Shown: positions 1 to 64,000 of the stretch, one piece after another
How positions within the stretch are numbered: position 1 is the first letter of the stretch
How the letters are laid out: each line of letters starts with the position of its first letter
From: Halichondria panicea
Lineage: Eukaryota > Porifera > Demospongiae > Suberitida > Halichondriidae
NCBI RefSeq assembly: GCF_963675165.1
Contig: NC_087377.1
Coordinates: forward strand, 5,394,042 to 5,458,041
Reading direction: 5' to 3'
Length of the DNA: 64,000 nt
Notes under the pieces: model-generated
Told to the model about the DNA's origin: nothing
What the model saw: only the letters and a program-made list of their open reading frames with translations
Databases searched by the model: none
Made by a program: the position numbers and the translations under genes

Positions 1-2404
1 GTCACAATTAATGATATTCAAGGGAGATTTCGTACTGCTCTGAAGAAATGGAAGAGTAAAGGCAGTTTTAAATCGACAGCTACTTACAGTCGATTAGCGG
101 AAATTGCTAGGAAGAAGGAGGACGGAGATGCATTTCAGAGTATTCTAAGTGCCTGTATTGAGCATGCAAGTAAGTTGTATTGTAAACTCAAACTATACTG
201 TATACATTCTAGAGCTTCTAATGGAATGAAATGTTTTGCTATAGGCCCCTGAGAGTACGTATACTTGAGGTAACAAGACCTGCAGCGGACAGTTAATTTG
301 AATGCTCTTCATATTTTTTCTAGTTACTTTAGCAAGATAATATATAGTTGTGTTGAAAGTTATAATTTCGTGTAGTCTAGTAATAATAGATACCATCTTA
401 ATTATAATAGCACTATTATACACTAATGCATTAATTAATGGACTAAGTGTGACAATTAGGCTTTGTGCTATTTAATTGTTTAGTGCATGCTCAGTTTATT
501 GTGGCGAAATAATAATGTCTCTATTACGCATACAGATCCTATAGCCTCAAGTCATCGCAAAAGAGCTTTGGCATCAGATAAAGAAGTTGAAACTCCTTCA
601 AAGCGTTGGAAAGAGGATATCGGTATGCTTTATTTTCATAATGAGTTTATAAATACATTGATTCAGTGAACGGCTTTGGCCACACACACTAAAAACCACT
701 AAAAACCATGCACTTGTTTCTCAGGCACGTCTGCATGCTTACTAATTAAAAACAAACATGACTGTATTATTTTGGGGGTTTTATTATTTTGTGGGAATCT
801 CTTATAAGACATGCTCATGTTCATTGATTGGAATGCACCACTCCTCCTCCTTAGCAGTACATGGTGCCCAACATGGTGCCCCAGTGGCTGCTACTGCAAG
901 TTTTCTACAGGGTGATCAATCTGGTGCACAACCGGAAGGTGAGTAGCACCCATGCACACATTAATTAATGGACTAAGTGTGACAATTAGGCTTTGTGCTA
1001 TTTAATTGTTTAGTGCATGCTCAGTTTATTGTGGCGAAATAATAATGTCTCTATTACGCATACAGATCCTATAGCCTCAAGTCATCGCAAAAGAGCTTTG
1101 GCATCAGATAAAGAAGTTGAAACTCCTTCAAAGCGTTGGAAAGAGGATATCGGTATGCTTTATTTTCATAATGAGTTTATAAATACATTGATTCAGTGAA
1201 CGGCTTTGGCCACACACACTAAAAACCACTAAAAACCATGCACTTGTTTCTCAGGCACGTCTGCATGCTTACTAATTAAAAAAACGAGCTTTGGCATCAG
1301 ATAAAGAAGTTGAAACTCCTTCAAAGCGTTGGAAAGAGGATATCGGTATGCTTTATTTTCATAATGAGTTTATAAATACATTGATTCAGTGAACGGCTTT
1401 GGCCACACACACTAAAAACCACTAAAACCATGCACTTGTTTCTCAGGCACATCTGCATGCTTACTAATTAAAAAAAACGAGCTTTGGTATCAGATAAAGA
1501 AGTTGAAACTCCTTCAAAGCGTTGGAAAGAGGATATCGGTATGCTTTATTTTCATAATGAGTTTATAAATACATTGATTCAGTGAACGGCTTTGGCCACA
1601 CACACTAAAAACCACTAAAAACCATGCACTTGTTTCTCAGGCACGCCTGCATGCTTACTAATTAAAAAAAACGACGTATAATTGACCTTTGACATTTTTT
1701 ATGCGATGATGCGAGTTTTTTTTATATAATTATGCTGATGCCTTGTCAAAAATGTGCATTCCCGCATCCGATTTTAAGGAAAAGGCCTGAAAAACAAGTG
1801 ATTTAGCGTGGGAAACAACTGTTAATTGTATACAGACACAAAGACGTATGAGTCCCAACTTTTATATACATTTTACATAACAACACAACATAACTCATTA
1901 GAGAAGGTATTATGGACAAATTGCAGCTTATTGATAGCCTAGAAATATGGGGGGGCTCCAGCCCCTAGAGCCCCCCCCCTTCCTACGCCACTGTATAATT
2001 ATTATAAGTGCAGATGATTGACTGGCTATATAAGTACATCTTACAATGCTTATGTTTACACAATAGCATTGTTATCAGAGGAGCATCCTAACAAAAGACC
2101 GTCCTCCGATCCCATTGTACTTACTGGAAAGGATGTTCAAACAATTTGTGTGACGTTGGTGAAAGCACGCAATAATTGGTTCAATTTGGGATTGGCTCTT
2201 GGAATGGACTATGACCAGTTGGAATCTATCCAAGATCAATTCCGTGACAATAGTGGTCGCCTAACAAAGATGATAGCCAAGCGTCTTTCAGTCACTGATC
2301 CAAAAAATCCAATGACATGGCCTTACATCTGTGAATGCCTAAGGAATCTTACAGTAATGCGTTATGATGTAGCAGAAGCAATTGAAAGAGAAAAGGGACT
2401 ATAA
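1..2404 (+). CDS. Death-domain gene, 3' part (5' end outside the window)
   Basis: Five exons can be read, all split in phase 1: 1-169, 536-622, 858-938, 1066-1152 and 2079-2404 (stop at the end). Exon 1-169 is the C-terminal half of a Death domain and closely resembles the exon at 26866-27174 (shared FKxTATYxRLxEIAxKK-type helix). The three middle exons are short polar linkers; 536-622 and 1066-1152 are the same 87-nt exon duplicated. The last exon encodes a complete Death domain with the helix pattern NNWFNLGLALGMDYDQLESI and CECLRNL. It is clearly related to the terminal exon at 54258-54592. The product is probably an intracellular adaptor or receptor tail that recruits partners through Death-Death contacts. 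What precedes position 1 is unknown. Splice sites were placed by GT/AG and by identical phase and length in the paralogous exons at 34344-34415 and 34496-34582. Whether every copy of the amplified linker is used cannot be told. Confidence 0.6.
431..1670 (+). repeat. Tandem amplification of a linker exon (530-bp and ~194-bp units)
   Basis: A segment starting TTAATTAATGGACTAAG at 431 recurs at 961 (period 530). It is followed by two shorter head-to-tail copies starting near 1285 and 1478 (period about 194). Each copy contains all or part of the 87-nt linker exon plus its downstream intron. Copies 3 and 4 lack the original acceptor but retain a CAG just before the shared exon body, which could act as a new acceptor in the same phase. 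The copies are almost identical, so the expansion is recent. Confidence 0.9.
1947..1993. mobile_element. Solo end of a small DNA transposon
   Basis: A G-rich/C-rich hairpin ends in CTTCCTACGCCACTG. Read on the other strand this is CAGTGGCGTAGGAAG, the style of terminus seen in many hAT-like non-autonomous elements. A similar end occurs near 12541-12555. No second terminus or target duplication was found, so this is a remnant. Confidence 0.4.
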
Positions 2405-3455
2405 ATATAGCTATATAAATTATGGTAGAAATGAGCTAGATCTAATTATGAATAGTTGTTTAATAGTTATTTTATAATAGCCATTAACACAATACTGCAT
2501 GCATGCTTGCACAGTCTTGTTTCTATATTATTTTGTTGACATACCAGATACCGTATATATAGCGGGTATATTTTCAAGAGTATAAATGTTCGTGGTCTTT
2601 GCAGATTAAGTATGTACCGCAGACATTTATAACCGCGAATTTAATATTGCATGCATGCATGCTGCTGCTACTCCACGAAACTTAAATCCGCGAAAACCTT
2701 TCTAAAGGCATTTCTGCGAAAATTTACACCCTTGAAATATCGTGGCCAGAATATAGTTTATATAATTATAGTTCGTATGCGCATATGCAACGTGCATTAC
2801 GTTGTATCATGCATGGCCTATAGCCTTCTCCATAGGCCTCAAGGAAAGAAGGAGCTAGTGCCTCCTCTACCACTAAGGGGTACGTCGGCACATGTAACTT
2901 AGTATGCTGGTTTGAAATTGTGGACCGTATATCTATAGAACACTATAATTATAGAAACCACATGTACTACAAAAAGCAATGGATAGATTTGTAGCGGTAA
3001 GACTAGGTGATGACCAATCGTCCTCTAGCAAAGCTACATGTAGCAAAAGACCGTGTCTTATAGATAATGTTGGGTCTATACTCTCTCTCTCTCTCTCTCC
3101 CTCTCCTATATTCCCCTTTCTTTTGGGTAGGAAACTTCCCCCCCCCCCACTAGATGAAACCCTGCCTGTGCGAGGGGTTGTCCAGCAGGCCCAGATATAT
3201 GTCTTCAGGGAAGGCCGTTCTCTTGTGCGATCCTCGATATCTGAATATATCAATCGGTATATATAGGCCTGTGCCGAATTTTCAAATTTGTTTACCTATT
3301 ATTCTTTTCACTTCATCAGCCTATTATTCGTATTATTTCAATAATTATTATGATACATAATTTATACTGCATACACACAGCAGCGAAATAAGGTGCTTAT
3401 AATTATTATAATTATAGCACCATTTCAGCAACGAACGACGAACAATGTGTGAAAC
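2405..3455. other. Gene-poor stretch
   Basis: No convincing exon. It holds a diverged end of the ACCGTATAGCGGGTAA element family near 2550-2640 and a CT microsatellite near 3079-3103. Overlapping open frames on both strands at 2933-3266 have no recognisable domain and run through the simple repeat, so they are not called. Confidence 0.5.
3079..3103. repeat. (CT)n microsatellite
   Basis: About ten CT units followed by a C-rich tract. Confidence 0.85.
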
Positions 3456-3978
3456 TAGTTGGGCGTGGTCCGACCTTCCGTTAGGGTGGGAGGTTGGGTT
3501 GCAAGCTTATCCGGATTTGTTCTGCCACTATAGTGGCACCGTATCAGATTGCAGCATTTTTCATGCGGTTGGTTACACTTTCTTGGTTACACTTTCGTTT
3601 GCATCTAGTTGCAAAACCCGCATGCAGTATCCTTACTATGCTGTGGTTTAGCCACGTCACGAAGTCAGTTAGCACCTATGCACTTGTCGTTGAGTATAAA
3701 AACAGTGTTACATATAATTAGTGTGAAACCACATAATTAGATTGCCAAATCTATTTTTGGGGCTGTGCTTATGTGCTTAATTTCACAGCTTACTACAAAC
3801 ACTTATCACCACTTAGAGCACCACTATAATTATATATTTGTGGCGCAGTCAACACAAATATAAATTGGCCAGACCCTATCAATTAATCTACTTGACAGTT
3901 ACAATGCAGCAGAACAAATCCAAGAAGCTTGCAATCTGACCTACTATCCTAACGGACGTTCGGGCCACCCCCAACTAG
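3456..3978. mobile_element. Inverted-repeat element with 8-bp target duplication
   Basis: The left end TAGTTGGGCGTGGTCCGACC and the right end (reverse complement CTAGTTGGGGGTGGCCCGAA) are imperfect terminal inverted repeats of about 35 bp. TGTGAAAC flanks both sides (3448-3455 and 3979-3986), consistent with an 8-bp target-site duplication. No transposase frame is visible, so it is non-autonomous. A related left end lies near 33922-33985. Part of the interior (3721-3861) also occurs just outside the right end, which complicates the boundary call. Confidence 0.55.
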
Positions 3979-4123
3979 TGTGAAACCGCATAATTAGATT
4001 TGCCAAATCTATTCTAGCTAAGCAGGTGCGGGCTGGGGCTGTGCGATTTCACAGCTTACTGACAAACACTTATCAGCCACTTAGAGCTCCACTAACATAT
4101 TTGTTGCGCGGTAAACACAAATC
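3721..4123. repeat. Direct repeat, two copies about 258 bp apart
   Basis: The segment starting GTGTGAAACCACATAATTAG at 3721 recurs at 3979. Both copies run through CAAATCTATT and ACAAACACTTATCA to a shared end, with small indels between them. Confidence 0.75.
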
Positions 4124-5015
4124 TGTATGGTGATACCCTTTTCTTGAATTGTGTCTGCATGGCTTTCGCGAAACTAGATTAAACTATAGCATGAGATCAT
4201 AACTTAGAACTACAGTGGAACCTCGATCCGTAAAACTTGGCCATTATAGGCCACTATTAATGAAAGCCATGCTTCCGGTCACCTCCCTAACGGCTTCTCT
4301 AGCTCAAAAAGGCTGTATGGACGAGCTACAGCCAAGTTTTCATGATTGTGCCAAATAATGCTGCTACGCAATGGTCAATGGTTGAAGTTTCCTGTATTCA
4401 AATTGTTAGAAGATATTTGCCAATCCACTTTTTTCTCTTCCTCTAATCTTTGGTACGGTGGTTCACCACAGTAATACTGTGCTCCAAGGTTTTGCAGCTA
4501 AGATTTCTATAATACAAACAGCTTTCTTCAGGTAAACAGCTCTAGCTATACCTTTCAATGTCATCTTAGATCTACACGTGTTATAACTTGCTTGCACTCC
4601 AATTTTAATAGAGTATAGATTCCAGTAATTTCCAATGACTTTCTACTCACTATCCTATAATAACTGATGACAAATAGCATAATTATGGGCAGTTGACTAG
4701 CGCAAAGACCAAGTGGTACAATATTGCATTTGCTTTGGGGTTTTTTGACACTTCGAATGGAATTAAAATAAATATCGTGTAAAAACTGGCAAAGCTAGCA
4801 CTCGATCTCCAGGAAATGCTTCAAAATTGGTTAATATAGAGAAGCAGACCAACCTGGGAGAAGGTGTGTGCTTTTTTACGCTCTCTAACTGTTGGAATGA
4901 GTGTGCTGGCAACAATTAATTACACAATGTCATAAATAAATACAGGGTGTGCTATTAATTACCACTCACTAGACTTTGCATATACCTGATCGTAATTATG
5001 ATTCAATGACTGCAG
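4124..5015. other. Gene-poor stretch
   Basis: No gene recognised. A solo terminus ACAGTGGAACCTCGATCC near 4212 belongs to the element family that is complete at 59028-59289. Confidence 0.5.
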
Positions 5016-5396
5016 GTGGCTCAGAGTGAACCTAAACTTGTTACCAGAACTGAAGAGACAACACAATCTGGTCGAAAAGGTGGAAGAGACCCACCTGCTA
5101 GCAGCCCAAAGAGAACAAAAGCAGGAAAGATCGAAGGTGAGCAAGTTCTCATGAAGATTGGCCGCGAGCTTGGAGACCAGTGGATGGATGTTGGTGTGGC
5201 ATTAGGAATGAAATTCATGGACCTTAAAAACACAATTGAAAATAACCCCAAAATAAAGCACCACCTCAAACCGATGGAGATGTTGCAGAAGTGGCAAAGT
5301 AAAGCTGGTGACTCTTTCACGTATGCAACACTGGCGTCAGCACTGGAAGGAGTTGGCCTCAATACTTGTGCACAAACACACTGTTATGAACAATGA
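5016..5396 (+). pseudogene. Death-domain terminal exon, probably a detached copy
   Basis: The exon follows a good acceptor (ATGACTGCAG) and ends at a stop. It encodes a Lys/Arg-rich linker, then a Death domain with QVLMKIGRELGDQWMDVGVA, LKNTIENN and a WQSKAGDSFTYATLASALE-type last helices. It is the near twin of the terminal exon 36242-36681. It lacks about 50 nt at the start relative to that twin. In the phase used by its twin (phase 1), a TGA appears within five codons; only phase 0 reads through. No upstream exon of the same gene was recognised nearby. The simplest reading is a duplicated exon cut off from its gene, although use with a phase-0 partner exon is possible. Confidence 0.6.
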
Positions 5397-5849
5397 TAGA
5401 TCTATAGGTTGACAACCACTTTATTTTTAACAACGTATATACGTTACGGTAATAATTATTTTACACTATTTCTTCATGGTCCATTTCCAGCTAGTAATGA
5501 TGCCAGCTGAGAGCATTTGCAAAACTTTTTAAAGTCCGTATAAATAGTCCCTAAAATAATTATCTCTAAGTGGAGCGAGGTTATTGGATTATGGGGGAAT
5601 CTTGGGTGTTAGCATCGTTGTCTTTGGTCACTCTTTCTAGAATGTCTCTGTACAGGCAGCTGCTTCCCTGGTAGCACAAAATCCTTCTTGCCTCAGGGTT
5701 ACTTACTAGTTTTTTTCCATAGTACAGTTTCTGTATGAGCAAAAGGTAGACTTAAGTGTAAACATGTTAATAGAGTTTTGGTGAGAATGAGCATGCATGA
5801 TGCAGGTTTAATTCTTGGGCTAGTATAGGTCCATTGGCAGCACGTCCAA

Positions 5850-6045
5850 TTTAGCCTTGAAATCGACGAGCTTGCACCCCTAATGAAATAATTGAGGAAC
5901 GTAGTAGGGATAAAGAGAGCCTGCATTGTAACCAACTCATGGTTATGTTGGACGTGTTTTACAGAGAGTAGTGATGCCATACTTTTTTTGCATGTAGTGG
6001 CAGCATTACCGAGGCCTCCAGTGCATGAGTGACAGGGTAAAGGAG
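5850..6045 (-). pseudogene. Retroelement C-terminal fragment (decayed)
   Basis: Read on the minus strand, this is a heavily mutated copy of the region preserved at 56177-56557 and 37110-37330. It keeps pieces equivalent to the SLLS..., ...LVTMQALF and IRGAS blocks but has frameshifts. It was identified by comparison with the better copies in this window. It is not functional. Confidence 0.5.
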
Positions 6046-6107
6046 CTGTGTTTCACTTCTCTTATGCTTATTTCTTGATATTTTCGTGCTTTCTATAGGT
6101 GGCAGAT

Positions 6108-6110
6108 AGC

Positions 6111-6138
<28 letters not shown>
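6108..6138. repeat. (AT)n microsatellite
   Basis: About fifteen TA units. Confidence 0.9.
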
Positions 6139-6142
<4 letters not shown>

Positions 6143-6351
6143 TAGTGATGACATTCGACTTAAAGGGGCATGTGGATTAAACATCTAACGTCAAAACGGC
6201 TTCCCGAAAAGCTTTTCGCAGCAATGTCTAGACGAGCGCCACCTATTATTATGGCAGAGGCACCAAAGGAAGGTTCACCAGTAATGGATTGTATAAGACT
6301 AAGTCTTGATTGCTATATGCTGTACGTACTGATCCAGTCATGTCATACATA

Positions 6352-7043
6352 ACCTTTGATGTTCTGTTTGTGTTCGTACTTATCGGATTGTTGATTGCTA
6401 TAATTATTATGCTCGTCTACATTGTAGATCTACAATAACATGCAGTACTGTTGCTTTTTCAACCCATCTTCTGTTTCCATTTTTAAGCTCCTCTATACTC
6501 TATACTATAATTATAATGACTGGGTGGAATTCATTGTCAAATTCCGGTATCAAAAAAAAACAATAATAACGTGCTTTCGCTTAGTGTTATAGAAGAGGTA
6601 ATTATAGTTTGCGTTATTATGTGTCCTGTCCGGAAATTGCTATTTACCTGAAATGTCCCAAATTTTCAAGGTTGCTACTCCTAAACTGGCAGTCCAAAGA
6701 AGCTCAAAAATTCTGAAGCTACTATATATGCGGATAATTTTTGTTGGTGCAAATTTCCGCACGCATTTAAATATTATGCCTGAGCATTACGAGTCCTAGT
6801 TCCTTAGTATGGTGGACTGAAATGTTGAAAGTAAGTCACTAGTGTACTTTGTCAAAATATTCTTTTTCAAATATTCGTATAATTATACATGCAGCTCAGG
6901 ATAGTGACCAGAATAATTTCATGCTCTTCAATGCAATACGAAATATGAAAATTTCTACCGTGCCGATTGTTTAGACCACTCCCCCTTTTAACATGCCACG
7001 TCTGTTAACTAACCACGTTCTCCTTTAACAAACACAGGATCTA
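6352..7043. other. Gene-poor stretch with element remnant
   Basis: No gene seen. At 6728-6905 there is a diverged copy of a segment also present near 11780-11870 and 47835-47925, with shared GGTAATTTTTGTTGGTGCAA- and CAGCTCAGGATAGTGAC-type pieces. This marks a dispersed repeat. Confidence 0.5.
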
Positions 7044-7344
7044 AAGCCTCGTTTACACCACACCTAATCCGGGTCGAATCCGGGTCAGATTTTTCTGAGT
7101 AGTGGGCGTAGTAAAATGACCACTAATTGCATTTTGCAAACATTGGCTGATGGAAGCTACAGGCCTAGAAACACCCACGAACATGTACACAACACCTCAA
7201 TTAGCTTCTGACACAATCTGCACCACCTCCAGAGGTGGGTTGACTAATCCGGACTAGAACGCGGATAAGGGCCGTTTACACAAACGCGGTTAGGTTTAAT
7301 CAGGATTCCAACCCGGATTAAAGGCCTGGTGTAAACGGGGCTTA
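7044..7344. mobile_element. MITE-like inverted-repeat element
   Basis: The left end AAGCCTCGTTTACACCACAC and the right end (reverse complement TAAGCCCCGTTTACACCAGG) form imperfect terminal inverted repeats. Both are followed inward by AATCCGGGT. About 300 bp, no coding capacity. Target duplication not clear. Confidence 0.6.
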
Positions 7345-7411
7345 GAAGAGAGAGAGCTAGTCATACTTATAGTAAACCCAGGAGTGCATGAATACGGTAC
7401 CGTATAGCGGG

Positions 7412-7530
7412 TTATTATGCCTCGGTGTGCATGCGCAAGCGAGGTAGACTACTACGGTAGTGTGTTTGTGATCAATTAAGTGCAAGTATAAGAGTTCTAT
7501 AGGCTTCTAGTCATATTTATTTAGATACAA
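7412..7530. mobile_element. Dispersed repeat, TGCCTCGGTG family (partial)
   Basis: Starts TATTATGCCTCGGTGTGCAT and runs through GGCTTCTAGTCAT. The same family is present at 22928-23480, 33480-33860, 34590-34650 and 60402-60897. Fuller copies end in CACCGAGGCATCAG, so TGCCTCGGTG and its complement appear to be the termini. Confidence 0.5.
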
Positions 7531-8206
7531 CTCTACCTTTTCTTATAGTGAGATCTTAGCTATCGTATGGATCTCAACTCGATCTGGTGACCAATGCTGC
7601 TCAAAGACAAGAAAAAATACAAAGGTCCAGAGCCACAAAGTGTATCCTTCCCCAAACCATCTCCTATATGACCTATAAGGAACGACTCATCTACCTAAAG
7701 TTTAAAATAAAAATACGCATGCACATGGGCAGTAATTGGTCCTCATCTAGAAGTGAATGGTACCAGTTAACAGCATGGAGCAGGCGAAAGGATTGCTCCC
7801 TACATGCATGGTGGGGGCACTGCACACAGCTAGTTCTGCTTGGCCTGACGCCCACGTTTTGCCCCCTACATTAGATATACATATCTACAATAATTACGGT
7901 GTCCTACACACCCCATGCATGCATGCATTCAGCAGCAAGAATGACGAGGGTGGATATGCCATGCAATGCAAAAGTGTTAGGGCAGGGTTTCAGAACCTGC
8001 TTGCTCCTAATATAAACCCCAAGAGGAACATAATTATTATTTCATGCAGTCACCAATGTCTCTCTGTCTATGCAAATGTACTCTGATTAAAGGCTGTGGG
8101 ATGTAACCTTTGAACCCTATAAACTCTAAACTCGTATTCATTGCTTGATGTATAGAGTTGCACCCCTAGATAAATAATTAGATCTATGTACACCGCTGGC
8201 CCGATA
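7531..8206. other. Gene-poor stretch
   Basis: Open frames of about 100 codons occur near 7587-8086 but overlap one another, lack splice or domain support and resemble nothing recognised. The segment 8050-8206 has a partner in inverted orientation at the right end of the window. Confidence 0.4.
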
Positions 8207-8557
8207 ATATAGAGTTCTATCGCTCGATCACATCGCTCAATGATTGTAAAACATCGCTTGATAAAATACCGCTTAGAAATGATCAACAATTTTAAAATAA
8301 ATGGCTAATTACTATAGCCTTCAGCATTACTAGCTACATACATGTATTTTGTCCTTAATGTTTTTCAAAACAATAATGGCAGATCATTACCCACTCTATA
8401 GAGTTCCCTGTTCACAGGCTGTGATAGGTAAAGACATCACAGCTAAAAATACTAATGTCCCTGTGCCAGATGAATATCAAGCACAGCAGAGCTAGCTAGC
8501 TAGCTAGCTAGTGAATATTGTACTTTCTGGATAACCTCCAGCATGTATAAATAGTAG

Positions 8558-8828
8558 TTTGAAATCACATGCAGAGATCATCCCACGTACCTCCTCGTCC
8601 AGCACACGTACACGTATGTGTGCACTCACGGCTGTCAGAGCCGGAGTTACACATAACCACTAGTACTTGACTCCACAACACACCACAACCTTGCAAGGTA
8701 CCATACAAATTGATGTTATCACCTTCGCCCCCACAACTCTGAGCCAATATAATTACTCCCATCCTTGACAGGAATAACCTCGCCCTCTACCTGGGGACCT
8801 CAGACTAAAGACTTTGCGACAGGTATAT
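8558..8828 (+). pseudogene. WDFY3: WDFY3 5'-end fragment (copy 1)
   Basis: Matches the first two WDFY3 exons at 38977-39291. It shares GAGATCATCCCAC, a stretch equivalent to CAACTCCACA...CAACCT, and a final block reading DLRLKTLRQ followed by a GTATAT donor. In the WDFY3 frame a TAA sits just before this block, and the intervening exon and intron sequence has been scrambled, so it cannot encode the N terminus. It is carried inside SD-A. Confidence 0.65.
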
Positions 8829-9047
8829 TTAGGACTGTAAATTGATATACAAGGCCATGTTCTGTCATTAATTAGATGCACACCTTTCTTGGGGAGCATT
8901 ATGCTAAATAATTCCGCGATTGTGATCGGTTCGTTGTGTGTCATAAGTATAGGATATAGTCTACCACACCTAAGAGGAGGATGTGACCGCAGCACTAAAA
9001 GGACCCCCCCTAGCAACAATTCAATCCACGATACAGACTGCAAGACT

Positions 9048-9104
9048 ATGCCGGATTTTGCAACCGTCAAAGAGCTAGTTGAGCAACACGTCGACTCCTA
9101 CTGA
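9048..9104 (+). pseudogene. Small conserved frame MPDFA..., truncated copy
   Basis: Eighteen codons ending HVDSY-stop. This is the sense-strand homologue of the 53-codon frame at 18824-18985. The upstream ATG of that frame is ATA here, and a TGA ends it early. The family is not recognised. Confidence 0.35.
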
Positions 9105-10707
9105 TGCTCAAGAGCTTCCTTGGCCCAAGCGTTGACCATTCGACGCCCTATACTGGAGTTGCAAGCTCTTCTTAGATAAAATAATTATATGTAAATCGCG
9201 CCCATGGACCTTATAGCCATCTTCTTGTTGGAGAGCACCTTCCGTGTTTTTGCCGTCGCTTTGAGTCTTAGTACCGTCAAGCATGGCTCTTTTCTCTTTA
9301 CTTACTTTCTTGAACAAATGAAAAAACTAAAAAATAACTTGAAAAACTGTACATACCGGGGCTGTTGCCTGTATGCTATATATCCTACAGCTGTTGACCA
9401 ATTAATGAGATCAATTAGTGGTGCCGTAAGTGTGGTATAATTGTGTGGTTATATATACCTAGAATATTTACACCCCATGCTATTGTAGTTACACCCCTAG
9501 CCTCCTTCACAAGGCCTAAACAATTAGGCCTGCTACTGACTGCTTGCGCATGCGCAAAATTATTGGATAATATTCCCGTAATGTTTCCCATTAAACTGAA
9601 TTTTTACCCGAATTATATCCTGAATAACATATACAGACAAAGAATACTCTTCATAAAGTCAGACACAGAGCTATATAGCTAGCTAGCTAGAGACAGAGCT
9701 GTATTGGTTACAGCAGCAATTTCTTTCTGATAGAGTCGACTTTCACCAAGGTTAGTGTCAGATGGGCGTGGCCTATCCATATAGGCTATTGTCAGCCTTC
9801 CCCTCCGTTCAGAGGATTGTTATCCACACTGTTGCAGGCTGTGAGTCCTTTGTTAACATAGTAGGCTAAGGGTAGCTATTAGAATGCTATCACACGGGCT
9901 ACAATCACACTTCTATCCACTTTCTTCAATCCACTTCCATTCGTTGTGACGTCATTGTTTTACTGAGCAAAATACTGGCAATATACAATGGTATCCGAAT
10001 TACCCACTTTCTGGGTAATAGGTGGCGCATGCGCAAACAGTCGATACCAGGCCCTCTCTTAGCGGCCTGGAATCGAGGCTATTACACCCCATGCTATTGT
10101 AGTTTACACCCTTATGCTATGATATTTACACTCCCTTTTGTTTACTCCCCAAACCAGGTCATGATTACACCCTAGTACATGGTGTATACACCCCTATTTT
10201 AACAGTGTAAGTGTGGTATAATTATGTATACCGTATTACTAGAATATTTTGCAGGTGAAAAACCTTTGCGAATGAGCCAAATCAGCAGAAAATTTGACCC
10301 TTTGCGATCTAACTATATATTGCGTACTGGCAAGGATCGTGTGTATTTACTAGTAATAATGCGGATTTTATTGGATCAACCCTCGCAAAATTCGCAAATG
10401 TTTGATGCTCGCAAAGCATTCTAGTAATACGGTATAGGCTAGGGCTTCAAGGAAAGAAGCTTAAGGTCATCTCGTGCAGCCGTTCACTACTGTATACTGC
10501 CATGCTAAAGCTTTGCACACGAAATTCATTATAGTTATAATTGTTGTCTGGCATAACAACTATCATTATGCTGTTATTATTTTGTGCATGCATTTCCATT
10601 AAAGTGGCATTTCAATTATTAAAAGGGGCAAAGGGACATGCCATTTCTTGGTTATCAGTTGAACTTTGAGCCTATAATTATTGTAGAGAAATTTGTGTAG
10701 CCGGATA

Positions 10708-10778
10708 ATCAAGGTTATCGAGGTACTGGTACTGATAAATTAAACCTTGATTTATCAGTGAGGTCACCAGTACCTAAC
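10708..10778. repeat. Hairpin, present in both SD-A copies
   Basis: The arms GGTACTGGT...ACTGATAAAT and ATTTATCAGT...ACCAGTACC flank a short loop. The same structure is at 46650-46705. Confidence 0.6.
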
Positions 10779-13413
10779 TACACTGACTTCATGCAAATAC
10801 ATTAATTTTGGGACTGGTAAAGGAGGATCTTTAAAGGTAGAAAGCACTGAGGCCATATAAAACATCTAACTGAAATGCCTGACCTTTCATCGATAATTGC
10901 GTTTATAATCAGTACACATAATCTACCCCATCCCATCTGCTGTAAATAGGAGAGCCATGATTTACTTTATTATTTTTTTATAGTAAGGCCATTTCACATA
11001 AAACAATGGAATGTTAGCTTACCGTTAATTAGTGTGACGTCATCACGGCTAGGGTACATTTCTGCGCCATTTTTTAACCACTAACAATGAAGTGAATGTA
11101 AAAGTAAAAGTACATCAACTTCTGCGCAAAAACCCAGTAAAAAGACATTCCAGTAAAGTTATAAGTTCTCAAGGCTGTATTAGAGTTAATATAGAACGTG
11201 TAACGTGTAAGCCTGGTTATAACTACATGCAGTACTACAATAGGACTATACCTTGATATGTAAGTGAGTTGCACTGGACTGAGTACAATTACTTGTAGTT
11301 TATTATGCACTGGTGTGTATGAATATTGAGATATTGTTGTAATGGCCTCAACTAAACTGCAGCGTAGTGTGGATGTTACTGGAGGGTAACTTCCTTTCCA
11401 ATCCCTCTAACTCTTCAATCAATATGCTGTAAAAAAAATCCATGTACATGGTGTGTGAGATATACTATGCTTATCAGCCACCAATGGCTAGCCACTGTTA
11501 TCAGTTGTATTTCCTCGCTTTACCAGAAGCCCAATAACTAGGGAGTCCCACATTGTGTGCAGCAATTTTAGCAGCAGCTGATTATGTGTAATCAAGAGTT
11601 CACCAGGAACTCTTGATGTAATCCATGTAGCAAGTATAGGCAGCAATACCTACCTGGGAAAAATGAGTGCCATTTTTGATAATGCTAGCTTAATCAAAGG
11701 TTAGGACAATTGACCCTTTAAGGAGTCCCCACCCCCTTTAAATTACATGTCACCTGAATCCACATGTCAAAAGGTGTACCGTATAGCGGGTAATGTTCGT
11801 TGGTGCAAATTTGTGTATGAACTACCCATTTAAATTTTGTATTTTAAATATTCACAGCTCAGGATAGTGACGTATAGTAGCTCATCTGTTTCTGAGATAA
11901 ATATATAACGAACTGTAGATTGATTCATAAATGCAGTATTTCATGATTCCCTTTCAATACCCCGTGCAGTCCACTATACTCACGCTATCACTGACCTACA
12001 TGCAGTCGATAATTATATGATGGATAACAGCGTGAATTTGACGGAGTGCACAATGTCATATAACATCCTCCACGATGGTATATTCCTCCTAAAGTACTAT
12101 ACATCACAACATAGTAAAATGATGATCAATACATGTATGTACAAAGAATGATGTGGTGTGTATATAGGATGTAGTGTAGCCTTGATTTTCCAAGTACAGC
12201 AGTTTTAAGCACCTTTGCAACACATGAACACAAGCATAAAACCACAATGTACTATTGTAGTAAATTGTGGTTACTCAAATGGGAGACCATCTGCAGTACT
12301 GTCCAGTCCAGTGGTGTACTAAAAGTAGGAACCAGGCCCCTAACACTGCATGCTTGCTTTTTACCCAAGCTCAATTGAATCAAAGATCAAGCTTTTAATT
12401 GTACCAAATACACCAATCAATACCAGAGCATGCAATTTTTTTAGGGGACTACCCTAAGACCCCCTTGCAGGCACTTTAATATGTGTGCACATGCGTATCA
12501 GCTCCCCTTCTAAACTTTTTCCATGCTCTCTAAGTGATAACTCTCTTCCTACGCCACTGCTGTCACTGCTGTCAATAATTATGTTCACATTTCAAATTGC
12601 TAGTTATTTTTTCTGTGTGATATGAGATAGACCAAGTACACACCTCAGCTCTGGTACATCATTCTCCATATCACATTTGTGGAGTAGGCCTTATTACTGC
12701 AACCCTGTATATAGCTAGATCTATAGTTGTTGTGTTAGTACACTGGCCAATTTTTATTTGGTAAGAAACCACTCAAGGCTAGCCTGCATGTAGTCCATGT
12801 ACATTGTGGGTTTACATTGTGGTTTACCCATTTGTGTGTGTGTGTTGCAAAGGTGCTTAATGGTATCCCTTCTGGTGAGAGAGGTATTTGCTTTACAACA
12901 CCTGTTTACCAGAAGCCTAACTGGTCCCACATTGTATAGGCAGCAGTAAAGGTCAAATTCATTGCCAGTGCTGCCGCTGCCACCCACTTTTGACCCTAAA
13001 GCAATTCATTGTCAGCATTAGCCTTGCATGAATAAATCCTTTGGTCCAGGCCACTTACAAAAAGAACGGTCACCCATGATTGATTCTGTTATTGCCAGTG
13101 CTGCCACCCACTTTTAACCCTAAAGCAATTCATTGTCAGCATAAGCCCTGCATGAATAAAGCCTTTGGTCCAGGCCACTTACAAAAAGAACCGTCATCCA
13201 TGATTGATTCTGTTATCGTAATTCAGTCATGGCTGATGCCCGTGCACGTCCGGTGCATGTGACATAGGAACTTGACCAGTCATTAAATCACAGTTAGCCT
13301 ATATTTGTGTGCATTGCAACAGTTGGGCTTCTGGTAAACACTGTTGGCTGATAAGTGCATGTATATAGGAATTCTGGTCAATGCAAGTATTTGGAATCAA
13401 GGCTATACACTAC

Positions 13414-13741
13414 TAGACGGGCGTCACCGTCCTCCTTCAAGGAGCCAAGCCTATCTACAGTTTGTTCTGGCCTGTTACGCAATAGCATTATGAATCTCAA
13501 AAATCATTTATGGGTCTCATTATTTTTAAGTGTGTGCTAACCAATAGCGATGAATATCACTTGTGTTGGCCACGCCTCTCAGTCAATCTAGCGTGTGCAA
13601 AATTCACACGTAAGTGGCTGTGATCAAATACTGCAATCTGATTGGAGCCGGTGAAATTCCACCGGCAGAACAAAACTGTAGATAAGCTTGGGTCCCGTCC
13701 TCCTTCCGTATACAACGGTCGAGGGCGGCGACGCCCGTCTA
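13414..13741. mobile_element. Mutator-like MITE with 9-bp target duplication (copy 1)
   Basis: The termini TAGACGGGCGTCACCG and (reverse complement) TAGACGGGCGTCGCCG bound a 328-bp element. It is flanked by perfect 9-bp duplications ATACACTAC at 13405-13413 and 13742-13750. Nine-base duplications are characteristic of Mutator-like elements. There is no coding capacity. SD-A ends a few bases after the right duplication. Confidence 0.75.
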
Positions 13742-14300
13742 ATACACTACATCCATACTAGTTACGAGTATCTATAATTATCGTATCTCCTGCAACAATC
13801 TTTACCGATTCTTTACACAGCAAACGTCTGGGTTGCTAACCAAGATAATGGTCACTCATTTACTGTCTCAGAGTATATATAGCCTGTTTTTAGGAGACCT
13901 TCAGTCAAACATGTGCATAGCATATGACTGTGTTGAAAAGTAATTTTCCAGTAAGTCAATTATTATTAACCACTATCAAAACGTGGGTGAGGCTGCACTT
14001 TTAGAATTGTGTGGGCGGGGTTGTGCATGCATGTTGCCTACAAAAGATTGCACAAACAGTGCAAGTTACAGTGCAAGCACCAATTAGCATTTTGCAGGCT
14101 CTAGACTACTACGTACTTAACATTTTGAAGATGAACTATAGCTGAATATAGGATCAGGAAAATGTGAGACATTTGGATGCAATAGCATGAAGTGCATAAT
14201 GTCGTTCAGAATAATAGCATAATTATACGTTTAGCCATGAACTATACATGGATCAAGTGCTGTGTTTATCCATTCCTTCATTCGTCCTATATAGAAAGTG

Positions 14301-14405
14301 ATGTCTCATGCACTCACACTCGAAGATTTGATTCAGGAAACTAAAGTAACAGACGCTCAACTGGGACTGAAATGTACTGTAGAACACTTAATTGAGACAA
14401 TGTAG
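14301..14405 (+). pseudogene. Truncated Death-domain first exon
   Basis: An ATG preceded by TATAGAAAGTG starts 34 codons that match the first exon of the gene at 59688 almost exactly (LTLxDLIQETKVTDAQLGLK). They then diverge and stop at TAG. The rest of the Death domain is missing. It lies 550 bp beyond the right end of SD-A copy 1. Confidence 0.7.
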
Positions 14406-14452
14406 ACAATGTTGGTATAGCGGCTATGACATGTGTACATTATGAAACATGT

Positions 14453-14663
14453 TACCGTATAGAGGGTAATTTTCGTGTGGCAAAATATTCGTGGGTTTTC
14501 GTGGTTGAAGGTCTGACCACGAATATTTTACCCACGAATGAAGTGACCTTGCCTACCTTTACCTGCAGTGCAAGCTCCAACCACCAAAATATTACCCACG
14601 AAATGTCTCAATATTGCTAAACCACGAATATTTTGTCCTCCAAAAATTACCCGCTATACAGTA
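14453..14663. mobile_element. Palindromic MITE, ACCGTATAGCGGGTAA family
   Basis: The termini TACCGTATAGAGGGTAATTT and its near complement ATTACCCGCTATACAGTA enclose about 210 bp containing repeated ACGAATATTTT blocks. Ends in TA on both sides, so the target duplication may be TA. Other full copies: 39901-40104 and 55827-56026. Confidence 0.8.
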
Positions 14664-16069
14664 GTCAAAGTTCAATTTATGGTTCATGGTATTTGCATTT
14701 TTATTTAGGATGCCGTTATGTAAAACTTAATGAAAATAATGATCTTTACCAAAAATTGACATTCTTAGACACCATAAATTATGCTAAAATATTATTCTGA
14801 GCATAATGTATCAGGGCCTCTTTGAATTGTTGTTTTGGCATCGTTGTACTGAAACTCCACGCACTCTAGCTGCTCTTAGTGGGCCTCTTTAATTAATCTC
14901 AGTATGATTGTACGAGACAAGCGCGTGTCCTTTCATCAGTAAAAATTTTTTGTTGAGTTAAGGTTGTCTAATTGAACACATTCTCTGCCTCTTTTGTAGT
15001 GTAGTGTGTTTAAATCAGTGAACCTTGACGTGTCTCCAATGAAGCAATGCAACCGAACGAGTACGAAGGACCTACACCTTTCTCTGGCGGCATGGTTGCA
15101 TGTGTAATACGCTATACTCGCAAGTAGCCTGAAGGGTGATCACAGAAGGCAAAGAGGTGACTCCTAACCTTTTAAGCACTTATAAATCATATCTTGTAGG
15201 AACTTCCTGAACGTGCAGTCTAACTATTATTTAACAGGTGATGAGAGGCATTTGTGTTATTTATACCGGGGTTACCCCAGTATAATAATTTATTATAATT
15301 ATAGCCTCCTTCAAAAAACACCCCTCACAATGCAGTCACACTGTTCTGAATCCCCTAACCTAATTTGGTATTTCTAATTCACTGAGACTTATATACGTCT
15401 CACTCTCTCATGCAGTCATACTTTTGATCTGAAAGTCTATACTGCTTATATATTATAGCTATGCACACAATTCTTAATCATCACAACATGGTTAGAGTTT
15501 CAATTTCCTGCCTCCATGGGTATTTGTGTAGGTGTGTGCATTATAGGTATTGAATATCAGGAATCAGAAACAGGTGGCTGCACAGTAACAATGAATAAGG
15601 TCAAACATGGTGAATAAAGGAATGCAGGTACTGTTTACAGTATATCAAGTTACAATTGCAATTATACACACTAGCATTTACCACCCTATTTTTTGGGCTA
15701 ACTGTTGCAAATCAAGGAAACACTGTAAGTATTGCATGGATATAGCAAGTAACCTATAGATCTGTGTGAAAACTACCTAGCTACCTCTGACAAAAGTGAT
15801 CTAGCTACAAGCCAAATCAGTATAATTTTTATGTGAGGCATGTTACCTACATAATAAGTAACATTTGTAGCTTGCAGAACTGCATTTGACAATCTTGGTC
15901 TATCTGTGCAGCTACAGTTTAAATAAGACACAGACAAACTTCTTGTGCATTGTATAGGCATCATTATAGATCTATAACTATTGCTTATAAGCATTATGTG
16001 TATTGTTCTTACAAGAAGATCATAGCCATAATCTTATATCCCCCTTTCTGTTCCAGTTTACTAGAAGTG
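14664..16069. other. Gene-poor stretch upstream of the protease gene
   Basis: No exon recognised. The last ~50 bases before 16070 (…TTTACTAGAAGTG) resemble the leader of the gene at 59688 (…TTTACTAGAAAACG), so they probably belong to the 5' UTR or proximal promoter. Confidence 0.45.
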
Positions 16070-19000
16070 ATGTCTAATCTCTCAGTCAAAGATTTGAAGA
16101 CAGAAACAGGAGTAACAGACTATCAATTGAAACAAAAATGTCAGGACGAACACTTAAGAAAAATTTCACTATATGTCGGAGGAAAACGCCATAATCGCCA
16201 TGATTTGGTCACTAAATTTGGCTTGCTCCCTGCTCTCATAACTGGGATTCAAAATGATCCCTCATTGTCGTTTGCCCAACAAACACAGAAAATGTTCACG
16301 TGTTGGAGAGATAATAACATGAATGCTACTTACTTGGAGTTTGTGCAAGTTTGCCTTGAGCTTGGCAATGGGGACCTGGCAAGTAAAATGTGTGAAATCT
16401 GTATATATATAATTATACATAATATAATGCTGTGCATGGTCTCAATAACGTCTGCTAAACCTTTGCACTAATTGTGGTAATAATGTTTCTTTGGATATAG
16501 AGGGTGTCAAAGATCTACCATTTCCTGAAGCGACAACACCAGGTATAATTAAATTGTGGGATTTTAACATTATAAAGCTGAAACACGCTTTTTTAATCGT
16601 ACAGGTACCGAAGTCAAAGAGATTCCACCAGCAAGCACTCTGCCAAAGGTACACCTGTCAATGCATGTGGTATAGTGAGTGAGGTGTCATAGCATTGGTA
16701 ATTATAGTGCAGCCACCTTCCTAGCTGATATTCAATGCTGAATGTAGCATTGGTAGTATTATGTTGGAACCACCCACATACCAGTATAGAGCATGCATAT
16801 TCACGCTCTGTTATATGACAGTATAATTATTGATAGCATGTTTATTATGGCAACCACATTTAGGTATAGGTATACACAGATCTCTATTTTCATATTCTAT
16901 ACTCTGGTGATAAACTAATCGATATGCAGACAGAGGGGATGCAGATGTTTTGCACCACTGACGATGAAAAACTGGAGCAGGTTGACCCAGCTGATGCCTC
17001 CAACATCCCAACAGATGCTCAGGGTGGCTTGTTGTGGGATGTGAAGCAAGTTCCAGAGCTGAAAGTTCATTTTTTGAACCCTGAAATTCTCACGAAAAAT
17101 AATTGGACATGTGGGCATAGCCATGATCAACTGACAGCCAACAATGTGCTTGACTGGGCCACTATCTGGAATAACCGTGCTGAAAGCTACCCACTGATTG
17201 CTGATGAGCTAGCAACAAAAGAAAACGCTCATATCCGTGTGGAATTTACCAGTGACAGTGAGTATGTTCATGCAGTCTCTATACACACTGTAGTAGCCCT
17301 CTGATTTATAGCACAATGTGAGTTAACCACCACACTTCAAACCTCATAAAAGTTTAAAGTTTCTAGTATTTTGGTATAACACGAAAGAGGCATGAACAAT
17401 GCATGCATGCATTTTACAGAGAAAGTGATATCATGGTCAAAGGTTGGAACCGCAGCCACCTGGCAAACTGACAAGAAGAAACCAACGATGGTGCTGAACT
17501 TGTATGGCATGGCAAAAGCTGAACAGAGAAGCATGGTGACTCATGAGTTTGGCCATGTTCTGGGACTGGATCACGAGCATCAGCGATCCGATTTCTGGGA
17601 TGTGCTGGAATCAAAAGATGAGGAGGAAGGATATCGATTTATTATTGGGAAAAGGCAAATGAAGAGTGGAGATGGTGGGCGTTGCCAGCGAGCTTGTGAT
17701 GCAGTGTTCAGAGCTAAGCTGAAGGAGCCATCCGAAAGAAAAGAATCCTGTTACGATTCTGACAGTATTATGCACTATTGGTGAGTTGTATACCATCACT
17801 ATGATGATTAGTGTGATGCTATTGCAACCACAAGTACACTTCTTTGGATTCCTGCATGGTTAATACAGAAATTAGGTTACAGCTGTGCAATGTGCAACAG
17901 CTGTCATAAAAACTCAAATCCAACATCTATAATTGCCCAAACTTTTATTTCCTAAGGACTTATTAACCCGAGGCGTGCCACAGGCTGCGGTTTATAGTAG
18001 TCGGTCAATCTGTCTGTCTGTCTGTCTGTCGTTCCATGTATTCTGAGTCTATACTCACCTACGCGATAGCACTAGCATGGATAGCACTAGCATGGATAGA
18101 GCGTCAACACCAAGAGGTAGTAGTTTCAGATTTTGAATTTTGATGTTAAAGCTTCGTGTCGAATAAAAGCTCAGAAGCTAAAAGGCTCGAACCAGCACGT
18201 ATTCATGCAGTTGTGTACATGGTTTCACAATAAAAGGAGCTATAGCTAGTGCAGCGCAATGGAGTAAGAATAGTTAAAAGGTTGGGGGGCCACTTGGGTG
18301 CATGGTGCTTTGCACCACCCAAGCAAGTGGGATTGCTCCTGGCGCGGAGCACCAGAAATTTGAGACCGGAAGCCACACCCCTCATTATGACATCATAATT
18401 AGCTGCGGCCTAGCTACAAGCTCTGAACAAGAACTCAAGTGTATATAATAATTATTTGTACTCTCAAAACCCACACACACTGAAGTTTGTATAATAATGC
18501 CGTATACAAGAATTGCGTTCAAAATAAAACATGTTACAAGAGTATCATCATTCAGAAACATCCAAAAAAGCAATCCTTATACCACACTTACGTCACCACA
18601 AATTGATCTCATTGGTCAACAGCTGTAGGATATATAGAATATTAGCATACAGCCCCAGGCATGCACAGTTTTCAAGTTGTTTTTTAGTTTTTTCATTTGT
18701 TCAAGAAAGTAAGCAAAGATAAAAGAGCCATGCTTGACGGTACTAAGACTCAAAGCGACGGCAGAAACACGGAAGGTGCTCTCCAACAAGATGGCTAAGC
18801 TTCCATGGGTCCATGGGCGCGGTTTAGATACCAAGAAGAGCTTGCAACTCCAGTAAGGGACGTCGAATGGTCAACGCTTGGACCAAGGAAGCTCTTGAAC
18901 ATCTGTAGGAGTCAACATGTTGCTCAACTAGCTCTTTGACGGCTGCAAAATCCGGCATAGTCTTGTTCTTTTTTGCAGTCTGCATCGTGATTGAATTGTT

Positions 19001-20070
19001 GCTAGGGGGAGGTCCTTTTATAGTGCTGCGGTCACGTGGTATAAGTCAGATATGCCACACCTACTCGGAGGATATGCACCCTATATATCCTCCGCTACCG
19101 TGGTTACATACGCCTCGGAGTAACCACGGTAGCGGAGGATATATGGGTGCATATCCTCCTCTTAGGTGTGGTATATCCTATACTTCTTTTACAAATTCAT
19201 GCTTTCTCCTTGTCAATTGGTTAATTAGAACACCTATCCAACTCAGGAATTAGGGTGGGCCCATTTAATGTTAGGGGGGGCATTGGCCCCCTGGCCCCCC
19301 TGTTCCTACTCCACTGCCAGTGTCTAGTGCAGTGTAGTGAAAATCGATGTTTACTATACATGCATGCATGGTTTAAATTGCAACTTGAGTGGATGGTGTA
19401 AATTGCTACTTTTCAATTGTAATTATTATATAGGTTTGACAAAAACTGGTTGTTGCCGGAGTATCAGGAAAGTGCAAATGTGGCTAAGGTTAGGAACGAG
19501 CGGGAGAGGAAGGTGCTATTGGGAGTTCATAAACGTGACTACCACAATGGGAATCTGGCAGAAAAACCATCCAAGCTGGACTATGAGACATTAAATAGGG
19601 CATATGAAATACCAAGGTTTGATAATAATTATTGCTCAGCAAATGCAATGATACCAAATACGACAAAATTGATAATTCACATTTATTTTAACTTGCCGAG
19701 TGAGGGGACTTAAATTCTATGCAATTTTGATAAATGTCAGTGTCAGGGCCACAATGTTCCATAATTTATAGGCCAATTCTCGCCTCTCAAAAATTGGGAA
19801 CTGTTGTCCTCGTGTTCTTGTGAAAACAAAACACAAAGCTTGCTCACTGCATTTAATTAACATCATTAAATTTTTAATTGCTTACGATTGCATGAGTACG
19901 GTAACATTTGTAGTGATCTATAGTTCAAAGTACACGTAATTCATTGTGTAGAAAAGGCTGCAGTGAAATGGTCACATTTTGACTTCTCGTTAAATGTGCT
20001 TCTTGTATATGTAGTGGGCTACCTCCACCAGATGCTGCTACTGCTCCTCCAACCACTTCCCAGGTCAGAG
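16070..20070 (+). CDS. Death-domain + astacin-like metalloprotease, unit 1
   Basis: Exons: 16070 to about 16382, 16501-16542, 16605-16648, 16930-17257 (A), 17420-17780 (B), 19434-19616 (C) and 20015-20070 (linker). Phases match throughout. Exon 1 starts at ATG after a leader shared with 59688 and encodes a Death domain (VKDLKTETGVTDYQLKQKC...). Exon A has the N-terminal protease fold (LLWDVKQVPELKVHFLN, then IRVEF). Exon B has SWSKVGT, PTMVLNL, the zinc site HEFGHVLGLDHEHQRSD at 17542-17592 and the Met-turn SIMHY. Known families with this zinc site and Met-turn are zinc endopeptidases of the astacin/metzincin type. There is no signal peptide or transmembrane segment, so an intracellular protease is implied. 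Donor choice for exon 1 is uncertain: the longer option at 16400 would create a stop. The 1.65-kb intron before C holds an inverted SD-A piece. The gene may continue into unit 2. Confidence 0.7.
18010..18031. repeat. (TCTG)n microsatellite
   Basis: Five or more TCTG units in the protease unit 1 intron. The paralogous intron has the same tract near 22374-22395. Confidence 0.85.
18824..18985 (-). CDS. Small conserved frame, 53 codons, unknown
   Basis: ATG to TAA on the minus strand. The product starts MQTAKKNKTMPDFAAVKELV and ends ...LLELQALLGI. Homologous DNA in SD-A copy 1 (9048-9104, ATG changed, early TGA) and copy 2 (from about 45744, stop after VEHL) is broken, so this is the only intact copy. 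No family recognised. It may be a gene fragment or element-encoded frame carried by the SD-A module. Only its conservation as an open frame supports coding. Confidence 0.3.
   Translation of the reverse strand: MQTAKKNKTMPDFAAVKELVEQHVDSYRCSRASLVQALTIRRPLLELQALLGI
19055..19171. repeat. Long hairpin (about 50-bp arms)
   Basis: The left arm from CCACACCTACTCGGAGGATA and the right arm ending TATCCTCCTCTTAGGTGTGG are complementary. The inner 37 bp (GGATATGCACCC...GTGGTTAC) pair perfectly apart from one bulged base, around a 12-nt loop. The SD-A equivalents at 45625-45680 and 8960-8990 are shorter. Confidence 0.85.
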
Positions 20071-20295
20071 GTCAGAATAGCTATGTGATCTATCAAAACA
20101 TTGTAATGTTTGGCTAAAGTGACTTTTTGTGGTGTGTTGTGACTCGGTTTTATAATGATTTCATCAATTTTTTTGCCTGCCACCCTGGTCTGTTTTTGGA
20201 GATTAAAAGTCTGTGAAACATAATGGTGTGGCCTTATGATCATGCACTGCATGGGTGATATACAAAGGAATTGGGTATTATTGATAGTGTTTACT

Positions 20296-20775
20296 TTACT
20301 ATACCCACTATCAGAGGAGGTACGACACGGTCACATGACCAGCTAAAAGGATTATGAATCTCATTTAACTTGTGCATGAATATCATTCAAGACTGTGTAC
20401 TTTGATAGTGGATTTGGTTTGGCGTGTATCTTTCAAAGAAATACACTTGACGTTTCTAAGATCAGGATGGTTGATTGCTGGGCTTATACTGATGTGAAAT
20501 AGCTTTTCAACCAGTTTCAACCACCACTTAGATTTTGAGATATTATTGTTTTTAGTGTAATTCTGTTTTAATAAGTATTCTGTGCCTGTATTCAGGATAG
20601 GATCACTGCCAACATCTGAGCCTTGGTTCTTACAACAAATCTAATCTCTACTTGTAAAAGTCTAGCTACATTTACTACATTACTTTGTCTTTCTTGCCTG
20701 CCTTCAATCAAGAAATAGCAGCCACGTGAGCTTAACCGCATGTCATACCTCCTCTGACCCACTATTAGACCTCTA
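20296..20775. mobile_element. Possible inverted-repeat element between protease units
   Basis: CCACTATCAGAGGAGGTACGAC near 20308 is mirrored by GTCATACCTCCTCTGACCCACT near 20744, giving an imperfect inverted repeat. No coding capacity, ends not precise. Confidence 0.35.
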
Positions 20776-20855
20776 TCACATGGCATTGCATGGGCTTCAA
20801 CTCTAGATCTGGTGATACACATTCTATTTACATGCGTGCATGCCATTGTGTGCAG

Positions 20856-23800
20856 AAAGAGGAAATACCGATGTTTTGTACCACTGACGATGAGAAATTG
20901 GAGCAGGTTGACCCCGCTGATGCCTCCAACATCCCAACAGATGCTCAAGGTGGGGTAGCACGACGCCACTTGCTATGGGATGTGGAGCAAGTTCCAGAGC
21001 TGAAGATACATTTCTTGAATGACGAAATTCTTGAGGACGAGCACTGGAAATGTGGGCATGCGGGTCCCTTAACAGTCGACACTATCCTGGCTTGGGCTGC
21101 TGTCTGGAATAGCCATGCTGACAACTACCCACAGATTGCTGAGGGACTAGCAACAGAGGAAAAAGCCCATATCCGTGTGGAATTTCGAAGTACATGTATG
21201 TTCCGTTTCTATGTACACTGTATTGTAGCTCTTGGTTCTATAGCTCATTGAATTTCAGCTCAATGTATTATACTTAGTCATGTATGTGCTTTAAGTGTTT
21301 ATTGTTACAGGGAAAGGGATCTCGTGGTCAAAGGTTGGAACCGCAGCCACCTGGCAAACTGACAAGAAGAAACCAACGATGGTGCTCAACTTGTATGGCA
21401 TGGCAAAAGCTGACCAGAGAAGCATGGTGATTCATGAGTTTGGCCATGCTCTAGGACTGGATCATGAGCATCAGCGATCTGATTTTTGGGATGTGCTGGA
21501 ATCAAAAGATGAGGAAGAAGACTATCGATTTATTATTGGGAAAAGGCGAATGAGGAGTGGAGATGATGGGCGTTGCCAGCGAGCTTGTGATGCAGTGTTC
21601 AGAGCTAAGCTGAAGGAGCCATCCGGAAGAAAAGAATCCTGTTACGATTCTGACAGTATTATGCACTATTGGTGAGTTGTATACCATCACTATGATGATT
21701 AATGTAATGCAGTGCTTACGCAACCACAAGTACACTTTTTTGGATTCCTGCATGGTTAATACAGAAATTAGGTTACAGCTGTGCAATGTGCAACAGCTGT
21801 CACAAAAACCCACGTCCAACATCTGTAATTGACTAAACTTTTATCTCCTAAGGACTTATTAACCCGAGGCTAGGCCTGTGCCAAATATTATTCATTCGCA
21901 CCTATTCAACTTCATCAGCCTATTATTCAAATTGATGACACCTATAAATTATATAGCACGGGATTTCAGCAGCGAAATATCAAACTTTAGCAAAAAAAAT
22001 TTGGTTTCAATTGATTGGACTAACAATAATTATTAGATTTACTGCCATGTAAAATGTGGGCGTGTTCTGAGCTACTGCGCATGTGCAACTCAATAAACTA
22101 TTTTCACAGTGCCTATTTATTTATTCAAATTGAAAAAAAGGCTGCCTATTAAATGTATTAAAAAAAATTATTCCGGACTATTTGGCACAGGCCTAGCCGC
22201 GGCTTATAGATCTCTTTCACTAAGTGTTCCACTATCTCCCTGCATGGTGATACATTCTTGTATTACCTGAGCCCGGCTGATTGTATCAGTTGCGATATTC
22301 TCCGGTTGTCTTCAAGGAAAGCTCCTCTCTCTAGTGTAAGTTGCTCTACTTGCTAAAACTAGTAGTCGGTCAGTCTGTCTGTCTGTCTGTCTGTCGTTCT
22401 ATGTATTCTGAGTCTACTCACCTATGGTAGTTTTTAATTTGGCAGATTTTGAATTTTGATGTTAAGCTTCATATCAAATAAAAGCGAGCAGAAGCTAAAA
22501 AGCTCGAACCAGCACGTATACAGGCGGCTTTGTCTCGAGACTGTAGACTCACTAAACTCAAATGAACGCCGAGGGTTTGCACTTCAGTTGTATACATGGT
22601 TTCACAGTAAAAGGATCTGGTGCAGTGTAGTGAAAATCGATGTTCACTATACATGCATGCATGGTTTAAATTGCAACTTGAGTGGATGGTGTAAATTGCT
22701 ACTTTTCAATTGTAATTATTATATAGGTTTGACAAAAACTGGTTGTTGCCGAAGTATCGGATGAGTGCAAATGTGGCTAAGGTTAGAAATGAGCGAGAGA
22801 GGAAGGTGCTATTGGGAGTTCATAAACGTGACTACCACAATGGGAATCTGGCAGAAAATCCATCCAAGCTGGACTATGAGACATTGAATAGGGACTACTA
22901 TGAAATACCAAGGTTTGATAATTATTATTATGCCTCGGTGCGCATGCGCAAGCGAGATATACGGTAGTGTGTTTGTGTGTCTGTGTAGATTGCTACAGCT
23001 GTTCAAGGATGAATCAAGTGCAAGTAAGAGTTTCTATGGGCTTCTAGTCATGTTTACTTGGATTTTAATCCGTGGATTTGCAAAATAATACTTTGTTCTC
23101 AAGTTATGCCTACTTGGAATGCCATTGCAGCCTTTTCAGAAGAGCACGTAGCCAAACTTTTTTTATTACCGAGTGTTACTACTCTACTTAGTAGTTAGCT
23201 CTGCACTAGAACGCTAGCTATTGGTAGCTGCAAGAGTGAGGAAGAGAGCTGCAAGGCTCTGCTGATGGCAACCATTAATTTTAGACTTGAACTTTTGGCA
23301 TCGATCGTTTTTAACAAGAATCATAGTCGATCATTACCTACTCTTCGAGTTGCCTGTAGCAAATTGCAATGTTCATCATGACTGTGTATAAAAGCTATTA
23401 GTAGTTTTATGTATGTAGCTTTGGCATCTCCACCGAGGCATCAGCGCCCATGGTGCTTTCATTTTAACTATTATTATTTTGCATGCTCTTCATATTTTTT
23501 CTAGTTTAATAGTATAGTTATGTTAAAAGTTTCAGTTTGCATGCAGCAAAATAATTATTGCAAAAATTTAGTTATAAAACCTATTTAATAGTAGCTTTAT
23601 GTTATAGCTTTGGCATCTCCACCGAGGCATCAGCACCTGCGGTGCTTTCATTATACTCAGCATTTGAATCTAATGCAGTGATATCAATACAATAATTCAC
23701 ATTTTTTTTTACTTGCCGAGTGAGCGGACTTAAATTCTACAATTTTGTTATAATTGTTATGTTCCAACCATAATTTATAGGCCAATTCTCGCCTCTCATA

Positions 23801-24156
23801 AATTGGAACTATACGTCAATGTAATGGGAACTCTTGTCCTCGTGTTCTTGTGACAAAGCTAATGTTACCATACTCATGTAATCCTAAGCAGTTAAAATGA
23901 GACTAGCTTAATTAAATGCAGTGAGCAAGCTATATAGCAATGAATTATGTGTACTTTGAACTATAGATCATAACATTTGTAGTGATCTATAGTTCAAAGT
24001 ACACATAATTCATTGTGTAGAAAAGGCTGCAGTGAAATGGTCACATTTTGAATATAATTATTTCTCGTTAATGTGCTTCTTGCATTTGTAGTCGGCTACC
24101 CCCACCTGATGCTGCTGCTGCTCCTCCAACCACTGCCCAGTACACAAAGCCCGAAG
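20856..24156 (+). CDS. Astacin-like metalloprotease, unit 2
   Basis: Exons: 20856-21195 (A), 21311-21671 (B), 22727-22912 (C) and 24092-24156 (Pro/Ala/Thr linker). The protein is very close to unit 1: LLWDVEQVPELKIHFLN, SWSKVGT, PTMVLNL, zinc site HEFGHALGLDHEHQRSD at 21433-21483, and Met-turn SIMHY before the B/C junction. C encodes a charged tail (ERERKVLLGVHKRDYHNGNL). Exon A enters in phase 0, and no Death, transmembrane or ATG-bearing exon was found between 20070 and 20856. The unit therefore either starts elsewhere or is the second protease domain of the same gene as unit 1; the alternative donor at 20063 gives the matching phase 0. Its linker leaves in phase 1, the phase of the Death exon at 26866. 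All zinc ligands are present, so catalytic activity is plausible. Confidence 0.65.
22928..23480. mobile_element. Dispersed repeat, TGCCTCGGTG family
   Basis: From TATTATGCCTCGGTGCGCAT through GGCTTCTAGTCATG and the GCTCTGCACTAGAACGCTAG block to CCGAGGCATCAG and GGTGCTTTCA. The outermost TGCCTCGGTG and CACCGAGGCA pair as inverted ends. A similar end recurs at 23620-23650. Confidence 0.6.
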
Positions 24157-24461
24157 GTGACCATAATTATAGTAACCATAATTACACATCACAAATTAAT
24201 TATAATTAAAATATCATTTCTGACACAATGCTCTTTTTTGCTTCTACTCTGCGCACTTAAGGCCCGGGTCCAGATTTCAACACCAAAATTTACACTATGT
24301 TCATACTGCTGTATTATTTGCAACATACAGTGTATGCTGCATCAAAATGATCCAAAATGAAGCTCAATGTTTTCTTTTTCCAAAAAACTAATTAGCTTAA
24401 TTCAATTATGCTAATTAGTCCAATAAATGGTGATGACGTCATGCCACTTTCAGAAAGAGAA

Positions 24462-24660
24462 GTGCAAATACGGCGTTGAAGATGCCAAGATCAAGCTTCA
24501 AAAACAAGGCTAGATGAACATCTCATAGCTAGGTACTAGTATCCTTGATGGGAAGAGTAGGAGTTATTGTATTCTTGAGATACACAAAATAGCCTACCTC
24601 TAGGGTGGCTGTCAGAGCTAAAGAAGCTAGCATAGCTAAGAAAGTTTTGGACATTTTTAC
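24462..24660 (+). repeat. Segment duplicated at 27894-28050
   Basis: Shared blocks include TTGAAGATGCCAA, CATCTCATAGCTAGGTACTA and GGTGGCTGTCAGAGCTAAAG in the same order. Both lie in introns around the first Death exon of the GTPase gene. Confidence 0.75.
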
Positions 24661-25289
24661 TTCCCATCAAGGAAACATAATCATAACAACATACTCTATC
24701 TTTTGAGGGCCTAAACAGCTACTTTAAGTCCGCCGTATTTGTTGCCAAAGATAATCTATAATAGTCCTAGCAGCTAGCTAAGCAAATACCGAGGGGTCCG
24801 CAACGGGCCAAAATTCTGTACGAGATTCTGGAATCTTAAAGATTCCAACGAGATTCCGAGATTCCATTCAAGATTCCAAGATTCCTGAGATTCCATTAGA
24901 AGATTTCAAGATTCCATTCAAGATTCCAAGATATCTAGAAGATTTCAAGATTCCATTCAAGATTCCAAGATTTCTAGAAGATTCCAAGATTCCAGAAAGA
25001 TTCCTACAAGACTTTTGGCTAGTCCTGGGCGTGGCCTTTCAGAAGGTTGTGGCCACGCCCTGATCTAGTCGATCGCCGCCGCCCTCCTTCTGGGCAAAGG
25101 TAGAGGGCGGCGGCGCCCAACTTGCCCTGATCCACAAAGCTAGATCATGTACTATTTATTCTAGATCCATAGCCATAGGCAGGCTAGACTATAGACATCT
25201 AGTATGAGCACTTATTATTATAAAGTATATGAATTGATGAACATAAAATAATTATAAAGACTATACTTGTTGACTATAAAGTCATTGAT

Positions 25290-25690
25290 TCTAACTACTT
25301 TATTGACACTTGGTTGCAATACCATAATCCCTTTTTACTTTGGCGGCGTTGATGCATCTACCAATCTTCACATCCGTCACAGCCTACCATTCCTTGGCCA
25401 TCATCTGCACATCGACAGTAGCAATAGACAGGGATTTTCAAAGTGCGTGCAGGTCCTGGTCTTTTTGTTCGGAAGACAGTAAAGAGATCCATTGTTTTTG
25501 TAGTGAAACACTTGTACAAGTGGTCCCTCATTTGCTGCTGGTCGTAAACGAGGGAACATGGATCTAGTCCATGTGCAATGCTGGTACAATATGTAGCTGC
25601 AAACAGTGCACAGTCATTTGGTTTGGGAGAGCTTTGTCCCTCGCTTTGTCCATCCTGTGATGCATAATTACAATTTTTCATGTACACTGG
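25290..25690 (-). pseudogene. Ulp1-like protease C-terminus + PHD-finger remnant
   Basis: Minus-strand frame 25358-25687 contains CALFAATYCTSIAHGLDPCS and DQQQMRDHLYKCF. This is the C-terminal part of Ulp1/SENP-type cysteine-protease modules found in transposon proteins. It is followed by VYCYCRCADDGQGMVGCDGC, the first half of a PHD-type zinc finger. A TAG then interrupts the expected WF/WYH zinc-ligand region; a frameshift is likely. It lies inside the 24782-26529 element and probably derives from that element's own protein. Confidence 0.65.
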
Positions 25691-26070
25691 TACACTGGTA
25701 TACTGCAGGTCAGACTCACCGGCACCATAAGCTCACTACCATTAAGATGAGAAGGGGAGCCTTGTCCCTCGCTTCGTCCATCCTGTGATGCATATACAAA
25801 CTTTCATGACAACAATTATTACGCTGGTACTGCATACCACCATAAGCTCACTCTCATTAAGAGTGGACAGTTTGGACTTGGAACCTTGTCCCTCGCTTCG
25901 TCCGTCCTGTGATGCATAGATCTATATATAATTATGCAACTTTCAACTATAAATTATTACGCTGGTACTGCATCAGACTCACTCAACCATAAGCTCACTC
26001 TCGGCATTAAGAGTGGGCAGTTTGGAGCTGATTTTGGGAGAGCTTTGTCATCACTTTGCTGTTCAGCCTG
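25620..26070. repeat. Four imperfect tandem copies of a ~125-158-bp unit
   Basis: Units begin near 25633, 25762, 25886 and 26044, with TTGTCCCTCGCTTCGTCC (or variant), TGTGATGCAT and CATAAGCTCACT. On the minus strand the core matches the DGQSEGQ part of the Ulp1-PHD frame, so a small exon was amplified. Confidence 0.7.
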
Positions 26071-26865
26071 CATGTATACAACTATAATTATTATTATTAT
26101 TATGCTGGTTAAACTCACCTTAATCTCTTTAGGAATCGTCTATAATCTGCACACAGAGCTGCTATGAGTATGATTCTCATAGAGCTAGAGAGAGAGATGT
26201 AAATAGCAGCTGAGCCTGCAACCGCAACTGCGACCGTAGCCTCGATAATCGGCCTGGTCTCGAGGCTACTGCAACCTCAATAATAATCTACGGCGAAGTA
26301 TACAGATTATTTATATACGTTTACGGGTATCTCATTAACATTCCACAAGATTCCAGAGATTTCAAGAGATTCCAAGAGAAATCAGAGATTCCAAGGGATT
26401 CCAGAGATTCCACAAGATTCCAGAGATTCCACAAGATTTCAAGATTCCAAGTGAGATTTCAAGATTTCAGTTGAGATTCCAAAAATTTTGTACGAGATTC
26501 CTGGCCGTTGCGGACCCCTCGGCAAATACATTGACCTTATGACGTCACATGCAATGAATAACATTAATCAACATTATGAATCTCATTAACACTACATGAT
26601 CTACATGATCTACATAAATGTTGGCAATGAATAAAATTAATCTTATCAGTGCCTGACCCAGGCCTTAACTGCGCAGAGTATATAGTCCAGCCAACTAAAC
26701 CCAAAAGTGAAGAATACTATACACCCACTGGGCTGCCACTAGGTACACAATCACAATATCATAGTCTGAATAATTATGAAAATTTATTTCCAAAATTTGC
26801 GTTGGTCCTTTATTCAAGTAATAGAGGGCACAATGCTGTTTTTGCTTATTTTTTTATCTTTACAG

Positions 26866-29800
26866 TTCAGACTGAAGCGACTGCAGCACAGCTGAGTCAA
26901 CAGTGTTCTAATGACGCTCTCATCCAGTTGTCTACCGAGATTGCTGACTATAATGGTTTCAAAGTCAAGCTGGGCCTCAGTGATGCTGAAATTAACGCTA
27001 TTGATCAGTCACCGGTCACAATTAATGGGAGATTTTATGCTGCTCTGAAAAAGTGGAAAAGTAAAGGCATGTTTGATAGGACAGCCACATATGGTCGATT
27101 AATGGAAATTGCTAAGAAAAAGGGAGACGCATTTGCATTTCAGAGGATTCAAAGCACCTGTACCAAGTATGCAAGTAAGTAGAATAGTTCACACTCAGAC
27201 ATTAGAGAGAGCTTGAACTTTGTTGCTGTATTATACGCCACTGAGAGGGTATAATTATACAAGACATGCAGCGGACAGTTATAGCTATTATAATTATTTG
27301 AATGCATATTTTTTCTAGTTAGTAGAGACTATCTATATAATAATAGCACTATAACGTTATAAATGGATCCTGTGTACTCCAGCTCATTTCCAACGAAGTG
27401 GGTGTGGCTTAGAGCAGCAATCAATTATTGTATAGCATGCAGAATAGCAGATGTAGACTTTTGAAGCTGAAGAGCACTGCAAGATGATTTCTGCTATCTC
27501 TTGTTATACTACAATCATGTAGTGTATGTATGTCACAATTGTTGATCATTATAGTCATTAATCAACCCCATGACCAGAAAAGCTACACTGATTGTGCTTT
27601 TAAAAAAACACAGTTGACCTTTTTTTGTTTCTTTCAATTGCCTCCCCTTTCCAAGAGTCCTGGATCCGCCCCTGAAGACGGTGGTGGCCCCATGGCAAAT
27701 AGCAGTGATGATGATTTCACAGACCTGCATACGGAAGAAGAGGATTACTCACCACAACCAGATCCCCCCTAGGTTTACTTTGAAAGCATTATGAACAAAA
27801 TTAGTATAAAGAGCAAAAAGTAGTTTATAACTTTTAATATTATGCGACACCCTCGATATTTTTCAATTTTCTTTTATGTGTCGCCTTAAATCGAACAAGT
27901 ACAGTATTGAAGATGCCAATCAAGATTCAAAAACAAGACATCTCATAGCTAGGTACTAGTATCCTTGATGGGGTTATTGTACATAGAGATACACAACATA
28001 GCCTACCTCAAGGGTGGCTGTCAGAGCTAAAGAAGCTAGGACGTTTTGAACATTTGCGACTGCGTAGAGCTATAGGATCTGTATATATGATTATATGCAA
28101 ACCAGAGATATCATTCCACCATGCACCTTGTTAATTGTGAATTAGGAAGAGATACAAAGATTAGATGTTATAGGCATGCATTTGTGCCTATAATGACTTA
28201 GTATAATTATTTAACACTATTATTGCAGGGTCACCATTTGTTTTTTTGATTCAACCCAAAGACGTTTACTGTAAACCTGGAGATAAAGCTGAATTTACAG
28301 TATCGACATCACCATCATCTACACATACATGGTATTTTAACGATCAAGCAATATCTCTTCCTGATGAACAAAATTTACTCCCTGAATATGAAGGACAAAA
28401 ATCTGAACGGCTCCTGATATTAAAAGTCATTCCTAAGCATAAAGGAGTTTATTCGTGTATTGCTGAAGATGAATATGGTACTCGGATCACCTCAAAACGT
28501 GTAGTACTCATTGCAGGTACTTGTCGCCTACTTATTTTTTACCTTTATGATAATAATAAAATTATTATTCTAACCATGCTCATTGTAGTCATAGTGCACA
28601 TGTGTGATACTGATTTTTACGCACAGAGGGAGAGAAGATTGAAAAGCAAGAATTACAATTCATAGGGAAAATTCTGGAAAATTCTGCTATTGACTTTGGA
28701 AAAGATGGAATTAAGACAGTGGACCTACTCAATGGCGAAGGTGATGTCACTTACGAAGAAATGGAGTTTGTAATGAAAACAAATCAGAAGACTCAATTGT
28801 TGTCAATAAACCTAAAGCAGGAAATCACATCAAGTAAGAATTATTATCTCAGTGATCAGTGTTATCTGATGTACCCACCGTATTCATTGTGTTGTATACA
28901 CAGGACAGAAAGAGGAGCAACTCTATGATGAAGCCATAAAGTTTAAAGGGAAGGTCTCCCTTACGTACACCAAAATCCTTGCCCTGGGTCCAGGTCAGGT
29001 TGGAAAGTCTACTTTTATTAACAGATTGTTGGGGAAAATGGAAGGGAACATCCAAAAATCTCCTCCAGAAACACAGCCTCAATCGAGTACAGGTATTTCG
29101 GAGGTGACAGAAGCTTGTATACAGTGTTCAACAATAACTGGTGCTGTAACTACTAATAGTACAACTGGTGCTGTAAACGGTAAAAAATGGTGTGTTGTCA
29201 AAGACGAGCTGTGCGATCAACTTAGTGGTTTAATGTCACTAATAGTGAATAAGCCATCTCAGGGCCTAAAGCACAAACTGCATGGAATCCCAAAAACAAT
29301 CATAACTAACAAGGTTGAAGTTATAGAAAAAGAATCAGTGGTTGATGCTTTTCCATTGCAAGAGGAAGAGAAACATACATTACTCAATGAATACAATCAT
29401 TCTGTGGAGGCACTGCCAGTTTCTAGATCTAGTTCTACTCCAGAGTCAAGACACGATTCATTAATTCCCCAGGATTCAGATATTGACAAAACGATTATGG
29501 ATTTCCAAGAACTAAAAGAGGAATGGAGTCATAGACTAGATAGCATGGATTTTGAAATGCTATTTACTGTAGCTGATGTAGGTGGACAACCAGCATTTCT
29601 AGAAATGCTACCGTCCTTAACTATAGGACCAGCTCTATACCTTGTGTTTATGAAACTTAAACAAGATCTAAATTTTAGAAGCAAGGTGCAGTTTAAATGC
29701 AAGGACTCGCGTACCAAACATTTCGAGAATTACTCGTACACTTCAGAAGAAGTCATTTTTGCAGCACTTTCAAGCATAGCTTGCTTTGGGCACTCAGATG

Positions 29801-32800
29801 AGCAAGTGGAAAAATATGTTAAGCCAGCATCAGATGAGAAAAAGCGAACAGATTCTGTAGCGTTACTTGTGGGAACTTTTCTTGATGAGATTCAAAATGA
29901 TCTACAACTAAGTCTTGACAAGATTAATGGACAGCTTGAGGAACGGCTTAAAAACACAGCATTTTTTGAAGAAGGCCTTGTCCATCGTATAAAATTGTCA
30001 AAAGATGACAGCTTATTAGTGAACAATTTAAGTGCCGAAGAAGGTGAAATAGAAAAGCACAGAGACCTTTTAGAAAAGATACTCAAAAAGAACTTTCGAG
30101 AATATGAAATCCCAGCACAATGGTTAATGCTCAGTATTTGTCTTAAGCTTCTTGCTAGAAATCAAAACAAGTATCATATTTCCTTTGATGATTGCGTCAA
30201 ATTGGGGAAGCATTTTGATATGGACGAAAACATGGTGAGTGTTGCCTTGCAATTTCTACACAAATACATTGGGCTTATAATGTATTTTCCTCATCACGAA
30301 AACCTTAAGAAAATTGTAATATGTAATCCACAATTAGTTTTTTCAACCATCAGTGAACTAATCTTTAACATTTACGATAACAACAAGAATCAAGTCAGCG
30401 AAGCTAAGTGTGACCACTTTGTGCAAACTGGTTGCTTTTCACCTAAAGATATCAAGCTAGAAACCGTGACTCAAGAAAATAATAAACTCCTTTCTATTGA
30501 AACTTTAGTTGATCTGTTAGTGTACCTTCACATTGCTGCTAAAGTGCCCCTATCTTCTGATAAAGAGATTCTGGAGTACTTTCTGCCAGCTGTTCTTCAA
30601 ACTGCTGAAACAGATATGGTTCAAAGGAGGGAAGAAGATAGAAATGAGGAATTGCTTCCCGAACCAATCTGCATTCGATTCAAAACGGGATATCTACCTT
30701 TAGGCTTTGTATGTGCATTGAGTGCAAATCTTATTGCTGAGAATAAATTTGATCTACTCATTGGTGAAAGCAAATGTTACAAGAATAGGATTCTATTTCG
30801 ATTCGATGGTAAATTCGATATCACTGTGATTTCTTGTCCTAGGTATTGCGAGTTTCGTGTTTTGAGGCACTCACCAGGCAACACTGAATTTTGGAGTAAG
30901 GATTGTTGTCCTCTAATTAAGGAAATTGTATGTACAGCTGCGAATAAGGTTATCCAATCTATGCAACGTGGTTTGCGTTCGATAGGTATAAATTCTGAAA
31001 TGTATAAACTAGCTTTCCATTGTCCAAGAGGAGTACACTCTAAGGCAGAATTTGGACAGGAATCTCTCGCTATATTCTGCCATTGTGACCAAGACACGCA
31101 TGTTCCTAAGGCTAAATGCACCCATCCAGACTGTAAAACTACTATTGATCCACTGACCCCTGGAATGAGTGTTTGGTTCGGTAAGGTAAGTCATGCACCA
31201 TCAGTAGTAGTGTTATTATAATTATGTGTTATGTTTTACAGCCTCCAAGTATTTCGCTGAAAGTTGAAAAACAACCTGCTCGAAAAGGAAATGTCGTAAC
31301 CATAAGTGCAGATGGAGTACGACCACTAACGTATGAATGGTTTTTAGGGAAGAAAAAGCTTTGTGATAACCAGGACTATGATGGTTACACAACAGATAGG
31401 CTTGTGATTAAGAATGACCGTTTTTTAACTGAAGGTGTATTAAAGTGCAAAGTGAAAGACAAGTCTGATTGTGTTGTTGAATCTGATGAGCTTGGTAAGC
31501 ATGCATTATGTCTTGTATGTGGTAATCCTTCCTGTTTTGAACAGATCTCTTTGAAGAGGAGCTCAGAAATACTTGGGAGTTGCAAGAAGAAGAGATCGGC
31601 AAACTAAGGGGTATAATTAACAGTATAATTATTGCTGGTGAAAAACCTTCGCAAATGACCCAAATCAACAGAAAATTTGACTCTTGTGTATCTAACTATT
31701 GCATTCTGGCAAGGATCGTGTGCCATATATCATAGATAAATAGAGCATGCATAGATTATATGCATGGTCATACATACCATAATAGGTTTTTTGTTCAAAG
31801 GTAGCATAATTATGCTCGCAAAACATGTAATCATTATGGTTATTGTTGTACAGATAATGGATTTAAAAGTGTTAGAACTTTGCAACGTGCCCAGCTGGAC
31901 AAGCTAAACTTTTTGAACATGGCCGAAAAGATAAGGATGGAACCACTCTTTGCTTCTGTTCAGAAAAGTAATGCTGCGATTTCTGGTAAGTAAATTTTGT
32001 TTTGTCTTGTGACTGCATACCTGTAGTAATGGTGACCCGTTTTTGACACATAATTATGCATGTTTGCATTATTATGTTATAGTTATAATACGGGCATGAG
32101 GGATGTATGGAATATATTGTACTGAAGCACGAGGGCGTAAACTAGTTTATATCGCGAGGGCATAGCAACATAACACTGTCTTAGTAACACAATATAAACT
32201 GCACAAAAAGATGACAAAGACAACTCTAGACACAGCTCCATCTCTTCTCTCTTCTATAGACGCCAGTATATGCAGCGTATAAGATTGGCACGACCGACAA
32301 ATGGCTTGATACAAAATTGTTGCAGTTCCAACGCTGAAACCACTGCAAAACAGCCCCACCCCATTACTACTGCTGCGAAGAAATAGCCCCACCCTTCTAC
32401 TCAGTGTAGCTGCTGCTTGAACAGCCCCTCCACGGTGGTCTATGCCCTTGGCCTCACATGCAACCAAGCCAAAGAAGCTCGCCTCTACACTGCTGCAAAC
32501 AGCTCAAGCCCCTAGCAAAAAGAGCCGCTTCTAATGCTATGGTGAAACAGAATTGACATGCGTCACGAGGTTGAGGAAGGTCTAGGAATCTTCCACAAAA
32601 TGAACCTTTGACAATCTTTAAACCTGCATGGTTGCAAAGAAGAAACTCCAGCAGTGGAGAAAATTCCTACATAGCTGGACTTACTTTGATACTTGTTATT
32701 TCTCGTGATATAATATTTAATTTGCTAATGCCAGAGGGGCGTTTTGTGGTTAGTGCATGCATTATGACTTTGCTGTTAGTGCATGCATTATGACTTTCAG

Positions 32801-35800
32801 CAGTGCATTATGCTACATAATTATTGCACTTCGCAACAACGTAGCAACGGGATATAAACTTTTATATTTATCAGTGTAAAAATGTTACCCAGTTTGTCGT
32901 ATAATTGTACATTGCCAGGCTATAAGGATGTGCTTATAATTAATAATAACTATAATACCGTATAATGTATCTTCAGACACTTCTATAATTATGAAAGCAC
33001 CGATGCCTTGGCACCAAACATGAAGCTATACTACATTGGTGCAAAAAGTAATCGACGACCATATTAAAATAATTGCTAAAAAAGATACCACGAAATTTAA
33101 AAATTAATGTCAGCATGAAACAGCTAAGTATAAGTGCAGCTTTGCAGCTCTTTTGCAGCCCCAATATACAGCTATTAGCGTTATAGTGCAGAACTATAAT
33201 TATACTTACTAGAGTAGCAACATGCACTCCCTGCATGCATGGACAAATTTTCCAACATACTGTTCTGAAAAGGCTGCAATGGCATTGGAAGTATAAGCAA
33301 ACCTAGCTATAATTATCATTAATATACAACTCTAGAACCATGAATTAAATTTCGCCTATAGAGACTCTTACATTGATCCTTGAGCAGCTGTAACATGCAC
33401 TCTACACAGACACACACAAACACGTACCGTATACCTCGCTTGCGCACACTGAGGCATAATTATTCCGGACACTTTTTCTGCAAAATGTTCGTTGTTCTAA
33501 ATATGCCTCGGTGCATGCGCACGCAAGCGAGGTATACGGTACAGTGTGTTTGTGTGTGTGTTTTCTCTCAGCTCAAAGATCGATGAAGTGCAAGTCTAAA
33601 GAGTTTCTATAGGCTTCTAGTCATGTTTTCTATGATTTGCAAAATACTGCTTCGTTCTTGAGTTATTGATTTGCTTACTTGCAGCCTTTTCAGAAGAGCT
33701 AGTGCGTAGCAAATTAAACTTGTCCACTTAGTATAGTTATATGCTCTGCACTAGAATGCTAGCTATTGGTATAGCTGCAGAGTGAGAAGAGAGCTGCAAG
33801 ACTCTTTGTAAGTTTGGCATTGATTGTTTTAACAACAATCATGGTCGATCATTTCCTATATACTCTTTGAGTTTCCCTGTGGTTACAGATAATTATATAG
33901 GCAGCAAACTTTTAACGAGAACCCTGGCGTGGCCCGACCTTCAGTTAGAAAGGAGCTCGGGTTTCAAGCTTAGATTTGTTCTGCTGCATTTATATATGAT
34001 ATGATACTACTTGAGATGGGAGCGTCTTACTACACGGATTCTGTATCGTCTAGCTATGTACAAATCATGCCATATATGTATGTGCTAAGTTATAACATTG
34101 CTCAATGATATTCACATAAACGCGTTATATCAGCCGCACATGTATAGAGCACTTAGTACATTGCAAACAAATATAAATGTATAGTTAAGACGATAGTGAA
34201 TCCGCAATTGATACTGCATATATAGTAAGACGCTCCATCCCCTCATCTACTCCTGTTATTAAACATGTATAAATGTATACATCATAAGGAGGGCCTGCCC
34301 TTTTAATAACCTCTCCCCCCCCCCCCCCCCTCCTAATTTACAGCAGTACATAACGTCGAAACGGCTGCTACTGCGAGTTCTCCACATAGCGATCAATCTG
34401 GTGCACAGCCAGAATGTGAGTATAATAGCAACCGTAATTATAATTGTTATTATCTCTAAGTGTGCCATAGAAATAGGTGATTCATAATTATACAGGTCAT
34501 ATAACCTCACACCGTTGCAAAAGACCTTTTACATCAGATGAAGAAGTTGAAATCCCTCCAAAGCGTCGGATTAAGGATATCGGTGTGTTTTATTATGCCT
34601 CAGTGCATGTGTGTTTGTGTGTCTGTGGAGATTGCTATAATGAGTAAGAGCTTCAATCATAATTATATAGATAGAACAGAAGAGGAAACGACCGGGCCTG
34701 CCTGTGTAAACGGTTGAAACACTCCACGGCCAGTGGCTTATCCAGCTAGGGGCTCAGGGTGCTCAAGCACCCCCCTATAGGCTAAAAATTATTACTGTAA
34801 CTTAATTACTGTTTATCTGGGAGCTATTCATAAACGGTGAGCGGCACTAGCTATTCAGAATGAAAGCATAGGAGGTCCGACATGCGTGCACGAATCACTA
34901 TAAGTTCAGTGCATTTGGCCTGCATGGACGTTATCACGTGACCACAATGACATCAATGCACTGAACTTGTAGTGATTCATGCACACATGTTGGACCTCCT
35001 CTGGATTGAAAGCTAAAGCTTTGCACGTCTAATCCAGAGGAGGAATGCCAGTGTAAAAGGTCACTAATTAAAACACCACGTGGCCCTATGTTTTACATGT
35101 AAAACTGAGTTTACCCTCGCGCCCCTGAGTTTAAACACCATCAATAGCTTGATCCTCTTTATAATCACAACAGAAATCGGTTGAGCTATCGCGCCCCAGA
35201 GGAATCAGCTTGAGAGAGGAGATCCAGGATTTAATTGCAACCTTTGACCTTTTATTGCATTCTTCAAAACCACAAGATATGGAAATTAGCCTTCCGTGGC
35301 TAGGGTGATGTACTGGCTTGCTGCACTGGATAGATCTAGGTATAGTAAGCTTTCCAAGCAGGCAAATAAAGAACAGAAGCGCTAAGCTGCTATATGCAGC
35401 AAAGGTCAAGAACCCAAAACAAATCCTTCATTAAACGTGATCCTATTGACCCTGGCGTTCCTCCTCTGCGTCTAATCAGACACTGGCGTCTAATGATCGA
35501 TTGAGACCACACCTTAAAAACGTTGCATGCGCAGGAAAATAGGGCGTGGCTTCAGGTGCCTGAGTGTATAAAATTTGTGCGCGCGCTCTCAGCTACTGCA
35601 TTTCCCAGAAACGCCATGCACTGCTCCACGATATGATGTAGTGATCGCGAATATATATTTAACGGTTTCTAGCTCTTCTATCCACTAGCGATCACTCAGG
35701 GGCTGGGAGGTACTGTAGAGAAGTAAGTTTATACTACTGACTATAGCTCTAAGTCCGTTATTAACCTGAGGATTATCTGAAACATAGCCTGTTTGCTTTG

Positions 35801-36681
35801 TGTGTTTGTGGAAAAGGGTCGATACAATAGAAAGCTAGAATTGTGTCTGGTTTGTCTCTGTTAGCTGACTCAAACTCTGGGATCCTACTCCAGGAGCCAT
35901 ACTTCTCTGCATGAGACTCTAGGCTTCTTTGCTGTGATCCTGTCCACAGTGCATATATCTATCTATGTACGTACCACTAAAAGTAAAACCCTGTTCTTAA
36001 ATGTTTCGCATCATGCCTCCAGTTAGATGGGCGTGGCCCGCCTCCAAAAGGCCACGCCCATCTAGCCTCCAGTCTGGTTTAGCTCCTGGGTTGCTGTGCT
36101 ATAGACAGTTACATGCAGTTAAGTCATACGTACATGATATTCATCACTACATGCACTGCATTATATCACTCTTCTGGTTTCTTAATAATCATGTCAAGTT
36201 TTTATACTTGATCATAAGTAATCATGATTTAATGACTGCAGGTGCACAAAATGCCTCAGGAAGGCCAACAGAAAGTAGTGAGAAGGGAAAGAGTGAACCT
36301 AAACCTGTTACCAGGACTGAGGAGACAACACAATCTGGTCGAAAACGCGGAAGAGACCCACCTGCTAGCAACCCAAAGAGACCAAAAGTGATACGGCCAG
36401 GAAAGATCGAAGGTGATCAAGTTCTCATGAAGATTGGCCGCAAGCTTGGAGTCAAGTGGATGGATGTTGGTGTGGAATTAGGAATGAAGTACGAGGACCT
36501 CAAAAACACAATCAAAGATGACCACAACATAGAACACCACCTCAAACCAATGGATATGTTTCAAAAGTGGAAAAGTAAAGCTGGTGACTCTTTCACGTAT
36601 GCAACACTGGCCTCAGCACTGGAAGAAGTTGGCCTCGATACATGCGCACAAACACACTGTTATATGAATAATGATATATAG
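26866..36681 (+). CDS. Death - Ig - Roc/COR-like GTPase - Ig - Death protein
   Basis: Exons: 26866-27174 (Death), 28229-28516 (Ig; CKPGDKAEF, TWYFNDQ, GVYSCIAEDEYG), 28627-28833, 28904-31185 (GTPase/COR), 31242-31494 (second Ig-like, YEWFLGKKKL), 31545-31610, 31854-31985, 34344-34415, 34496-34582 and 36242-36681 (Death, stop). Apart from the two phase-0 ends around 31185/31242, every junction is phase 1. The large exon has a P-loop GPGQVGKST at 28987-29013, DVGGQ near 29575, a weak G4 (LVGTFLDEI, no NKxD) and COR-like blocks (LVFSTISELI, GYLPLGFVCAL). A Cys/His-rich end (CHCDQDTH, CTHPDC) follows. About 190 residues separate P-loop and DVGG, far more than in usual Roc domains. Likely a cytosolic GTPase scaffold signalling through Death domains. 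No start-codon exon was found, so the 5' end is either undetected or supplied by the protease units upstream. Confidence 0.7.
27175..28228. other. Intron with duplicated segments and transposon end
   Basis: 27240-27360 repeats 245-420 (both follow the same Death exon). 27655-27677 carries a solo terminus CCTGGATCCGCCCCTG of the family complete at 48231-48652. 27894-28050 repeats 24462-24660. No exon recognised. Confidence 0.6.
33480..33860. mobile_element. Dispersed repeat, TGCCTCGGTG family (partial)
   Basis: Starts ATGCCTCGGTGCATGCGCAC and follows the 22928 and 60402 copies to the ACAATCATGGTCGATCATT block. An inverted end CGCTTGCGC...GAGGCATAATTATT lies just upstream at 33436-33465, and a short further piece at 34590-34650. 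Confidence 0.6.
34014..34250. mobile_element. MITE with GATGGAGCGTCTTACTA ends
   Basis: GATGGGAGCGTCTTACTACA at 34015 and its near complement TAGTAAGACGCTCCATC ending near 34245 form the termini of a ~235-bp non-coding element. Confidence 0.7.
34312..34330. repeat. Poly-C tract
   Basis: A run of about 18 C just before the acceptor of the linker exon at 34344. It may serve as a polypyrimidine tract. Confidence 0.8.
34870..35000. repeat. Long palindrome (about 45-bp arms)
   Basis: The left arm AGGAGGTCCGACATGCGTGC...AGTTCAGTGCAT pairs with ATGCACTGAACTTG...TTGGACCTCCT, with a few mismatches around a ~40-nt centre. It is probably a compact MITE. Confidence 0.75.
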
Positions 36682-37465
36682 ATATAGGACCAATTTATTT
36701 TTAACACTTCATACATTCATTAATTACATGATACGTAGCTATATGTAATATTTACACTATTTCTATAGCTGAAAGCATTTGCAAGTAGCCATTCAAAACT
36801 GTTCTAAAATCGGTAGTCTCTAAAATATTGTCTCTAAGTGGAGCGAGATGATTGGACTATGGTAGACTAGGAGAATCTTGGGTGTTACCATCATTGTTTT
36901 TGGTCACTCTTCTTTTCTAGAATGTCTCTGCATGTACAGGCAGCTGCTTCCCTAATTGTAGCACAATTGCTTTTGGCCTCAGGGTTACTTACTTAGTAGT
37001 TCTTTTTTCATAGTACAGTATCTGTATGAGCAAAAGCAAGAGTTCAAAAGGTATAGAAGTGTTATAATTGTGATTATTGTTGGGTGAGAATGAGCCGGTT
37101 CAATTCTTGGGCTACTGGCAGCACGTCTTGCACCCCTAATGCACATAATTATTGAGGAACATAGTAGGGAGAAAGAGAGCCTGCATCGTAACCAACTCAT
37201 GGTTGTGTTGGTCGTGTTATACGGAGAGTAGTGATGCCGTAGCATGTGATAGCAGCATTGCCCAGAGTGGCAGAACAATGTAGGTACAAGAGCTGCATGC
37301 ATGTGCTCCACTTCTCTTACTCTCATATGCTCTTTTATTTCTTGACATTTTCGTGCTTTCTATATATACGTGTGCACATAGTGAAGACATTCAAAAAGCC
37401 GTTCGCATCGATGTAGCGCCATGTTGTTATGGCAGAGGCACCAGAGGATGGTTCACCAGTAAATG
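36220..37465 (+). repeat. Segmental duplication SD-B, copy 2
   Basis: Partner of 4980-6320. This copy keeps the complete, in-phase Death exon and is joined to linker exons upstream, so it is the likely parent. Confidence 0.75.
37110..37330 (-). pseudogene. Retroelement C-terminal fragment (decayed)
   Basis: The minus-strand frame retains VREVEH near its start and TTMSWLRCRLSFSLL and IRGAR near its end. These are the same blocks as in 56177-56557, but the middle is frameshifted. Confidence 0.6.
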
Positions 37466-38976
37466 CATGGGTTTTAAGTCGGGTTCGATTGAGACATTGT
37501 GGCACAATTCTGACATCAGTTGAGCGGACACATCGCGGATTGAGGGAATCCGCCTTTTGGGCATGACACAACATGTCTACGGCGTCGATCCCTAAATGCA
37601 CTTTTGTGGAGTGTAAAGCCAAACTTCTCTATTGGCAGAGAAGAACCAGCTGTAATTATTCATTTCACACCTGTTATGCTAAAGTTATTCCGAGCATAAT
37701 TGATCAGAGCCTACCAATGACCAATGGTAATTATTATGCTTGTCATTATTATTTTTTTGATGGTGTAATCATGATCAGACTGATGCGTTCAGTAAAGTAC
37801 ATTTATCTGGAAACTGTTACAGTATCCTTGTTTTATCATAATTATAGGTACGTGTTTCGTATGTAGATAATAATAGATGGGAATTATAAAACATACATGA
37901 CTGTATAAAAATATACGTCATCAGTGTTATTCAAGTTCGTTCCTCTTTTGGTATCAGTATTGATATAGTTTTTTAGTCGGATTCCTTTTTGTTTTCAGTA
38001 CATAATGAATGCATAAGAGAAACTTCTATCAGGAGCAGTAGGAAGTTCAAGAAGAGAAGCCAGGACCGAAATAATTATATTATTATGAACTTCAAACGTT
38101 ATTTCCTTTTTTTGAGTGTTTAATTTTTGAGAGAAAAGCCTCGAAAGGCTGCCAGTTTTTCTTGTGCTGAAATCGATCCAAGCCGCTCATGGCCTCGAGG
38201 CTGTAGCACATGCAAGAGCACTGACTTGTAATTGTACCACCATAGATTTACTGTATCAATACCACCCTTGAAAAATATTACAAGTCTAAAATTAATGAGG
38301 CCATGCTCTAAGTATATATTATAATATTTTACCGTTTGTACAGATCGAGCAGCTAGGGCGATACACGCACTAATACTCTCCATCTTAAATTATTTTACCG
38401 TTTGTACAGATCGAGCATCTAGGGCGATATTGATTTTCCACGCACTAATACTCTCCATCTACATGACGTACTCCTTAATATTTACTCCATGATCACCCTT
38501 GCATGTATTGCGTTTAAGTTAATGATTAGAATTAGATCTACCTACATCTCTCATTAAAATTAATGTTGACGTTATACACCTCATTGCAATGGTCTCACTG
38601 CACTGCACTGCAGTCTTGGACAGAAACAAAACAAGGGCGGCTAATTTATGAGACACTGTACCTCTGAGTGGGGGTAAAGGTAGATAAAGGTACATGTATT
38701 AAACGGTACAGTAGGTCACATGCTAACTACTTCAATGTCATATGACCTGTGTATCAACTACATTGTTGCAAAAGCAGAGATCAAAAGGTACGTGTTGAAA
38801 GACACCAGGCAAGGTACGTACGTGTTGAGCTACCTGATATTCTTGTACATAAAGCAGCATATACACGCACTATTTACAGTGTTCTATAGCTAGATCTAGA
38901 TCTAATTTTGCAATGGAAGTTTGCAATTGGCAACTAAGACAGTTAATGAAGTGTTCATGAACTTGTTGCTTATGCA
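37466..38976. other. Gene-poor stretch upstream of WDFY3
   Basis: An open frame of about 97 codons at 37573-37866 and one of 87 on the minus strand at 38120-38383 have no recognisable domain. A 70-bp tandem duplication is at 38327-38463. The WDFY3 promoter is probably in the last few hundred bases, but no motif stands out. Confidence 0.4.
38327..38463. repeat. Tandem duplication, about 70-bp unit
   Basis: Two copies of ATTTTACCGTTTGTACAGAT...CGCACTAATACTCTCCATCT. The second contains an 8-10 bp insertion. Confidence 0.85.
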
Positions 38977-41900
38977 ATGCCTCAGATGTCTGGTCAGTCT
39001 GACAGAGATCATCCCACCCCTCACACCAACGCACCCACACATCGTCCCAGCTCCACTATGTCACGGCTGAGTGATCGCACCTCACCACCGCCCAACTCCA
39101 CACCCTCACAACGCTCCACAACCTCACGAGGTAAATCACTCACAGAGTCTATACAATCATAGATAACCACTCCCACCCCCTCAGGGTTGAGTTTCTTGTC
39201 ATCTCTAATGGGCACTCTGAGACGCTCTCACCCACGACAAGAATCACCTCCCCCTCCTCCAGAGGACCTCGGACTAAAGACACTACGACAGGTATGGCTG
39301 ACTAAGGAATACTGAAGTGTAGAAAAGCACTACAGTGGAACCTCGGAACATAACATAAAGAATTCTAGTTTTAATTAATTTAGAGGACTCTCCTTTTGTG
39401 GGAGGTTAAAGTTTTCTATAGCTGTCAAGGTGTTACTCTCTGTCTCCAGCTGATTGAGGCCTGAATAGCACATTGAGAGCTCATTACGCCCACTGGCTTT
39501 GATAGCTCTCATTGGCTTGTTTTTAGCTTGTTCAGTTTTATTACTATAATGTTGTACAAGTACACTACTCTGTTTATGGCTTGTACTTTTAGTGTTGCTT
39601 GTACATGCACATGTCATTACCATAGTGGCTTGTGTCTGGGTTGCAGTCTGACATGCATGTACATGTACGCGTTTATAGTGTTTGTGCTATCACTCATTTT
39701 TTAAAAGGCACTGTACATTTGTTTCTTTTGTTAACTTCAACAGACATTTTGTAGATACATGTCATGTACAGTAGGTCTACTATTCCTATAATCTTCCTCA
39801 AAGGAACATAGAAGGTTTCAGCTATAGTGAAAGTCTTAAAGGTAGCTTGTCTATCTCTGAAATGTGTGAGTGTACAATCTCAGTACATATTTACTCCCAC
39901 TACCGTATAGCGGGTAATTTTCATGGGGGGTAAAATATTCGTTATTTTCGTGGGCAAGCTGACCTCCACGAAATTTTTACGTAGGCGTGGCTTACCGGAA
40001 TGCAGTGCAGGCAACGACATTAAACGAAATTTTTACGCACGAAAACCACCGTTTCTCGAGTTGAACGAATTTTTTACCCCACGAAAATTACCCGCTATAC
40101 GGTATCTTGTGCAATCCACCCATGCATGCTATCACGTCACATGATCTTCTCACAGGTCTACAGTCAGTACAGAGATATTGACAACCCAGTGGACAAGGAG
40201 AAGCAACTGTACAAGATTCTCCCTCTATTTTGCAAGAACTGTGCTAAATACAGTGGACATGAACTGGTCTCGAAATTTCCTGAAGCGTTTGATTTTGCTG
40301 AGGGTGTGTCGCTACTGTTCGTACGTCATGTGACTCAACTGGCTCAAGCATCGAACCCAGCCAGGTACCACAGTCAGTGTGTGTGTGTGTGTGGTGTGTT
40401 TCTTCTGAAGATACATGTACAATAAATAGTTAACCTCAGCAGAGCTAAAACTACAGAGTGTCCACTCCTTTAGTTACGTGTACATCTTTAACAAGAATGT
40501 AGGCATTGTTTCTTTCTAGTGTTAACACTACATTGGTCATCATTGATTGCTTGAAAAGTTTGTATAGACTCTACGTACGAATTCAACAAATGCACTAAGT
40601 CTTGATTCTTCCTTGAACACACGAAATTACTTGATTTCTAGCCTAACATGTGGTAATTAAACTATAGGCCTAAGAAGTGGTTAGTCCCAACCACCACTAA
40701 CCAGTACAGTTGCAGGTATAAATCCCTGATGCACTGACTCCATGTTGCACCCTTCCCTCTCCTTAATCTCTCCTAAAGGTCCGGAGTGTCCCTGCTCAAG
40801 TATTTTGAGACCCCTGATGATACAGACGCTGGTTGGAACAGTGGAGCGGGTATCACCATTCTCAAGGCTATACATATTCTAGCCAATGGGACAGAGGCGC
40901 TCGTGACCTCTATGACCTCTTGTAACCTGGCGTCAATACTCGTGAGGTGTCTGCAGCTGTTCATCAGTCTGCCTCCACAAGGTGTGTGTGTGTGTGTGTG
41001 TGTGGAGGGTGTGGGGAGTGTGGGTGTGAGTTTATAATTATACTTGCTACAATTTTTCAAGCGCCTGTGTACACTGGTACAACTGTTAACCAAACCAGTT
41101 AGCAGTGAGAACATGATGCATAGCTACACAGAAATACTTTTGCTTCTACACGTACATTAAGGCACCGGTGACATGTACAGCTTTGTCCATTACAATGTAC
41201 CCTCAACATTGTCAACCCAGTACTCGGCTTTGACAAAATTGCGTAGTTTGTCCAGTTTACGTTTCTCTGTAAAGTACAATGTACGTTGTATTGTACATGT
41301 AATCTTTACTCGACCTCCTTCTGTATTTGTGCAGATTCTCGGAGTAGGTCTGGTAGTTTGTCTCGAACCAACACTCCCCCTAAACCGACAAATGACCAAG
41401 GAGCCACAGTCGAGCTACAACTGACAGGTGCAATGAGTGTTTACAGTACTTTACCCGGTATATAGTAGAATCCATCGTAATTGGGGATTTGCCATGTACT
41501 ACCCCTGACAAATGGCCAACCACGATAATTATAAAGGTCAGGAACCCAAGTCCCAAATGAACAGGTTGTGTGCAACGCAACCCTTGAACTAATACCATGT
41601 CTTTATATGCTCATTGCTCACCCTTAGTGGCTATATACACACCACTCCTTACACTGTCACCCTCACACACCCCTCACACCACCTCCTCAAACACCCACAC
41701 ACCATACCTTCCTCACACACTACACCCTCCTCACAAACCACACCTTCCTCACACACCACCCCCTCCTCACAGACTCCCCGGAGACCTCCAAACGTAAGAA
41801 CTTAGAGAGGCTCCTTCGGTCTGTGCTCACCTGTCTCCTACGCAATCCCCCGGCCGTTGAGGACTTGGTGAGATGTAGTGACGTGTCTCTGTTGTTTGGG

Positions 41901-42744
41901 GTGATCTCCCTGCCTTGCCCCGCCCACAACAAGATGTGGCGGAAGACGGCAGCCGAGTGTCTCATTACTATCTGCAGGTGAGGATCAATCTAAGTATGTA
42001 CTGGAGTACTTGTTGATTAGTATGTATTGTGATAATTTTCTGCTGATCAATTTAAGTTTTGCCAATTCCGAATTGTGTGCATGCATAATGTTGTTGTGGT
42101 GATTGTGTGTAAGTTACGTCAATCCAATAGTATTCTCGTGCATTGTCATTGTTTGTTTTGAACTGCTGCATACCTTGTACGTACAATGTACATGTACAAC
42201 ATGTATATAGCAGTACTGCTAATAATAGAACAGTACTTAGGCTTTGTCTGATTCCCAGAACTAGAATGACCTTTAGTTGCTACTATTGTGGAGCAACTAA
42301 AACTGTCAAAACCCTGTACATGAAAAGACTGCTAATGTTTGTGTTGATGTCTGGGGTGACTCTTAAGATCTATGTATCTGGTACAAAATGTACTGCACAT
42401 TTTGAAGTGGGACCTTTCCAGTTTGTTTATAAATACCTGTTCTTTGTTGTGGGATTAGATACACTGTAACTGTAAAACAATCTTCATAAACAGACATCAT
42501 TGAAGGCCACGTACACAGTAGCTACTATGCAGTATACATGTACGTATACATGTACGTATCACACTGCTTGACATCCGCCAACACTGTGTGCAGTGTAGGT
42601 GTGCAGTACGTAGTATCCTGTATGTGTGGCGATGAGGACACCTATTTATTATCATGACACTCAACAAACTCCCAATTCTAGTACACAGAAATGAACCCCT
42701 ACACCCGTATAGACACTTCCTTGATACCACACCACCCGCCCCAT

Positions 42745-42797
<53 letters not shown>

Positions 42798-44759
42798 GCA
42801 CTTACACCGCACTCACACACCTCACACACACCGCACTCACACACCGCACTTACACCGCACTCACACACCTCCCACACACCTCCCACACACCGCACTCACA
42901 CCCCTCCCACAGACACAGTCTCTCTGGCGAGGTGATCAACTTCATCCACAAGACTGGGTGTATCATGTTCAGTGTACAGAACATAAAGACGTGTACGGAG
43001 ACCCAACCCCCACTGGAGGTCGTGGAAATGTTCTCAACTCTATTCTGCTGTCTCAAGGACTCAGCGGATTTCTCACAGGTACATGTAATGACAACAGTTT
43101 AATTACATGTGTACCAATTAATGAAATTATGTATTCATTGATATTATTTCTGCAAAGTAGACGTAATGCGCTGCGTACATGTACATGTTGTATTTTATGC
43201 CATCTATTGTGAGTTACCCTGCAGCAGACGAGCAGTTATTGTAAAAAAATTTGCCTTCTAAACACATGCTAACTGCAGGAAGCTTTGGTTTTGTACGAAG
43301 AGGGTGGTGGTTGGTTACCTGCGTAAAGAGTGATCTCAATACTATTAGTCCTGTATTGTAGAAATGATGCTTACTCTATTATAGTAGGCAGAGAGTTCGT
43401 TAGTTGAGAGGTTGTTTGTACACAAACTGTGCTTCATGAGGAAGCAGTAGATGTAATGCCCTCTTATCTCTGCCTGCAGGTATTACTAGAGGACTTCTCC
43501 AATGGGAGTGGCTACAAGCTTCTCTACGACTACCTACTAAGACTGGACAGGTTTGCCACCATGCAGTTAGCCTCTGCATACATGTACTTGTGCATACTTG
43601 TGCTATACATTGTATACTTTACTACAGTGCTATTAATTTTATGTGTGTTTGTACAGTACTCCGGTACTATTTACAATTTGGGGATAAAATTACAAACCAG
43701 CACAGAGTTTTGCTACCTAGACGCCCAATTTCATGTACATACATTTGTACATGTACTGTGATTGTGCCAGTGGGAGGGGCCCTATCCTGGATTGTACTTG
43801 TCCTCTGTATGTTTTTGTCGCTCCTCGTACAAAATCCCCTATCTATAAATGCGATCTGCACACTGCACACTATATGTCTCTATGCCCTCAGGTGTGACAA
43901 TGAGGAGAGCCGAGCAGCTGTCAAGAATCTGGTACTGCTCATTCAGAATCTGGTTTTTGCCGGGTTCCTCAGTCTGGAACCGGCTCTCTCGGACCCTGGC
44001 CCATTTCAAGATCGCACATTTTCCATTTCAATTCCATCTGGTGACGGTAAGTGCATGTGTTAACTAGTTATACATGTACAATGTAAATGTATCACGCATT
44101 AATTAATTATAATTTCTTATGCTAATTAAATCTTTCTACAATGTAGGTGTAAGTGTCAGAAACAGTGACGTGTTCCAAGTGCTCCAAGACGCATTCCTGA
44201 AATCTCATTCCAGTACGCTGGGTCTGGCGATCGTGAATGCTCTGGACTACATATTCAGAAAGGATCAGGCCAACTACTTCATTGTGCAGGACCACCACAC
44301 ACTGTCTATGTTCCTGGAGAAACTGGTGGAACGAAACGAAGATGTGCAAGTCAGTGGTGGTTTGCTCATTCCGATTGTTACTAATTATTTGTCATGTTTT
44401 TTTTCGTTATATCTAGGTACACTTACAAATGTACTGCACAGTTTAGCGTTATGTAAATTGTCACAATAATTATGAGCTACTGTAGCTGCTGTTCGATGAG
44501 CTTGTTAATTACTTGAAATTTATAGGGCCAACACTGAAAATGTAGTGATTTGTGTGTGCATGTCGAATATATCCTCTGGTGTCGCTTATGTTCATGCCTT
44601 GAGGGGCTGTATGCAGAGCTGCTAACATGTACTCCTCTACACTCTCCCCCCTCCCCCTCAGGCACACATGTTCGTACTACTGGAGTATGTTATGATGGAG
44701 CTGAACTACGTGGCCACTGCTGAACTGACCAGTATCGGGTTGCTACTGACAATGGACGA
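38977..44759 (+). CDS. WDFY3: WDFY3/Alfy, N-terminal part only (11 exons)
   Basis: Exons: 38977-39130, 39185-39291, 40156-40364, 40779-40981, 41335-41427, 41773-41977, 42913-43078, 43480-43550, 43892-44046, 44147-44349 and 44662-44759. All phases agree and give about 554 codons. Blocks aligning in order with the animal WDFY3 N terminus include SLMGTLRR, QLYKILPLF, MWRKTAAECLITICR, LEVVEMFSTLFCCLKDSADF, ANYFIVQDHHTLSMF and a final LNYVATAELTSIGLLL. WDFY3 is a ~3,500-residue BEACH/WD40/FYVE scaffold that links ubiquitinated cargo to autophagosomes. This part is the alpha-helical armadillo-like N terminus. The first exon (Ser/Thr/Pro-rich, ATG 38977 or 38986) is less certain. Nothing of the remaining ~3,000 residues appears downstream. 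The sequence passes into SD-A about 130 bp after the last donor, so this looks like a 5' fragment or a gene interrupted by duplication or misassembly. Confidence 0.8.
39901..40104. mobile_element. Palindromic MITE in WDFY3 intron 2
   Basis: Termini TACCGTATAGCGGGTAATTT and complement ATTACCCGCTATACGGTA. About 204 bp, ends 51 bp before exon 3. Confidence 0.85.
41640..41771. repeat. Minisatellite in WDFY3 intron
   Basis: CCTCACACACCAC / CACCTTCCTCACAAACCA-type degenerate units directly abut the acceptor at 41772. Apparent ORFs here are low-complexity artefacts. Confidence 0.8.
42748..42912. repeat. (AC)n microsatellite grading into minisatellite
   Basis: About 23 AC units followed by CACACCGCACTCACAC / CACCTCCCACACAC units up to the acceptor of WDFY3 exon 7. 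Confidence 0.9.
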
Positions 44760-45219
44760 GTGAGTATCTTGTAGAGTCACAAGATGGACACAAGTCAAAA
44801 CACAGCTCTAGAGAGTTTTTAGGGCCCATAAACGTGGCGTATAATAGAGGTAGACCTCCTGATTGGGTCACAATTAATAGACAGGTTTCATTGTAGAGAG
44901 TTATATCGCTCGATGATTGTAAAATATCGCTTAATACATCGCTCGATAAAATACCGCTTGGAAATGATCAACAATTTTGAAACAAACGGCTAACCATAGC
45001 CTTCAGCATTACTAAGTCAGTGCTACATACATAATGTATTTTTTCCTTAATGTTTTTGAAAACAATAATGGTAGATCATTACCCACTCTATATGTTCACA
45101 GGCTGTGATAGGTAAAGACATCACAGCTAAAAATGGTAATGTCTCCTGGAATATTGAGCTCAGCTAGCTAGCTAGCTAGTGAAATGTGTACTTTCTGCCA
45201 CTTTTAGTTTCAAATCACA

Positions 45220-45487
45220 TGCAGAGATCATCCGTACCTCCTCGCCCTGCACACGTACACGTACACGTATGTGTGCACTCACGGTTGTCAGAGCCGGAGT
45301 TACACATAACCACTATAGTACTTGACTCCACAACAACACACTACAACCTTGCAAGGTAACATACAAATTGATGTCATCACCTTCGCCCCCACAACTCTGA
45401 GCCAATATAATTACTCCCACCCTTGACAGGAATAACCTCGCCCTCTCTCTACCTGGGGACCTCAGACTAAAGACTTTGCGACAGGTA
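45220..45487 (+). pseudogene. WDFY3: WDFY3 5'-end fragment (copy 2)
   Basis: Same content as 8558-8828. It has an additional 4-bp CTCT expansion just before the DLRLKTLRQ-equivalent block, which adds a frameshift to the shared upstream TAA. It lies only about 0.5 kb downstream of the truncated WDFY3 gene. Confidence 0.65.
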
Positions 45488-48230
45488 TATTTACGACTGT
45501 AACAAGGCCATGTTCTGTCATTAATTAGATGCACACATTTCTTGGGGAGCATTATGCATCATATTAAATAATTCCGTGTTTGTGATCGGTTCATTGTGTG
45601 TCATAAGTATAGGATATAGTCTACCACACCTAAGAGGAGGATATATGGGGTTCACATCCTCCGAGTAGGTGTGGCATATCTGACTTATACCATGTGACCG
45701 CAGCACTATAAAAGACCTCCCCCTAGCAACAATTCAATCCACGATGCAGACTGCAAAAAAGAACAAGACTATGCCGGATTTTGCAGCCGTCAAAGTGCTA
45801 GTTGAGCACCTATAGATGCTCAAAAGCTTCCTTGGTCCAAGCGTTGACCATTCGACGTCCCTTACTGGAGTTGCAAGCTCTTCTTGGATAAAATATATCT
45901 AAACCGCGCCCGCATGGACACATGGAAGCTTAGCCATCTTGTTGGAGAGCACCTTCCGTGTTTTTGCCGTCGCTTTGAGTCTTAGTACCGTCAAGCATGG
46001 TTCTTTTCTCTTTGCTTACTGTCTTGAACAAATGAAAAAACAAAAAAACAACTTGAAAAACTGTGCATACCTGGGGCTGTATGTTAATATTCTATATATC
46101 CTACATCTGTTGACCAATGAGATCAATTAGTGGTGACGTAAGTGTGGTATAATTATGTATACTGTATTACTAGAATATTTTGCTGGTGAAGAACCTTTGC
46201 GAATGAGCCAAATCAGCATAAAATTTGACCTTTTGCGATCTAACTATTGCGTTCTGGCAAGGATCGTGTGTATTTACTAGTAATAATGCGGATTTTATTG
46301 ATGCGAATTGATCAAAATTCGCAAATATTTGATGCTCGCAAAGCACTCTAGTAATACGGTATAGGCTAGGGCTTCAAGGAAAGAAGCTTAAGGTCATCTC
46401 GTGCAGCCGTTCACTACTGTATACTGCCATGCATATGTATAAAGCTTTGCACGAAATTCATTGTAGTTATAATTGTTGTCTGGCATAACAACTATTATTA
46501 TGCTGTTATTTGTGCATGCATTTCCATTAAAGTTGCATTTCCATTATTAAGGGGACATTAAAGGGACATGCCATTTCTTGGTTATCAGTTGAACTTTGAG
46601 CCTATAATTATTGTAGAGAAATTTGCCTAGCCGGATAATCAAGGTTATCGAGGTACTGGTACTGATAAATTAAACTTTGATTTATCAGTGAGGTCACCAG
46701 TACCTAACTACACTGTTCCCTTTGAATACAGTAACTTCATGCATTAATTGTGGGACTGGTAAAGGATCCTTAAATGTAGCAAGCACTGAGGCCATATAAA
46801 ACATCTAGTGAAATGCCTGACCTTTCATGGATAATTGCGTTGATAATCAGTATACATGTACATAATTTACCTCATCCCATCTGCTGTAAATAGGAGAGCC
46901 ATGATTTACACTTTAATTATTTTTTAGCAAGGCCATTTCACATAAAGCAATGGAATATTAGCTCACCGTTAATTAGTGTGACGTCATCACGGCTAGGGTA
47001 CATTTCTGCGCCATTTTTTAACCACTAACAATGAAAAGTACATAAACTTCTGCGCAAAAACCCAGTAAAAAAAGACATTCCAGTAAAGTTATAAGTTCTC
47101 AAGGCTGTTTTAGAGTTAATATGGAACGTGTAACGTGTAAGCCTGGTTATAACATGCAGTACTACAAAAGGACTATACCTTGATATATAAGTGAGTTGCA
47201 CGGACTGAGTACAATTACTTGTAGTTTATTATGCACCGTTGTGTATGAATACTGAGATATTGTTGTAATGGCCTCAACTAAACTGCAGCGTAGTGCGGAT
47301 GTTACTCGAGGGTAACTTCCTTTCCAATCCCTCTAACTCTTCAATCAATATGCTGTAAAAAAAATTCCATGTGGTGTGTGAGATATACTACACTTATCAG
47401 CCACCAATGGCAAGCCACTGTTATCAGTTGTATTTCCTAGCTTTACCAGAAGCCCAATAACTAGGGAGTTCCACATTTGTACAACAATTTTAGCAGCAGC
47501 TGATTATGTGTAATCAAGAGTTCATCAGGAAGTGATGTAATCCATGCAGCAAGTAGGCAGCAATACCTAGCTACCATCTTAGTGACCTTACCATACCAGG
47601 ATATGGGTTACTTGTTTGGAGGTATCCTATATTCCTCACTCACCTACCTACACACGTGTGCTGTCTCCATGATAGAGTACTTGGCAACTAAACAGTTGAG
47701 CATTATGATCCTGGGAAAAATGAGATGCCATTTTTGATAATGCTAGCTTAATCAAAGGTTAGGACAATTGACCCTAATGAGTCCCACCCCCTTTAAATTA
47801 CATGTCACCTGAATCCACATGTCAAAAGGTGTACCGTATAGCGGGTAATTTTTGTTGGTGCAAATTTTTGTATGAACTACCCATTTAAATTTTGTATTTT
47901 AAATATTCACAGCTCAGGATAGTGACGTACAGTAGCTCATCTGTTTCTGAGATAATTATATAACCTCAAAACGAAGTGTAGATTGATTCATAAATGCAGT
48001 ATTTCATGATTCCCTCTCAATACCCCGTGCAGTCCACTATACTCCACGCTATCACTGACCTACATGCAGTCGATAATTATATGATGGATAACAGCATGAA
48101 TTTGACGGAGTGCACGATGTCATATAACATCCTCCCCACGATGGTATATTCCTCCTAAAGTACTATACATCACAACATAGTAAAATGATGATCAATACAT
48201 GTATAGTACAAAGAATGATGTGGTGTGTAT

Positions 48231-48652
48231 CAGGGGCGGATCCAGGAAAAACAAAAGGGGGGGGGCTAGCTAGAAAGTGGCGAAGCCCCGTATGAGGGCG
48301 GCGGAGCCGCCCAGGGCAGCCTCGCCAGAGGCGAATTTTTTTGCAAGATTTGACCTTTGAACTTTTATATTAATACGTTGACCTCTGCACTTACTTTTAA
48401 TACTATGGTGATACTGTACTGATCAGATGTACGTACGTACAGCTAGCTAGCTAGCTAGGTACGTCCAGCTAGCTACCCTAGATCCTTTATACTCCTAGTA
48501 GCTGTTGTCTAGCATCTCTCAAGTGATTTCAAGTGAGTCTACAGATGCATAATTGGTGGCAAAATTGTTGTAGAGTCAGACTACAACACATGGTAGTTTT
48601 TTCAAAAGGGGGGGGCTTCAGCCCCTCAAAATCACCCCTGGATCCGCCCCTG
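48231..48652. mobile_element. Non-autonomous DNA transposon with proven empty site
   Basis: Termini CAGGGGCGGATCCAGG and CCTGGATCCGCCCCTG, 422 bp, with GC-rich subterminal parts. Flanked by 5-bp duplications TGTAT (48226-48230, 48653-48657). The SD-A copy 1 equivalent near 12150-12165 reads straight through with a single TGTAT, so it is the pre-insertion site. Confidence 0.9.
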
Positions 48653-49186
48653 TGTATATAGGATGTAGTGTATATAGCCTTGATTTTCCAAGTATTTGCA
48701 TTGACCTGAATTCCTATACATGCAATTATCAGCCACTATAGTGGGTGGTGTGTAAACAATCACTGAGCCATTGTTATCAGTGGTATACTTTTTGGTAAGA
48801 GAGGTATTTGCTTTTCACAACACCTGTTTACCAGAAGCCCAACTGCAAGGTCCCACATTGTATAGGCAGCAATAAAGGTCAAATTTATTGCCAGTGCTGC
48901 CACTAGGCCTTGCCCAATTATGCTAGCATAATTTTTAGACTAATAGGTGCGGTGGAGCATTGAGCATTATGCCAGCCTAATAGACAAAAAATATTAGCCT
49001 ATTAGTCAATTTTTACCAAATGTTGGCAGAATATAGAAGCACTATATAGCCTCAATGCGTATGTGCATTGCAACAGTTGGGCTTCTGGTAAACAGGTGTT
49101 TGTGAAAAGATTATTAACACATGCACTGTTGGCTGATAAGTGCATGTCAATGCAAATAATTATTTGGAATCAAGGCTATACGCTAC

Positions 49187-49521
49187 TAGACGGGCGTCAC
49201 CGTCCTCCTTCAAGGAGCCAAGCCTATCTACAGTTTTGTTCTGGCCTGTTATGCAATAGCATTATGAATCTCAAAAGTCATATGAGTCTCATTATTTTTA
49301 AGTGTGTGCTAGCCAATAACAATGAATATCACTTGTGTTGGCCATGCCTCTCAGTCAATCCAACGTGTGCAAATTCACACGTGGTAAATTTAAGTGGCTG
49401 TGATCAAATACTGCAATCTGATTGGAGCCGGTGAAATTCCATCGGTAGAACAAAACTGTAGATAAGCTTGGGTCCTGTCCTCCTTCCGTATACAACGGTC
49501 GAGGGCGGCGACGCCCGTCTA
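49187..49521. mobile_element. Mutator-like MITE (copy 2)
   Basis: Same element as 13414-13741, same position in SD-A. The right 9-bp duplication ATACACTAC (49522-49530) is intact; the left (49178-49186, ATACGCTAC) has one change. It was inserted before the SD-A duplication. Confidence 0.75.
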
Positions 49522-49534
49522 ATACACTACATCC

Positions 49535-50760
49535 TTTAACCTTTCAGTTCAGAAGAGTGCGTAGCAAAACTTGTCCATGGAGTGTTGCTACTCTACTTAG
49601 TAGTTAGCTCTGCACTAGAACGCTAGCTATTGGTAGCTGCAAGAGTGAGAAGAAAACTGCAAGGCTCTGCTGCATGGTGCAGCCACTAATTTTAGACTTG
49701 GACTTTTGGCATCGATCGTTTTTAACAACAATCATAGTTGATCATTACCCACTCCTTGAGTTTCTCCTATCATGATATAATGCGTGTATAGCTAAAATAG
49801 CTATAGTAGCTTTATGTTATGTAGCGTTGACACCTCCACCGAGGCATCAGCACCCGCGGTGCTTTCAGTTATTTAAATTGAGTTTAAATTTGAGGCTTCA
49901 TGATTTCACTGCGTGCAACTCATAAATATTTTAATCTTGCAGATACGAAAGACAAGGAGCCAATTACCTCTGAATCTGCATGTCTAAGTACCTCCAAGTT
50001 CCCAGTCTTGTCTACTCAAGGTATTGCCCCAGGCCCTAATTATTATGCATGTACTCAAAACTTGAAACCTAACAGGTTGAACATGATTATGGGCATAATT
50101 ACTAGCTGTTAGTATTGTCTAATTTGTCCATATATTCGTATTAAAACTATATGCATGTAGAAATTATTACCCGAGGCCGTGCCGCGGCCAGCGGGTATCA
50201 CAGTAGTTGTCTGGTCTGTTCAATTGTTTCTTTGTGACATCTTAGTCTGCTGTACCTATAGTCACACCTGTTCTTGTTCTATGCATGCAGGTCTGCTACA
50301 GAAAACGAAATTATCGACTAGGCATGTATGTGCATTTCTGGTGGTAGTCTCCGCGATCCTAGGCCTGTATGTCACTGGCTTACCGGATTGAAAACTTATT
50401 GCAGAAGGTTTGTAGACTTATAGGTTGGCTATATAATTATAAGCAAGCATGCGCACTCCCTTTCATAATCAACTGTGCATGCATGCATGGCAAATTAATT
50501 ACCGTGACTGCATGTGCATTGATAAGTCTGTAAAGTTTATTGCTTCTGCTTGATTCTGATGTGTAAAGAATAATTGAGAGTAGGAGTCGGTCAATGTCAA
50601 TTTTTGGTAAAGATCAATTTCATTAAGTTTTGCATTAACGACGCCACCATAGCACAAACAATGCCTGAAGGTGAATAATATAATTATTCTCTGGATCAAT
50701 TCAAGTCAGCAAGATAACACTGAGAGTCATTTAATAAATTATGTCGTCTTCTTAATTTTG
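49535..50760 (+). repeat. Segmental duplication SD-D, copy 1
   Basis: Matches 60585-61880, covering an intronic TGCCTCGGTG-family element, the linker exon and the transmembrane exon. Its left edge is exactly the right edge of SD-A copy 2. Confidence 0.8.
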
Positions 50761-53700
50761 TCTATAATTATGGAAGTTTACTAGCTATAATAATTATTAT
50801 AACTATGTACAGGTCAGTATGGTATACTTATAGCCTCGATCCCAGGCCGAGTTTTCGCTTTTATAACGGCTAGGCGAACAACTGGGCCTGGTACTAGTTG
50901 TCTGCGCATGCGTCAAATTTTCATTGTATATTTGTGGTCGGCAAAAATATTTAATAAATCAATAATTGAAATTTGTACACAGAAAATGCACAGAGTGAGT
51001 ACACAAAAGATGCACATAGGGAGCTGCTTCACAAAGGCCTGGGGAGTTGCCAGTTGTGCTGCAGCACAATTACAGTGACCCAGGGCAACTTCAGGATGAT
51101 TGAATGCCTTCAAATTACGTTTCAAAAAGATTTAGCAGGCTGCTGGACTTCTCTGATTCTAGGCACCAACTCGTAACTCATTGCTTGAGAAAACGTAGAT
51201 TCTCTTGATGTCTCTGAGCTACCCAGCAACGCTCGAATGAGCAGGTCATACTCCAGTCCTGTGTCTGTGAGTATAGGACAATATTAAAAGAAACCAAAGA
51301 CGGTTAAACCCTTACCTCAAACTGTCCAGTCTCGTCCGTTAGTATAGCCAAGAGGAGCACTGTTGGGATAGCTGGATATTAGCCATTGCTCCTGTACAGA
51401 GAAGTAGACATTTTAAATACGTGTAGATCTATACATATTAAATTTCTCGGTTATAGTGTCATTGTCGACGAGCTGATGATGGCAGCACCAAGTTCTCTAG
51501 CTCACACTCTTCACTTGATCCACCATATTAATGATGAAACTATAGTCTACCTACATTCGATATTCTTGCCAAACATGAACAAGACTTGATAGCATAGCCG
51601 GCCATAGGACCCACACAAAAATATCTGACCTTAACAAGCTTGACAAAGCTTTATACCTTTTCCCTTGTTGTTCAGTCTTCAGAATAAGCTTCAGAGAAGA
51701 GAGAAGCTTCAGCTAAGAGCCATTCCAATCGATTCCAATAATGATAAAACGGGAACTGACTTCTAGTACACGATAGTACACGAATATAAATGTCACAAAA
51801 GTGAACGAGAATATCCATTCGTCAGAATCTGACGAACGATTGACGCATGCGCAGACAACTAGTACCAGGCCCAGTTGTTCGCCTAACCGTTATAAAAGCG
51901 AAAACTCGGCCTGGGATCGAGGCTAGGTATACTTATAACTTGGTCCCCGTGGGTGTTGCTACTCACAGGAAATATTAATCGGTCACCAATATCTTGTTCT
52001 ATGCAGGTCTTGTACAGAAAATCCTATCAACCAGGCATGTACAATTTATTTATGCATCCTGGTTGCAATTGTGGGCTTCACGATCCTGTATAATTTTATT
52101 GCAAAAGGTTTGTAGGCTTAGCTTGCTATAATGTGATATGACACCTAAACTCTTATCAGCGCACTTCCTTTCATAATCAACGAATTACATGCATGCATCT
52201 GCATATAAATTAGGTGCATTCCTCAGTCTGTTTTATTGCATGGATGTGCAGGGATGTGCAAGGAGAGTTTCTATTTTGAACCTATCATTATTGCATTGAA
52301 TGATGTCGACCTGAACAATAAGTGCACTTTGTAAATTTATTTTAAACTAAGATTAGAAGCAACTTTTTACAGACAATTCGGATCTGAACCTCATGCAGGT
52401 TCCGAATCTGCGACAGAGGGGATGCAGATGTTTTGTACCACCGAAAAAGAGGAGCTGGAGCAGGTTGACTCAGCTGATCCCTACAAGATCCCAACAGATA
52501 CTCAGGGTGCATGGGTAGCACCATACCACTTGCTGTGGGATGTGAAGCAACTTCCCGATCTGAAAGTGCATTTTTTGAATCCTGACATTCTTGACAACGA
52601 ACACTGGAAATGTGGGCATGCGGGTCCCTTAACAGTCGACATTATCCTGGCTTGGGCCGCTGTCTGGAATAGCCATGCTGATCACTACCCTAAAATTTCT
52701 AATTATGTAGCAAAAAGGAAAAAAGCTCATATCCGTGTGAAATTCACCAGTGACAGTGAGTATGTTCAGTCTCTATACACAGTACTGCAGTGTACTATAA
52801 ATGTTCCTCATAACAACCACCACATGCATAATTAAGACAGCACAGCTCTAGGTATAACACTCATGTACTACAAAGAGGCATGAACATGTATGTACCTTGC
52901 ATTTACAGAGAAAGTGTTCTCATGGTCAACGGTCGGACGATCGGCGTTGGATGTAGACAAAAATGAGCCGACAATGATGCTCAACTTGTTTGGCATGACG
53001 AAAGCTCTCCAGGGAAGCACGGTACGAATGGCTCCGTTCGATCAACACGCAGAAGCTCCCTCTGAACATCTCCTTTCATGAATTTGGTCATGCTCTAGGA
53101 CTGTATCACGAGCATCAGCGATCCGACTTCTGGGATGTCTTGGAACCATTCACTATCGGAGAAAGTCGAATGAAGAGCGGAGATGGTGGACGTTGCGAGC
53201 CAGCTGTTAATGCTGTGTTCAGAGATAAGCTGAATGCACCACACTGGAGTCAAATATCCAGTTACGACCCAGACAGTATTATGCACTATTGGTGAGTTAA
53301 TTGTACTATGCAGCCCTTGCAGTGCCAAACACACTCTTTAGATTCCTGTTTACTGAAGTAGCAGGGGCTATTATTTCTAAAAGCTAATAATTATCATGCA
53401 ATAATAGCGGACCCTATAGCTATAATAAGGATCTGCTTGCATGGTTTCACAGTAAAAAATTGAGTATACGATTGAATGATGATCGACATTTATGTAGGTT
53501 TGACACGAAATGGTTGTTATTGAAGTATCAAAATCGTTCAAATGTGGCCAAGTATGTGAAAGATGAGCGAGAGAGGAAGGTGCTGTTTGGAGTACATGAC
53601 CGTGACTACTCCAATGGGGAGTTGGCAGAAAATCCCTCCAAGCTAGACTATGAAACATTGAATAGGGCCTATGAAGTAATAAGGTATTATGAGCTCTTGA

Positions 53701-54592
53701 TACAACTATACATGCATGAGCTTGTATCTTTAATTTTTTACCGGTAAATTGTTGATAGTGAGTGCCTGCACCATACACAAGGCATTTCGTTTGTCATTGT
53801 CAGGTCCCCAAGGTAGCCTCTCTCATTTATTAGCATAGTTGCCAGGAGTAACATGCACATAATAGACGGCTGTATAATCATTATTATTAATTTGTGAGTC
53901 AATAATTATTATAATACGCACTTCTTTGCATAATTGTAGCGGGCAAAAGGTGCCCCTAACTACAGCTGCTGCTGGTCCCCAAGGCACTTCCCAGCAAACA
54001 AAGCCTGAAGGTGAACAATTGCATGCATGAATGCTTAACTGAATCATTGGAAGAAATTTAGCATACTGGATTGTTTCAGAATCAGGAACTTATTATTGTC
54101 TGGATAATTGGCCTCCAACATAAGGCTATTGCATGCACTGTATAAAAAAAGCTTAGCTGCATGGTATGAATAGCTCTTCGTGTGTATGTATCTAAAATGA
54201 CCCAATTAAATTGAGCTTTATGATTTGTATGACATCGTGCTTACGTGAATACTTTAGGATCATCATCAGATGAGTATTCAAGCAAACAATCTAACGTCAT
54301 AGAAATTGAGAAACAATCAATTGTTTTAACTGAAGCGGATATTCTAACAATTTGCGAGGGTCTGAAAACTGCAAGCAATAATTGGTTAATTTTAGGATTG
54401 GCTCTCGGAGTGAAGTTATACGATTTAAAAAACATCGAAAGTAGATACCAAGATAACAGGCGCTGCCTAATGGAGATGATAATCAAGCTTCTTGAAATCG
54501 CTGACCCAAAACATCCAATCACCTGGCTCTACATATGTGAATGTCTAAGGAGTATTGATCGTAAAGATGTAGCCAATCTATTATGTGGCTAG
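49943..54592 (+). pseudogene. Damaged transmembrane/astacin-like protease/Death gene, unit 3
   Basis: Recognisable exons: 49943-50020 (linker), 50291-50407 (transmembrane), 52007-52107 (second, diverged transmembrane exon), 52399-52755 (A), 52909-53291 (B), 53498-53683 (C), 53940-54010 (linker ending KPEG) and 54258-54592 (Death, stop). Phases match from A to the end. The C-terminal Death domain reads LTEADILTICEGLKTASNNW then CECLRS. Several lesions are visible. The first Death exon is missing. The first transmembrane exon has a 9-nt deletion that makes TGA at 50389-50391. The second transmembrane exon is frameshifted relative to the first. In exon B about 49 extra nucleotides before the zinc site shift the frame, with a stop at 53079-53081. 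Beyond that point the zinc site (from 53077), Met-turn and Death domain are intact, so a shorter or re-spliced product cannot be excluded. Confidence 0.65.
50831..51925. mobile_element. Long-TIR Mutator-like element with possible captured exons
   Basis: TAGCCTCGATCCCAGGCC at 50831 begins an ~80-bp inverted repeat (through TTTATAACGG and ACTAGTTGTCTGCGCATGCG). Its complement ends at 51925. The 10-bp duplication GGTATACTTA lies at 50821-50830 and 51926-51935. Long inverted repeats plus 9-11 bp duplications fit Mutator-like elements. No transposase. The interior has exon-like stretches on the minus strand. It sits in the intron between the two transmembrane exons of unit 3. Confidence 0.75.
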
Positions 54593-55826
54593 ATCTAGTA
54601 CATGTATATATGAAATGAAATTGTAGTGCCATTGGGTATTTACCTGTTTACATAGCATGTACAGCTTATTTTTCCTTCTTGTACTGAGTTATGTGCATGT
54701 ACATGATCACAGCATGCAGGGGGTTGATGGATTAAATATGTTGGCATAACTTTTTTTTTTGAACACACAATCATTTACACAATTTTTTGGTATGATAATT
54801 ATATGCTGGCATAATGGGCACCTTTGCATGCATGCATAACACTAGCCTCGTTCCTAGGCCAATTTGTCTCCAATTTAATGCTAGGTCATAATAGTTACAA
54901 GAATAAAATTAATAGGCAGGTTTTGGATATACAGGTCAGTACAAAGTTTGATCTAATAGGCCTTGCTGCATGGTGATAACCATACCAAACTGTTATAGTG
55001 TGTATCTGTTGGGCATGGCATCATTCCATACATGGTATATATAATATATCTGTCAAGATGTGAGATAGTGACAAACACTCCCATGCATGCACATAATAGT
55101 TGTATGAGCCTGTTGGCTGTTTTATAATTAGTCATGTGGCTATTTTGATGTCAAACTTGCAATTGTGTGGTGAATTTTGTGCTTTGAATTCTCTTGTATA
55201 ATTTATAGGCAATTGAATAGTACTTTGAGCATAATCCACCAAACGTACAGGCCAGGGGTGCTGGCAAAAAATCCATGGAAACATCGAACATGGCCTATCT
55301 ATATAATTATAGAAGGTGAATTTTAACTACCGTATATGCAAATGAGGGCAGACTAATTAATGTGAAAATTAAAACAAGAAAACTTTTGCACGTGCAAAGC
55401 TTGGTGGTTCATGAGTGTGGTTACTTGGCATTGAATATGAATACAACAGCGAACATTCAGAAGGCTCTCGAGCCATTATACATTTTCCAGTCGGATCTCA
55501 AATGAGAATCCATTATAACCTAAAGCCTACAAGAAACTAGGACTATACTGCTGAACAGATTCTTTTCATCATAAAACTCGCGATCGGGGTTGAAACTAAA
55601 AGGCAACTTTATACTCTTGGATCGCAACTGTGGGCCAATGTTCAAGATCAAAGATATCATCATGATCATCCCTGGAGAAATATACAGTAGAGCCACAAAG
55701 TTCAACGTCTATCACTGCTAACCTACAAGGAAAGACTCTCGTGTACATTAAGTGATTTGGCCGACATAATGTTCTACATAAACTCATATAAAAATCGAAT
55801 AACGGCCGCGGCTATTTTTTTTACTG
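54593..55826. other. Gene-poor stretch after unit 3
   Basis: No gene recognised. It should include the 3' UTR of the Death exon. Short frames near 54953-55135 and 55520-55787 lack domains and splice support. Confidence 0.45.
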
Positions 55827-56026
55827 TACCGTATAGCGTGTAATTTTCGTGGGGGTAAAATATTCGTGGTTTTCTGACCACGAATATTTTACCCACGAAT
55901 GAAGCGACCTTGCCTACCTTTACCTGGCAGTGCAAGCAGCAACCACGAAAATATTACCCCACGAAATGTCTCAATATTGCTGAACCACGAATATTTTGTC
56001 CCCCGAAAAATACCCGCTATACGGTA
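55827..56026. mobile_element. Palindromic MITE, ACCGTATAGCGGGTAA family
   Basis: Termini TACCGTATAGCGTGTAATTT and complement ACCCGCTATACGGTA. About 200 bp. The interior is nearly identical to 14453-14663. Confidence 0.85.
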
Positions 56027-56174
56027 TATTATTATTATACACATTCTGACAATTATTGCTTAAATCACACGTATATTCCTCAAACGTTTTCTTTTTTTTT
56101 CAAGAACTCAAGTATACACACACGTATACACACAGTACAGCAACAAAGTAGAAAATGTTGATAATAAATAAAAC

Positions 56175-56800
56175 AGTTAGTTACGTTCTAGGTGTCCCTC
56201 TGCAACCTGGACCTCGATTGGCTCAAGAAGTACATCTTTAGTTGGTCTGTTTCTTGATGACCTGGCACCCCTAATTGCCATAATGGATGCCCTCAGTAGA
56301 GCCAAGCTCAACTGGCATCGTATCCACCCTATCATTGTATTGTAGGGTACATCTCTTTTCTCACTGAACATCGACGACAGTCTCTTGTAGAATGTTGTTG
56401 CAGCTCTTCCCATGCCTCCAGTAGACGAGAGGACTAGTGGTGTGAAAGTTGAGTGTTCCACTTCCTGAATACGCTGTTCATAGTGGCGTTTCTTTTCTAG
56501 CTCATGTCGTCTGTATGTAGATGTTTGCTGATTCGATTGGGCGCTTGGGTTAAACACCCTTACGTCAAAGAGTGCCTTTTCGAATCTGCCTCCCCAGAAG
56601 CCACATGCAATGTCAAGTCTTGATTGTTCTGCATACTTCCGTCAGCAGGGAGGCAGTAATGTCCCTTGTTTCTATAAATTGATGGGTATCCTCCAGTTGG
56701 ACACGACGCTTTGTGAGACATTTCTATTACAATTATCTGCGTAATTTTGGCTCTGAAAATCCTTGCATGCATGCACCTTCCACTGTGCCAATACAACAAA
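56175..56800 (-). pseudogene. Retroelement polyprotein C-terminus (best copy, still broken)
   Basis: Minus strand. Frame 56177-56557 gives VFNPSAQSN, QRIQEVEHSTFTPLVLSS, STGGMGRAATTFYKRL, IGWIRCQLSLALLRASI and IRGARSS. These blocks are found at the C-terminal end of retroelement (reverse-transcriptase-type) proteins that are abundant in sponges and cnidarians. Just upstream, other frames give FWGGRFEKALFDVRVFNP, DITASLLTEVC and CPTGGYPSI, in the expected order but separated by frameshifts. It is a 5'-truncated, inactive copy. The exact superfamily is uncertain. Two worse copies lie at 37110-37330 and 5850-6045. Confidence 0.65.
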
Positions 56801-57832
56801 AATTAATGTTGCAACACGTACGCTGGTCCATAATTAAACATGTTTCTGCAGACTTGCCCTCAGCATTATCATTGTCAGATCGAACTACGCAGTGGTGAAA
56901 GTAACTTTCATCCAGTCCCCAGGCTATACTTTTGTATAAGCTCTCCACAGAGCATGCACTACAGTATGGTGGTCAGAATATGCAGTGAGTCGAGTACAAT
57001 GTAAAAAAGTTCGCAAGTAATCACGGTTGGACTATATACATATAGCAATAATTCAATGATGTGTGCACTTCAGACGGAATCAGACCTTAGCTATATTCTT
57101 ACGATAAATAATAATATATAATTTTGTTGCATATCTGTATATACACAATTGCCTTTTAGTATACCGGAACTATACAAAAATCTCATCATTGTTCCAAATT
57201 TGCAGAAGCATAAATTCAAGGTTCAGGTAAATCAGCAAAAACCACAAAATCAGTGCTCAAAATTTGATACGGTAGTAAAGTTGTCGTAAGATATAATCCT
57301 GTTCTCTGTAAATTATATAATTAATTGCACATAATAAAGGTGTGCTACCGTCCATGCAGGCTCATTTGTAGTAAAATTATCTGTTGGTCTAATTGTTCAC
57401 GCTCAATGTACCTTACTTTAATTAGAACCTTATTAACACCTTGTGTTATGACTATTACTACCATTATATCATACTCTTTTCTAACAATTCTCGTTGTTAG
57501 TGCTCCACTTAATTCCTCAATTTGTTTTTGTGTGAGCCTCTGGGCGCTCCACGTATTTAAGGTTTTTACTCCTCGATCTAAGAATTTGTTAAGCTACACG
57601 GTGAAGTCAATTTGTCTGTAACAAACTGTTGTTGCCAAGATAAGAGCTCAACACTAATACTATATGCGTCCACGTCTTTCAGGACCTGCGAAGTTTCAAA
57701 GCCTACATGTTCACTAGAATCCATTTTGCTCCTCCTCAATCAACCACCATCGGCCATCGCCACGACAAATCACGAATAGCTATAGGACTCGCTTTGCTCG
57801 GAATCATCAGAAGGAGTACCTCTGATAAGAAA
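56801..57832. other. Gene-poor stretch
   Basis: No gene called. On the minus strand 57360-57575 is open for about 70 codons (LTQKQIEELSGALTTRIV...) and could be a decayed element frame, but it has no start, splice or domain support. Confidence 0.4.
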
Positions 57833-57841
57833 GGTAGTGGT

Positions 57842-57899
57842 TAGCCTCGAATCCAGGCCGATTAAAGTACGTATTTTAATCGGCCTGGTCTCGAGGCTG
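57842..57899. mobile_element. Minimal two-terminus element (58 bp)
   Basis: TAGCCTCGAATCCAGGCCGA directly faces its complement TCGGCCTGGTCTCGAGGCTG with almost no interior. GGTAGTGGT flanks both sides (57833-57841, 57900-57908). It shares termini with the 50831-51925 element. A similar pair without clear duplication lies at 26236-26270. Confidence 0.7.
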
Positions 57900-57909
57900 G
57901 GTAGTGGTT

Positions 57910-59027
57910 AGTTCACTGAAATTGTGGTGTTGTGCAGCAATTTACAGTGTATACGCTAATTAATAGATGTACTGCATGGGTATATGCTTTTAACTATGAT
58001 CTATACACATTGTAAGCAAATTATCTCCCTCAAAAACACTATAATAAATAATTGTGTGATGTTTGAGTTGACTGAGAATTGTTTGAGGTGCTGTGTGTTG
58101 TTTAATTTGTCGGCAGTGTATTGTATTTCAAAAATAGGATCTTAATTAAGACTAGATCTACTATACTGCAGAGAGGAGTTATTCAATCCAGGCTACATGT
58201 ATTAAACTGCTGTTGGTGCATGCAATGCATAGATAGAGTGCATGTACATGTGTAGAAATGCTCCAGAGCTGAGCCGCCCCCACAACACAGAGGTCAAAGT
58301 TCATGGATACTTTCTCTTGTTAGGGTAATTATGATAAAGGCTAGTATGGCTAGGCTAGATAAAGGTCTATGTAGACTCTACCATTTAATATGCATTATGC
58401 TATGCCAGTGACTAATCTAGATCCAGCTATCTATATTTTGAGGAAGCAATATGTGAGTTACACTGGTACATAGTCTTGATAGAAGATGTCTAGTATACCG
58501 TAAAAACTCGATTTATTACGTTTTGCAAAAGTAAAGTTTTAATGTACACACAAAAAAAGTTATATGGGCGAATGTTAGAGGGTCGCCTTAAATCGAGGTT
58601 TTACGATAGTATATTAAAAAATCATTGTAAAATTATGTGATCTAGGCTATAATGTACTGTTTTAGCATATAGCGCATGTGCATAAGTGTTTAATTTGTCG
58701 GCAGTGTATTGCCGATATTTATTACCGGACCTCTATTAATTAAGACGACACCTTCCGGTTCTCGTTAGAGGTTGAAAAATTAGTAAAACTTGGTGTCACA
58801 TGATTTATAATTTATATTAGATATTTTTGTTGCTTCTGGAGGTAACTCTACTCAATCTACTTGCCTTGATTTCTAGCCACTTAAAACGTGTATTTTCCAG
58901 TGGGCTAGAATCGAGGCTAAGGTGTGGTTACATTTACCTCCATTTAGGATGCGACATTAAAAAATAATTTCTGTAAGTGATTATATGAATAATATTTTCA
59001 TATGAAGACACTTGTGTACATGTATTA
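57910..59027. other. Gene-poor stretch
   Basis: Two copies of GTTTAATTTGTCGGCAGTGTATTG (58108, 58688) mark a repeated segment. A terminus GGGCTAGAATCGAGGCTA of the 50831 family is near 58903-58920. No exon recognised. Confidence 0.45.
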
Positions 59028-59289
59028 CAGTGGAACCTCTGCATGTTAACAACCACCTCCGAATAAAGGCCGGTTGCTATAATTATAACGGCCAGGCACC
59101 CAGGTCCCAAATGAACAGTTTGTGTACAAAACAATCTCTCAACAAAGACCACCTCTGTATAAAGGTCAAAACATTGTTCCCCAAAGGTGTCCGTTATGAT
59201 GCGATAGATAGATAGATAAATTTTCATTAGAATAGGAATGCTACATCCACCATAACGGTAGGTTTTCATGTTAAGGAGGGGTTCCACTG
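59028..59289. mobile_element. Tc1/mariner-pogo-like MITE
   Basis: CAGTGGAACCTCTGCATGTTAAC and, in complement, CAGTGGAACCCCTCCTTAACATG form inverted ends. TA lies on both sides (59026-59027, 59290-59291). The interior is non-coding with a short GATA tract. The TA duplication and CAGTGGAACC ends resemble pogo/Tigger-type elements. Confidence 0.7.
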
Positions 59290-59687
59290 TATGATAATTA
59301 CTGTTGCCAGAAGATAGAATAGCTTTTATTCTCTCCAATACAGTGAGTCTTGTGAGCTCTCTTCGTTTTCTTTGTAGTGACCATTGTATTGATGAGCGAG
59401 GTGTTGAGCAGTTTATTAATAATAAATGCGGTACACACACACCTGTGGTGCTCCTTGGGTTAAGAATGACAGATAGACTAAATTGTATGACATTTGTTTA
59501 CATTTGTTTCCAAAGGAAGCCTATAAAGACGTTCCTATGGTTTGATCTAAAAGTCGACTTCACTGCTCGAGTATACATGTATAGCTACATTTTTCTTCGG
59601 TTCAGTCGCACTGTCTTTGAGTTTTTGACATTATTATTATTATACCAGCCCTGAACATTCCTGTACATTTTGATTTACTAGAAAACG

Positions 59688-62600
59688 ATGGCTGCACTCA
59701 CACTCGACGATTTGATTCAGGAAACTAAAGTAACAGACGCTCAATTGGGACTGAAATGTACTGTAAAGCACTTGAAGGAACTTGCACCATCTGTCGGAAA
59801 CTACCCCAAATTTGCCTCTGCATTCAACTTGACTGGTGGTGACCTATCTAATATTGAAACTGATCTCAAATTGTCATACACCTCAAAAACGGAGCAAGTG
59901 TTTCTATGGTGGAGTAAAAATACCAAGAGTTCGACCTATTTGACGTTTGTGGAAACATGCCTCAACCTCAAGGAAGGCGGCTTAGCACGTGAAATGTGCA
60001 TACTCTGTCAAGGTATGCCACTGTGTGTCTGCTAGCTCTCTTATAATAGTTTGAGTTGTTGATAGAGAGTCTATGTATTATACATCTATAGTTCTCTATA
60101 GCTGTATATACGCACAAACAATAATTATATAGACTTTCTTCCATGCTTTTAAGAGGTAAAGGTCAACTTCAACAAGCAGAAGTTTAGTCATTAAAGTAGA
60201 ACCTTTAAATTTGAGGCTTCAATTCAGAATAAATACTAAAGCTCATAATTAAATTTAATCTTTGCATGAGTTGTTGATAGAGTCTACATCTAACTCTACA
60301 CACACTAAATATTGTGTTTAGATATCAGTATCCATCTGGACCAAATACTTTCTTCCATGCATGCATGCTTTTAAAGGTCAACTTCAACAAGCAGAAGTTT
60401 ATTATGCCTCGGTGCGCTAGTGTGTTTGTGTGTCTGTCTGTCTGTGTAGGCTGCTACAGCTACTCAAGGATCAATGAAGTTCAAGTAAGAGTTTTTATAG
60501 GCTTCTAGTCATGTTTTCTTGGACGTGGATTTGCAAAATAAGGCTTTGTTTTCAAGTTGTGCCTACTTGGAATGCCGTTGCAACCTTTCACCTTTCAGTT
60601 CAGAAGAGTGCATAGCAAAACTTGTCCATGGAGTGTTGCTACTCTACTTAGTAGTTAGCTCTGCACTAGAACGCTAGCTATCGGTAGCTGCAAGAGTGAG
60701 AAGAAAACTGCAAGGCTCTGCTGGTGCAGCCATTCATTTTTAGACTTGGACTTTTGGCATCGATCGTTTTTAACAACAATCATAGGTGATCATTACCCAC
60801 TCCTTGAGTTTCTCCCATCATGATATAATGTGTGTATAGCTAAAATAGCTATAGTAGCTTTATGTTATGTAGCGTTGACACCTCCACCGAGGCATCAGCA
60901 CCCACGGTGCTTTCAGTTATTTAAATTGAGTTTAAATTTGAGGCTTCATGATTTCACAGTAAATACTGCGTGCAACTCATAATCTTGCAGATACAAAAGA
61001 CAAGGAGCCAATTACCTCTGAATCTGCATGTCTAAGTACCTCCAAGTTCCCAGTCCTGTCTACTCAAGGTATTGCCCCTAATTATTATGCATATACTCAA
61101 AACAATAATTTGTTGAAACGTAACAGGTTGAACAATTATGGACATAATTACTAGCTGTTAGTATTGTCTCATTTGTCAATTCGTATTAAAACTATATTCA
61201 TGTAGACATTATTACCCGAGGCCATGCCGTGGCCAGCGGGTATCATAGTAGTTGTCTGGTCTGTTTAATTGTTTCTTTGTGACATCTGAGTCTGCTGTAC
61301 CTAGTCACATCTGTTCTTGTTCTATGTATGCAGGTCTGCTACAGAAAACGAAATTATCGACTAGGCATGTATGTGCATTTCTGGTGGTAGTCTCCGCGAT
61401 CCTAGGCCTGTATGTCACTGGCTTACCGGATTGGAATACAATAAAACTTATTGCAGAAGGTTTGTAGACTTATAGGTTGGCTATAAGAATGATATGTACA
61501 TAATTACGTCATCTATACTATATAAAATTATAGTCTGTATATAATTATAAGCATGCATGCGCACTCCCTTTCATAATCAACTGTGTATGCATGCATGGTA
61601 AATTAATTACCGTGACTGCATATACATTGATCAGTCTGTAAAGTATATTGTTTTTGCTTGATCCTGATAATTATATGCTTAGCATAATAGGTGTGTAAAG
61701 AATAATTGAGAGTAGGAGTCAACGCCAATTTTTGGTAAAGATCAGTTTTGCATTAACGACGTCACCATGGCACAAACAATGCCTGAAGGTGAATATTATA
61801 TTCTCTGGATCAATTCAAGTCAGCAAGATAACACTGAGAGTTATTTAATAAATTATGTCGTCTTCTTAATTTTGTTTATAATTATGGGGAATAATTGGAT
61901 TTTGTATGGAACCCTTTTCAAGAATGGGGGGGGAAAAATTATCGGACCTAATGTCTGCCCGAACAATACACTTCGTAACTGAGAATGGGGTACAAGTAAT
62001 TTGGATCTGTACTTACAGATTCACCCTTTGCATCTGCAAGCACCTCTCCACAAGCTTCACAGCCTCCCGAGGTACCTGACTGTATAAGATTGCTAAGTGA
62101 ATGTTGAGATTCCCTACTGATCAGCGATGGATCAGATATTTTGTGTACACTCTATAGCTACATGTATAGAGCATTCATGCTCAATATAATTATATCCACG
62201 TGCATGCATGAATACTAGTTTCATATTCAACTCTGCATGGTGGTACACAAAATAATAATACACATGCATGTGCAGACAGAGGGGATGCAGATGTTTTGTA
62301 CCACTGACAAAGAGGAGCTGGAACATGTTGACTCAGCTGATCCCTACAAGATCCCAACAGATACTCAGGGTGCATGGGTAGCACCACACCACTTGCTGTG
62401 GGATGTGAAGCAACTTCCCGATCTGAAAGTGTATTTTTTGAATCCGGAAATTCTTGAGGATGAGCACTGGAAATGTGGGCATGCGGGTCCCTTAACAGTC
62501 GACATTATCCTGGCTTGGGCCGCTGTCTGGAATAGCCATGCTGATCACTACCCTAAAATTTCTAATTATGTAGCAAAAAGGGAAAAAGCTCATATCCGGG

Positions 62601-63506
62601 TGATATTTAAGAAGGACAGTGAGTATGCTTATGCAGTTGTATCAAGCTAGAAATTAAGTGAGATATTATTTTATCACCACCTTTGAAGCATGCAGTTCTA
62701 TAATTATAAAACCCGACTATAGACTACCTATCGATACACCATTTCAGGCACAAACATGAGTCACATGTTCTTTTCTTGTACATGCATGCAGAGAAGGTGA
62801 TCTCATCGTCAAAGGTCGGACGTTCGGCATTAGATGTTGACACGAATGAGCCGACAATGGTGCTCAACTTGTATCGCATGACAAAAGCTCTCCAGAGAAG
62901 CATTGTGATTCATGAATTTGGCCATGCTCTAGGACTGTATCATGAGCATCAGCGATCCGACTTCTGGGATGTGCTGGAATCAAAAGACAAGGACAACCAG
63001 TATCGATTCATTATTGGGATAGATCAAATGAAAACTGGAGATGGTGGTAATTGCAATCCAGCTGTTGATGCTGTGTTCAGAGATGATAATGCGCCACTCG
63101 AAAGTCAAAAATCCAGTTACGACCCAGACAGCATTATGCACTATTGGTGAGTTAACTATAAATTATGGTTATTTGGGGCAATCCGCATAATGATAGCAGC
63201 TGTTACAAAACTAACAGTAATTTGTATAATAATAAATTTTAGCAGACCGTATATTCAATGGTTTCATGTAAATGGTGTACAGTGTATAACAATTAACGAA
63301 TGATCAATCCCAATGTATAGGTTTGACACAAACTGGTTGTTAAAGAAGTATCGAAAGCGTTCAAGTGTGGCTAAACATGTGGAAGATGAGCGAGAGAGAA
63401 AGGTGTTGTTGGGAGTTCATGACCGTGACTACCACAATGGGCAGCTGGCAGAAAATCCCTCCAAGCTAGACTATGAAACATTGAATAGGGCTTATGAAGT
63501 AATAAG
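59688..63506 (+). CDS. Death - transmembrane - astacin-like metalloprotease, unit 4
   Basis: Exons: 59688-60012 (ATG; Death domain, LDDLIQETKVTDAQLGLKC, then TYLTFVETCLNL), 60991-61068 (Ser/Thr linker), 61334-61459 (transmembrane helix HVCAFLVVVSAILGLYVTG after a KTKLSTR flank), 62019-62071 (linker), 62276-62618 (A), 62792-63146 (B) and 63321-63506 (C). All phases match. The zinc site HEFGHALGLYHEHQRSD is at 62911-62961; the Met-turn SIMHY precedes the B/C junction. There is no signal peptide. Basic residues before the helix and the N-terminal Death domain predict a type II membrane protein with Death inside and protease outside the cell. It could therefore couple surface proteolysis to Death-domain signalling. 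Exon C ends in phase 2 with no following linker seen before the window ends, so the 3' end lies beyond or is lost. A short extra exon near 61767-61788 is possible but has no clear acceptor. Confidence 0.72.
60402..60897. mobile_element. Dispersed repeat, TGCCTCGGTG family, in unit 4 intron
   Basis: From TTATGCCTCGGTGCGC to CTCCACCGAGGCATCAGC, about 500 bp, with the same internal blocks as 22928-23480. The part from 60585 is shared with 49535 onward. Confidence 0.65.
60585..61880 (+). repeat. Segmental duplication SD-D, copy 2
   Basis: Partner of 49535-50760. This copy keeps the transmembrane exon open. Confidence 0.8.
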
Positions 63507-63739
63507 GTATTATGAGCTCTTGACACAATTATACATGTATGCACAATACTTTCGATTTTACTGGTCAATTTTTGAGAGTGAGCTGTCATTGTCAGGTCCC
63601 CAAGGTGTGTTCCGCCAATTATCTTCCCTCTCATTTGTTACGCTCAGCCAATACTTGCCCGTATTTTCGTCACAACAAACTTTACACTCTTCACTGTCAC
63701 TGCATGCAGACTCATGCTAATCCATGAATACATAATTAT

Positions 63740-64000
63740 GGTTAGCCGGTTTAAAATTGTTGATCATTAATCCAACTGCAGGTGGTATTTTATCGAGCAA
63801 TGTATTATAATGATTAAGCGATGTAACTCTATATATTTATGCAGAGATCCAACTCTATACATTCAGCAATGGTAAGGTCATTCATCGAGCGATGAATAGG
63901 GTTAGCCCGCGGCCTTTAATCAAAGTACGCATGCCATTATTTCAGTCATGAATGTTTCTCTGTCTATTCATGTATACTTTGTTAAAGGCTACGGTATACA
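63740..64000 (-). repeat. Left end of SD-A, inverted, running off the window
   Basis: Reverse complement matches 8060-8320: TTTGATTAAAGGCCGCGGGC versus CTGATTAAAGGCTGTGGGA, ATCGCTTAATCATT, TGCTCGATAAAATACC and TGATCAACAATTTTAAA. The rest presumably continues to the right. Confidence 0.65.

Follow-up and report, generated by a model that had tools for sequence, protein, structure and literature searches.

A lineage-expanded family of probable Death-domain metzincin proteases in the sponge Halichondria panicea

Analysis of a gene array in Halichondria panicea points to a lineage-expanded family of probably intracellular metzincin proteases which carry Death domains and would be activated on Death-domain scaffolds. 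Judging by domain content, domain order, open frames, conservation, and duplication, we put the probability of this reading at roughly 0.6. The window, i.e., the whole stretch of DNA analyzed here, comprises 64,000 nt of assembly GCF_963675165.1 (NC_087377.1, positions 5,394,042-5,458,041, forward strand) and lies inside a one-strand array of ~156 kb with 12 protease units. In a full gene, an N-terminal Death domain, which some units lack, would be followed by short linkers, a catalytic domain spread over three exons (A, B, and C), a further linker, and a C-terminal Death domain, with all of these exons probably spliced into one mRNA. The exons listed below, numbered from the first nucleotide of the window, are each backed by homology, hand-read borders, or conserved phase beyond automatic splice models.

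2018..2401, plus strand: unit h, C-terminal Death exon (homology with u5; no Pfam match at 0.01)
16070..16402, plus strand: unit 1, N-terminal Death exon with start codon at 16070 (splice donor lost, in contrast to paralogue b)
16501..16542, plus strand: unit 1, linker exon E2, EGVKDLPFPEATTP (in frame in paralogues a and b)
16605..16648, plus strand: unit 1, linker exon E3, TEVKEIPPASTLPK (in frame in paralogues a and b)
16930..17257, plus strand: unit 1, exon A, N-terminal part of the catalytic domain with the FCTT Cys
17420..17780, plus strand: unit 1, exon B, zinc site HEFGHVLGLDHE and SIMHY Met-turn
19434..19616, plus strand: unit 1, exon C, C-terminal end of the catalytic domain
20856..21195, plus strand: unit 2, exon A
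21311..21671, plus strand: unit 2, exon B, zinc site intact
22727..22912, plus strand: unit 2, exon C
26866..27182, plus strand: type-2 Death exon, either the unit 2 C-terminal Death exon or part of the following gene (Ig/Roc-COR)
52413..52755, plus strand: unit 3, exon A (end set by homology with f)
52910..53291, plus strand: unit 3, exon B, frame broken at ~53020-53070 (51 bases replacing 2)
53498..53684, plus strand: unit 3, exon C
53940..54010, plus strand: unit 3, linker exon, SGQKVPLTTAAAGPQGTSQQTKPE (hand-read)
54258..54592, plus strand: unit 3, C-terminal Death exon, stop codon included (start hand-read)
59688..60012, plus strand: unit 4, N-terminal Death exon (donor CAAG|GTATGC, phase 1)
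60991..61068, plus strand: unit 4, linker exon, DTKDKEPITSESACLSTSKFPVLSTQ
61334..61459, plus strand: unit 4, candidate transmembrane exon, VCAFLVVVSAILGLYVTGL
62019..62071, plus strand: unit 4, linker exon, DSPFASASTSPQASQPPE
62276..62618, plus strand: unit 4, exon A
62792..63146, plus strand: unit 4, exon B, zinc site and Met-turn intact
63321..63506, plus strand: unit 4, exon C
C1:5458588-5458955 (L001:1089-1456), just beyond the window, plus strand (array on one strand): unit 4, C-terminal Death exon

The catalytic domain and its relatives

Scanning the 64 kb for motifs in six frames detected HExxHxxGxxH four times, always on the plus strand (17542, 21433, 53077, and 62911) and each time followed by SIMHY, the Met-turn that includes the Tyr ligand. 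This bears out the four protease units with HExxHxxGxxHE and SxMHY described in the first-pass annotation. The Glu following the zinc site, which is specific to the family, is present in all four units and in 13 chosen copies. Exons A, B, and C, reported there as common to the four units, are all present and their splice borders agree, except that the exon A/B border of unit 3 deviates and its exon B is frame-broken. The joined exons A+B+C of units 1 and 4 scored 31.9 and 38.1 bits with Pfam Astacin (PF01400, cut-off 22.5), in agreement with the astacin-like class proposed before; gene a reached 29.5 bits, and canonical astacins of the same genome up to 187.6 bits. By these motifs and profiles, the catalytic domain is a metzincin of astacin (M12A) type with the astacin hallmarks kept, which places it outside the caspase-fold cysteine proteases.

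The best solved relative is myroilysin (profile E-value 7.1e-13; 2.5e-12 with the exon B profile), and the nearest relatives found appear to be bacterial proteins of the myroilysin type. A first bacterial scan (query A3) did not find a relative; in a scan with exon B alone (A6), at least 120 of 591 matched stretches encode relatives, of which 80 were kept. In a tree of 26 of these 80 bacterial loci, 13 family members, and two canonical astacins (G000), one bacterial row (L050) adjoins the family on a long branch; given 114 columns and loci picked for their likeness to the family, the "bacterial-type" label should be taken as a lead and does not prove transfer. Matching loci also include 13 on viral contigs.

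In the models of a, b, g, and unit 4 (predicted start codons), we found neither an F.GD motif nor an N-terminal hydrophobic segment (maximum 19-residue hydropathy of 0.23 in the first 45 residues), so that the combination of signal peptide and FXGDI prodomain typical of secreted astacins appears to be absent from these models. Five array members lack the four Cys that two canonical astacins of the same genome have in common; the CWS Cys is retained in several divergent copies. All five array members aligned carry FC at the start of exon A, and 14 of the 15 divergent copies have a Cys just before or at the exon A match (by eye, with provisional exon starts). This Cys, preceding the catalytic domain, may by analogy act as a cysteine switch as in myroilysin, for which the parts of PMC9848320 considered describe a Cys N-terminal of the catalytic domain.

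Death exons and their connection to the protease exons

Taken singly, the Death exons of the window score low with Pfam Death (PF00531, cut-off 22.6 bits). Those of unit 1 (E-value 3.1e-4, 21.2 bits) and of the unit 3 C terminus (1.2e-3, 19.3 bits) are just below the cut-off, and the N-terminal exon of unit 4 gives a weak match (0.076, 13.6 bits) that is surpassed by DUF1835 (0.015). Several results count against a fusion: Pfam Death is found at E 0.1 in four of nine N-terminal Death exons and DUF1835 likewise in four, the joined gene a protein has no Pfam Death match at E 0.01, the unit b exon reaches just 14.5 bits, the type-2 exon of unit c lacks a Pfam Death match, and the C-terminal Death exons of units 4 and h have no Pfam match at all. 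Since single-exon scores are weak, we relied on family alignments, divergent copies, and fold comparison. The type-2 exon of unit e (23.4 bits) and the C-terminal Death domains of the divergent copy C3:1440 (40.1 bits) and of its neighbor C3:1437 (44.6 bits) exceed the cut-off. PDB profile searches with the N- and C-terminal Death alignments gave marginal matches, with Fas, ankyrin-2 (0.041, 0.054), PIDD, and FADD (0.059-0.11) leading the lists.

When a model of the unit 4 N-terminal Death domain (low confidence, pLDDT 57.8) was compared with 48 chains, the top 11 rows were death folds (Z 6.7-4.5) and the next was unrelated (2.7), where Z values below ~13 between helical bundles may reflect a common arrangement only. 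The unit 3 C-terminal model is ambiguous (best Z 4.8, FADD 4.2), and Foldseek alone gave no match under E 0.001 for either model, the first row being unrelated in both. The Death assignment of the window exons holds, weakly for single exons. An N-terminal exon with a non-Death fold would have spoken against the original proposal; the profile searches gave no such assignment, with marginal single-exon scores and DUF1835 as a weak competitor.

Within the array, 7 of the 12 protease units have an upstream Death exon and 9 a downstream one (0.6-4.3 kb). In hand-chosen exon chains of a, b, g, and unit 4, no stop codon interrupts the frame between the Death ATG and the exon C end. Between a and b, two linker exons differ by gaps of 3 and 6 bases and three introns by 38, 8, and 80. 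In units c and e, the reading frame continues from exon A to a type-2 Death exon, with a Pro/Ala linker ahead of the latter. Automatic splice models were less clear: at low intron cost they contained many spurious tiny exons and merged units 1 and 2, and at higher cost tiny exons were still added and the u5 N-terminal Death exon was shortened. The models of f and u5 stop short of their C-terminal Death exon and that of b gets there via very small doubtful exons, which again counts against a fusion.

The first-pass annotation had placed Death domains at the N terminus of units 1 and 4 and at the C terminus of unit 3. Death exons do lie at these places, but two of the three units are damaged: unit 1 has lost the donor after its Death exon (paralogue b still has it, as AAAG|GTATAT), and in unit 3 the catalytic exon ahead of the Death exon is frame-broken. 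Unit 4 is good and has Death exons at both ends. For unit 2, an N-terminal Death match was not found nearby, and the downstream Death exon, 4.0 kb past exon C (26.87 kb), may belong to the next gene. Two genes of the array, e2 and h, are Death-only; in unit h, a paralogous unit whose N-terminal Death exon sits to the left of the window, we found no protease exon.

Some copies on other chromosomes show the same association. Eight of 20 non-array units have an ordered Death exon on the same strand and none was found on the opposite strand; in the fetched flanks of the other 12 (one with a 3′ flank ending at the locus edge) no Death exon was found. A single open frame of 222 residues covers exon C and Death in C3:1440, and short introns, which a sibling copy suggests may lie inside the open stretch, would leave it in frame (hand reading). 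A C8 copy has the order N-terminal Death, A, B, C, although its model trims the start of exon B. In a C2 copy, exon B alone was found and a Pfam-positive Death lies 4 kb off, which speaks against a fusion. Among 105 family matches, the Death-neighbor check covered the array and the fetched loci, leaving out C3:1388, most of C3:1405-1463, C3:4060, C3:1816, C7:4956, and weaker matches. As a control, none of 40 astacin matches above 80 bits has a same-strand Death within 10 kb (by eye, among the Death matches listed); the canonical match C2:8288094 (plus strand) has one 1.5 kb off on the opposite strand.

Death exons are abundant genome-wide (at least 150 matches in each of two lists), and because they are so common and clustered, some adjacency to protease exons is expected. 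Together with the broken donor of unit 1, the uncertain ownership of the 26.87-kb exon, and the 12 non-array units without a detected Death exon, this would fit separate Death and protease genes that were interleaved by tandem duplication in a Death-rich region and are not spliced together. We regard such an arrangement as highly improbable, as the linker exons are frame-consistent, exon C and Death share one frame in C3:1440, and the order of Death and protease exons recurs on other chromosomes. In line with a fusion, the in-frame array chains, the other-chromosome copies, and Ka/Ks values below 1 in divergent pairs uphold the proposed architecture of zinc endopeptidase and Death domain, and the pairing is more general than first claimed.

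Unit 4 and its near-copy g contain an in-frame candidate transmembrane exon (mean hydropathy 2.42 and 2.47 over 19 residues), which would separate the protease and C-terminal Death domain from the N-terminal Death domain across a membrane. If this form were the functional one, the fusion would be a receptor-like protease, extracellular or secretory, with the N-terminal Death domain as cytosolic signaling tail, rather than a caspase analogue; animal astacins are indeed described as secreted or plasmalemma-bound in the parts of PMC9848320 considered. However, this exon is seen only in the near-identical unit 4 and g and not in a or b, the C-terminal Death domains would end up outside the cell, the canonical disulfide Cys are missing, and a basic KR...KR linker is part of both the a and the u5 model. 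A receptor-like protease is therefore unlikely, and an intracellular enzyme is our preferred reading.

Duplication, decay, and selection

Segmental duplication within the array has left copies that are 93-99% identical, and some units are decaying. In unit 3 exon B, 51 bases replace 2 of paralogue f and break the frame before the zinc helix; around this break, f is 96-99% identical to unit 3. These features, the lost donor of unit 1, the Death-only genes, and Ka/Ks values above 1 in some close pairs, which rest on few changes, could reflect noise from domain shuffling, i.e., short-lived fusions in a fast tandem array of mostly functionless pseudogenes. This is very unlikely given that, wherever Ka is at least 0.1, Ka/Ks is below 1 for each module in every pair (exon B 0.24-0.38; N-terminal Death 0.40-0.64). 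Moreover, all 52 tested exon copies of the array, a set from which unit 3 exon B had been excluded beforehand, are free of stop codons, the catalytic and zinc-site residues do not vary among 13 chosen copies drawn from 8 contigs (Gln copies excluded), and the Death/protease pairing is also found at divergent copies. Outside the array, 3 of 19 exon B copies have an HQFGH zinc-site variant in which the catalytic Glu is replaced by Gln, and the Met-turn reads SVMHY in C7 and C3:1362 and SIMHW in one C8 copy.

A possible Death-domain protease pathway and known systems

The first-pass annotation had read the architecture as a protease-executed Death-domain pathway, which is a reasonable inference from the domain arrangement; its observation is partly confirmed and this interpretation partly supported. 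In such a pathway, which may serve immunity or cell death, the Death domains would bring the enzyme to receptors or adaptors in Death-domain assemblies, and clustering would raise its local concentration. Once latency is relieved, the zinc protease might cut substrates, a step that in initiator caspases and MALT1 falls to a cysteine protease, and protease-less Death copies and Glu-to-Gln copies could serve as decoys or dampers. More tentatively, a bacterial-type metzincin, myroilysin-like and with a cysteine switch, may have been taken up by an early-branching animal, fused to Death domains at both ends, and expanded into fast-evolving active enzymes, dead enzymes, and Death-only decoys, forming a possible, if doubtful, metalloprotease counterpart of the caspase arm in Death-domain immunity or cell death.

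In the sponge Amphimedon, 357 TRADD-N proteins combine Death-like domains with variable C-terminal domains including caspase, PNPase, and HD, and bacterial Death-like-domain systems include an effector whose zincin-like metalloprotease domains are inactive (Kaur et al. 2021, PMC8195603, parts considered). An active astacin-type protease fused to Death is not named in these parts of PMC8195603, where "astacin" occurs once, in the reference list, and the open-access PMC literature considered yielded no description of an animal Death-metalloprotease fusion. The family shares HExxHxxGxxHE and SIMHY with astacins (MEROPS M12A, PF01400) and myroilysin, and with the latter, as covered in PMC9848320, also the Cys N-terminal of the catalytic domain. 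In contrast to astacins, it has Death domains. Figure 1 of PMC9848320 does not include these in its partner domains but does include SH2, TPR, and ZF-UBR, which are also typical of intracellular proteins. Unlike animal astacins, four family models lack the N-terminal hydrophobic segment and FxGD, and five array members lack the usual disulfide Cys.

Death-fold proteins with a protease in cis play a central part in apoptosis and in signaling of the inflammasome type, and their well-known proteases are caspase-fold enzymes. If a zinc protease occupied the caspase slot, the scaffold logic would be separable from the enzyme, an early animal would offer a caspase-independent proteolytic route for testing, and a protease class that is normally secreted would have been relocated inside the cell. 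Initiator caspases and MALT1 join a death-fold recruitment domain to an endopeptidase in one chain, as the family appears to do, and its protease-less and active-site-altered paralogues resemble regulators of the FLIP-like or CARD-only kind. In contrast to initiator caspases and MALT1, the putative enzyme of the sponge family is a zinc metzincin, and several of its units carry Death exons at both ends.

Protease units on contig C1

The window corresponds to C1:5394042-5458041. Using the unit 4 protease as a query, a search of the 131-Mb H. panicea genome returned 105 exon matches, which are densest at C1:5317712 to 5469510. Mapping of the N-terminal and C-terminal Death exons (N-Death and C-Death) and the catalytic exons A, B, and C in the window and 106.6 kb of fetched adjoining sequence revealed an array of 12 protease units: a to g, u5, and units 1 to 4 of the window (u1 to u4). 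All matches of the five models within these 170 kb are on the plus strand. An N-Death exon lies upstream in seven of the 12 units (a, b, f, g, u1, u4, and u5), and nine units have a Death exon 0.6–4.3 kb after exon C, either of type 1 (a, f, g, u3, u4, u5) or of type 2 (b, c, e). The Death exons 4.0 kb downstream of u2, followed by Ig and Roc/COR exons, and about 11 kb downstream of d are only candidate exons of these units, and the mapping detected no downstream Death exon between u1 and u2. Genes e2 and h also carry Death domains but gave no protease match. The sets f, g, h and u3, u4, u5 are mutual copies at an offset of 75–76 kb (93–99% identical) through segmental duplication; retained haplotypes in the assembly are a conceivable alternative.

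Features of the array and its surroundings (window positions unless a contig or locus is named)
C1:5369978-5399675 and 5445967-5476268, segmental duplication, offset 75-77 kb, 93-99% identity
5010-5393 and 36001-36678, two clear Death domains (35.2 and 31.4 bits), preceded by basic stretches, outside the protease units
14301-14396, remnant N-Death exon of some 30 residues, 90% like unit 4
26631-31604, consecutive exons: Death (1.5e-6), Ig (7.5e-9), Roc/COR-A-like (9.7e-8, under cut-off), plus a weak second Ig-like exon
L001:1768-3780, minus strand, 670-residue open frame resembling phospholipase D, right after unit 4 on the opposite strand

The row of exons at 26631-31604 may represent a further unusual architecture with a Death domain within the window.

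The first-pass annotation had proposed Death domains at the N terminus of units 1 and 4 and at the C terminus of unit 3. This stands for unit 4, which is complete in sequence and has Death domains at both ends (in order, a Death exon, a linker, the candidate transmembrane exon, a second linker, exons A to C, and a C-Death beyond the window edge). In unit 1 the donor that should follow the Death exon is gone while the unit's exons are still open, and the reading frame of unit 3 is broken within exon B, with 51 bases where paralogue f has 2. The catalytic domain of unit 2 is intact, and no N-Death was found nearby.

An astacin-type catalytic domain

A six-frame scan found the metzincin motif four times in the window, each time followed by a SIMHY turn, in agreement with the four protease units originally claimed. 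Comparison of A+B+C with Pfam Astacin placed the assembled units 1 and 4 above the Pfam cut-off, identifying an astacin-type domain. Its closest solved relative is bacterial myroilysin, ahead of BMP1 (phmmer 7.7e-9; family profile 7.1e-13). The zinc ligands, the catalytic Glu, and the Met and Tyr of the Met-turn are all invariant in 13 chosen copies from eight contigs, a set that excluded copies with Gln replacing the catalytic Glu. Such a replacement occurs in 3/19 non-array exon B copies (L022, L023, and L027, with HQFGH where others have HEFGH), which are predicted to be catalytically dead. Five array members are without the four Cys that both canonical astacins compared from this genome have, and a CWS Cys is retained in several divergent copies. 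Exon A starts with an FC that is invariant across five array members, and by eye a Cys is present at or immediately ahead of the A match in 14 of 15 divergent copies.

In a 114-column tree, the family and 26 bacterial relatives split from the two canonical astacins (support 98/97), and the family forms one side of a branch with 86/60 support, which one bacterial row adjoins. Because the bacterial rows were sampled by similarity to the protease family, a bacterial-type origin is suggested only as a lead. Relatives of the protease were seen in bacterial and some viral contigs (L030-L122; Pseudomonas, Bacteroidota, and others).

None of 52 array exon copies tested contains a stop codon, unit 3 exon B having been excluded beforehand. 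For pairs with Ka >= 0.1, Ka/Ks was 0.24–0.38 in exon B, 0.37–0.59 in exon A, 0.17–0.61 in exon C, 0.40–0.64 in N-Death, and 0.43–0.83 in C-Death. Ratios above 1 were obtained for some close pairs with few changes (N-Death, b-u1, 1.29; exon A, a-b, 2.19 and c-u5, 1.05; exon C, c-e, 2.06; C-Death, h-u5, 2.53).

Death exons and their probable connection to the protease

The Death assignment of these exons was partly upheld by Pfam, with matches at E 0.1 or better in 4/9 N-Death and 5/9 C-Death members; the window copies are marginal one by one, and DUF1835 likewise matches 4/9 N-Death members (best 0.013). For the joined protein of gene a, Pfam returned no Death domain at E 0.01. The N-Death query hits at least 14 places in the genome (counted by eye) that themselves exceed the Pfam Death cut-off. 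The predicted fold of the unit 4 N-Death (pLDDT 57.8) retrieved death folds in the top 11 rows, followed by a gap, and the comparison for the unit 3 C-Death (pLDDT 64.7) was ambiguous.

The Death exon of genes a and b has its 3′ end in phase 1, linker exons E2 and E3 come next, and exon A starts in phase 0; the gaps between the two genes are 3 and 6 bases in the linker exons and 38, 8, and 80 bases in the introns. Four hand-chosen chains (a, b, g, and unit 4, the latter two being near-copies) are stop-free from the Death ATG through the end of exon C. In units c and e the frame stays open from exon A across a linker rich in Pro and Ala and into a Death exon that lies 0.7 kb past exon C. This Death exon scores 23.4 bits in e (cut-off 22.6); Pfam Death did not match its homologue in c. 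The model of c also has a CARD-like exon after the type-2 Death (C1:5338239-5338438, in L006; E 0.0017, under cut-off). Counting against fusion, the automatic models of f and u5 stop short of C-Death, and that of b reaches it solely through tiny exons.

Outside the array, 8/20 units in the fetched loci have a Death exon on their own strand, on the N- or C-terminal side. Six of these reach E 1.3e-5 or better, and the two copies on C6 are at about 1e-3. No Death exon was found on the other strand; C3:1433, one of the 12 units without a Death exon, is cut on its 3′ side by the locus edge. The copy at C3:1440 kb, with an exon B match 48% identical to the query, carries exon C and a Death domain (40.1 bits; 44.6 in its neighbour C3:1437) in a single open frame of 222 residues. 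On C8, an in-frame model joins an N-Death exon to the downstream exons A, B, and C but trims the start of exon B. Among the Death matches listed, inspection by eye showed a same-strand Death within 10 kb for 0/40 astacin matches above 80 bits, and an opposite-strand one for 1/40.

Possible function and relation to known systems

The modelled proteins start with the Death domain and lack a hydrophobic N-terminus and FxGD, so that an intracellular protease, recruited and clustered through Death-Death contacts, appears most likely from the sequence. Release of an N-terminal latency segment would then activate the protease, and Death-only copies and Gln copies would serve as natural dampers. Unit 4 and g may be membrane-anchored. 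A basic linker (KRALASDKE...) precedes C-Death in both the a and the u5 models. In e2 (L008 5927-7084; C1:5362426-5363583) the model joins an N-Death, 90% like that of unit 4, in frame to a C-Death without a protease, making it a possible natural decoy.

A 2023 review (PMC9848320) describes animal astacins as built of a signal peptide, a prodomain, and the catalytic domain; the partner domains listed in its available text include no Death, DED, or CARD, the word “death” being absent from its main text. For Amphimedon, Kaur et al. (2021, PMC8195603) describe Death-like domains combined with variable effectors and, for bacteria, a Death-like system whose effector has inactive zincin-like domains; no animal Death-metalloprotease fusion was found in the available text. 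The sponge Dysidea avara has 128 DEATH genes according to a 2026 paper, whose main text mentions neither “astacin” nor “protease”. The Death-astacin pairing would fall within the broader, already known kind of a death fold plus protease in cis.
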